Source: Actinotalea ferrariae (lineage in GTDB: Bacteria > Actinomycetota > Actinomycetes > Actinomycetales > Cellulomonadaceae). Taken from it: DNA of 35,106 bases. The DNA lies in assembly GCF_019733465.1 (NCBI RefSeq), contig NZ_JACVQL010000014.1:1-35106 (forward strand), in the 5' to 3' direction. Shown here in pieces: positions 1 to 35,106 of the stretch. Under the pieces are notes generated by a model. The model saw only the letters and a list, made by a program, of their open reading frames with translations, did no database searches and was not told the origin of the DNA. Within the stretch, counting starts at the first letter, position 1. Every line of letters starts with the position of its first letter. Both the position numbers and the translations under genes were made by a program.

Positions 1-528
1 GCCCCGCACGGCGGTGCTCACCCGACGCAGCAGCGCGGCGACCTCGCCCTGCACCGCGGCGCCGTCGAGCGCGGCCAGCTCGTCGGCCGGCGCGAGGCTC
101 AGGCGCTCCACGCGCACGCGCACGGCACGGGCCTCCCCCTCGAGCGCGCTCCCGGCGGGACCGCCGACGAGCTCCCCCGCCTGCGTGAGGTACCACAGCA
201 GCTCGTGCAGACCCCGGACGACGCCGAAGGCCGCGAACATCGACGACGCCGTCGCAGCGTCGTCGTGCCAGGAGCGTCCGCCGAAGGTGACCTGCGCGAC
301 CTTCGGACCCGCGCCGAGGCAGTCGTAGACCGTGCAGCCGGTGAAGCCGGACGTGCGCAGGCGCGCGTGGATGGTGCACCGGTGGTCGGGCGCGAGGTTG
401 GGGCACGGCTCGCCCGCCTCCTTGTCGATCGCGAAGTCGGCGGACCGGGAGAAGGCGAGCGCGACGCAGCACAGGCCGACGCAGCTCGCGCAGTCGGCCC
501 GCAGCGCGCCGGTGTCAGCCGCCCTCAT
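1..528 (-). CDS. Pentapeptide-repeat-type protein, Cys-rich N-terminal part (partial)
   Basis: The reading frame starts at the ATG at 528, 7 nt after a GGAGGT ribosome site, and runs off the left edge, so only the first 176 residues are seen. The N-terminus has a cysteine cluster (C13, C16, C20, C21, C42, C51, C65, C70), with phrases such as FAIDKEAG and [11 protein letters not shown]. From memory these match the conserved head of actinobacterial proteins that continue into pentapeptide repeats; the spacing also recalls metal-binding YkgJ-like clusters. The repeat part would lie outside the window, so the class rests on the head domain only. Its start overlaps the end of the upstream small gene by 14 nt, suggesting co-transcription. 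The function is unknown; a metal-binding role for the cysteines is inference. Confidence 0.7.
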
Positions 529-718
529 GCCACCTCCGGTCCTCCGCGTCCCACGCCTCCGACCTCGTCCGGGCGAGCGCGAGCGCCTCCTGGGCCGCGG
601 CGCGCGTCGGGTACGGGCCCATGCGCGTCGTCCAGGGGCTGACCTTGCCCTGCTCGACCTCGCCCGTGGTGGGGTTGAAGAAGAACTCGCCGCCCGCGGC
701 GTCGTCGGTCGTTCCCAT
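515..718 (-). CDS. Small SPOR-like protein (67 aa)
   Basis: The product is short and soluble. It has a [14 protein letters not shown] segment, then [20 protein letters not shown] and an acidic-aromatic tail ([10 protein letters not shown]). Actinobacteria carry a family of this size, usually annotated as SPOR domain-containing, with the same N-x-x-TGEVE-x-G and RMGPY signatures. Classical SPOR domains bind denuded peptidoglycan glycans, but this one lacks a signal peptide or membrane anchor, so cell-wall binding is doubtful. The start ATG at 718 follows a GGAG-like purine run (cggaggagcc). It sits back to back with map, 87 bp apart, and overlaps the next leftward gene by 14 nt. Confidence 0.72.
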
Positions 719-805
719 GGCTCCTCCGTCCGCTCGTCCGTCCTCGTGCGCGCGCCCGACCACGTGCGTGGGCGGCCGCTGCGCCTCCTCCGTAGACTGC
801 CAGCC

Positions 806-1696
806 ATGTCGATCGCGCACGCACCGGAGGGGACGCTGGTCCCCGGGACCCTCAGCCCGGTGCGCTCCGTGCCGCCCCACATCGAGCGGCCGGAGTACGT
901 CGGGAAGGATCGCGAGCTGCCGTTCCGCGGCTCGGAGGTCAAGGACGCCGAGACGATCGAGCGCATCCGCGTCGCGTCGCGGATCGCCGCGCAGGCGCTC
1001 GCCGAGGTCGGGCGGCACGTCGCGCCGGGCGTGACCACGGACGAGCTCGACCGCATCGGCCACGAGTTCCTGTGCGACCACGGGGCCTACCCGTCGACGC
1101 TGCACTACCAGCCGCACCCGCGGCAGGTGCCCTTCCTCAAGTCGCTGTGCACGTCGGTCAACGAGGTGATCTGCCACGGCATCCCCGACTCGACCGTGCT
1201 GCGGGACGGGGACATCGTCAACGTCGACGTGACCGCCTACGTCGACGGCGTCCACGGCGACACCGACGCCACGTTCCTCGTGGGCGACGTCGACGAGGAG
1301 TCGCGCCTGCTCGTCGAGCGCACGCACGAGGCGATGATGCGCGGGATCAAGGCCGTCGCGCCGGGGCGCGAGATCAACGTCATCGGCCGGGTCATCGAGA
1401 AGTACGCGCAGCGCTTCGGCTACGGCGTGGTCCGGGACTTCACGGGGCACGGGGTCGGCGAGGCGTTCCACTCGGGTCTCGTCGTCCCGCACTACGACGC
1501 GGCGCCGCGGCACGCGACGATCATCGAGCCCGGCATGGTGTTCACCGTCGAGCCGATGCTCAACCTCGGCACCCCGGAGTGGGAGATGTGGGACGACGGC
1601 TGGACGGTCGTGACCCGCGACCGCCGCCGCAGCGCGCAGTTCGAGCACACCCTCGTCGTGACCGAGACCGGAGCGGAGATCCTGACGCTGCCATGA
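806..1696 (+). CDS. map: Type I methionine aminopeptidase
   Basis: This 296-residue cytosolic metalloprotease removes the initiator methionine from nascent proteins. All five metal ligands of the pita-bread fold are visible: D141 and D152 in the [14 protein letters not shown] segment, H215 in TGHGVG, E249 in FTVEPM and E280 in FEHTL. The N-terminal extension of about 45 residues containing [14 protein letters not shown] is typical of the longer actinobacterial paralogue. The ATG at 806 was chosen because upstream in-frame sequence is arginine-rich and does not resemble the family. Its stop overlaps the ATG of ppgK by 4 nt, indicating translational coupling. The assignment is firm. Confidence 0.95.
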
Positions 1697-2478
1697 CCAC
1701 CACACCTGCCCCGAGCGCCCTGCCGGCGCGGGCTTTCGGCATCGACATCGGCGGCAGCGGTATCAAGGGCGCGCCGGTGGACCTGGCCAAGGGCGAGTTC
1801 GCGGCTGACCGCGTGCGGATCCCCACCCCGCAGCCCTCCACGCCGGAGGCCGTGGCCCGGACGGTCGGCGACCTCTTCGACTCCTTCGACCTCCCGGCGG
1901 ACCTCCCCATCGGCGTGACCTTCCCGGCGGTCATCCAGCACGGCGTAGCGCGCTCCGCCGCCAACGTCGACGAGTCGTGGATCGGCACCGACGTCACCGC
2001 GGTGATCGCGGAGGCGACGGGTCGCCGGGTGCTCGCGGTCAACGACGCCGACGCGGCGGGCTACGCCGAGACCCTCTACGGCGCCGCGCGGGACACGCGA
2101 GGCACCGTCCTCGTCGTGACCCTCGGCACCGGCATCGGCTCGTGCCTCGTGGTCGACGGGACGCTCGTGCCGAACACCGAGCTCGGGCACCTCGAGATCG
2201 ACGGGTACGACGCCGAGAGCCGCGCCGCGGACAGCGCGCGCGAGCGCGAGGGGCTCGACTGGGAGCGGTGGGCCGAGCGGCTCCAGCGCTACTTCCGCGT
2301 CGTCGAGGACCTGTTCTGGCCGGACCTCGTCGTCGTCGGCGGCGGCGTGAGCAAGAAGCACGAGCAGTTCCTGCCGCTGCTGGACCTCCGGACGCCGATC
2401 GTCCCGGCCCGCCTGCGGAACGCCGCGGGCATCGTCGGCGCCGCGGCGCTCGCCGCACGCGGCGTCGCGCTCGACTGA
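1693..2478 (+). CDS. ppgK: Polyphosphate glucokinase
   Basis: This is a 261-residue ROK-family sugar kinase that phosphorylates glucose using inorganic polyphosphate (often also ATP) and feeds glycolysis. Visible motifs are the N-terminal phosphate loop [16 protein letters not shown], the sugar-binding and catalytic region around [11 protein letters not shown], the second phosphate motif [11 protein letters not shown], and ELGHLEID. The [14 protein letters not shown] motif lies near the C-terminus. Length is normal for the family. It overlaps map by 4 nt. A polyphosphate-dependent kinase is typical of Micrococcales, and beta-glucanase products from the downstream GH16 enzyme could be a source of its glucose; that link is only inferred from proximity. 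Confidence 0.93.
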
Positions 2479-2507
2479 CGCTCGACCGACGCACCGGAGC
2501 GACCGCC

Positions 2508-3812
2508 GTGGACCCGCTGGGCTGGCTGCTCGTCGTCGGTGGGGTGCTCGCGCTCCTCGTCGTCGCCGACCGTGTCGTCGCCCGCCTGCCGCCACGCCCT
2601 CGACGGCCCGACGACGCGCCCGGCGTCCGGCCGGGCGGCGGCTCGGGCATGTTCGGGGAGCTCGTGGAGATCCTCCAGCCGTCGGCGCGCCACCTGCACG
2701 AGGAGCAGGAGCGGCAGCGGCACGACCTCGTGCTGCCCGGCGACGCCGACCCGCCCTGGACGGTCGACCTCGACGCGGGCACGGCCGTGGTCCCCGGGGC
2801 GGTGCCGCATGCAGGTCATGGCGTCAGGCAGGACGGCGGGCAGGACGGCGGGCAGGATGCCAGGCAGGACGCCGGGGACGCCGGGGAGCACGCCGGGCAG
2901 GATGCCGCGCCGGACGGCGGGCGGGAGACGGTCCCTGGCTCGCCCCGCGGCCCACGCGAGCTGGCGACGTCGGCCCCGCACCTGATCCAGCTCGCGCCGG
3001 GCGTCTGGGTCACGACCTCGCAGCCGTGGTCGACCACGACGACGGTCGTCGCCGGACCCGGCGGCCGGTGCCTCGTGGTGGATCCGGCGCTGACCCCCGC
3101 CGACCTGGACGCCCTCGCGGCCGAGCTCGCCGGGCGCGGGTGGTCCGTCGAGGCGGGGTTCTCGACGCACCCGCACTGGGACCACGTGCTGTGGTCGACT
3201 CGATTGGGCGACGTGCCGCGATGGGCGACGCCCGACGCGGTCGCGCGCGCCGCGCGCACGCACGCCGAGCTCGTCGCCGAGGCCGGCCGCACAGCGCCGG
3301 GGCACGACGCCGCCCTGCTCGGCCGGCTGGATCCGCTCGACGGCGAGGAGGTGCCGTGGTCCGGTCCTCGCGCCGTCGTCGTGCCGCATCGCGCCCACTG
3401 CCCCGGGAGCGCCGCGGTCGTGATCCCGGACGCCGGGGTCCTCCTCGCCGGGGACCTCCTGTCCGACCAGGAGATCCCGCTCCTCGACGTCGACTCCCCC
3501 GACCCCGTCGCCGACCACCTCGCGGCGCTCGACGCGCTCGAGGCGGCCGCGGCGCGGTGGGCGGTCGAGGTCCTCGTGCCGGGCCACGGCACGCCCACCG
3601 ACGCAGCGGGGCTCGCGGAGCAGCTCGCCGCCGACCGCGCCTACCTGGAGGCGCTGCGCGCTGCTGTGGGCGGCACGGCGGCAGGCTCGAGCGTGGACGA
3701 CGTCGTGGACGACGTCGTCGACCGGCGCCTCGTCGACCCGGAGCAGCGCGACCACCACGCGCACCAGCTGGCCGCCCTCCGACGTCGTGGCGGCGTGCGC
3801 GACCCGTCCTGA
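2508..3812 (+). CDS. DUF6191-like membrane segment fused to a metallo-beta-lactamase-fold hydrolase
   Basis: The frame is open for 434 residues from a GTG at 2508, about 8 nt after CGGAG. Residues 1-25 form one membrane helix. Residues about 45-90 ([20 protein letters not shown], then QRHD) match my memory of the small actinobacterial DUF6191 proteins. A Gly/Asp/Gln-rich repeated linker (residues about 106-140) joins this to a metallo-beta-lactamase domain with H221-P-H223-W-D225-H226, the HRAHCPGSA segment, AGDLLSDQE, and PGHG near the end. The binuclear zinc site therefore looks intact. The substrate cannot be deduced. The two parts may instead be adjacent in-frame genes, with the second starting at a GTG in or before the linker (for example 2802). 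The C-terminus carries a small DDVVDDVVD repeat. Confidence 0.68.
2825..2927 (+). repeat. Tandem 10-15 bp microrepeats in the DUF6191-hydrolase linker
   Basis: The motif GGCAGGACGGCGG and variants (GGCAGGATGCC, GGCAGGACGCC) recur in a head-to-tail run. They encode a low-complexity Gly/Gln/Asp/Ala linker. Such tracts expand and contract by replication slippage, so linker length may vary between strains. Confidence 0.7.
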
Positions 3813-3828
3813 CGCGCTGAGACGGGTC

Positions 3829-3868
3829 TCGACACGACACGTGTCACCGGCTACAACTGACACGTGTC
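3829..3868 (+). promoter_or_regulatory. Promoter of the GH16 gene overlaid by two GACACGTGTC palindromes
   Basis: A -35 box TCGACA (3829-3834, 5/6 to consensus) and a -10 box TACAAC (3852-3857, 4/6) are separated by exactly 17 bp. The perfect palindrome GACACGTGTC occurs twice: at 3836-3845 inside the spacer, and at 3859-3868 over the predicted transcription start. The second copy extends to TGACACGTGTCA. Centres are 23 bp apart, close to two helical turns. This layout is what a dimeric repressor (for example LacI, GntR or MarR type) would use. No candidate regulator for it lies beside the gene, and the inducer is unknown. Confidence 0.62.
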
Positions 3869-4008
3869 ACCCAGAAGGGTGATCTTTCCTCCCCCATCCG
3901 CTGAGACCGGTTCCATCCGGGCTCTCCACCACGCCAGACTGCCTGGGTGCGCCTTCCCCCGGTGCACCCGCGCAGCGCTGTGCGGCGACTCTCCAAAGGC
4001 GGAGACAC
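3864..4008 (+). other. Long structured leader before the GH16 start codon
   Basis: About 145 nt separate the predicted transcription start from the GTG at 4009. The leader holds an imperfect hairpin near 3903-3926 (GAGACCGG paired with CCGGGCTC) and one at 3945-3969 (GGGTGC paired with GCACCC). A third small stem near 3990-4005 (CTCTCC with GGAG) would involve the ribosome site GGCGGAG. I recognise no known riboswitch class. Confidence 0.3.
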
Positions 4009-7000
4009 GTGACAGCTCGACATTGGCTCGCGGCGGCACTGGCGCCCGCAGTCGTCCTCCCCCTCGTCATGGCGGCACCGGCCTCGGCCGCGTCCGTCTC
4101 GACCATCGCCGACTTCGAGGGCTCCGCGGAGCCCCCGGCCACCTTCTACAGCTACGGCGGCGCGGGCGGTGGCGCCGGTTTCGGCGTGGTCACCGTGCAG
4201 CCGGGCGACCCGCTCGCCCGTCCTGACCAGGAGGGTGCGAACAACGTCCTGTCCGTCGGGATCGACGTCCCCACGGGCTACGCCGGGTTCGGCGAGAATC
4301 TCGCGGCCCTGGGGGACTGGAGCGCCTTCGACGGCCTCCAGTTCTGGATGCAGGGCACGAACAGCGGCGCGGTGCTGCAGTCCGAGCTCCTCGAGGAAGC
4401 CCCAGGCGGCGGTGAGGGCGAGCGCTTCGACGTCACGTTCACCGACAATTGGACGGGCTGGCGGCTGGTCCAGCTGCCCTTCGCCGGCTACGCCCCCGCG
4501 GCGGACCACAACCCGGCGCCGGAGAACGGCGTCCTCGACCTCGAGAAGGTCCGCGGCTACATCTTCCCGGTCGTCAGCGGCACCACGACCTTCGCCATGG
4601 ACGACATCGGCCTGTACGCGGGCACGACGGTCGCACCGACCGTCGGCTTCGCCGCGAGCACCGCGGGCGTCGCCGAGGGCGGCACGGCCGCGCTGACGGT
4701 GCGCCTCAACGTCGCGTCCGAGTCGACGGTCACCGTCGACCTGGCGACGTCCGACGGCACCGCGACCGCCGGCGAGGACTACACCGCCGTCGAGACCACC
4801 GTGACCTTCACGCCGGGCGTCACGACGCAGACCGTCGACGTCGTCACCGCGCAGGACACCGAGGCCGAGGGCAACGAGACCGTCGTCGCGACGCTCTCCT
4901 CGCCCGACGGCGCGACGCTCAGCACGGACACGCTCACGCTCACGGTCCGCGACGACGACGCCGCCCCCGCCTCCGAGGTGTGGGACAACGTCCGGGTCGT
5001 GACGACCTTCGCCGAGCCCGAGGTCCCGGTCGGCGAGGACGCCGACGGCAACACGGTCGGCTTCGAGCGCTTCACCGACCCGAACGCGTCGTCCGAGGTC
5101 GCCTTCGTCGCCCCGCCGGCGCCGGTCCCCGGCAAGGCGGCCGACGACCAGGCCGCGCGGGTCACGCTCCGGGCGCCGTCGTACGCCGGCTTCACCAACA
5201 AGCTGACGAACGACTCGGTCGACGCGTGGGTCCCGCAGGACTGGAGCCGCTACGACGGCGTCAGCTTCTGGCTGTACGGCCAGAACACGGGCCACTCGCT
5301 CTTCATCGACATCCTCGACAACCGCAACCCCGACTCGACGGTCGACGACGCCGGCCGCTACAGCGTCGCGTTCACCGACGACACGCTGGGCTGGCGCTAC
5401 GTCGAGCTGCCGTTCAGCTCCTTCACGCGCAAGGACGTCGGCAACGGCGCCCCCAACGACGGGCTGACGCTGAACGCGATGCACGGCTGGGCCTTCGGCG
5501 CCACGGCGGTGCCGGCCACGACCACCTGGTACCTGGAGGACTTCGCGCTCACCGTCCCCGAGACGGTCGTCGACGAGTTCGAGTACGCGTCGCTCCCCTC
5601 GGGTCAGGACGCGAACGGCGTGGGCATCGGCTTCCACACCTACAACGGTCCGGGCGCGTCCGCCTCCGCGGGCGTCACGACCGGGGCCCCGGCGGACTCC
5701 CGCCCGAGCGCGGACGAGGGCAACACCGTCCTCGACCTGACGATGGACGTGCCGGCCGGGTCGTGGGGCGGCGTCTCGCACGCCTTCGCCGAGGACGGCA
5801 CGTGGGTGAGCCAGGACTGGACGGACCACCAGGGCCTCAACTTCTGGTTCCACGGTGACGGCAGCGGTGAGCAGCTCTACGTCGACATCGTGGAGAACCG
5901 CCCGGAGGGCTCGACCACCGACAACGCCGAGCGGCACAGCGCGACGTTCACCGACGACGTCGTCGGCTGGCGGTTCGTCGAGCTCGAGTGGGCCGACTTC
6001 AGCCGCAAGGAGATCGGCAACGGCGCGCCGAACGACGGCCTGACGCTCGAGGAGGTGCACGGCTACGCCATCGGCGCCGTCACCACCGACGGCCCGCAGG
6101 ACTACGCCGTCGACCGGCTCGCCGTGTGGGGCGCGAGCCTCGACGACGTGCCGCTCGTGGTCGGCTTCGACCGCGGAACCTACGGCGTCACCGAGGGCGA
6201 CGCGGCGACGCTGCGCGTCACGCTGAGCCGGCCGTCCGAGACGGCGATCACGGTGGACTACGCCACGGTCGTGAGCACGGACCGCACCCAGACCGAGGAC
6301 GGCGCCGCCGTCCCCGGCCGGGACTACACGGCGGTCGAGGGCACGCTCACCTTCGCGCCGGGCGAGACGCTGCAGACCTTCGTCGTCCAGACGACGGAGG
6401 ACGCCAAGCACGAGCTCGCCGAGAGCGTGCAGGTGCAGCTGTCCGACGCCGCGGGCGGCACGGCAGAGATCAGCGGGTTCGCCCGGTCCGCGAGCGTCTC
6501 CATCACGGACGACGACCCCGAGGACCCGCTGCTCGTCGAGGACTTCGAGAGCGCGCCGGGTCTGTGGCGGTCCGAGAACGCCACGCTCGAGAGCGTGCGC
6601 GTCCTGGCCGACAGCGACGACGCCTACCCCGGCCAGGCGGCCGACGAGGGCGTCGGCGAGGTCGTCGTCACGGGCGCGGGTGCCGCGGTCCGGCGTGACT
6701 TCGCGCAGCCGCAGGACTGGTCGGGCCAGGAGGGCCTGTCGTTCTGGTACCGCGGCACGGGCAGCGGCGAGCCGGTCACCGTCGCCCTGCGCGACGACTC
6801 GGCTCCCGACCCCGGTCCGGAGGGCTGGACGAACGTCGTCTACCGCGACGACTTCGACGCCTCCGCGGGCACGCCCGTGGACCCGACGACGTGGTCGAAC
6901 GAGACCGGTGGCTGGGGCTGGGGCAACGCCGAGCACCAGTACTACACGCCGGGCTCGCAGAACGTCTGGCAGGACGGTGAGGGCAACCTCGAGATCGAGC

Positions 7001-8079
7001 TGCGGCCCAACACGGACGAGTCCCTCTGGTGCTCGACCAACGGTGCGCCCTGCGGGTACACCTCGGCGCGCATCGCGACGCAGGGCAAGGCCGAGTTCCT
7101 CTACGGCCGGATCGAGGCCCGCCTCAAGGTCCCGGCCGGCGAGGGTCTCTGGCCGGCGTTCTGGACCCTGGGCAACGACTTCCTCGAGGTCGGCTGGCCG
7201 CAGACGGGCGAGATCGACATCATGGAGCACGTCGAGGGCGACAACGGCCGGCCGTGGGAGTCCTTCGGCACGGTCCACGGCCCCGGCTACTCCGGTGGCC
7301 AGTCGGTCGGGCACAAGGTGTGCCTCGACGACGCGGGTGAGGCGACCACGTGCCCGCGGACGAGCGGCGAGTCCTTCTCGGACGAGTTCCACACCTACGG
7401 CGTGGAGTGGGAGCCGGACCGCATCACCTGGCTCCTGGACGGCGAGCCGTTCGGCTCGGTCACGCCGGAGGAGCTGCCGGGCGAGTGGGTCTTCGACCAC
7501 CCGTACTTCCTCATCGCCAACATGGCGATCGGCGGCAACTTCGGCGGCACCATCGAGCCGGGCCTCGAGCTGCCCGCCTCGTACCTGATCGACTACATCC
7601 AGGTCGAGCAGGCGCCGGACACGGCCGAGCGGTTCGAGACGACGTTCGTCGACGACAGCGAGGGCTGGCAGCAGATCACCGTCCCGTTCGACGCCTTCGA
7701 GCGCTCGGCCGCTCAGCCGGCCGGTGCGCCCGACAACGGCCTCACCCTGTCCTCCGTGAACGGTCTGGGGATCACCCTCGCCGACGGCGCGTCCGGGACC
7801 GTGCTCCTCGACGAGCTGCGCGTGGGGCCCGTGGTCACCGACCCGGGCACCGTGCCAGGGACGCCGGGTGGTCCAGGCACCCCGGGCGCCGTCCCCGGCG
7901 CGCCGGTGACGCCCGGGACGGGTGCGGTCGCGGGCGCCGGCGGCGCGGCGGCGGTCGCACGCGGCTCGCTCGGGGCCACGGGCGTGGAGCTGTGGGCCGT
8001 CGCGGCGTCGATGGTGCTACTGCTCGCAGGGACCGCGCTGGTCGTCGCGACGAGCCGACGGCGGCTCGCGGGCGACTGA
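4009..8079 (+). CDS. Wall-anchored multidomain GH16 beta-glucanase (laminarinase-like)
   Basis: The 1356-residue secreted enzyme probably hydrolyses beta-1,3- or mixed-linkage glucans. Order: signal peptide (1-28, cut after APASAA); a CBM11-like beta-sandwich (about 30-205); Calx-beta (208-318); two more CBM11-like domains (about 325-517 and 521-710); a second Calx-beta (715-840); the first half of a fourth CBM11-like domain (843-940); the GH16 domain (941-1204); the second half of the fourth domain (1205-1275); a Pro/Gly linker; and a wall-sorting signal LGATG (1321-1325) followed by a membrane helix and SRRRLAGD. The GH16 catalytic signature is GEIDIMEH with nucleophile E1068, D1070 and acid/base E1073. 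The GTG at 4009 follows GGCGGAG. It is preceded by its own palindrome-bearing promoter and followed by a strong hairpin. The Calx-beta modules probably act as spacers. The exact glucan is not decided by sequence. Confidence 0.9.
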   Translation: MTARHWLAAALAPAVVLPLVMAAPASAASVSTIADFEGSAEPPATFYSYGGAGGGAGFGVVTVQPGDPLARPDQEGANNVLSVGIDVPTGYAGFGENLAALGDWSAFDGLQFWMQGTNSGAVLQSELLEEAPGGGEGERFDVTFTDNWTGWRLVQLPFAGYAPAADHNPAPENGVLDLEKVRGYIFPVVSGTTTFAMDDIGLYAGTTVAPTVGFAASTAGVAEGGTAALTVRLNVASESTVTVDLATSDGTATAGEDYTAVETTVTFTPGVTTQTVDVVTAQDTEAEGNETVVATLSSPDGATLSTDTLTLTVRDDDAAPASEVWDNVRVVTTFAEPEVPVGEDADGNTVGFERFTDPNASSEVAFVAPPAPVPGKAADDQAARVTLRAPSYAGFTNKLTNDSVDAWVPQDWSRYDGVSFWLYGQNTGHSLFIDILDNRNPDSTVDDAGRYSVAFTDDTLGWRYVELPFSSFTRKDVGNGAPNDGLTLNAMHGWAFGATAVPATTTWYLEDFALTVPETVVDEFEYASLPSGQDANGVGIGFHTYNGPGASASAGVTTGAPADSRPSADEGNTVLDLTMDVPAGSWGGVSHAFAEDGTWVSQDWTDHQGLNFWFHGDGSGEQLYVDIVENRPEGSTTDNAERHSATFTDDVVGWRFVELEWADFSRKEIGNGAPNDGLTLEEVHGYAIGAVTTDGPQDYAVDRLAVWGASLDDVPLVVGFDRGTYGVTEGDAATLRVTLSRPSETAITVDYATVVSTDRTQTEDGAAVPGRDYTAVEGTLTFAPGETLQTFVVQTTEDAKHELAESVQVQLSDAAGGTAEISGFARSASVSITDDDPEDPLLVEDFESAPGLWRSENATLESVRVLADSDDAYPGQAADEGVGEVVVTGAGAAVRRDFAQPQDWSGQEGLSFWYRGTGSGEPVTVALRDDSAPDPGPEGWTNVVYRDDFDASAGTPVDPTTWSNETGGWGWGNAEHQYYTPGSQNVWQDGEGNLEIELRPNTDESLWCSTNGAPCGYTSARIATQGKAEFLYGRIEARLKVPAGEGLWPAFWTLGNDFLEVGWPQTGEIDIMEHVEGDNGRPWESFGTVHGPGYSGGQSVGHKVCLDDAGEATTCPRTSGESFSDEFHTYGVEWEPDRITWLLDGEPFGSVTPEELPGEWVFDHPYFLIANMAIGGNFGGTIEPGLELPASYLIDYIQVEQAPDTAERFETTFVDDSEGWQQITVPFDAFERSAAQPAGAPDNGLTLSSVNGLGITLADGASGTVLLDELRVGPVVTDPGTVPGTPGGPGTPGAVPGAPVTPGTGAVAGAGGAAAVARGSLGATGVELWAVAASMVLLLAGTALVVATSRRRLAGD

Positions 8080-8085
8080 CCCGCT

Positions 8086-8130
8086 CATGACGAGGCCCCG
8101 CCGGTCGGTGACCGGCGGGGCCTCGTCATG
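8086..8130 (+). terminator. 20-bp perfect hairpin terminator after the GH16 gene
   Basis: The arms 8086-8105 and 8111-8130 are perfectly complementary around a 5-nt loop, starting 6 nt after the stop codon. There is no T-tract, which is usual for actinobacterial terminators. Being symmetrical, it can also end leftward transcription, including that of the STAS gene whose stop codon lies 30 bp to the right. Confidence 0.9.
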
Positions 8131-8160
8131 CGTGTGCTGGAAACGGACGCCGCTCCGGGC

Positions 8161-8535
8161 TCACACCGTCGGGACGGGGTCCTCGCCGCCGACGGCGCCA
8201 CCGGCCAGCTCCGCCGCGTCGAACAGGTCCTCGAGGCCGAGCAGCTGGAGCACGTCCGTGACGAGCGGCGGCGCGTTGCGGAGGGTCACCGGCAGGCCCT
8301 CCTCGCGGCCGACACGCAGGAACTGGATGAGGAACGCGATGCCCGTCGAGTCGATGAACGTGACCTCCCCGGCGTCGAGCACCACGGGCAGGTCGCGCGT
8401 CAGCGCCCGGCTCATCGCGCTGCTCGCCTGCTCGCGCAGGGCCTCGTCGATCTCGCCCCAGAGGTACGCGACGGTGGTCCCGCCGGTCTCCGCGACGGTG
8501 ATCCCGCCGACTGCGCGCTCGCTCGTCTCGTCCAT
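8161..8535 (-). CDS. STAS-domain anti-sigma factor antagonist
   Basis: This 124-residue single-domain protein has the SpoIIAA/RsbV fold. The segment VVLDAGEVTFIDSTGIAFLI contains the conserved D-S-T-G, with S63 as the predicted phosphorylation site. Such proteins bind an anti-sigma kinase when unphosphorylated and release a stress or sporulation-type sigma factor. The partner kinase, sigma factor and PP2C phosphatase are not in the window. The ATG at 8535 was preferred over longer in-frame starts because the upstream residues are low-complexity; an AGGAGG lies about 12 nt upstream. It shares the region with a receiver-domain protein and a GAF protein, which hints at a sensing cluster, but they are not one operon. 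Confidence 0.88.
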   Translation of the reverse strand: MDETSERAVGGITVAETGGTTVAYLWGEIDEALREQASSAMSRALTRDLPVVLDAGEVTFIDSTGIAFLIQFLRVGREEGLPVTLRNAPPLVTDVLQLLGLEDLFDAAELAGGAVGGEDPVPTV

Positions 8536-8688
8536 GTGCCACCGGCCTCCTGCTGCGTCCCGGCGACGGGCCGGCATCGTTGTCGAACCTCCCGGGACGA
8601 CCCTCGGACAGGACGGCCGCGGCGCGGGGGCAGAGAGAAATCTACCGTCGGACGTGCGAGGACGCATGGCGGGTGACACCGTGAGGGC

Positions 8689-8835
8689 ATGAGCTCCACC
8701 GACGGCACGACCGACGTCCCGGACAGCTTCGACGAGCGTCAGCCCGACCTCCCGACGCTCGCCGTCGACCCCGATCCCCTGCCCGACGAGCACGACGGGC
8801 AGGACACCGGCTTCGAGGAGCCGAAGGACGGCTGA
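8689..8835 (+). CDS. Small acidic protein (48 aa), hypothetical
   Basis: A short frame from the ATG at 8689 encodes a highly acidic, probably disordered peptide rich in Asp, Pro and Glu (for example FDERQPDLPTLAVDPDPLPD) with no Cys or hydrophobic core. It is divergent from the STAS gene. A weak GAGGG lies just upstream of the ATG. I do not recognise a family. The non-random acidic composition favours a real gene over chance in this GC context, but without strong initiation signals the call is tentative. The 66 bp to the convergent response regulator hold only imperfect GGCTCAGCCGT-type direct repeats. Confidence 0.4.
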   Translation: MSSTDGTTDVPDSFDERQPDLPTLAVDPDPLPDEHDGQDTGFEEPKDG

Positions 8836-8901
8836 GGCCCAGCCGTTCGGAGGCCCAGCCCGTCCAGGGCTCGGCCGTCCGAAGGCTCAGCCGTGGGAAG
8901 C

Positions 8902-9339
8902 TCAGCGGCGCGGCAGCCGCGCGACGTCGCCGAAGAAGTGGCCGATCCGGCGGATGGCGCCCGTGAAGTCGTCCCAGTCCACGGGCTTGGTCACGTAGGC
9001 GTTCGCGTGGGCCGCGTAGGCGCGCAGGATGTCCTCCTCGGCCGCCGACGTCGTCAGCACCACGACGGGGATCGAGCCGAGCTCGGCGTCCGCCTTGACG
9101 GCTTCGAGCACCTCGCGCCCACCGAGCTTGGGCAGGTTGAGGTCGAGCAGCACGACGTCGGGCCGGCGCGCGTCGGCGTACGGACCCTCGCGACGCAGGA
9201 AGGCCAGCGCCTCGGCGCCGTCGTTGACGACGTCGAGATGGCCCTCCATGCCGTGGTCCTCGAAGACCTCCTGGACCATGAGCACGTCACCCGGGTCGTC
9301 CTCGACGAGGAGCACGTCCAGGGCTGCGATCTGCGTCAT
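8902..9339 (-). CDS. Single-domain response regulator (Rcp1-like receiver)
   Basis: This 145-residue protein is a lone CheY-like receiver of the kind found with phytochrome-type or hybrid histidine kinases. The acidic pocket is E13/D14/D15 in LLVEDDPGD, the phospho-acceptor is D66 in VVLLDLNLPKLGG, the switch Thr lies in VVVLTTSAAEED, and the Lys in AYVTKPVDW. The DPGDVLMVQE segment after the first acids is typical of the Rcp1 subgroup. No output domain follows, so it must act through protein contacts or phosphotransfer. An in-frame GTG directly before the ATG (9342) is an alternative start. No cognate kinase lies in the window. Confidence 0.93.
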   Translation of the reverse strand: MTQIAALDVLLVEDDPGDVLMVQEVFEDHGMEGHLDVVNDGAEALAFLRREGPYADARRPDVVLLDLNLPKLGGREVLEAVKADAELGSIPVVVLTTSAAEEDILRAYAAHANAYVTKPVDWDDFTGAIRRIGHFFGDVARLPRR

Positions 9340-9365
9340 CACAGCATGATCTTCACATGCGGACG

Positions 9366-9391
9366 GTCTTCGCGCCGGTGGACGCGAAGAC
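9366..9391. repeat. Inverted repeat upstream of the response regulator
   Basis: GTCTTCGCG and CGCGAAGAC form perfect 9-bp arms around an 8-nt loop, 27 bp upstream of the receiver gene start. It could be a regulator site or a transcript hairpin. The rest of 9340-9487 shows no gene that I trust. Confidence 0.45.
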
Positions 9392-9487
9392 GAGGGTGCG
9401 TCGCCGACCCACGCCGTACCTCCCGCGCACGATGGAGCGGGTGGCGTGGTGCACGAACCCGGCAGGACCCGGACCGCGCAGGACCTT

Positions 9488-9526
9488 GCTTACTGACTTG
9501 TCAGTAAGCAGCCCCATCACGATATG
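9488..9526 (+). promoter_or_regulatory. TetR autoregulatory operator and probable leaderless promoter
   Basis: GCTTACTGAC, TT, GTCAGTAAGC makes a perfect 22-bp palindrome at 9488-9509, a classic TetR/AcrR operator size and shape. The -35 element TTGTCA (9498-9503, 5/6) lies inside it, with a weak -10 GATATG at 9521-9526 after 17 bp. The predicted start would then fall within a few bases of the ATG at 9536. That agrees with the absence of a ribosome site, so translation may be leaderless. Repressor binding would block the -35 directly. Confidence 0.7.
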
Positions 9527-9535
9527 GTCTCGGCC

Positions 9536-10192
9536 ATGTCGAGCACCTCGCCGCGTCGGGCGCAGCGCCCTCGCGAGGAGACCGTGCGCCGCCGCGAGGA
9601 GATCCTGCGGGCCGCGATGGCCACGTTCGGCAACCGCGGCTACACCAAGGGGTCGCTCGCAGAGATCGCCGAGCAGGTCGGCATGACGCACGCCGGCGTC
9701 CTGCACCACTTCCGCTCGAAGGACCTGCTCCTGCTCGAGGTCCTCGAGTACCGCGACCGCACCGACGTCGAGCACCTCGAGGGTCAGCACATCCCGGGCG
9801 GGCTCGACCTCTTCCACCACCTCGCCAAGACGGCGCGCCTCAACGCCGAGCGCCCGGGCATCGTCCAGGCGTTCGCCGTGCTCTCGGCGGAGTCGGTGAC
9901 GGACGACCACCCCGCCAAGGAGTGGTTCCGGCTGCGCTACGAGACGTTGCGCGGCGAGGTGGGCACGGCGCTGCTCGAGGTGTGCGATCCCGCCGACCCG
10001 CCGTCGGACGACGAGGTCCAGCGCGCGGCCGCGGCGATCCTGGCGGTCATGGACGGCCTGCAGATCCAGTGGCTGCTCGACCCCGACGCCGTCGAGCTCG
10101 CGCGCGCCTCGGCGTTCGCGATCGACGCGATACTCGCCGCGGCCGTCGCGGGCCGTCGACGCACGCGCCTGGTCACCGACACGGACGACTGA
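9536..10192 (+). CDS. TetR/AcrR-family transcriptional regulator
   Basis: This 218-residue dimeric repressor has an N-terminal helix-turn-helix at about residues 20-65. The recognition core is the GSLAEIAEQVGMTHAGVLHHF segment followed by RSKDLLLLEVLEYRD, the standard TetR N-domain pattern. The C-terminal ligand-binding part carries an HxxR-type region (HLAKTARLNAERPGIVQAF), seen in regulators assigned to the TetR_C_6-like group. The operator directly upstream suggests autoregulation. No transporter or enzyme sits divergently from it, so the regulated target is probably elsewhere. An ATG at 9524 is in frame but would lie within the -10 element. Confidence 0.93.
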   Translation: MSSTSPRRAQRPREETVRRREEILRAAMATFGNRGYTKGSLAEIAEQVGMTHAGVLHHFRSKDLLLLEVLEYRDRTDVEHLEGQHIPGGLDLFHHLAKTARLNAERPGIVQAFAVLSAESVTDDHPAKEWFRLRYETLRGEVGTALLEVCDPADPPSDDEVQRAAAAILAVMDGLQIQWLLDPDAVELARASAFAIDAILAAAVAGRRRTRLVTDTDD

Positions 10193-10225
10193 GGCCGGTG
10201 CCGTGCGGCCGGATCGCCGACGAGC

Positions 10226-10663
10226 TCAGCCGGCGACCGGACCCGGCCCGGCCATCGACGCGGCGACCTCCTGCACGTAGACGTCCAGCGCGACGATCCG
10301 CTCCACGGGCCAGTCGGCGCCGGTCTCCGAGTAGAGGTTGACCGCGACGACGCGACCCTCGTCGACGTACGCGGGCAGGGCGAGGACCGCATCGAACCCG
10401 TTCGCGAGCGCCGCCCGGCGCCACGTGGGCCAGCGGTCGTCAGCGGCGATGTCGTCGACGAGCACGCTGGACAGCTTGCCCATCGCCTCGATGCAGGGCC
10501 CGTGCCCTTCGTCGACCTCGACGCGGTCGCACGCGGCGGCCCGCGGGTCGTTGCTGGCGACCTGCCGGATCCGTCCTCCGTCGCTCTGCGTGATGCTGCA
10601 GAAGGTGTTCGGACCCAGGTGGTCCGCAGCGGTCCGGGCGAAGTCGTCGAGGGTGTTGCTCAC
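10226..10663 (-). CDS. GAF-domain sensor protein
   Basis: This 145-residue protein is essentially one GAF domain. Recognisable stretches are GPNTFCSITQSDGGRIRQVA, the SNDPRAAACDRVEV strand, EGHGPCIEAM, and AVNLYSE followed by a long C-terminal helix. GAF domains of this group precede ANTAR or kinase outputs in actinobacteria; here no output domain follows, so it would act as a small sensory or scaffolding subunit. The GTG at 10663 was chosen because residues before it are low-complexity; an in-frame GTG at 10729 is the alternative. It is the last chromosomal gene before the prophage junction and, without the prophage, would lie about 0.14 kb downstream of rnpB. Confidence 0.8.
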   Translation of the reverse strand: MSNTLDDFARTAADHLGPNTFCSITQSDGGRIRQVASNDPRAAACDRVEVDEGHGPCIEAMGKLSSVLVDDIAADDRWPTWRRAALANGFDAVLALPAYVDEGRVVAVNLYSETGADWPVERIVALDVYVQEVAASMAGPGPVAG

Positions 10664-10800
10664 GCTGGGCCGTCCGCTCCGGCGCAGGGCGCCCGTGGCG
10701 CCGGGGACCGGGAGCATCCGGGATGGCACTGCTCAGCCACCGACGGCTGCCAGTGTCCACCCTGGGAGGTCCGTCGAACAGCGGCGCGCGCCGACCTGGT

Positions 10801-10831
10801 GGATGAGTCGGCCGGTACGCCGGGTTCTGTC
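10801..10831 (+). other. attL, left copy of the 31-bp core
   Basis: The 31 bases are identical to 27120-27150. Matching stops on both sides (10800 T against 27119 C; 10832 G against 27151 C). This copy is a detached 3' end of rnpB, the strand of the P1 stem plus the adjoining ACAGAA-containing conserved segment, and is not linked to the rest of that RNA. Confidence 0.93.
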
Positions 10832-10944
10832 GACGGATCTAACGGCTGGTGTGTGCCGAAGACGGGATGCATGGGTTTATGGTGTTGACCTGCGCGGATG
10901 CTGTACGGCGATGATGGGTGCGGGTTGGACCGTTGTGGACCTCT

Positions 10945-10977
10945 TGCGGACTCGCTGCGGACTCGCTGCGGACTCGC
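10945..10977 (+). repeat. Three perfect tandem 11-mers beside attL (candidate integrase arm sites)
   Basis: TGCGGACTCGC occurs three times without gap (10945-10955, 10956-10966, 10967-10977). Two degenerate copies keep the GGAC core further left (10927-10930, 10937-10940), so five GGAC cores follow a 10-11 bp phase. A related pair lies next to attR. In the excised circle these would be the two arms flanking attP. The region from 10832 to 10944 holds no gene that I can support. Confidence 0.65.
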
Positions 10978-10982
10978 GCGGC

Positions 10983-11261
10983 ATGATGGAAGGCATGAAG
11001 TACTCGCGCACCAAGACGCCCCCGTCCCTCATCTGCCTGTGGATTCTGTCGATCGCGCTCGTCCTGCTCGGCGTCGGCAACATGAACACACTGAGCGCGG
11101 CCGGCGTCGGTCTCGCAATGACGACCGCCGGCCTGATCGGCGTCCTCATGGCGATGGCCCTCGGTGCCCTGCGTCAGACGCTCTGGAACCGTGACGACGA
11201 GCGGGACCAGCGGGCGGCAGACGCCATGGCGGCCGACGACGAGGACGACGTCGAGATCTAG
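10983..11261 (+). CDS. Small two-helix membrane protein of the prophage
   Basis: The 92-residue product has a short basic N-terminus and two membrane helices (about residues 17-35, LICLWILSIALVLLGVG, and 40-65, AAGVGLAMTTAGLIGVLMA). A strongly acidic tail ends DDEDDVEI. It is transcribed towards the late operon, opposite to it, and ends 10 bp from the end of that operon. Its position and topology suit a holin, a superinfection-exclusion protein or another lysogeny function, and nothing in the sequence decides between them. The ATG at 10983 directly follows the tandem 11-mers. The ATG at 10995 (MKYSRTK) is an alternative start. No homologue is recognised. Confidence 0.7.
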   Translation: MMEGMKYSRTKTPPSLICLWILSIALVLLGVGNMNTLSAAGVGLAMTTAGLIGVLMAMALGALRQTLWNRDDERDQRAADAMAADDEDDVEI

Positions 11262-11271
11262 CCGTAGGGGG

Positions 11272-11742
11272 TCACGACACGGGGTAGGAGAACCCGAACG
11301 AGAACGTCGTGCCCGGACCCGGGGTGGCAATGTAGACCTCGCCGGTCGTCTTGACCGCGACCGCTCCGGCGGACGCGGTCCCCTGGATGTTCGTCGGCGG
11401 TCGAAGGCCGGCGGGCAGCGTGAGGATGGTCTCGTTCGCGACGGTCGCGGCGTTCTTGGTGACGGCGGCGGCGATGTAGACGACGCCGTTGTGCCGGCGC
11501 ACGCGCACGCCGTTCCAGGGGGCGGTGGTGTAGGCGGCGTAGCCAGCGCCGTAGCTGCCGCCGAGGGTCCCGAGGGCTGCCCAGGCGACGTCTCCGGCGC
11601 CCTTGAGGTCGTCCACGATCGACTGCACGTCGGCGTCGAGGGCCTCGGCGAGCTGCTGGAAGTGCAGCGGCGGGTTGTTCGGGGTGCCCGGCGACAGCGA
11701 GGGGTAGGGGTAGGCGCGGTCGAGGGTGTTGGGCATGGTCAT
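11272..11742 (-). CDS. Distal tail or receptor-binding protein (156 aa)
   Basis: This is the last gene of the late operon. The N-terminus (LDRAYPYPSLSPGTPNNPP) with HFQQLAEALDADVQSIVDDL is a pattern common in short tail proteins. It is followed by a Gly/Ala/Thr-rich beta-strand region with VRVRRHNGVVYIAAAVTKNA and ILTLPAGLRPPTNIQG. That second part resembles carbohydrate-binding or head-domain folds at the tips of phage tails. The ATG at 11742 overlaps the stop of the upstream gene by 4 nt. Host-surface recognition is an inference from gene position and composition. No lysis gene follows it, unlike most siphophages. Confidence 0.65.
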   Translation of the reverse strand: MTMPNTLDRAYPYPSLSPGTPNNPPLHFQQLAEALDADVQSIVDDLKGAGDVAWAALGTLGGSYGAGYAAYTTAPWNGVRVRRHNGVVYIAAAVTKNAATVANETILTLPAGLRPPTNIQGTASAGAVAVKTTGEVYIATPGPGTTFSFGFSYPVS

Positions 11743-12845
11743 GCTCCCGTCGTGATGGTGGGCGTGTCGTCGGGGACTCGGGTCACGACCGTCATGCGGC
11801 CGGTCCCCAGATGGAACGTGACCCGGGCGACGAGGTGTCGCTCCTGGGGTCCGGTGGGCAGCTGCACGGTGACGGTGTGCCCGGGGCGCAGCCAGTAGGC
11901 GGCGACGGCGGTCAGGGTGAACCCGCGGCCGCGGGAGTAGACGCGGCGCAGCAGCGTCTCTGCGACGGCCCACCGATTCAGGGTGCTGCCGACGTCCACG
12001 GTCCGGGACTGCTTGACGACCTTCGTCGGCACGGTCCCCACGGCGAGCGGCCCAGTGGTGATCTGCGCGAACGCGAACGTGTCGTCGGGGTACTGGAGCA
12101 GGACGGCGTTGCCCCACTCGCGCACGTCCAGGGCCGCGGTCGAGGCGGTGACGGTGCCGCCGGGGCCGACGTGCATCTGGTGGGCGCTGACGCCGGCCAG
12201 GTGGGGCCGGTCGGTGACGTGCCACGTGCGCGCGCCGTCGACGTACACCCACGCGTCGATGCGGTCCTGGAGCTCGACGACGACGGACCACAGGTTGGCG
12301 CCCGTCTGCACGGTCAGCGGCTCCCCGAGGGTCCTGGTGGACGTCGCCGTGAGCACGATCGTGGGGTCCGGGTCGAGCAGCCAGCCGATGAGGTACATGA
12401 TCGCGTCGCGCACGAGAGTCGTCGCGGCGAACGTGTGGGACGCGCCGAGCGGGTCCGTGTCCTGCAACCGCATCTCGTCGGAGACGGCGTGCAGGCTCAT
12501 GGTGTTGGCGGGCCGCTCGACGGGCCGCTCGCGCAGCGCGAGGTCGGCGAGCTGGTGCACGTCCCGGCGCCCGCCGGGGTACACGTAGCCGGCGGCCACG
12601 GTGACCCGGGTGCCAGCGCGCGGGTCGAGGGCATCGAGGGCGGCCTGGTGCTCGGGGACCTTGCACGGCGCCTGGGCCAGCTGCACGTGCGGGGACCAGG
12701 CCTCGTCGAACACGACGTCAGCTGTGCCGTCGACGTCGAGCTCGAACGGGTCGCCGGTCACGGGGTGGGCGGTGATGGTGAAGTCGTGAAACAGCGACTC
12801 GGGCAGGGCCTCGCGAGCGGCCTCGAGCCACGGCGCGGTGCTCAC
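11739..12845 (-). CDS. Minor tail protein (368 aa)
   Basis: The product is beta-rich and sits second to last in the tail operon, where siphophages encode tail-tip or baseplate components. Segments such as DAWVYVDGARTWHVTDRPHL, RLQDTDPLGASHTFAATTLV and TLTAVAAYWLRPGHTVTVQL suggest repeated sandwich domains like those in tail-associated proteins with a late-control or gp27-like fold. The GTG at 12845 overlaps the upstream stop as GTGA, and earlier in-frame sequence is arginine-rich antisense-like material, so this start is well supported. No peptidase or lytic motif is visible. Function is assigned from position. Confidence 0.72.
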   Translation of the reverse strand: MSTAPWLEAAREALPESLFHDFTITAHPVTGDPFELDVDGTADVVFDEAWSPHVQLAQAPCKVPEHQAALDALDPRAGTRVTVAAGYVYPGGRRDVHQLADLALRERPVERPANTMSLHAVSDEMRLQDTDPLGASHTFAATTLVRDAIMYLIGWLLDPDPTIVLTATSTRTLGEPLTVQTGANLWSVVVELQDRIDAWVYVDGARTWHVTDRPHLAGVSAHQMHVGPGGTVTASTAALDVREWGNAVLLQYPDDTFAFAQITTGPLAVGTVPTKVVKQSRTVDVGSTLNRWAVAETLLRRVYSRGRGFTLTAVAAYWLRPGHTVTVQLPTGPQERHLVARVTFHLGTGRMTVVTRVPDDTPTITTGA

Positions 12846-14014
12846 GTCAGGGGTCCGATCGCGCGCTCGGCGTAGGTCGGGAACTCGATCCGCGACGCGC
12901 CGTAGGTCGGGTTGCGCTGGAGCGCCGCGACGTAGTCCCATCCGAGGGCGCCCGCGAGGGCCGCGGTGGGGGGCTGCACCTCGGTGTAGTCGACCGTAAC
13001 GCGCCAGCGCAGCGGCGAGGTGTCCTCGCTCTGCGGGGTGACCGTGACCGTCCCTGTGCAGGCGTGGTACATGTCCATCCCGGGGTGCTGGGCCTGGCGG
13101 AGCATGACGACCTCGCCGCGACCGTAGACGGCGGCGACGGCCTGTGCGGCGGCGAAGTCTGGTGCCCAGATGGTCAGCGTGCCCGTGCGGAGCCGGAGCC
13201 GGCCCAGCGTCACGACGGGGTCCTCGCGGTTGATGACCTCGTGCACGGTGGTGGTCGCCTGCCTGGCCGCGACGTACCCCGTCACCAGGGCCAGGGGCTC
13301 GCTGTACTGCGGCATCACCGGCACCATCAGCCATGGGTCGGCGACGTCGTCGAGGGACGTCGTGACCGAGACGGTGTCGGTGGTCGTGATGGTGTAGGTG
13401 ATCGGGCCGTCGAGGGCCGCCTCGTAGTCCGTGACGATGAGGGAGCCGTCGACGATGTCCTGACCCTCGAACAGGCGCACCGAGCGGATGCCGTTGGTGT
13501 CCGAGCGCAGCAGCCCGAACTCGTACCCGGTGGGCACCGACGACACGCGCAGCCGGACCAGGCCGAACTGCGCGAGGCCGAGGAACGAGAGCAGGCGCAG
13601 CTCGTGCCCGCTGGTGCCGGCGGTGAACTCGACGGAGTACGTGGCCCGGCCGCTGCCGATGGGCACTACGGTGAACGCGAACCCGATGGCGCTGTTCCCG
13701 GCCTCGAGCTGCGCGTCGCCGTCCGCGCTCCGGTCGAGGGTGAGGTCAGCGCGGTAGCGCTGCCCGGGGATCAGGCCCAGCGGGTCGAGGTAGCGGACGA
13801 TGGTCGCTCCGCCGCTTGCCGCCGTGAACACGACGGCGTCGCCGATGAGCGCGCTGTGGGGCTGGAGGCCGAGCCACGCGGTCGAGCGCTCGGCCCAGAT
13901 GTCGGGCGCGTCGAGGTCGAGCACGGTCGTCGGCGCCGACGCTGCGTCGGCCGTCACCTTGAGCAGCACGGACGCCGTCGCCGGCTGCGGGGTGGCAGTC
14001 AGCGTGGTCGCCAT
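12842..14014 (-). CDS. Distal tail (Dit-like) or minor tail protein (390 aa)
   Basis: It lies directly after the tape measure, the usual place of the distal tail hub protein. The sequence alternates long beta segments (ATYSVEFTAGTSGHELRLLS, EFGLLRSDTNGIRSVRLFEG) with a C-terminal part ending RWRVTVDYTEVQPPTAALAG. A segment VHEVINREDPVVTLGRLRLR with TGTLTIWAPDFAAA resembles tail-hub proteins of actinophages. The start ATG at 14014 shares one base with the tape measure stop. No catalytic motif is seen. Confidence 0.75.
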   Translation of the reverse strand: MATTLTATPQPATASVLLKVTADAASAPTTVLDLDAPDIWAERSTAWLGLQPHSALIGDAVVFTAASGGATIVRYLDPLGLIPGQRYRADLTLDRSADGDAQLEAGNSAIGFAFTVVPIGSGRATYSVEFTAGTSGHELRLLSFLGLAQFGLVRLRVSSVPTGYEFGLLRSDTNGIRSVRLFEGQDIVDGSLIVTDYEAALDGPITYTITTTDTVSVTTSLDDVADPWLMVPVMPQYSEPLALVTGYVAARQATTTVHEVINREDPVVTLGRLRLRTGTLTIWAPDFAAAQAVAAVYGRGEVVMLRQAQHPGMDMYHACTGTVTVTPQSEDTSPLRWRVTVDYTEVQPPTAALAGALGWDYVAALQRNPTYGASRIEFPTYAERAIGPLT

Positions 14015-15675
14015 CAGACGACCGCCTGACCGGTCTTGATGCTCGCCGTGAACGCGATGGACCGCGGGTGCCGCACGAACTCCGCGATCTCGCGCTCCGC
14101 CTGGGTGAAGCTCACGATCGGCTCGATGACGGGCCCCGTGGGCAGGCGGCTGTACATCCGGGTCATGGCGTCGCGCACTCCCTGCTCGTTGTTGGCGATG
14201 CCGGTGGACACGCCCTCGGTGATCGACTGCCCGGTGGCGAGCGCGTGCGCGTCGATCGCGGCCTGCTGCTGGTCCGGACCCGCCTGGGCGATCACGGCGG
14301 CCGTCGCGGCGGCGACCTCGGGGCCCTTGGCGCGCAGCTCGTCGGCGAGGGCCTGGCCGCCGGCCGCGGCGATCGTCGCGAGGTTCGTCTCGAACGCGGC
14401 GGCCTCGGCGGCCTGTCGGTTCCACTCGGCGATCAGGTCGTCGACCGAGACGGACACGCCCTTGACGTAGTCCTCCCACGAGTCCTCGGCGGTCTTGGTG
14501 GCGGCGGCGGTCTGCTCGGCGGCGGTGCGCTCGGCCGCCTCCTTGTCGTCGAGGATGCCCTCGTAGACGCTCACGGCGTCGCCCGTGGCTTCCAGCGCGG
14601 CGTTGTAGGACTCCTGCACCTCGGCGGCGCGCTCCAGCTCGCGCTGGCGGGCCTCGTACTGCTCGACGGTGCGGCCCTCGGCGGCGGCGAGCGCCTCGGT
14701 GATTGCGACCGCGGCCTCTTCCTCGAGGATCAGCTCGCGCAGCTTGCCGGCGACGTTGCTCGCCATGTCTCGGTGGTCGAGGAGGGTGCGCAGGTGCTCG
14801 CTCGTCGCCTCGTCGAGCATCTGGATGCCGGTCCCCTGGGAGCGCCACTGAGCGTCCAGATCGGCCGCGACGTCCTGGGCGCCCTCCATCGCCTCGCGGA
14901 GCCCTTCGATGCGTCTCACGGGGTCCTCGTCCGTGAGCGTGCGGTACATGCCGCGGATGTTCAGTGCTCCGACCTCGGCGGCCTTAGCGAACAGCTCGGC
15001 GTTCGTCGTGGCGCGGGGCTGCCAGACCTCCCACCAGGAGCGGGCGTCGTCGATCGCGGTCGCGGTCTCGCGCCACCGGTCGCGCAGCAGCTCGACCTTC
15101 TCCGCGGCGTCGGCGTCGGCGAGGCTGAGGGCCATCTCGCCTGCCCGCTCGGTGAGCGCGTTCGCCTCCTCGGCCGCCGTCTGTAGCGCCGCCGTGATCA
15201 TCCCGAGCCCGGCAGCGGCGACGAGGCCGGCGGCGGCGCCCGCGGGCCCGAACCCGGCGAAGGCGTTGGCGGCGACCTCCTGGAACGCGTCGGCGATCGA
15301 CTCCGCCGACCCGTCGAACGAGGCTGCGGCCTCGCGGGCGGTGCTGTTGGCTTCGTCCTTGAACTCCTCGGCGCCCTCGCCGGCACGCTCGAACCCGCGG
15401 TCGATGTCGCGCCCGATCGAGTCGCCCGCGTCGTCGGCCTGGCGCTTGGCCTTGGTGAAGGTGTCGCTGAACGAGCGCTCGAGCTTCTCCGCGGCGTCCT
15501 TGCCGTCGTCGCCGACCCCGTCGAGGTCGCGCCCGATCTTGTCGCTCGCGGTGTCGGCCTCGCGGGCGAGGTCGTCGAGGGAGTCGGCGACGGCGTCGAG
15601 CGACTTCTCGACGTCGTCGGTGCCCTTGAGGAACGCCCGGACGTCGGAGGCGAACGCGATATTGATGCCGGCCAT
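14014..15675 (-). CDS. Tail tape measure protein (553 aa)
   Basis: This is the longest tail gene. It is almost wholly alpha-helical and rich in Ala, Glu, Asp and Lys, with heptad-like coiled coils at residues about 15-130 and 310-400. A short hydrophobic glycine-rich helix (about 138-160, FGPAGAAAGLVAAAGLGMI) could insert into the host membrane. Tape measures set tail length at roughly 0.15 nm per residue, so a tail near 80 nm is expected, which is short for a siphophage. The ATG follows GAAGGG by 5 nt and is one base after the upstream stop. No transglycosylase or peptidase domain is present, which matters because the prophage shows no separate lysin. Confidence 0.88.
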   Translation of the reverse strand: MAGINIAFASDVRAFLKGTDDVEKSLDAVADSLDDLAREADTASDKIGRDLDGVGDDGKDAAEKLERSFSDTFTKAKRQADDAGDSIGRDIDRGFERAGEGAEEFKDEANSTAREAAASFDGSAESIADAFQEVAANAFAGFGPAGAAAGLVAAAGLGMITAALQTAAEEANALTERAGEMALSLADADAAEKVELLRDRWRETATAIDDARSWWEVWQPRATTNAELFAKAAEVGALNIRGMYRTLTDEDPVRRIEGLREAMEGAQDVAADLDAQWRSQGTGIQMLDEATSEHLRTLLDHRDMASNVAGKLRELILEEEAAVAITEALAAAEGRTVEQYEARQRELERAAEVQESYNAALEATGDAVSVYEGILDDKEAAERTAAEQTAAATKTAEDSWEDYVKGVSVSVDDLIAEWNRQAAEAAAFETNLATIAAAGGQALADELRAKGPEVAAATAAVIAQAGPDQQQAAIDAHALATGQSITEGVSTGIANNEQGVRDAMTRMYSRLPTGPVIEPIVSFTQAEREIAEFVRHPRSIAFTASIKTGQAVV

Positions 15676-15676
15676 C

Positions 15677-16177
15677 TCAGCCCTTCCCCTCGGCGGCGTC
15701 GGCGTACTTGCGGACGATCAGCTGCACCCACAGCGACACGGCGCGAGGCGCGACGTCGGCGAACGCCGGGAAGATCACACGCCCGGTGCGGATGCGCGGC
15801 GGGAGCTGCCGGCGGGTGTGCCGGGTGACCTTGTGCGTCCCGCCGGTCTTGGAGCGCCGCTGGTAGGTGGTCACGGCGTTGCGGTCAGCGCCGAACTCCC
15901 ACGCGTGCCACGACGCGACCGGGACCAGCCCTCCGCGCAGCTTGCGCCGCGACGTCGCCGCGACGGCCGTGGGCGGGTTCCCGGCCTTGACCCGGGCGCC
16001 CTGGGCGAGCACGCGGGCGTCCATCTGACCGGTCGCGTGCTGCGCCACGACGGACTTCCACACCGGGCCGATGGTCTGGGTGGTCGACCGGTTGATGTCG
16101 TTGCGCAACTCCCGGTCCGCGGCCTTGAGCGCCAGGGTCGCGGCCTGGAGCTCACGTGACTCGCGGACCGAGAGCAT
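15677..16177 (-). CDS. HK97 gp10-like or tail-assembly protein (166 aa)
   Basis: A basic protein with an N-terminal helix (ELQAATLALKAADRELRNDI), a central RRKLRGGLVPVASWHAWEFG segment and KTGGTHKVTRHTRRQLPPRI. The helix plus central hairpin with W-A-x-E-F-G resembles HK97 gp10-type tail-completion proteins, which normally precede the major tail gene. Here it lies between the tail tube and tape measure genes, exactly where the two tail chaperones normally sit. No -1 slippery sequence or overlapping second frame is evident. It may be a chaperone, or a completion protein in an unusual position. Gaps to its neighbours are 6 bp upstream and 1 bp downstream. Confidence 0.6.
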   Translation of the reverse strand: MLSVRESRELQAATLALKAADRELRNDINRSTTQTIGPVWKSVVAQHATGQMDARVLAQGARVKAGNPPTAVAATSRRKLRGGLVPVASWHAWEFGADRNAVTTYQRRSKTGGTHKVTRHTRRQLPPRIRTGRVIFPAFADVAPRAVSLWVQLIVRKYADAAEGKG

Positions 16178-16183
16178 GGCGCG

Positions 16184-16603
16184 TCAGACCGTCGCGCCCA
16201 GGACCGGCTTCTGCTTGCACGCGAGCGTCACCGACGCGGTCGCGTACTGCCGCGTGGTGCCGCCGATGGGACCCGCCGCGAGGACGATGTCGACGTTGAA
16301 CACCGGCATCCCGGTGCCCTTCTTCGGGACGAACTGCGCGGCGACCTCCTCCCCCGCGTTCTCGTGCAGGTAGCGCGAGAGCGAGTCGGGCGTCTCCCAG
16401 TCCTGCACGTAGTCGATACGCGCGGTCCAACCGCCGGAGCCAGCGGCGTCGGAGTGGTCCTCGCCGATCGGACCCTGCCACGTCACCGTGGACTCGGACG
16501 GCGGGGTGAACAGGACCCCGCTGACGGCCTTCTCGTAGTTGTCGGCGTCGATCTTGAGCGCGTAGTCCTTGAGGACCAGCGGCTCGACGGCGATGGTGGT
16601 CAT
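16184..16603 (-). CDS. Major tail tube protein (139 aa)
   Basis: A compact beta-rich protein placed before the tape measure module. It begins MTTIAVEPLVLKDYALKID, continues with a VSGVLFTPPSESTVTWQG segment, and has a TARIDYVQDWETPDSLSRYL stretch typical of siphophage tail-tube subunits. The real start is the ATG at 16603, which follows GAGGAG and overlaps the preceding gene by 4 nt; in-frame sequence further upstream belongs to an arginine-rich shadow. The product would polymerise into the tail tube around the tape measure. It is somewhat shorter than the usual 150-250 residues, consistent with a reduced phage. Confidence 0.82.
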   Translation of the reverse strand: MTTIAVEPLVLKDYALKIDADNYEKAVSGVLFTPPSESTVTWQGPIGEDHSDAAGSGGWTARIDYVQDWETPDSLSRYLHENAGEEVAAQFVPKKGTGMPVFNVDIVLAAGPIGGTTRQYATASVTLACKQKPVLGATV

Positions 16604-16980
16604 GGTGTCTCCTCGGTGCTGATCGTGATGCCGGCATGGATGGTGAGGGTCCACGAGTGGACGGTCTCGTTCGCGCTGACGGTCCGGACGGCCCGGTCGA
16701 GCACGTAGGACGGTGAAGACCACAGCAGCGGCAGGACGAGCTCGAGGAACCCGTCGAGGTCGGTGTCGGCGCGCGCGGGGTCCTGGTGGGGCGTGTAGAG
16801 CGCGAGGGTGTACTCGACGCGGTAGTGCCCGTTCGGTGCGGCGTCCAGGTGCCCGACCTCGTTGACCCACAGCGCGACGGTGCGCCTCGGCACGCCGTCG
16901 AGCGTCCCCGGGAACCCGATGACGCGGACTCCTGGCGCGAGGGGCTTGAGCAGGTCGACGAGACCCTGACGGAGGTTCAC
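16600..16980 (-). CDS. Tail terminator / tail completion protein (126 aa)
   Basis: The product starts MNLRQGLVDLLKPLAPGVRV and has GFPGTLDGVPRRTVALWVNE, then VEYTLALYTPHQD and a C-terminal VHSWTLTIHAGI strand pair. The pattern of an N-terminal helix followed by a mixed sheet, with YxLxLxT near the middle, is that of gpU/gp17-like tail terminators. Such proteins cap the tail tube and join it to the head connector. The gene sits immediately before the tail tube gene and overlaps both neighbours by 4 nt. Assignment rests on position and general fold features. Confidence 0.68.
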   Translation of the reverse strand: MNLRQGLVDLLKPLAPGVRVIGFPGTLDGVPRRTVALWVNEVGHLDAAPNGHYRVEYTLALYTPHQDPARADTDLDGFLELVLPLLWSSPSYVLDRAVRTVSANETVHSWTLTIHAGITISTEETP

Positions 16981-17297
16981 AGGACCCTCCCGACTCGCCG
17001 CGGGCGCAGCAGGTTCTTCACGGTCCAGTCCATCGGGAACACCGTGACCTGCAGTCCGTCGACGCCGATCTGGTTGCCGTCACCCGCGAGCCCCGACCGG
17101 TACAGGGCTCGCGCCTGCATGATCTGCGCGAGCTTCCACCGCTCCGGGATGGTGGTGACACCGTCGACCGGCCACGTCCCTGCGGGCAGGAACGCCACGC
17201 ACTGCTCGTAGGCGGCCTGGAGGTAGGAGGCGAGCACGGTCAGGTCATCGGGGGCGTCGGCCCACTGGTCCATCGCCTCCTGTGGTGTCACCCACAT
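16977..17297 (-). CDS. Head-tail connector protein (106 aa)
   Basis: The protein begins MWVTPQEAMDQWADAPDDLT and is mainly helical, with LASYLQAAYEQCVAFLPAGT and PERWKLAQIMQARALYRSGL. The last part, GLQVTVFPMDWTVKNLLRPR, closely follows the C-terminal pattern of phage gp6-like connectors (V-F-P-D/M-W-x-V-x-x-L-L-R-P). These assemble as a ring below the portal. The ATG at 17297 follows GGAGGAGG and is preferred over a longer frame. Placement two genes after the capsid gene supports the role. Confidence 0.8.
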   Translation of the reverse strand: MWVTPQEAMDQWADAPDDLTVLASYLQAAYEQCVAFLPAGTWPVDGVTTIPERWKLAQIMQARALYRSGLAGDGNQIGVDGLQVTVFPMDWTVKNLLRPRRVGRVL

Positions 17298-17319
17298 GCT
17301 CGCCTCCTCCCCCAAGCGT

Positions 17320-17496
17320 TCAGTCGGCCTGGCGGGCGGCGCGGACCGCCTCAACGTCGAGGCCGAGGTGCTCTGCGATCCGCTCGTCCGTCTCGCCCTG
17401 CACGGCCATGACAGCTGCCTCGCGCGACTGCGCGGACGTCACGGGCGTGTCGCTCGCCGGTCGGGTGGCGGCGCGCTGGCCGCGGGGCCGGCTCAC
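17320..17496 (-). CDS. Short basic-to-acidic protein (58 aa) between capsid and connector
   Basis: The GTG at 17496 overlaps the capsid stop as GTGA and the frame ends 22 bp before the connector start, so it fits the operon exactly. The first half is basic and disordered (SRPRGQRAATRP). The second half, GETDERIAEHLGLDVEAVRA, is a predicted helix-turn-helix-like helical pair. Many actinophages have a small gene of this kind here, annotated as hypothetical or as a head-tail component. The function is unknown. The gene is easily missed because of its length and GTG start. Confidence 0.72.
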   Translation of the reverse strand: MSRPRGQRAATRPASDTPVTSAQSREAAVMAVQGETDERIAEHLGLDVEAVRAARQAD

Positions 17497-19130
17497 GCGA
17501 CCAGGTCCGCGACGACGACGCCGGCCACCGAGGACGGGGTGCGGTCCTGGAGGCTCGTGTAGCCGAAGACCGCCAGGTCTCGGCCGCCGTTGGCGACGTG
17601 CTCGGCCTCGACGCGCACCGGCGTGCCGCCGCCGAACTCCTTGAAGACCACGGTGGCGCCGTCACCCACGAGCACCTTGCCCAGAGCGCTCGCGCGACCG
17701 GACGGACGGATCCGGAAGCCGTCGAGCTGGCCCTCCTCCAGCCCCAGGGCCATCGTGAGGAACTTCAGGCCCTTCTGCTCGAGCGTGAAGAGCAGGTTGC
17801 GGTACAGGTCGCTGCCGACGATCGCGAACGACGGGTTGAGGTCCCGGCCGATGAGGTCGAGCGACCCGTCGACGAGCGCCGCCAGACCGGCGTCCACGCC
17901 CGTCGGCACGGTGCCGGGCGTGAACGTCGTGGCGAGGTCGAACAGACCGTCGTGCGTGTCGAGGTCCGTCTCCTTGCGGTACGACTCGACCTGCGCCTCG
18001 ACGAAGGCGCGGAGCACGTCGCTGTCGCCGAAGTCGATGTAGCGGCGGTCGAGGTCGGCGCCGTGTGCCCACCGGTCGGTGAGGTAGTCGACCGGCGTCG
18101 CGGTCATGCCGCTCGTGGGGATCGCGGCCTTGTTGCCCGAGTACTTCTGCACGAGCGGCTTGGTGCCGAAGTGGAAGCCCTTCTGGCGGTAGCTGGTCAG
18201 CGGCGCGGTGGCGACGAGCGGGATCCACTTGCGGGCGTAGGGCACGGTGGCCCAGACCTCGCCGAGCCACTCGGGCGCGGCCGTGATCTCGCCGAGGCCG
18301 TCGCCGTCGTTGTCGCCGTCGTCGTGCGTGACGTCTGCGAGCGCGGCGAGGAGCTTGTCCTGTCCCCCGCTCTTGAACGACGACGCCAGCAGCCGGAACA
18401 CCTGCTCGGCGGTCTTCGTCGGCTTGCCGCCGCCGTGGGGGGTCTGGGTCAGGCCGGCCGCCGCGGCAGCCGTGAGGGTCTCGCCCATCTCGGTCTCGCT
18501 CTCTGCCGACTGCTCGGCGTCGTCCCCCTCGGGTGCGTCCTTCGGGGTGGTTTCGGTCTTGTAGGTGCTGGTGGTCTTGCGGACGTAGGTCACACCGTCG
18601 ACGGTGATCTCCTCGACGGACTCCGACTGCGTGCTGCTGTCTTCGGCGAGACCCTCGGGCAGGTCCCCGGCGTCGGCGGCGAGCAGGGTGGCGCCGTCGA
18701 ACGCGGGGCGCACGACGGCAGCGGCGCCGGTGAGCAGGCCGCCGAGCAGCTTCCCCGCGCGGATGATCGGGTTGTCGACCTCGACGGACGCGGACGCGCG
18801 CAGCTCCACGCCGGGCGTCGGGTTGGTCTTCGCCTGCTCCGCCTCCTCGAGCAGCGCGTCGCCGGCGGGACCCTCATGGACGTGGAAGGACGCGATGAGC
18901 GCCTCCTCGCCCCACTCCAGGCTGGTGCCGGTCGCCAGGTCCCGCCCGGCGATGTGTCGGTCGTTGAGGCGGAGCACGCCCGGGTCGTCCGGCAGGGTCA
19001 CGCAGCCCCGTGAGGCGAGCACCTTGCCGCGGTTCGTGCGGCCCTCGCCGTAGGGCAGGAGGCGGTAGGTCAGCGTCCGGGCGCCGGCGTCGGCCGCGAG
19101 GAGGCGACCGGCGATCTGCATGGTGGTCAT
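17493..19130 (-). CDS. Fused prohead protease - scaffold - major capsid protein (545 aa)
   Basis: One polypeptide combines three morphogenesis roles. Residues 1-140 match the HK97-type maturation protease: H59 in LRLNDRHIAG is the likely catalytic histidine, and the serine is S113 or S115 in GVELRASASVE. Residues 150-250 are a charged, low-complexity linker (SVEEITVDGVTYVRKTTSTY, then acidic runs) that could serve as the scaffolding delta region. Residues 280-545 are an HK97-fold capsid (ITAAPEWLGEVWATVPYARK, the FAIVGSDLYRNLLF segment, and VANGGRDLAVFGYTSLQDRT near the end). The ATG follows GGAGGA 8 nt upstream. Protease-capsid fusions are known in actinophages; autocleavage during maturation would free the capsid part. 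Confidence 0.88.
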   Translation of the reverse strand: MTTMQIAGRLLAADAGARTLTYRLLPYGEGRTNRGKVLASRGCVTLPDDPGVLRLNDRHIAGRDLATGTSLEWGEEALIASFHVHEGPAGDALLEEAEQAKTNPTPGVELRASASVEVDNPIIRAGKLLGGLLTGAAAVVRPAFDGATLLAADAGDLPEGLAEDSSTQSESVEEITVDGVTYVRKTTSTYKTETTPKDAPEGDDAEQSAESETEMGETLTAAAAAGLTQTPHGGGKPTKTAEQVFRLLASSFKSGGQDKLLAALADVTHDDGDNDGDGLGEITAAPEWLGEVWATVPYARKWIPLVATAPLTSYRQKGFHFGTKPLVQKYSGNKAAIPTSGMTATPVDYLTDRWAHGADLDRRYIDFGDSDVLRAFVEAQVESYRKETDLDTHDGLFDLATTFTPGTVPTGVDAGLAALVDGSLDLIGRDLNPSFAIVGSDLYRNLLFTLEQKGLKFLTMALGLEEGQLDGFRIRPSGRASALGKVLVGDGATVVFKEFGGGTPVRVEAEHVANGGRDLAVFGYTSLQDRTPSSVAGVVVADLVA

Positions 19131-19133
19131 GGG

Positions 19134-20213
19134 TCAGTCCTCCAGTGCCGGACCGGTGCCGGCGTCAGGCGTGGCGAGCGCGGACAGGTCGAACTGCACG
19201 TACTGGCCGCGGGGCAGGACGTCGTCCTGGGACAGGGCCTCCTCGAGCGGGAGCGCCCACGAGCGCAGCGTCAGGTCGTAGTACGAGCTCCGCCCGATCG
19301 CGTTGTTCTCGTAGTCGATCGACGAGCCGTTGACCTGTGACGCATCGATGAGCGACGCCGGCATGTCGAGGAAGCGGGCGATGTCGAGCGAGACGGCGTT
19401 GCGGCCCTGGACGAAGAGCTCGAGGGCCTGGTCGCCGTGGGCGTGAACCTCGAACCCGCGGGGGGTGACCATGACCGTCCCGTCATCGTCGGCACGGGCG
19501 GCGATGTAGGAGGCGCGGATGTCGCGCATCTCCTCCTCGTCGAGGTCTTCCTCACCCGTGTACCGGATCTCGGTGACGGGCACGGGGTTCTTCACGCGGG
19601 CGGACCATCGCTCCTCGAGCAGGCGAGCGCCGCGGATGGTGCGCGCGCCTGACCGCAGGAGCCCCTCGTCGAGGCCGGGGATCAGCAGGTAGGTGCCGGG
19701 TGGGATGACCTGGTCCTTGCCGCCGAGCTTCACGACGATCTGACCGTCGACCTGGCGCCACTTCGTCGGGTCGATTCGCAGGGCGTCGAGGATCGGCGCA
19801 CGACCGGATCGGGCGTCCGCAGCGCCGAGGTCGAGGAGCCAGAGCGACCAGCCGTAGAAGATCAGGTCGTCGATCGTCCAGAGCGTGCGCAGGCGCGGCG
19901 GGAAGTACGCCGACCGCGTCAGGAAGGCCGGCTGCTCCGCGAGGCGCACGCCGTCGTTCCCGTACGCCACGAGGGGCTGCCGGGCGAGGACGTCCGCGAT
20001 CAGGTGCCGCCCCCGAGCGACGGCAGGGATGCTCATGGCCTCCGCGCGCGTCACCGCGACTACCTGAAGGCCGAACACGTCAGCGGCGACGTTGATCGCC
20101 GGTGCGAGGTGGGACTCGCCTGCGAACGGGGATGCCAGGGCTCGGGACGCCTGATTTGTCTCGGCATACCGGTCGACGGCTGATGCCAACCGGAGCCACG
20201 AGAGCAGCCCCAC
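19134..20213 (-). CDS. Portal protein (359 aa)
   Basis: The HK97-family portal forms the dodecameric DNA gate of the prohead and docks the terminase. Diagnostic stretches are SIPAVARGRHLIADVLARQP at about residues 61-80, WTIDDLIFYGWSLWLLDLG, the LLEERWSARVKNPVPVTEI region, and PASLIDASQVNGSSIDYENN near the C-terminus. It is shorter than the common 400-450 residues. The GTG at 20213 has no ribosome site and lies about 8 nt downstream of a good -10 element, so the mRNA may be leaderless. It ends 3 bp before the capsid gene and is the first gene of the leftward late operon. Confidence 0.88.
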   Translation of the reverse strand: MGLLSWLRLASAVDRYAETNQASRALASPFAGESHLAPAINVAADVFGLQVVAVTRAEAMSIPAVARGRHLIADVLARQPLVAYGNDGVRLAEQPAFLTRSAYFPPRLRTLWTIDDLIFYGWSLWLLDLGAADARSGRAPILDALRIDPTKWRQVDGQIVVKLGGKDQVIPPGTYLLIPGLDEGLLRSGARTIRGARLLEERWSARVKNPVPVTEIRYTGEEDLDEEEMRDIRASYIAARADDDGTVMVTPRGFEVHAHGDQALELFVQGRNAVSLDIARFLDMPASLIDASQVNGSSIDYENNAIGRSSYYDLTLRSWALPLEEALSQDDVLPRGQYVQFDLSALATPDAGTGPALED

Positions 20214-20220
20214 GACGCAC

Positions 20221-20271
20221 AGTCTACTCGTTATCTGACGGCGTGTCAGGAAGATGCTGACGGTATGTCAG
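20221..20271 (-). promoter_or_regulatory. Late promoter with twin CTGAC-N5-GTCAG palindromes
   Basis: On the minus strand, the -35 CTGACA (20249-20244, 5/6) and -10 TAGACT (20226-20221, 4/6) are 17 bp apart. They point at the portal GTG, which would be at or next to +1. The -35 forms half of a 15-bp dyad CTGAC-GGCGT-GTCAG (20235-20249, plus-strand reading). A second dyad CTGAC-GGTAT-GTCAG lies at 20257-20271, exactly 22 bp (two helical turns) upstream. The sites fill the 59-bp gap between the terminase stop and the portal start and differ from the immunity operator at 24983-25008. Confidence 0.62.
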
Positions 20272-20272
20272 A

Positions 20273-21730
20273 TCATGCTGCGACGATAGCGAGCCGCTTC
20301 CGCTCGGGCCGTCGGTCGTAGGACCACAGCGCCAGCGACGCGGCCACGATCGGGCTGATCGGCGCACCGGAGTAGTCCTTCGGCCCGAACGCGCGCCCGG
20401 ACTTGGAGACGTCCCTCCAGGTCAGGTTGCCCACCGCGGCGTCGAGGTCGTCCTGGCCGAAGTGCCGCAGCCGGCCGGCGTTGACCTCGTTCACCAGGCG
20501 CGAGGCGGCGCCCATGATGTCCTTCATCTGCAGCCGCTCGACCTTCGGCGTCGGCTTGCGCAGCCGTGCGAGGGCCGTGGCTGGGTCGCGGTTCGCGCCG
20601 ATGTCGTCGTGCGCCACAGGGCACCCGGTCACCCGCGCCGCGCGGTGCGCCGCAGCCGCGACCCACCCCGTGCCGAGCTCGTGCGCGACGACCTCGACCA
20701 TGGCGTTGCCGTCCTCGTCGCGCCACGCGTAGACGATCGAGGCCGACGTCGAGTCGTAGGCGCAGTCGAACGCGACTCCCACCCGCTCGGGACGCTCGGT
20801 CCGCTCGACCTTCGCAGCGGCCCAGCGCGCCGACGCGATGGCATCGGTGGAGGCGTCGATCGGGAACCGGCACAGGTACTCGCGCTCGAACTGCGCGCGG
20901 CCCATCGCCTTGAACCGCGCACGCATCTTGCGCAACGTCGTCAGCGTGCGCCCGTCCGCGTCCGGCGTCAGACCCGGGTGCACCCGCAGCAGTACCGCCT
21001 CGTTCAGGCCGATGAGGTTGCCCTCGTCGTCGAGGTCCACCGCCTCCTCGTCGTCGCGGATCGAGTAGTCCACGATGCCCGTGAGCTCCTCGTCCTCGGG
21101 CTGCTCGCCGCGCCCGTCCTGGAGCGTCTGCCACAGCAGACCCGCACGCGACTTCGACGGCGTCCCCGCCACGATCGCCTGCCCCATCGGGCGCGTGTCC
21201 AGCAGCGGCAGCGCGCCCGCCTGGAGGTCCGCGGACTTCTCGACCGACAACTCCCCCGCCTCGTCGAACAGCTCGACGTCAGCAGCCTCCGACCGGAACG
21301 CGCCCGCCGAGGGGGCCACCACCCAGATCACCGAGCCGTTGTCGAACTCGATGCGCTCGCGGCCGTTCGACCACCGCAGCTGCCCGATGCCCTCCTCGAA
21401 GCCGTGCGCCTCCAGCTCGCGCATCCGCTCCCGCATGATGTTCCCCGCGCGCGTGCCATCCTGCGCGGTCGTCACCACCCGGTAGCCGGGGATCAGCGCG
21501 CACCGACCCAGCAGCACCGCCCACAACGTCGTCGTCTTCGTCGACCGCCGCGGCATCAGCACGCCGACCGTCGGGTACAGCGGCGTCCCGTCCGAGCACT
21601 TCGCCTCGAGCACGCCGGCCAGGACACGGCCCTGCACCGTCGGCGCCTGCCCGAGCATCTGCAACCCACGCTCGTAGGCGGAGACGTCCGTGTCGGCAGG
21701 GATCTCGGACAGATGAGTCGGCTCAGCCAC
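20273..21730 (-). CDS. Terminase large subunit (485 aa)
   Basis: This is the packaging motor and nuclease. The Walker A-like loop is at residues 59-68 (MPRRSTKTTT), the Walker B at 152-157 (VELFDE, with E157 as the catalytic carboxylate), and a coupling SGT-like motif is AGTPSKSR. The nuclease half starts with VGVAFDCAYD, where D322 is the first metal ligand, and includes VTGCPVAHDDIGANRDP. The GTG at 21730 follows CGGAGG by 7 nt. No small terminase is found beside it; the HNH gene upstream may take part in packaging, as shown for HK97-type phages. Downstream of it lies the late promoter, so terminase belongs with the early/middle transcript rather than the portal operon. Confidence 0.9.
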   Translation of the reverse strand: MAEPTHLSEIPADTDVSAYERGLQMLGQAPTVQGRVLAGVLEAKCSDGTPLYPTVGVLMPRRSTKTTTLWAVLLGRCALIPGYRVVTTAQDGTRAGNIMRERMRELEAHGFEEGIGQLRWSNGRERIEFDNGSVIWVVAPSAGAFRSEAADVELFDEAGELSVEKSADLQAGALPLLDTRPMGQAIVAGTPSKSRAGLLWQTLQDGRGEQPEDEELTGIVDYSIRDDEEAVDLDDEGNLIGLNEAVLLRVHPGLTPDADGRTLTTLRKMRARFKAMGRAQFEREYLCRFPIDASTDAIASARWAAAKVERTERPERVGVAFDCAYDSTSASIVYAWRDEDGNAMVEVVAHELGTGWVAAAAHRAARVTGCPVAHDDIGANRDPATALARLRKPTPKVERLQMKDIMGAASRLVNEVNAGRLRHFGQDDLDAAVGNLTWRDVSKSGRAFGPKDYSGAPISPIVAASLALWSYDRRPERKRLAIVAA

Positions 21731-21814
21731 CGGTGGCCTCCGATCGCGACGGACGGGGAGAGAAAGAGAGCGGACGGGGACCGTGGGCTGTCAAGCCCAA
21801 CCTAAAAACGATCA

Positions 21815-22126
21815 TCAGATTCCTCGGATCCCTCGGTCTCGAGCTGGCGGGAGCGCGCGCGGGTTGGTCGCGGCTCGTCGTGCGTTGGTGATGGCGGCGC
21901 CGCGTTGTCCGCCGGCGGCTTGGTTGCAGCGGGAGTGTTCGGGCCTGGTGTTGGTGAGGTCGTCGCTGCCGCCGAGGGCGCGGTCGAGGATGTGGCCGAC
22001 GTCCCACTTCATGGCGAGGGTGATGGGTCGTCCGCAGCGTGCGCAGGGCCACATGCCTTGGGCGTGGATGCGGGCTCGCCAGTGGGCGCGGGCGGTGGTC
22101 ACCTTGCGCCCGGACCAGCCGCTCAC
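21815..22126 (-). CDS. HNH endonuclease (103 aa)
   Basis: The product has a zinc-binding C28-A-R-C31 pair, the first catalytic histidine H45 in WDVGHILDRALGGSDD, N59 in DLTNTRPEHSRCNQ and H64/C67. This is a complete HNH core with structural zinc. HNH proteins next to terminase in HK97-like phages stimulate DNA cleavage at cos sites, and that role fits here. The GTG at 22126 overlaps the stop of the preceding zinc-finger gene as GTGA. The 84-bp space to terminase contains a small hairpin (GGGCT-GTCA-AGCCC near 21785), and its minus strand carries TTGACA without a convincing -10. Confidence 0.88.
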   Translation of the reverse strand: MSGWSGRKVTTARAHWRARIHAQGMWPCARCGRPITLAMKWDVGHILDRALGGSDDLTNTRPEHSRCNQAAGGQRGAAITNARRAATNPRALPPARDRGIRGI

Positions 22127-22920
22127 AGCTCACCTCGGCGGCGAGCCTGGTCGAGGTGGAGGCGGCAGTAGCCGTACCCCTTGTGGCGTCGGGTGCAGCC
22201 TTCGATGGCGCACCCCCGCGGGGTCTCTCGTTGCGCCTGCCACGCGTCGGCGTTCGCCTTGCGAGCGTGGAAGTAGTGGGCGCCGCAGAGTCCTCGCGCC
22301 TGGATGGGCTTGGTGCAGTCGGTGATGGTGCAGGTCTCTACTACCCAGTGAGCTCGGTGCTGGGCGTAGTGCTTCTGGCATCGGCCGGTGGTGACGGCGG
22401 GCTGGTTGCAGAGGGGCTCGCTGCACCCGTCTTCGGTGATGGTGATGTAGGCACCTCCGCGCGCTGTGGCAGCGGCTGCACGTCGGATCGCGGCTTCGAG
22501 CTGCTCGACGTGGAGGATGTGGGCGAGCGGGTCGGAGGCTGTCAGCTGGCGCGTGAAGAGGCTGTGGCCGCCTCCGGTTTCGGCGTGGTGCTCCATCTCT
22601 GCGTCGATGCTGAGGATCCCCCGAGTGCGGGCTCGCTGCTGGTGGGAGCCGTACTCGCCGACGGTCTTGCTGCGGTGTTGTGTGGCGATCATGCGGAGGC
22701 CGGCGTAGAGCCACGCGTACCAGTGCGGGTCGGCTGGCGCGAAGTCGGCCTTCTCGGCGACGCGGACGCTGGCGTCCCAGAGGTACGACTCGAGGTCGTC
22801 GAGGAGGAGGGCGTCGTTGGGGTGGTGGTAGATGCGCCGACCCTCGATGCGACTGACCTTGCCGACGATGCGCTCGACCTCGGGGTCGTCGAGGAGCTCG
22901 CGCCAGTTGTGCTCGGCCAC
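22123..22920 (-). CDS. Sigma-region-2-like protein with three identical-pattern zinc fingers (265 aa)
   Basis: The C-terminal half carries three fingers with exactly the same spacing C-x4-C-x9-C-x2-H: C166/C171/C181/H184, C197/C202/C212/H215 and C237/C242/C252/H255. All end in a GxC-x2-H pattern (GRCQKHY, GLCGAHY, GYCRLHL). The N-terminal half (residues about 35-85, LLLDDLESYLWDASVRVAEK and WYAWLYAGLRMIATQHRSK) has the rhythm of sigma-70 region 2 helices, a faint but suggestive resemblance. The single-finger version is common in phage HNH proteins, but no HNH motif is present here. A DNA- or RNA-binding regulator is inferred, possibly of late genes. The GTG start is 12 nt after AGGAGG; the 3' end overlaps the HNH gene. 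Confidence 0.6.
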   Translation of the reverse strand: MAEHNWRELLDDPEVERIVGKVSRIEGRRIYHHPNDALLLDDLESYLWDASVRVAEKADFAPADPHWYAWLYAGLRMIATQHRSKTVGEYGSHQQRARTRGILSIDAEMEHHAETGGGHSLFTRQLTASDPLAHILHVEQLEAAIRRAAAATARGGAYITITEDGCSEPLCNQPAVTTGRCQKHYAQHRAHWVVETCTITDCTKPIQARGLCGAHYFHARKANADAWQAQRETPRGCAIEGCTRRHKGYGYCRLHLDQARRRGEL

Positions 22921-22941
22921 GTCTGTGTCAACCTCCTGCGT

Positions 22942-23611
22942 TCATGCGGCGCGCCGCGATCGGACGGTGTTGAGGATCGTCAGCGGGTGGCACTGGTCTT
23001 CCCACATGCCGAGAACGGCGGAGTACTCGGCGCCACCGAGTCCTCCGAGCTCGTTCTCCAGCCAGGCTTCGAGTGCTTCGACGTCTTCGGTCATCTCGTC
23101 CCAGTCGGGCGTCCGCGCCTCGGCGTGGACCCGTTGGCCTTGGACGACGGAATGATGAAGAACTTGACCCTTGATGGAAGTACTTCCTGATGGGGGGGCG
23201 CTCACCGCCCCCCTTCGAGAGTCGTCTACCGCCCCCCCTTGGGTCGTCCACCGCCCCCCTTCCCTGGTCGCCGTCAAGCCCCGAAGGGGGACGGTCGCCG
23301 CCCCCCTTGTTGATAGCGGGGACGGTGAGCGCGTAGGTGTTCGCGACGCCCTTGCCGTACTGGTTCCCGCCAGCCGATGTGAGCCTGAGCCAGCCCTTGG
23401 TCATCAGGGCGCGGACGGCGTCCTTGGCGGTCTTCTCGCGCACGCAGGCATCGGCGGCGATCCGCGCCCAGCCGGGGTGGGCGTTGCCCAGGTGCTTGTC
23501 GGTGTACGACGCGATGGTCATGAGCACGCGGTACTCCGCGTGTGTGAGGTCGGCGCCCCGGAGCTTCTTCTGCCAGGAGAGCTTCGAGAGCGCCGGGGCG
23601 CCATCGCTCAT
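22942..23611 (-). CDS. Replication-initiator-like winged-helix protein with an apparent one-base frameshift
   Basis: The ATG at 23611 follows GAGGAGG and overlaps the upstream stop (ATGA). Residues 10-95 form a winged helix (LTHAEYRVLMTIASYTDKHL, an RIAADACVREKTAKDAVRAL segment, and a wing GGNQYGKGVANTYALTVP), as in phage replication initiators. A repetitive Gly/Arg tail follows. As sequenced, the frame runs on to 22928 with an arginine-rich, unlikely C-terminus. Removing one base from the G7 tract (plus-strand C7 at 23232-23238) restores a sensible 222-residue protein ending at 22942. The tail repeats RGAVDDP and RGAVDDS become visible, and the end reads EALEAWLENELGGLGG then CHPLTILNTVRSRRAA. 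The frameshift may be a mutation, slippage-based control or a sequencing error. Confidence 0.7.
23204..23308 (-). repeat. Iteron-like G-tract repeats inside the initiator gene (candidate phage origin)
   Basis: Four copies of AAGGGGGGCGG with a similar right flank (GGTGGACGAC, GGTAGACGAC, GGTGAGCGC, GGCGACCGT) lie on the minus strand. Their AA ends are at 23308, 23261, 23240 and 23215, so three are spaced 21-25 bp and one stands apart. The third has seven Gs instead of six. Iterons located within the initiator gene are the arrangement of phage lambda O and ori, which makes this the best origin candidate in the element. Confidence 0.5.
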
Positions 23612-23952
23612 CCCTCCTCGCCCTCGGTGGGCACGGGCTCCTTGTCGGCGTTGTACGAGCCGCACCGTGCGCAGTACGCGCCCGGCTCGAGCCGTCCGTG
23701 GCAGACGCCGCTGCGGATGATCTGGAGGAGGTCGCAGTCCTCGCGGTGCCACTCGCGGACGACGAGCTCGGGACCGGTCCCCGCGGGGCTCTCGATGATG
23801 TCGACGTGCGCCTCCCACGACAGGCAGTCGTGGCAGGCCGTGATCGTCTGACCCTCTGCCGGGTAGTCGACGGCGACGTACACCCCTCGCTTCGGGCCCT
23901 GGTACGGCTTGGGGATCTCGTCCCACGGTTCCCACTCGATCGTCACGATCAT
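23608..23952 (-). CDS. Phage early protein with cysteine pairs (114 aa), hypothetical
   Basis: It starts MIVTIEWEPWDEIPKPYQG, and the ATG at 23952 follows AGGAG and overlaps the preceding stop (ATGA). Cysteine motifs are TACHDCLSWEAH, the REDCDLLQI region, VCHGRLEPG and YCARCGSYN, consistent with one or two structural zinc sites. No enzyme signature is seen and I do not recognise the family. Its start and stop both overlap neighbours by 4 nt, so it belongs to the tightly coupled early operon ahead of the initiator. Confidence 0.75.
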   Translation of the reverse strand: MIVTIEWEPWDEIPKPYQGPKRGVYVAVDYPAEGQTITACHDCLSWEAHVDIIESPAGTGPELVVREWHREDCDLLQIIRSGVCHGRLEPGAYCARCGSYNADKEPVPTEGEEG

Positions 23953-24152
23953 CGGGCGCTCCTGTCGAACCGGTCGAGGCGCACGAGCAGCTCGGCGATG
24001 TCGTCGCCCTGCCGGTCGTCGCGGCAGCGCTGGCACCGGAAACCGCGCACGCCGTGGTGCCTGGGTCCCCCGTTTACCCAGCACTCTGGCGGGTGTGGTG
24101 GCTTGTGGAAGCGGCTGCCGGCGATCGCCGCGTTCGCGGTCATGTCCCTCAT
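23949..24152 (-). CDS. Small phage early protein (67 aa), hypothetical
   Basis: The frame from the ATG at 24152 overlaps the upstream stop as ATGA, so translational coupling explains the lack of a ribosome site. An in-frame GTG lies 15 nt further upstream. The product is basic, begins MRDMTANAAIAG, contains PPECWVNGG and a RCQRCRD cysteine pair, and ends with a helix (DIAELLVRLDRFDRS). A CxxC with the earlier Cys and His residues could hold zinc. No family is recognised. Its only clear context is the early operon between two zinc-ribbon genes. Confidence 0.68.
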   Translation of the reverse strand: MRDMTANAAIAGSRFHKPPHPPECWVNGGPRHHGVRGFRCQRCRDDRQGDDIAELLVRLDRFDRSAR

Positions 24153-24640
24153 CGCTTGGTCGCCCACGTCGCGACCGCGTAGACCTCGCCGTCACGCATC
24201 TTGATGAACCACCGCTGCTCGCCGGGGACGGCGACCCAGGCGAGGACGGCGTCGAGGGTCTTCTCGAGTGCTGGCGCCTGCGGGTACACGAAGACGTCGA
24301 TCTCTCCGGTCTCCGGGAGCCAGTGAACGGAGACGATCGAGCGGCGGCCGTCTTCGCCGGGCTGGCCGTCCCTCTCGTAGACCTCCGCGCCGAGGGCACG
24401 CAAGGCGTCGAGCTTGTCGTCGACGGAGAGCCGCAGCGTCTCCTGGTTGAGGCACTCGCGGTAGTCCTCGCCAGCGTTGAACGGGCGGGCGTGGCGTGTT
24501 GCGCGGTCGCATGTGGCGCAGCGCAGGTCGGCCATCTTGGCGCGCGCCTTCGCGGTGCGGGTGGTGCCGCACTGGTTGCACATGGCGAGGACCGTGTCGC
24601 CCTCGACCGTGTCGGGGGCTGGCTGTACGGTGGTGTTCAT
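24149..24640 (-). CDS. Zinc-ribbon phage early protein (163 aa)
   Basis: An N-terminal zinc ribbon uses C21-N-Q-C24 and C41-A-T-C44. It is followed by a mixed alpha/beta region with LNQETLRLSVDDKLDALRAL, GAEVYERDGQPG, and SIVSVHWLPETGEIDVFVYP. The start at 24640 was chosen because AGGAG lies 7 nt upstream. An in-frame ATG at 24724, two bases after the excisionase stop, would add 28 low-complexity residues. The role is unknown; zinc ribbons of this kind are frequent in small actinophage regulators and nucleic-acid-binding proteins. Confidence 0.72.
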   Translation of the reverse strand: MNTTVQPAPDTVEGDTVLAMCNQCGTTRTAKARAKMADLRCATCDRATRHARPFNAGEDYRECLNQETLRLSVDDKLDALRALGAEVYERDGQPGEDGRRSIVSVHWLPETGEIDVFVYPQAPALEKTLDAVLAWVAVPGEQRWFIKMRDGEVYAVATWATKR

Positions 24641-24726
24641 CTTCTGCTCCTGGGATGGGGTAGGAGTCACGCCCGCGGGTCGCGCCAACGACTGCGCGGG
24701 CTTCTTCACGTTCGGCGTCGACATCG

Positions 24727-24927
24727 TCACGACGCGTCCCGGGTGTCGCTGGCCTGGTACTGCTCTTCCAGCCACGCCTCGACGTCGTCCTCGCGGTACA
24801 TCACCCGCCGGCCGACCTTGAAGCTCTTCGGGCCTCCCTCGCCGCGAGCGCGGTACCAGCGGAGGCTGGCGACGGGTACGCGAGTGCGGGCCGAGGTCTC
24901 GTCGAGCGTGAGCAACCGTGCCGTCAT
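24727..24927 (-). CDS. Excisionase-like MerR/AlpA-type DNA-binding protein (66 aa)
   Basis: The whole protein is one winged helix: a LTLDETSARTRVPVASLRWY helix-turn-helix, a wing with GPKSFKVGRRVMYREDDVEA, and a short acidic tail. This is the standard form of recombination directionality factors encoded near tyrosine integrases, and of early regulators. It is the first leftward gene from the immunity region, so the lytic promoter would express it first. The ATG at 24927 is 6 nt after GGAAGG; the GTG just before it is less likely. It probably binds near the attP arm repeats to favour excision. Confidence 0.82.
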   Translation of the reverse strand: MTARLLTLDETSARTRVPVASLRWYRARGEGGPKSFKVGRRVMYREDDVEAWLEEQYQASDTRDAS

Positions 24928-24963
24928 CACATGCCTTCCTTGTCGTGGCTGACTGTGATTTCC

Positions 24964-25008
24964 AGTAGACCAGAGTCCCTAGTTACACGCAACTACCAAC
25001 GCGTGTAA
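24964..25008. promoter_or_regulatory. Divergent immunity control region with inverted-repeat operator
   Basis: TTACACGC (24983-24990) and GCGTGTAA (25001-25008) are perfect 8-bp arms around 10 bp. They lie between the divergent excisionase and repressor genes. A leftward promoter overlaps it: -35 TTGCGT (24992-24987), 17 bp, -10 TCTACT (24969-24964), with a start about 30 nt from the excisionase ATG. Repressor bound at the dyad would cover the leftward -35. The rightward promoter for repressor and integrase is less clear; TAGTTA at 24980-24985 is a possible -10. Confidence 0.65.
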
Positions 25009-25017
25009 GGTCGCGCC

Positions 25018-25488
25018 ATGGACAGTCCGAGAGACAAGGCGATCGGCGAGAACGTCGTCAGGCTGCGCGGCCCGCTGTCGCAGGCGGCCCTGGCGGACGC
25101 CATGCGCGCCCGAGGCTGGAAGTGGTCGCAGGCGACGGTCTGGAGTGTTGAGCAGGGCGAGCGGCCTCTGCGCCTCGCGGAGGCCGTCGACTTGGCTGGC
25201 CTCCTCGAATGTGAGATCGAGGATCTGATCGCTCTCGACTACCAGATGATGTTGACGATGGGCGCGCGCAAGGTCCGCGAGAGCGCGCACGCGCTAGAAC
25301 GTGCGATCGGCGACTACCACATCGCTCGCATGGCCCTAGGACTTCTCGTCGAGAAGGTGAACGGGCGCCGTGACGTCAACCTCGGACCGTCCCAGGAGGC
25401 TCTCGACCAAGGTGCTGAGCTCGTCGAGAAGGTTCGGCTTGCCGTAGAGACGGGTACCCACGATGGCATCGATCCAGAAGCGCCCTGA
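25018..25488 (+). CDS. Prophage immunity repressor (156 aa)
   Basis: The N-terminal Cro/CI-type helix-turn-helix spans about residues 8-65. The core reads LSQAALADAMRARGWKWSQA and then TVWSVEQGERPLRLAEAVDL, a classic Xre pattern. A helical C-terminal part (YHIARMALGLLVEKVNGRRD) may mediate dimerisation. No LexA-like protease domain is present, so induction would not be by self-cleavage. It sits divergently from the excisionase gene with a dyad operator in between. Its 3' end overlaps the integrase start by 26 nt, so both are probably made from one lysogenic transcript. Confidence 0.87.
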   Translation: MDSPRDKAIGENVVRLRGPLSQAALADAMRARGWKWSQATVWSVEQGERPLRLAEAVDLAGLLECEIEDLIALDYQMMLTMGARKVRESAHALERAIGDYHIARMALGLLVEKVNGRRDVNLGPSQEALDQGAELVEKVRLAVETGTHDGIDPEAP

Positions 25489-26563
25489 AGGCAAGTGGCG
25501 GGCCCGCTACCGCGACGAGGCGGGCAAGGAGCACGCCCGCCACTTCGACCGGAAGACCGACGCGCAGCGGTGGTTGAACGAGGTCACGGCATCGGTCGTC
25601 ACAGGGCAGTACGTCGCCCCGACGGCCGGGAAGATCACGCTGCGCGAGTACGCCGAGCAGTGGCGCGCCAACCAGGCACACCGGCCGTCGACCCGAGAGC
25701 AGGTCGAGCGGCACTTCCGCCGGCACGTGTACCCGTCGCTCGGCGACCGTCCGCTGTCGACGATCCTGCCGTCAGACCTCAAGGCACTCGTCCGCCGGCT
25801 GTCTGTGGACCTCGAGCCCGCGACGGTCTCGGTGATCTACCGGCACCTGTCTGCGGTGTTCAAGGCCGCGGTGCTGGACCGGCGGATCGCCTCGTCGCCG
25901 TGCGCGGGGGTGTCGGTCCCGAAGCCCCGTAGAGCCAAGGTGGTACCGGTCTCGACGGAGGCGGTGCAGCGGCTCGCCGAGGCAATGCCCGAGCGCTACC
26001 GCGCGCTCGTGATCCTCGCGGCCGGCACGGGCATGCGCCCCGGTGAGGTCTTCGGCCTGACGGTTGACCGAGTCGACTTCCTGCGACGTCGGGTCATCGT
26101 CGACCGACAGCTCGTCACCGTGGCGGGTCGTGAGCCGTTCCTTGGTCCCGTGAAGACCGAGTCGTCCGACAGGATCGTGCCGCTCCCCCAGGTCGTCGTC
26201 AACGCACTCGCCGCGCATCTTGCGGTGTTCCCGGCTGCGCCCGACGAGCTCGTGTTCCGGACCGCAACGGGTCGCCCGCTGCGCCGCTCTACCTTCGGCG
26301 ACATCTGGCGCGCCGCCGTCACAGAGGCAGGGATCGAAGGCCTCGTCCCGCACGGCTTGCGGCACTACTACGCGAGCCTGCTCATTCGGCACGGGGAGTC
26401 GGTGAAGACGGTGCAAGAGCGGCTAGGGCATGCGTCGGCGGTCGAGACGCTAGACACCTATAGCCACCTGTGGCCGGACTCCGACGACCGCACGCGAGAG
26501 GCCGTGGATAGCGTGCTGCTCGGCACGGCAACCACCACCGTGCCGAGCGAGCGCGCGCTCTAG
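25463..26563 (+). CDS. int: Tyrosine-recombinase phage integrase (366 aa)
   Basis: The enzyme inserts and excises the prophage at the 31-bp core in rnpB. Domains are an AP2-like arm-binding head (1-50, MASIQKRPEGKWRARYRDEA), a core-binding domain (about 60-155), and the catalytic domain (165-350). The catalytic residues are R192 (GTGMRPGE), K231 (VKTESSDR), H297 and R300 (HGLRHYYA), H323 (LGHAS) and nucleophile Y333 (LDTYSHLW). All are intact, so it should be active. The start overlaps the repressor gene in another frame. Nearby TGCGGAC-type repeats on both sides of the att core are candidate binding sites for the arm domain. Confidence 0.95.
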   Translation: MASIQKRPEGKWRARYRDEAGKEHARHFDRKTDAQRWLNEVTASVVTGQYVAPTAGKITLREYAEQWRANQAHRPSTREQVERHFRRHVYPSLGDRPLSTILPSDLKALVRRLSVDLEPATVSVIYRHLSAVFKAAVLDRRIASSPCAGVSVPKPRRAKVVPVSTEAVQRLAEAMPERYRALVILAAGTGMRPGEVFGLTVDRVDFLRRRVIVDRQLVTVAGREPFLGPVKTESSDRIVPLPQVVVNALAAHLAVFPAAPDELVFRTATGRPLRRSTFGDIWRAAVTEAGIEGLVPHGLRHYYASLLIRHGESVKTVQERLGHASAVETLDTYSHLWPDSDDRTREAVDSVLLGTATTTVPSERAL

Positions 26564-26610
26564 CGACCGCAACATGCCCCGTCCTGCAGCCCCCATCGGA
26601 GGTACCTGCC

Positions 26611-27054
26611 ATGCGAACCATCACGATGACGCTGCGTGCCGCGCCTGAGCACGTTGGCGCCGTAGTGCGAGCCCTGGAGGCGGGCGGGTACCCCGTCCGT
26701 GTCGACCCAACGTGGGTTGATCCAGATGGTCGGCAGTACCTCGAGGTCCAGGACATGGTGCCGACCGCCTCGGCGGAGGAGCAGCGGGGGTTCCATGAAC
26801 ACATCGTCGGACTGCTTCGTGAAGCTGCGGTCGAGGCAGATCACGCAGGCAGTGGCGTTGTGGTCGCGGGCGGGACGTCGTTTCATCGCTGGATCGCCGT
26901 CGCCCTCAATGGCGAGCCAGTCGCACGGATCTTGGCGGCGGACGACGCCGACATCGCTCGGCAGCTTCCCGACATCGCGGAGGCGTTCGGAGTGAGTGTC
27001 GATGACCTGGAGTGCGCTCGCCCGGACCCGTGGCCGGCGATTCCCGGCGACTGA
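26611..27054 (+). CDS. Prophage right-end cargo protein (147 aa), unknown
   Basis: The ATG at 26611 follows CGGAGGT by 7 nt and lies 47 bp after integrase. It begins MRTITMTLRAAPEHVGAVVR and continues ALEAGGYPVRVDPTWVDPDG, a beta-alpha-beta start that suggests a ferredoxin-like fold. A second domain has GTSFHRWIAVALNGEPVARI and ends ECARPDPWPAIPGD. There is no signal peptide or membrane helix. Last-gene position next to att is typical of lysogenic conversion or accessory genes, possibly a defence or toxin-type function, but nothing in the sequence proves this. Confidence 0.72.
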   Translation: MRTITMTLRAAPEHVGAVVRALEAGGYPVRVDPTWVDPDGRQYLEVQDMVPTASAEEQRGFHEHIVGLLREAAVEADHAGSGVVVAGGTSFHRWIAVALNGEPVARILAADDADIARQLPDIAEAFGVSVDDLECARPDPWPAIPGD

Positions 27055-27079
27055 TGCGGACTCCTCGCGGACCGCGGAC
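27055..27079 (+). repeat. GGAC-core repeats beside attR (candidate integrase arm sites)
   Basis: TGCGGACTCCT (27055-27065) and CGCGGACCGCG (27066-27076) form an 11-bp-phased pair, with a further GGAC at 27076-27079. The first shares its leading 9 bp (TGCGGACTC) with the triplicated 11-mer near attL. The pair is about 44-65 bp from the core. A small hairpin (TCACG-GCAT-CGTGA, 27104-27117) lies between it and the core. Confidence 0.55.
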
Positions 27080-27119
27080 GCCACTCTCTCCCGTTCTTGC
27101 AGGTCACGGCATCGTGAGC

Positions 27120-27150
27120 GGATGAGTCGGCCGGTACGCCGGGTTCTGTC
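27120..27150 (+). other. attR, right copy of the 31-bp core within rnpB
   Basis: The sequence is identical to 10801-10831 and is continuous with the body of rnpB. The phage therefore carries the last 31 nt of rnpB and restores the RNA on integration. It includes the GGATGAGTCGGCC strand of the P1 stem and the complement of the conserved ACAGAA element. Confidence 0.93.
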
Positions 27151-27510
27151 CCCGCACCCGGTTGCCCCGGTGCGGGTGGCGGCCATCCATCTACGACGTA
27201 CGTTGCCGCACGCCTCCAGCGGCCTACCCGGGAGCTCGGGCGAGCAGCCCTCGAACGCTCCCTGTCTGGCCTTGCTCCAGGTGGGGTTTACCTAGCCGCA
27301 CCGGTCGCCCGGTGCGCTGGTGGTCTCTTACACCACCGTTTCACCCTTACCTCGTGGTCCGGCCGAGGCCGATCCACGAGGCGGTCTGCTCTCTGTGGCA
27401 CTGTCCCGCGGGTCGCCCCGGGTGGGTGTTACCCACCACCTCGCTCTGCGGAGCCCGGACGTTCCTCGGCACCGGTCTCCCGGTGACGCGACCGCCTGGC
27501 CGACTCATCC
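27120..27510 (-). ncRNA. rnpB: RNase P RNA, bacterial class A
   Basis: The catalytic RNA of RNase P matures tRNA 5' ends. Reading on the minus strand, the 5' GGATGAGTCGGCC at 27510 pairs perfectly over 13 bp with GGCCGACTCATCC at 27132-27120, forming P1. Conserved segments follow in order: GAGGAACGTCCGG (27467-27455, CR-I), the AGAGACCACCAGC region, GGTAAACCCCACC (27292-27280), and ACAGAACCCGGC near the 3' end. The length of about 391 nt is normal for actinobacteria. The last 31 nt double as attR. A -10 TAACGT (27523-27518) lies 7 nt before the predicted start. Sequence downstream of the 3' end is now phage DNA, so its native terminator was displaced to the far side of attL. Confidence 0.96.
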
Positions 27511-27517
27511 GTGACCA

Positions 27518-27575
27518 ACGTTACCCGTGCCGGACGCCCCGCCGGCACGGACGCCTTCCCCAGCCCGACTAACCT
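27518..27575. promoter_or_regulatory. Divergent rnpB and yaaA promoters
   Basis: Leftward, TAACGT (27523-27518) is the -10 of rnpB, 7 nt before the RNA start; no good -35 is visible. Rightward, TAACCT (27570-27575) ends 6 nt before the GTG of the YaaA gene, so that transcript is probably leaderless. A perfect 9-bp inverted repeat CCGTGCCGG / CCGGCACGG (27525-27533, 27542-27550) sits between them and could be a regulatory site. Confidence 0.55.
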
Positions 27576-27581
27576 GCTCCG

Positions 27582-28367
27582 GTGCTCGTGCTCCTCCCGC
27601 CGTCCGAGGGCAAGACGGCCCCCGTGGACGGCGCACCCCTCGACCTCGGCGCGCTGAGCGGCGGTCGCCGCCTCACGGCCCACCGCCGCCGCGTCCTCAC
27701 CGCGCTCGTGCGCGCGAGCCGGCGCCCCGACGCGCTCGACGTCCTGGGGGCCGGTGCCTCGCTCGCACCCGAGGTCGCGCGCAACACCCGCCTGCGCGCG
27801 GAACCGACGGCCCCCGCCCGCCACGTGTACACCGGCGTCCTGTTCGGCGCCGCTCGCCTGGACGACCTGCCCGACGACGACGCGCGCAGCCGGTCCGACC
27901 GGACGGTGCGCGTGGTCTCCGCGCTCTGGGGCGTCGTCACGCCGTCGGACCCGATCCCCGCGTACCGGCTCTCGATGGGCACCGACCTGTCGGGGGTCGG
28001 ACCGCTCGCGCGGTCGTGGCGCGAGCCGCTCGCGCGCGAGCTCGACCCCGTCGCGCGCGACCGGCTCGTGGTGGACTGCCGCTCGGCCGCGTACGCGGCG
28101 GCCTGGACGCCGTCGGGCGGCCCCGGCCACGTCGGGGTGACCGTGCTGCGCGAGGAGGCCGGGCGGCGCACCGTCGTCTCCCACTGGGCCAAGCACACGC
28201 GCGGCGTGCTCACGCGGCATCTCGTCACGCGCGCGGGCGCGGAGCCGGGCACACCCCAGCAGCTCCTCGACGCCGCGGGCGAGCTCGTCGGCACGGCGCT
28301 CCTCGACGCCGACCTGCGCCCCGGCCGCCGCACCGGGACCCACGAGCTCCAGCTCGTCGTCGGCTGA
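27582..28367 (+). CDS. yaaA: YaaA-family peroxide stress / DNA-binding protein
   Basis: This 261-residue cytosolic protein opens with LVLLPPSEGKTAP, the family signature of YaaA (DUF328). It also has VYTGVLFGAARLDDLPD, the VVSALWGVVTPSDPIPAYRL block with the invariant SALWG and PYR-like segments, SMGTDLSG, and a late SHWAKHTRGVLTRHL. In E. coli YaaA limits free iron and protects DNA during peroxide stress. The GTG start is 6 nt after a -10-like TAACCT, so leaderless translation is likely. It stands alone between rnpB and a convergent terminator. Confidence 0.9.
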   Translation: MLVLLPPSEGKTAPVDGAPLDLGALSGGRRLTAHRRRVLTALVRASRRPDALDVLGAGASLAPEVARNTRLRAEPTAPARHVYTGVLFGAARLDDLPDDDARSRSDRTVRVVSALWGVVTPSDPIPAYRLSMGTDLSGVGPLARSWREPLARELDPVARDRLVVDCRSAAYAAAWTPSGGPGHVGVTVLREEAGRRTVVSHWAKHTRGVLTRHLVTRAGAEPGTPQQLLDAAGELVGTALLDADLRPGRRTGTHELQLVVG

Positions 28368-28387
28368 CGTCGGCGCAGCCGACGTCA
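28365..28387. terminator. Bidirectional hairpin between convergent genes
   Basis: TGACGTCGGC and GCCGACGTCA are perfect 10-bp arms around GCA. The stem overlaps the yaaA stop codon and ends 10 bp before the stop of the adhesin gene on the other strand, so it can end both transcripts. Confidence 0.85.
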
Positions 28388-28397
28388 CGCCGGGTCG

Positions 28398-31142
28398 TCA
28401 GGGGCCGGTGCGCGCCAGGCCGAACGCGACGCCCGTCCGGCCCTCGCCGGGCTCGAGCACGAGCGTCGTCAGCTCGGGTGAGCCGCCGTCGGTGTCGGTC
28501 CACGCGACGGTCCCGTCGGGGAACGTCGCGGGGTCCACCCGCACGACGTACCGCCCGGCGGGCAGGCCGCCCGCCCGGAAGGAGCCGTCGGGCGCCGTCC
28601 GGACCAGGACGCCGACGTCGTCGGTGCCGCCCGGCAGGCCGTCGGCGCCCAGGTGCACGACGACCACGCGCACGCCGCCCGCCCCAGGGTCCCCCGCACC
28701 CGCCGCGCCGTCGACGTCGACCCAGACCCGGCCTGCGACCGACGCCGTCCCCGTGACCCCGAAGTCGAGCCCCGCGACGTCGGCGCCCGCGAGGGTCAGC
28801 TCGCTCACCCACGGGCTCCCCGGGCCGTCCGGGTCGGCCGTCGGGACGGTGCCCGTGCGCAGGTCGCCGAGCACCGCGACGTGGGTAGGTCCGTCGGGCA
28901 GGCCGTCGGCAGTCCACGCCCCGCGTGCGCCCGTCGTCGCGGTCACGACGACGTCGTCGCCCGAGCCGAGGAGACCGTCGCCGCCCGCGCCCGTGACCAG
29001 GACCTCGACGCCGTGCAGACCCGCCTCGGTCCGCTCACGGACGCCGTCGGCGTCGGCGTCCCACCACACGTGGCCGCTCACGGCGTGCACCTCGGGCGCG
29101 ACCACCGTGACCGACGCGTCGGCGTGCGCCGTCGTGGTCCCCCGGCCCCGGATCGAGACGTCGAGCGAGACGGGCAGCACGGCGCCCGCCGCGGCCTCGG
29201 GGACGTCCGCGACGCGCGCGTCGAACGCGATCGTCAGCGCCTGGCCGTCACCCGTGGCGTGGCCGCCCCCGAACGTGACGACGATGCCGCCGGGCACGCC
29301 GCGCGCGCGCCAGCCCGCGGGCAGCGGCGCACCGTCGAGGCGGATGGTCGACGTCGCGCTCGCGCGCTCGAGCCCGGTCGGGAGCATCACCCTCACCTCC
29401 GCGGCGGTGAGGATCTCGCCTGCGGGTAGACCGACCGAGGCCTCGACCCGGACGCGCTCGCCCACGACCGCGTCGCCGGGGCCGTTCCCCGGCTCGTCGA
29501 TCGCGGTCCGGAGCATGAGCGCCGCCGTCGGCACGGGCATGCGCTGACTCACCCAGAGCCACGGCGGGTCGTAGAACGGGTCGCGCGCGACGTGGTCGAA
29601 CGCCTCGTCGGGAGGCGTGAGTGCCGGAACCGCGTCCAGCACGTCGTCGGCGTTCATCGCGACCCTGGGGTCGAACCAGAGCTCCTGCTGGATCGCCACG
29701 GCGTCGGTGACGACCGCGCGGTACACGACGACGACCACGCGCGCCTGCGCTGTGGGCTCGGTCAGGTCGCCGAGGAACCAGCCGACCCGCTGCCCGTCCG
29801 GGGCGAGCTCCACGGCCTCGAGGTCGCAGCCCGGGGTCGTGCACGTCACCGAGTCCGTCCCGGCGTAGGTGACGCCGTCCGGGAGGGTGTCGAGGACCGT
29901 CACGTCGTTCGTCGTCACGTGTGCCGGCAGGACCACGTGCTCGGTGAGGGTGAGCTCGTCGCCCGGGAACACCTGCACGTCCGGCGCGAGGTCGTTGCCC
30001 GCGGGCTCGGGCGTGGCGTACGGGACCGAGAAGGTCGTCGTCGAGTCGTACCGGTCGCCCCCGGCGGGGCTGGCCGCGGTGCGCTCGCCCGGCACGTCCC
30101 CGGTGAGCGACGTCGCGCTGATCTGCTGAAGGCCGCCGACGCGCGCCGGGACGTGAACCGTGCCCGGGGAGACCTCGGCGTCCAGGAGGGCGAGGGCCGA
30201 CCACGACCCGACGAGCGTCTCGAGGTGCCAGATGATCGTGCGCGTCGCCTCGTCCCAGACCCCGCCGCCCGCCGGCAGCTCCTCGCCGTCCTCGAGCGGC
30301 CCGTCCTCCCCGGTGGGGTGGAGGTCCGGGTCGAGCGTCACGACGGCGACGACGTCGTGCGCCGTCGCCCCCTCGTTGTTGAAGTTCACGTGGAAGAAGA
30401 TCGTGTCGCCCGGGGACGTGTACCCGTACGGCGAGCCCTCGCTCACCGAGAGCGAGACGTCGGGCTCGACGACCGGCACGCTCCAGGCGCCGGTCACCGA
30501 CTCGGGCGACCCACCCGTCGGCGTGACGACGACGTCGACGCTCGGGTGCAGCACCGTGCCGTGCGTGGCGGCGGCGACGTCCGCGACCCGCGCGACCACC
30601 CGCACGAGGAGCTCCTGCCCCTCGCCGGTGTCGTGCCCCGTAGGGAGCTCCACGCGGACGCCGTCGGTCTCGACCGTGACCGCCGAGCCGGCCGGCAGGG
30701 GCGCCCCGTCCAGGGTGACCACGGGGGCCTCGTCGGAGAGGGTCAGCCCGTCGGCGAGGCTGACGTGCGCCGAGGCCGCGTCGACCGTGCCCGGCGGCAG
30801 CGCCGAGCGCGCCGCGAGCGCCACCGACTCCCCGATCGTCGCCTGCGACGCGCCGTTGCCCGGCTCGTCGACCGATGTCGCGGAGGTGAGGACGAGCGTG
30901 GGCGGCGCGGCGACGGACGGGCCCACCACGACCCCGGTGAGGACGAGGGCCGCGGCGCCGACGAGTGCGGCACGTCGTCGGCGCTCGTCCCAGCGGTGCC
31001 GCGGTGGCGCGGCTCGGCGGTGCCGGCCTCGGACCTGCTCGGCTCGGACCTGCTCGGCCCGGACACGCTCGTCGTCGACGCCCTGGCGCACTGCGCTCAC
31101 CCCCGACCGGGCGCACTCCCCCGCGGTGCACAGCCCGGGCAC
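28398..31142 (-). CDS. Large secreted adhesin-like protein with duplicated beta domains (up to 914 aa)
   Basis: A long basic N-terminus (about 56 residues with a VRAEQVRAEQ repeat) precedes a signal helix RAALVGAAALVLTGVVVG ending PSVAA. The secreted part has a module starting VDEPGNG at about residue 91, a DUF11-like region (VSLSVSEGSPYGYTSPGDTI), a second related module starting IDEPGNG near 548, and two SdrD-B/prealbumin-like folds (GHVWWDADADGVRERTEAGL near 689 and GRVWVDVDG near 803). The two DEPGNG modules also share TIRLDGAPLPAG-type and GHATGDGQ-type segments, so an internal duplication is clear. No LPxTG motif or C-terminal anchor helix is present; the end reads FGLARTGP. A structural or adhesive surface role is inferred. 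The GTG at 31142 is uncertain, and later starts (for example at residue 14) are possible. Confidence 0.75.
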   Translation of the reverse strand: MPGLCTAGECARSGVSAVRQGVDDERVRAEQVRAEQVRGRHRRAAPPRHRWDERRRRAALVGAAALVLTGVVVGPSVAAPPTLVLTSATSVDEPGNGASQATIGESVALAARSALPPGTVDAASAHVSLADGLTLSDEAPVVTLDGAPLPAGSAVTVETDGVRVELPTGHDTGEGQELLVRVVARVADVAAATHGTVLHPSVDVVVTPTGGSPESVTGAWSVPVVEPDVSLSVSEGSPYGYTSPGDTIFFHVNFNNEGATAHDVVAVVTLDPDLHPTGEDGPLEDGEELPAGGGVWDEATRTIIWHLETLVGSWSALALLDAEVSPGTVHVPARVGGLQQISATSLTGDVPGERTAASPAGGDRYDSTTTFSVPYATPEPAGNDLAPDVQVFPGDELTLTEHVVLPAHVTTNDVTVLDTLPDGVTYAGTDSVTCTTPGCDLEAVELAPDGQRVGWFLGDLTEPTAQARVVVVVYRAVVTDAVAIQQELWFDPRVAMNADDVLDAVPALTPPDEAFDHVARDPFYDPPWLWVSQRMPVPTAALMLRTAIDEPGNGPGDAVVGERVRVEASVGLPAGEILTAAEVRVMLPTGLERASATSTIRLDGAPLPAGWRARGVPGGIVVTFGGGHATGDGQALTIAFDARVADVPEAAAGAVLPVSLDVSIRGRGTTTAHADASVTVVAPEVHAVSGHVWWDADADGVRERTEAGLHGVEVLVTGAGGDGLLGSGDDVVVTATTGARGAWTADGLPDGPTHVAVLGDLRTGTVPTADPDGPGSPWVSELTLAGADVAGLDFGVTGTASVAGRVWVDVDGAAGAGDPGAGGVRVVVVHLGADGLPGGTDDVGVLVRTAPDGSFRAGGLPAGRYVVRVDPATFPDGTVAWTDTDGGSPELTTLVLEPGEGRTGVAFGLARTGP

Positions 31143-31165
31143 GCCCCATGGTGCTCCTGCACGGC

Positions 31166-31189
31166 ACCCGCCGGAAGGGGCCGGCGGGT
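31166..31189 (-). terminator. Hairpin terminator of the RNase H operon
   Basis: ACCCGCCGG and CCGGCGGGT form a perfect 9-bp stem with a 6-nt loop, 31 bp past the stop codon of the RNase H/phosphatase gene and just before the adhesin gene on the same strand. Confidence 0.75.
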
Positions 31190-31219
31190 CGGGTCTCCAC
31201 GCCGGACGACGCGCTGGCG

Positions 31220-32452
31220 TCAGATGTCGGTCGGCATCCCGACGACGGTGACCTCACGCTCGCCGTCCGCCCACAGGCGCAGGATCGTGAGCGAGGCGGG
31301 GCCCACCCGCACGGACGCCCACACCGACGACGGCGCGCCGAGCGTCGAGCCGATCGCCGCGCGGATGACCACCGAGTGCGCGACCACGACCACGGTCCGG
31401 TCCACGCCGCCGTCGCGCAGGCGCTCGAGGCCGGCCGACACGCGCACGCCGACGTCCTCGATCGACTCGCCGGCCGGTGCACGGAACGCGGCGTCGACGT
31501 GCCAGCGCTTGAGGTCACCCGGCCAGCGGGCCTCGATGTCCTCGGCCGTGAGCCCCTCCCACTCGCCGAAGTCGCACTCGGCGAACGCGTCGTCGACCAC
31601 GACGGGCAGCCCGAGCCGGCGGCTCACGGCACCCGCGGTCTCCTGCGTGCGCACCATCGGCGACGCGTGCAGCGCGCTCGGGTGCGGCACGTCCGGCCAC
31701 AGCCGACGACCGATGCGGAAGATCGTGTCGGCCGCGCGCGCCGCCTGGATGCGCCCGGTCGACGTCAGCGACGGCCCGGGCACCGCGCCGCCCGAGTAGG
31801 CCTTGGTCTCGGTCATCGGCGTCTCGCCGTGCCGGACCAGGACGAGGGTGACCGGCTCGGCGTCGTCGAACCGCATCGCCGCGCCGGACGGCCGCCGGGC
31901 GCGCGCCGGGCGCCCGGGCCCCACCTGCGGGTCGACCGCGTCGTCGGGCGCAGCGTCGTCGCGCGCTGCCTCGTCGTCGGGCGCTGCGTCAGGCGCTGCG
32001 TCGTCGTCGGACGCTGGTCCCTCCGGGTGGTCGCGCCACACACCCTCGCGCGCATCCATCGCCTCGTTCGCGAGCGCGTCGGCGGCGGCGTTCTGCGCGC
32101 GCGGCACCCACGTGTAGGTCACGTGGTCGGCGGGCAGCACGGCCCGCGCCTGCTCGGAGAGCCGCCGCATGTCCGCGTGCTTGACCTGCCAGCGGCCGGA
32201 CATCTGCTCGACCACGAGCTTCGAGTCCAACCGCGCCTCGACGTGCGCGTCCGGGTCGATGTCACGCGCCGCCTCGAGCCCCGCGACGAGGCCTGAGTAC
32301 TCCGCGACGTTGTTCGACGCGAACCCGAGGTAGCCGGCCCGCTCGGCGAGCAGCGCACCCGTGCGCGCGTCGCGCACGACGGCGCCCCAGCCGGCGGGTC
32401 CGGGGTTCCCGCGCGACCCGCCGTCGGCCTCGACGACGAGGCGGCGGCTCAC
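31220..32452 (-). CDS. Bifunctional RNase HI / histidine phosphatase (410 aa)
   Basis: The N-terminal RNase H domain (1-140) has the full DEDD set: D10 (EADGGSRGNPG), E51 (NNVAEYSG), D76 (RLDSKLVVEQ) and D125 (NAAADALANE). A repetitive acidic linker of Asp/Ala/Pro (about 148-178) leads to a histidine phosphatase domain with the RHGE motif (H208 in VLVRHGETP) and a second histidine in VVVVAHSVVIRAA. This matches the Mycobacterium Rv2228c architecture, in which RNase H acts on RNA-DNA hybrids and the phosphatase part shows alpha-ribazole or acid phosphatase activity. The GTG at 32452 overlaps the upstream stop as GTGA. The neighbouring zinc-ribbon gene is the usual partner in actinobacteria. 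Confidence 0.94.
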   Translation of the reverse strand: MSRRLVVEADGGSRGNPGPAGWGAVVRDARTGALLAERAGYLGFASNNVAEYSGLVAGLEAARDIDPDAHVEARLDSKLVVEQMSGRWQVKHADMRRLSEQARAVLPADHVTYTWVPRAQNAAADALANEAMDAREGVWRDHPEGPASDDDAAPDAAPDDEAARDDAAPDDAVDPQVGPGRPARARRPSGAAMRFDDAEPVTLVLVRHGETPMTETKAYSGGAVPGPSLTSTGRIQAARAADTIFRIGRRLWPDVPHPSALHASPMVRTQETAGAVSRRLGLPVVVDDAFAECDFGEWEGLTAEDIEARWPGDLKRWHVDAAFRAPAGESIEDVGVRVSAGLERLRDGGVDRTVVVVAHSVVIRAAIGSTLGAPSSVWASVRVGPASLTILRLWADGEREVTVVGMPTDI

Positions 32453-33201
32453 GACGCGCTCGCGCGCGCCTCGGCTCCGCGCACGAGGATGCGCCCGCAC
32501 TCCTCGCACCGGACGACCTGCTCGGGCGGTGCGGCCTGGATCTTGGCGACGTCGCTCGGGTTGAGGTCGAGCCGGCAGCCCTCGCAGCGCCGCCCGCGCA
32601 GCGCCGCGGCCCCGAGGCCGCCCAGCTGGCCGCGGAGCCGGTCGTACAGGGTGACGAGCCCGGCGTCGAGGCCCTCGGCACGCTGGGCGCGCTCCGCGGT
32701 CACCTGCGCGACCTCGGCGTCGATCTCGGCCAGCGCGCCCTCGAGCTGCGCGGCGGCCTGCTCCTGCTGGGCGAGCACCTCGTCCCGCGCCTTCGTCACC
32801 TCGGCGAGGGCCGACTCGTGCGCCTCGAGGCGCTCCATGACCTCGAGCTCGACCTCCTCGAGGTCGGCCTGCCGGCGCGCGAGCGCGGCGATCTCGCTCG
32901 TGAGCGCCTGAGCGTCCTTCGCGCTCACCGCGGCGGACTCCAGGCGCGCCTGGTCGCGCGTCGCGCGCGACCGGACCTGATCGACGTCGGCCTCGGCCTT
33001 GGCGACCTCGCGCCTCAGGTCACCCACCGCGGTCCGGGAGGTGACGAGCGCCGCCTGGAGGTCCGCGAGGCGCGCGGCGAGCTCGGTCGCGCGCTCGTGC
33101 GCAGGGTGGGTGCGGCGCTGGTGCGTCAGCTGCTGGAGCCGTGTGTCGAGCGCCTGCACGTCGAGGAGTCTGAGCTGGTCGGCGACGGGAGCTGTCGTCA
33201 C
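32449..33201 (-). CDS. Coiled-coil protein with C-terminal C4 zinc ribbon (250 aa)
   Basis: The first 190 residues form a long antiparallel coiled coil (for example VADQLRLLDVQALDTRLQQL and EVAKAEADVDQVRSRATRDQ). The end is a zinc ribbon with C-E-G-C (RGRRCEGCRLDLNPSDV) and C-E-E-C (VVRCEECGRILVR). This is the Rv2229c-type family, conserved next to the RNase H/phosphatase gene. Its role is not firmly established; nucleic-acid binding is suggested by the fold. The ATG at 33201 has weak upstream purines (GGAGG about 9 nt away). It is 16 bp downstream of the Nif3 gene. Confidence 0.92.
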   Translation of the reverse strand: MTTAPVADQLRLLDVQALDTRLQQLTHQRRTHPAHERATELAARLADLQAALVTSRTAVGDLRREVAKAEADVDQVRSRATRDQARLESAAVSAKDAQALTSEIAALARRQADLEEVELEVMERLEAHESALAEVTKARDEVLAQQEQAAAQLEGALAEIDAEVAQVTAERAQRAEGLDAGLVTLYDRLRGQLGGLGAAALRGRRCEGCRLDLNPSDVAKIQAAPPEQVVRCEECGRILVRGAEARASAS

Positions 33202-33217
33202 GGGTCCTCCGGGAGAG

Positions 33218-34498
33218 TCAGGGCAGGGGGGCCGAGGCGATCCGGGCCGTCCAGGGATCGGTGCGCCGGGTGCTGACCTGGGTGTCCACCGTAGCGCCCC
33301 GCCCAGCGACGTCCTCGCGCAGGACGCGTGCGGCGGACTCGAGCCACGGCCACTCGCTCGCCCAGTGGGCGACGTCGACGAGGAACGGACGCCCGTCCCG
33401 GGCGTCGCGCCCGGCGGCGTGCGCCTCGAACGCAGCGCGCTCGCGGAGCTCGGACGCCGGGTGGTGGCGCAGGTCCGCCGTGACGTAGGCGTCCGCGCCG
33501 CTGCGCCGGACGGCGTCGAAGAGCGAGTCGCCCGAGCCGCCGACGACGGCGACCCGCGCCACCTCGCCGTCGAGGTCCCCCGCCACGCGCACGCCCTGCT
33601 CCGTCGCGGGGAGCCGCTGGGCGACCCGCTCGGCGAACTCCCGCAGCGGCAGTGGCGGGTCGAGGCGCCCGACCCGGCCCGTCCCCGCCGTCGCGGGCAG
33701 GACCGCGAGCTCGAGCACGTCGAACGCGGGCTCCTCGTAGGGGTGCGCCCCGCGCATCGCCGCGACCACGGCGGCCCGCCGGGCCCGGGGCGCGATCATC
33801 TCGAGCCGGTCCTCCTCGACGCGCTCGACGCGCCCCCGCTCGCCGATCGCCGGGGCCGCGCTGTCGCCGGGCACGAACGTGCCCGTGCCCGTGCTGGTCC
33901 ACGCGCACCGGCTGTAGTCGCCGAGCGCGCCGGCACCCGCGTCGCTCATCGCGTCGAGGACGCGCTCCGTCGCGTCGAGCGGGACGAAGACGACGTGCTT
34001 GTCGAGGCTCTCGCCGGGCAGCGGCAGGAGGGGCTCGAGGTCGACCAGCCCGAGCGTGGCCGCGAGCGCCTCGGCCACGCCGTCGGCCGCGGCGTCCGCG
34101 TTGGTGTGGGCCACGTGCAGCGCGCAGCCGGCGCGGACGAGCCGGTGGACGAGGGCACCCTTGAACGTCGTGGCGGCCACCGAGTGGACGGGCCGCAGGA
34201 GCAGCGGGTGGTGCGTCACGAGGAGGTCGGCGCCGACCTCGATCGCCTCGTCGACGACGTCGGCCGTCGGGTCGACCGCCAGCAGCACGCGCCGGACCGG
34301 CTGCGCCGGGTCGCCGCACACGGTCCCGACCGCGTCCCAGCCCTCGGCGGTCGCGGGCGGGTAGCGCCGGTCGAGGAGGGAGACGACGTCGGCGAGGGTC
34401 AGCGTCGTCGTGGCCGGGCTCGCCGCGGCAGCGATCGTGCCGGCCGAGCTCGTCGCGGCGGAGGTGGTCTCGTCCGTGCTCGTGTCGTCGGCGCTCAC
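33218..34498 (-). CDS. Nif3-like dinuclear metal centre protein (up to 426 aa)
   Basis: The protein has the two halves of the Nif3/YbgI fold, with metal ligands in VTHHPLLLRP, AHTNADAA and, near the end, FLVDVAHWASEWPWLE. Between them lies the PII/CutA-like insertion of the YqfO group (VVFVPLDATERVLDAMSDAG, then GDYSRCAWTSTGTGTF). Family members form toroidal hexamers with two bound metals per subunit; a GTP cyclohydrolase-type activity has been reported for some, but the cellular role is unclear. The first 30 residues are a Thr/Ser/Ala-rich extension, so translation may start later, near TLTLADVVSLLD. It leads the zinc-ribbon and RNase H genes. Confidence 0.92.
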   Translation of the reverse strand: MSADDTSTDETTSAATSSAGTIAAAASPATTTLTLADVVSLLDRRYPPATAEGWDAVGTVCGDPAQPVRRVLLAVDPTADVVDEAIEVGADLLVTHHPLLLRPVHSVAATTFKGALVHRLVRAGCALHVAHTNADAAADGVAEALAATLGLVDLEPLLPLPGESLDKHVVFVPLDATERVLDAMSDAGAGALGDYSRCAWTSTGTGTFVPGDSAAPAIGERGRVERVEEDRLEMIAPRARRAAVVAAMRGAHPYEEPAFDVLELAVLPATAGTGRVGRLDPPLPLREFAERVAQRLPATEQGVRVAGDLDGEVARVAVVGGSGDSLFDAVRRSGADAYVTADLRHHPASELRERAAFEAHAAGRDARDGRPFLVDVAHWASEWPWLESAARVLREDVAGRGATVDTQVSTRRTDPWTARIASAPLP

Positions 34499-34508
34499 GA
34501 CCGGAACG

Positions 34509-35106
34509 CTACCGGGAGCGCAGCACGCTCACCGGGTCGCCGACGCGCACCGTGCCCGTCCCCACGGGCACGAGCCGGACGCCGAACCAGACCTTGCCGT
34601 CGCGCCGTCGGTGCGTGGCCAGCGACCGCAGGGGCTCGTGGCCGCGCGCGCCGGTCGCGGGGTCGAGGCCGATCACGGCGCACCGGTCGCAGTGCTCGGA
34701 CACGCGCATCTCGACGTCGCCGACGGTGATCCGCTGCCAGGAGTCCTCCCCGAACGGCTCCAGCGCACCGTCGACGACCACGTTGGGCCGGAAGCGGGCC
34801 ATCGCGAGCCGCGCCGGGCGCGAGCCCGCGGCCGCGCCGCACGCGGCGTACCGCTCGGCCCACGTCTGGGCGACCCACCGGTCGACCAGCCCGAGCGACG
34901 GCGTCGTCGTCAGGAGGAGAGGGCCGGTGTCCGCGAGGCTCAGCACGTCGCCCTCGCGACCGCCGTGCTCGGCGCTCACGGACCGGCGCCGGGGGTCCTC
35001 GAGCCACACGAGCCGGACGGGCCGGCCGAGCGCGTCGCCGAGCCACGCGTGCGCGGCGCCGTCGGCCAGGAGCGCCGTGCCCACGCGGGACAGCGCGACC
35101 TCGACG
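34509..35106 (-). CDS. MOSC-domain protein (5' end beyond window)
   Basis: The frame is open to the right edge, so only the C-terminal 199 residues are present. A beta-barrel N-terminal part (GRPVRLVWLEDPRRRSVSAE) leads into a MOSC domain with RPNVVVDG, EDSWQRITVGDVEMRVSEHC, D-R-C, and KVWFGVRLVPVGTGTVRVGD near the end. The cysteine in SEHCDRCAVI occupies the position of the conserved MOSC molybdenum/sulfur-carrier residue. Homologues include YcbX-type proteins that reduce N-hydroxylated compounds with a molybdenum cofactor. It ends 10 bp before the Nif3 gene start and may be in the same operon. Confidence 0.85.
   Translation of the reverse strand, partial: VEVALSRVGTALLADGAAHAWLGDALGRPVRLVWLEDPRRRSVSAEHGGREGDVLSLADTGPLLLTTTPSLGLVDRWVAQTWAERYAACGAAAGSRPARLAMARFRPNVVVDGALEPFGEDSWQRITVGDVEMRVSEHCDRCAVIGLDPATGARGHEPLRSLATHRRRDGKVWFGVRLVPVGTGTVRVGDPVSVLRSR

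Follow-up and report, generated by a model that had tools for sequence, protein, structure and literature searches.

The stretch of Actinotalea ferrariae DNA analysed here (35,106 nucleotides, hereafter the window) very probably holds a temperate siphophage of 16.3 kb, which carried a copy of the 3' end of rnpB, the gene for RNase P RNA, and would have been integrated into the rnpB gene of its host by its own tyrosine integrase. The mechanism is ordinary, and the interest lies in the rnpB target, in its breadth and in its apparent absence from print.

Attachment site at the 3' end of rnpB

The features that define the site are the following:

10801-10831: attL core, a displaced duplicate of the end of rnpB (exact repeat, with host DNA on its left side and phage DNA on its right; left flank joined directly to rnpB in G007 and G011)
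27120-27150: attR core, the last 31 nt of rnpB (exact repeat and RF00010)
27123-27139 (attL counterpart 10804-10820): putative strand-exchange zone, from what the shared blocks of 17 elements have in common
27119-27507, minus strand: rnpB, class A RNase P RNA, restored by the insertion (RF00010, 290.5 bits; P1 of 14 bp)
25463-26563, plus strand: tyrosine integrase, 366 aa, reading towards rnpB (phrog_1, E 3.6e-73; PF00589)

A sequence-only reading had described a perfect 31-bp repeat at these core positions, its right copy being the end of an intact rnpB. The repeat observation is confirmed, since the two copies are identical, can be extended on neither side and are the only ones in the whole 4.26-Mb assembly, both flanking the prophage, 16.3 kb in length between the repeats. 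The Rfam model RF00010 is matched from end to end (positions 1-367), and thus rnpB is intact and the right copy constitutes its last 31 nt. The P1 stem contains 14 paired bp, one of them immediately outside the core, and both the match and this pairing indicate that the RNA gene was left intact by an insertion at its 3' end. No tRNA or tmRNA gene was found in the window; the target is rnpB, so the element does not belong with those inserted in tRNA or tmRNA genes.

Empty sites were sought in close relatives, and two were found, both without the inserted block. In G007 (locus L108), window positions 10781-10831 match 10081-10129 and window positions 27120-28368 match 10099-11311; host flank, core and rnpB are thus contiguous there. 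The site in G011 (L109) is likewise empty, the left match being limited to window positions 10798-10831. Thus, the element is bounded by identical att cores and is missing from the empty sites. A 24-mer of the core, allowing up to one mismatch, is single-copy in 17 of 18 same-genus genomes, and in the remaining one (G008) it occurs twice, flanking an integrase-bearing stretch of its own. The proposal that rnpB serves as a phage attachment site is supported by the sequence, by the two empty sites and by 19 parallel att pairs described below, all of which point to prophage insertion at the 3' end of rnpB.

Gene content of the prophage

The remaining features of the element are:

10886-10893, minus strand: GCAGGTCA in the left arm (TGACCTGC when read on the plus strand)
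10945-10974, plus strand: candidate arm-type sites of the left arm, TGCGGACT three times at 11-bp spacing
11272-13513, minus strand: minor tail genes, exact starts unsure (BlueFeather gp11 and gp12, 39-41%; phrog_3639, phrog_1887)
14014-15675, minus strand: tape measure protein (phrog_1686; BlueFeather gp10)
15677-16177, minus strand: equivalent of BlueFeather gp9 (51% identity)
16977-17354, minus strand: head-to-tail adaptor, start unsure (44% to BlueFeather gp6)
17493-19130, minus strand: major capsid/protease fusion (phrog_2263, E 2e-37; BlueFeather gp5)
19134-20213, minus strand: portal protein (PF04860)
20273-21730, minus strand: terminase large subunit (phrog_9, E 8e-28; about 40% to Arthrobacter cluster-FE phages)
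21815-22126, minus strand: HNH endonuclease (phrog_338, E 1.9e-10)
22928-23935, minus strand: replication-initiator-like gene, start unsure (phrog_1032, E 1.3e-6; HTH_36)
25018-25488, plus strand: HTH protein upstream of the integrase, likely a regulator (HTH_31, E 4e-4, below the Pfam cut-off)
26611-27054, plus strand: 147-aa ORF between integrase and attR, without match in PHROG and Pfam profile searches
27055-27081, plus strand: candidate arm-type sites of the right arm, namely TGCGGACT at 27055 followed by two weaker copies near 27066 and 27074, identified by eye
27099-27106, plus strand: GCAGGTCA, conserved phage-side site 21 nt from the core

The head-tail module is that of a small siphophage of the Arthrobacter cluster-FE kind and, within some 15-16 kb, is collinear with that of BlueFeather (PMC7954295; MT024867). 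Cluster-FE phages also measure 15-16 kb, and the comparison shows a common gene order, from terminase and portal through the capsid-protease fusion, adaptor, gp9 and tape measure to the minor tail genes, with 27-51% identity. However, the BlueFeather annotation (MT024867) contains no integrase, and the paper suggests that this phage is not temperate, whereas the window encodes an integrase, has att sites and lacks a recognised lysin. ORFs resembling the HTH protein adjoin the integrase gene in several elements.

It is conceivable, if rather unlikely, that the element is a defective prophage or a satellite, which has kept its integrase and head-tail genes and needs a helper for lysis. Profile and phage comparisons found no endolysin or holin homologue, although lysin A and holin would be expected after the minor tail genes in a cluster-FE-like phage, so the prophage may be incomplete; furthermore, of the 20 rnpB units that were mapped, 17 stay below 10 kb, and a 9.9-kb unit (L129) contains a Phage_capsid gene. 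However, lysis genes may escape profiles, the terminase, portal, capsid, tape measure and tail genes have open reading frames in the same order as in a cultured phage of 16.3 kb, and a similar viral contig of 15.1 kb exists. This IMG/VR contig (L077; 15,101 bp) encodes the same kind of integrase (56%), together with portal, terminase and capsid, and bears an rnpB-like core that does not lead into an rnpB gene, which is what an attP should look like. No terminal repeat was found in it, and its gene order suggests that it is circular. Under the preferred reading, that of a temperate siphophage, the prophage would presumably be able to excise and to produce virions.

The integrase family and its att sites

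Residues R192, K231, H297, R300, H323 and Y333, which we take to be the catalytic residues of a tyrosine integrase, are invariant in alignment A1, and this set, together with the SAM-like and central domains, identifies the window protein as such an enzyme. It presumably acts on the att sites described here.

The search of actinobacterial genomes for such integrases beside rnpB, which the sequence-only reading had suggested, found rnpB in 70 of 80 loci selected by integrase similarity (the best 80 of 143), although this is not an unbiased rate, because all ten integrases that make up the query A1 have turned out to be located at or close to rnpB, and only the best rows were taken; removal of six query members leaves 64 of 74. 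Within the same best 80 of 143, rnpB lies downstream and faces the integrase gene in 62 of the 70 loci and is placed otherwise in eight, and RF00010 is full-length in all seven loci tested. Among the 30 best loci of the own family, the nine that rank highest by E-value lie without exception within 6 kb of rnpB. The family controls (n=19) comprise 18 of the 21 lower-ranked loci plus G189:C2, some of them (L206, L208) with a short flank on one side. The three lower-ranked loci left out are G065 and G017, which are at rnpB elements, and G094, which has no rnpB motif in its 1.5-kb flanks. In a draw across the class, at least two copies of the rnpB 3' end occur in 15 of 260 matching genomes (394 searched, own genome included), with copies on opposite strands in four of the 15 and on different contigs in some.

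In the integrase tree, the window falls in a clade of 61 rows, 53 of which are at rnpB or have an rnpB attP. Excluded from this tree were duplicate loci, L215, integrases matched over fewer than 250 residues and proteins shorter than 300 aa (250 for added viral or phage rows). The group of the window integrase appears to be found mostly at rnpB across Actinomycetota. It is improbable that the integrase is loosely specific, with rnpB as one of several targets of a family not dedicated to it. Not every related integrase targets rnpB, one of them (L298) abutting tRNA-Cys; three Nocardioidaceae rows lack rnpB in the DNA examined, as do four of the five matches at E of 1e-80 or below obtained from 395 other genomes of the phylum (rnpB being present in the fifth); the clade has an SH-aLRT of 86 and is not starred, and mapping the rnpB label onto the tree takes at least 11 changes. 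Against this stand the 53 rows, and three of the five clade rows without rnpB are viral contigs that start at the integrase.

A candidate direct copy was present at 24 loci, and attL/attR pairs were kept by hand at 20, the window included, delimiting units of 2.3-16.3 kb; L065, L127, L195 (13 bp only) and L068 (same locus as L182) were left out. That the repeat is a chance event or an ancient partial duplication of rnpB, with phage genes there for another reason, is suggested by G498 (L302), where part of rnpB occurs a second time and no related integrase accompanies it, but this can be rejected almost entirely, since the repeat is exact over 31 bp with two copies in the assembly, about 5e-8 such pairs are expected from base composition, the empty sites already contradict it and the same att anatomy recurs at 19 other loci.

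Seventeen att pairs share an exact block of at least 20 bp, and the intersection of these blocks, offsets +3 to +19 relative to the 3' end of rnpB, narrows the probable strand exchange to 17 bp of rnpB. It had been claimed that the phage must carry an exact copy of the whole core, including one P1 strand and the ACAGAA motif. Restoration of the P1 3' strand by the phage stands; exactness over all 31 nt is not required, because the common part spans +3 to +19, and ACAGAA lies outside the shared block in 14 of the 17 pairs with blocks of 20 bp or more.

In the phage-side arms there is a direct repeat of 8 bp, which is perfect in 54 of the 68 arms as against 0.24% of shuffles; its sequence differs from lineage to lineage, and these repeats are candidate arm-type sites. 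Most relatives show a clear pair; the window has three exact copies on the left and, on the right, one exact copy plus weaker ones, a degenerate repeat whose best pair agrees at 6/8 positions only. GCAGGTCA, or a form with one mismatch, is found no more than 40 nt away in 58 of the 68 flanks linked to an integrase versus 8 of 36 genus and family control flanks, the latter unfiltered, so that at least two of the eight positives (L020 = G017, L027 = G065) belong to rnpB elements and L111/L112 duplicate L019/L017; the flank set excludes duplicates and loci with rnpB in the other orientation. A general host feature 3' of rnpB was considered for this motif and rejected, the integrase-linked flanks being richer in it than the controls. 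In some Geodermatophilaceae arms, an inverted repeat around the GCAGGTCA site was noticed by eye.

It is proposed that the circular DNA of a 16.3-kb temperate siphophage would carry a copy of the host rnpB 3' end, that its tyrosine integrase would bind the core and flanking arm sites, and that strand exchange would occur inside the last 20 nt or so of rnpB. The integrated gene would then take its body from the host and its terminal P1 strand, with all downstream DNA, from the phage, and a displaced 31-bp stub would be left at the other end of the prophage.

Known systems and consequences for the host

Integration into tRNA and tmRNA genes by tyrosine integrases (Islander/TIGER) is alike in that an essential RNA gene is entered at its 3' end and restored, with a displaced fragment at the far end, and unlike in that here the target is the RNase P RNA gene. 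In the part of PMC4482086 available, the dusA-associated integrases similarly link one integrase group to one conserved gene and to diverse islands and prophages, although that target is the 5' end of a protein-coding gene in Proteobacterial lineages, and here it is the 3' end of an RNA gene in Actinomycetota. Among cultured phages, Arthrobacter phages TripleJ and Kukla carry, beside a related integrase (39%), a core identical to the rnpB 3' ends of six genomes of the order, and TripleJ has direct repeats at 11-bp spacing on both sides of it; unlike the window element, these are phages of 45-47 kb with integrases outside the main rnpB clade.

No paper found with rnpB or RNase P terms, among the matches listed, names rnpB as attB, subscription journals, supplements and island databases lying outside that scope; nor does it appear in the partial texts of PMC2705793, PMC4524478, PMC8776855, PMC12884075, PMC10763512, PMC10383233, PMC6582537, PMC3541175, PMC4701971 and PMC12424338. 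The last, in the part available, classes islands as tRNA/tmRNA, protein-coding or intergenic, so rnpB islands would probably be placed among the intergenic ones. The earlier statement that few such systems are described fits this literature, but sequence data show the target to be widespread in Actinomycetota, with cultured phages among the examples.

Since strand exchange would fall inside the P1 strand, integration would replace the rnpB 3' terminus and the downstream processing or termination region with element DNA, and therefore the element could alter the level or maturation of host RNase P. An intrinsic terminator 3' of rnpB in the lysogen was searched for and none was found, and four downstream stretches, when folded, gave no distinctive structure. 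It may tentatively be suggested that rnpB offers mobile DNA a general attachment niche across Actinomycetota, which two or more distant lineages of integrase reach and which phages share with relaxase-bearing elements and with satellites that carry a capsid, with such an effect on RNase P.

With an integrase clade mostly located there and att sites mapped at 20 loci, rnpB joins the RNA genes used as integration targets. This gene is essential and single-copy, and therefore these integrases are candidate tools for site-specific insertion in actinobacteria. The flanks of rnpB become a place to seek unannotated islands, and the effect of mobile DNA on the 3' end of RNase P RNA becomes testable.

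The inserted unit at the 3' end of rnpB

The sequence-only reading had described a perfect 31-bp repeat whose right copy ends an intact rnpB, and this was borne out. The two copies show no differences, cannot be extended on either side and have no further copy in the assembly, the chance expectation for such a pair being about 5e-8. rnpB, a class A RNase P RNA gene present at full length, has the right copy as its 3' end, and its P1 helix is paired over 14 bp. The features concerned are the following:

8902-9342, response-regulator gene
10801-10831, left copy of the core (attL)
25463-26563, tyrosine integrase gene (int), directed towards rnpB
27119-27507, minus strand, rnpB
27120-27150, right copy of the core (attR)

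Empty sites, which the same reading had proposed to seek in relatives, exist in two of the genomes compared, G007 and G011, where the host flank left of 10801, the core, rnpB and its neighbour are uninterrupted, with the response-regulator gene about 50 bp and about 1.6 kb from the core, respectively. Because of this arrangement, the inserted unit of 16,319 bp is placed at the rnpB 3' end. Two more stretches of the window, 3691-8144 and 28368-31219, are unmatched in the DNA compared from these genomes, the flanks being otherwise collinear.

Within the unit, the integrase gene is preceded by an HTH gene and followed, before attR, by a 147-aa ORF. int and this ORF are convergent with rnpB, across a gap of 65 bp, and no intrinsic terminator was found downstream of rnpB. 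Terminase, portal, capsid-protease fusion, adaptor, gp9 equivalent, tape measure and minor tail genes occupy the minus strand, in the same order as in BlueFeather, a 16.3-kb Arthrobacter phage of cluster FE (27-51% identity). No lysin was recognised among the genes of the element. Since lysogeny genes were not found in BlueFeather, according to PMC7954295, the window element looks like its temperate counterpart.

Integrase relatives and their association with rnpB

Among the 30 best integrase loci in the host's own family, the nine with the best E-values, including the window, all lie within 6 kb of rnpB. Among the other 21, whose flanks were extended except for G094, one (G065) is at rnpB and another (G017) sits at one end of a 15.3-kb stretch whose other end is rnpB; rnpB is absent around 18, in stretches of up to about 10 kb on each side. 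In three own-family loci without rnpB nearby (L202, L205 and L207), related small-phage head genes accompany the integrase, which suggests module exchange.

The nine best integrases and that of G065 were aligned as a query (A1) for scanning named genomes, and 143 loci were confirmed, the best 80 of which underlie the following counts. A profile search detected rnpB in 70 of the 80 (64 of 74 without the six that were themselves A1 members). It is downstream of the integrase and facing it in 62, at no more than 600 bp past the matched integrase end in 50 of these (mostly 60-90 bp), and in the other orientation in 8. Full-length RF00010 was recovered in all seven loci checked with Rfam. The taxa include Geodermatophilaceae, Nocardioidaceae, Mycobacteriaceae, Micrococcales, Pseudonocardiales and Acidimicrobiia.

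Other kinds of element also carry such integrases. TrwC relaxase genes stand beside them in two Nocardioides loci (L144 and L137), and a 9.9-kb Mycobacterium unit (L129) has a Phage_capsid gene. The 13.4-kb rnpB element of L144 (1114-13053) carries TrwC relaxase, RelA/SpoT-domain, Schlafen-type helicase and AAA (AbiEii-like) genes. Two integrases (L036 and L038) have a long insertion inside the catalytic domain, and a relative adjacent to rnpB in genome G269 (L301, 4939-5932), detected via the rnpB duplication alone, is broken over several frames. In genome G498 (L302, 8799-8988), a partial second rnpB of 190 nt, the 3' half, is separated by about 3.8 kb from the complete one, with no related integrase accompanying it.

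A quick tree of 115 integrases places the window in a clade of 61 rows (SH-aLRT 86), with rnpB downstream in 48, upstream in 4 and as an rnpB attP in 1; three rows have too little flank and five lack rnpB, three of the latter being viral contigs that start at the integrase. A separate viral clade (12 rows, 27-30% identity) carries the same core. Because the pooled rnpB labels (78 rows with, 26 without) require at least 11 changes, the association was gained or lost repeatedly. A draw across the phylum yielded an integrase at E ≤ 1e-80 in 5 of 395 other genomes, with rnpB within 1.5 kb in one and absent from larger stretches (one of just 4.2 kb) in the other four; one integrase without rnpB adjoins tRNA-Cys. 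Such cases count against an exclusive use of rnpB.

Free phage forms and previous descriptions

In the viral contigs scanned, the pattern of the rnpB 3' end marks 73 stretches (at least one contig being counted twice), with a related integrase within 3 kb in 22, rnpB sequence in 34 and both in 9. One 15.1-kb contig (L077), with a gene set like that of the window element, carries the core without the remainder of rnpB, which on its sequence is a putative attP. In TripleJ and Kukla, two phages of Arthrobacter that have been cultured, the core adjoins int, outside annotated genes. Of 396 genomes from the order, 10 contain the 29-bp core of TripleJ with at most one mismatch (6 exactly), and in all ten loci inspected it coincides with the 3' end of rnpB. 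Four other viral contigs (L229, L257, L280 and L219, of 162, 369, 190 and 7 kb) bear near-complete rnpB-like genes, which might encode an RNase P RNA of the phage itself or be host DNA included in the contig.

Searches of open-access literature on rnpB or RNase P found no use of rnpB as attB. PMC12424338 assigns 33.8% of islands to tRNA/tmRNA genes, 43.4% to coding sequences and 22.8% to intergenic DNA, and rnpB sites may figure, unremarked, in its tables.

Anatomy of the attachment site

Both attL and attR were seen in 20 loci, window included, delimiting units of 2,335 to 16,319 bp. An exact shared block of at least 20 bp is present in 17, and what these blocks have in common runs from offset +3 to +19, counted from the 3' end of rnpB. 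The ACAGAA element (+24 to +29) falls inside the exact block only in the window, L129 and L166; in L063 and L179 it is also covered, with one mismatch elsewhere. Thus, of the earlier proposal that the phage must carry an exact copy of a core spanning a P1 strand and ACAGAA, the requirement is kept for the P1 strand only.

In 54 of 68 loci the phage-side arm of attR has, between -78 and -38, an 8-bp direct repeat free of mismatches, against 0.24% of shuffled arms, and the spacing is 11 bp in 61 of the 63 loci whose repeat matches at seven or more of eight positions. The 8-mer varies by lineage (TGCGGACT, TGGGGACT, TGTGTACC, TGTGCCCC and others) and both copies agree, as would be expected of candidate arm-type sites co-evolving with the integrase. 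In the window, the left arm holds three copies of the candidate repeat and the right arm a single good one. A second conserved site, GC[AT]GGTCA, is found 20-22 nt away from the core, with 43 cases matching exactly. Upon insertion, the DNA downstream of rnpB becomes phage DNA, and the element needs to supply the P1 strand only.
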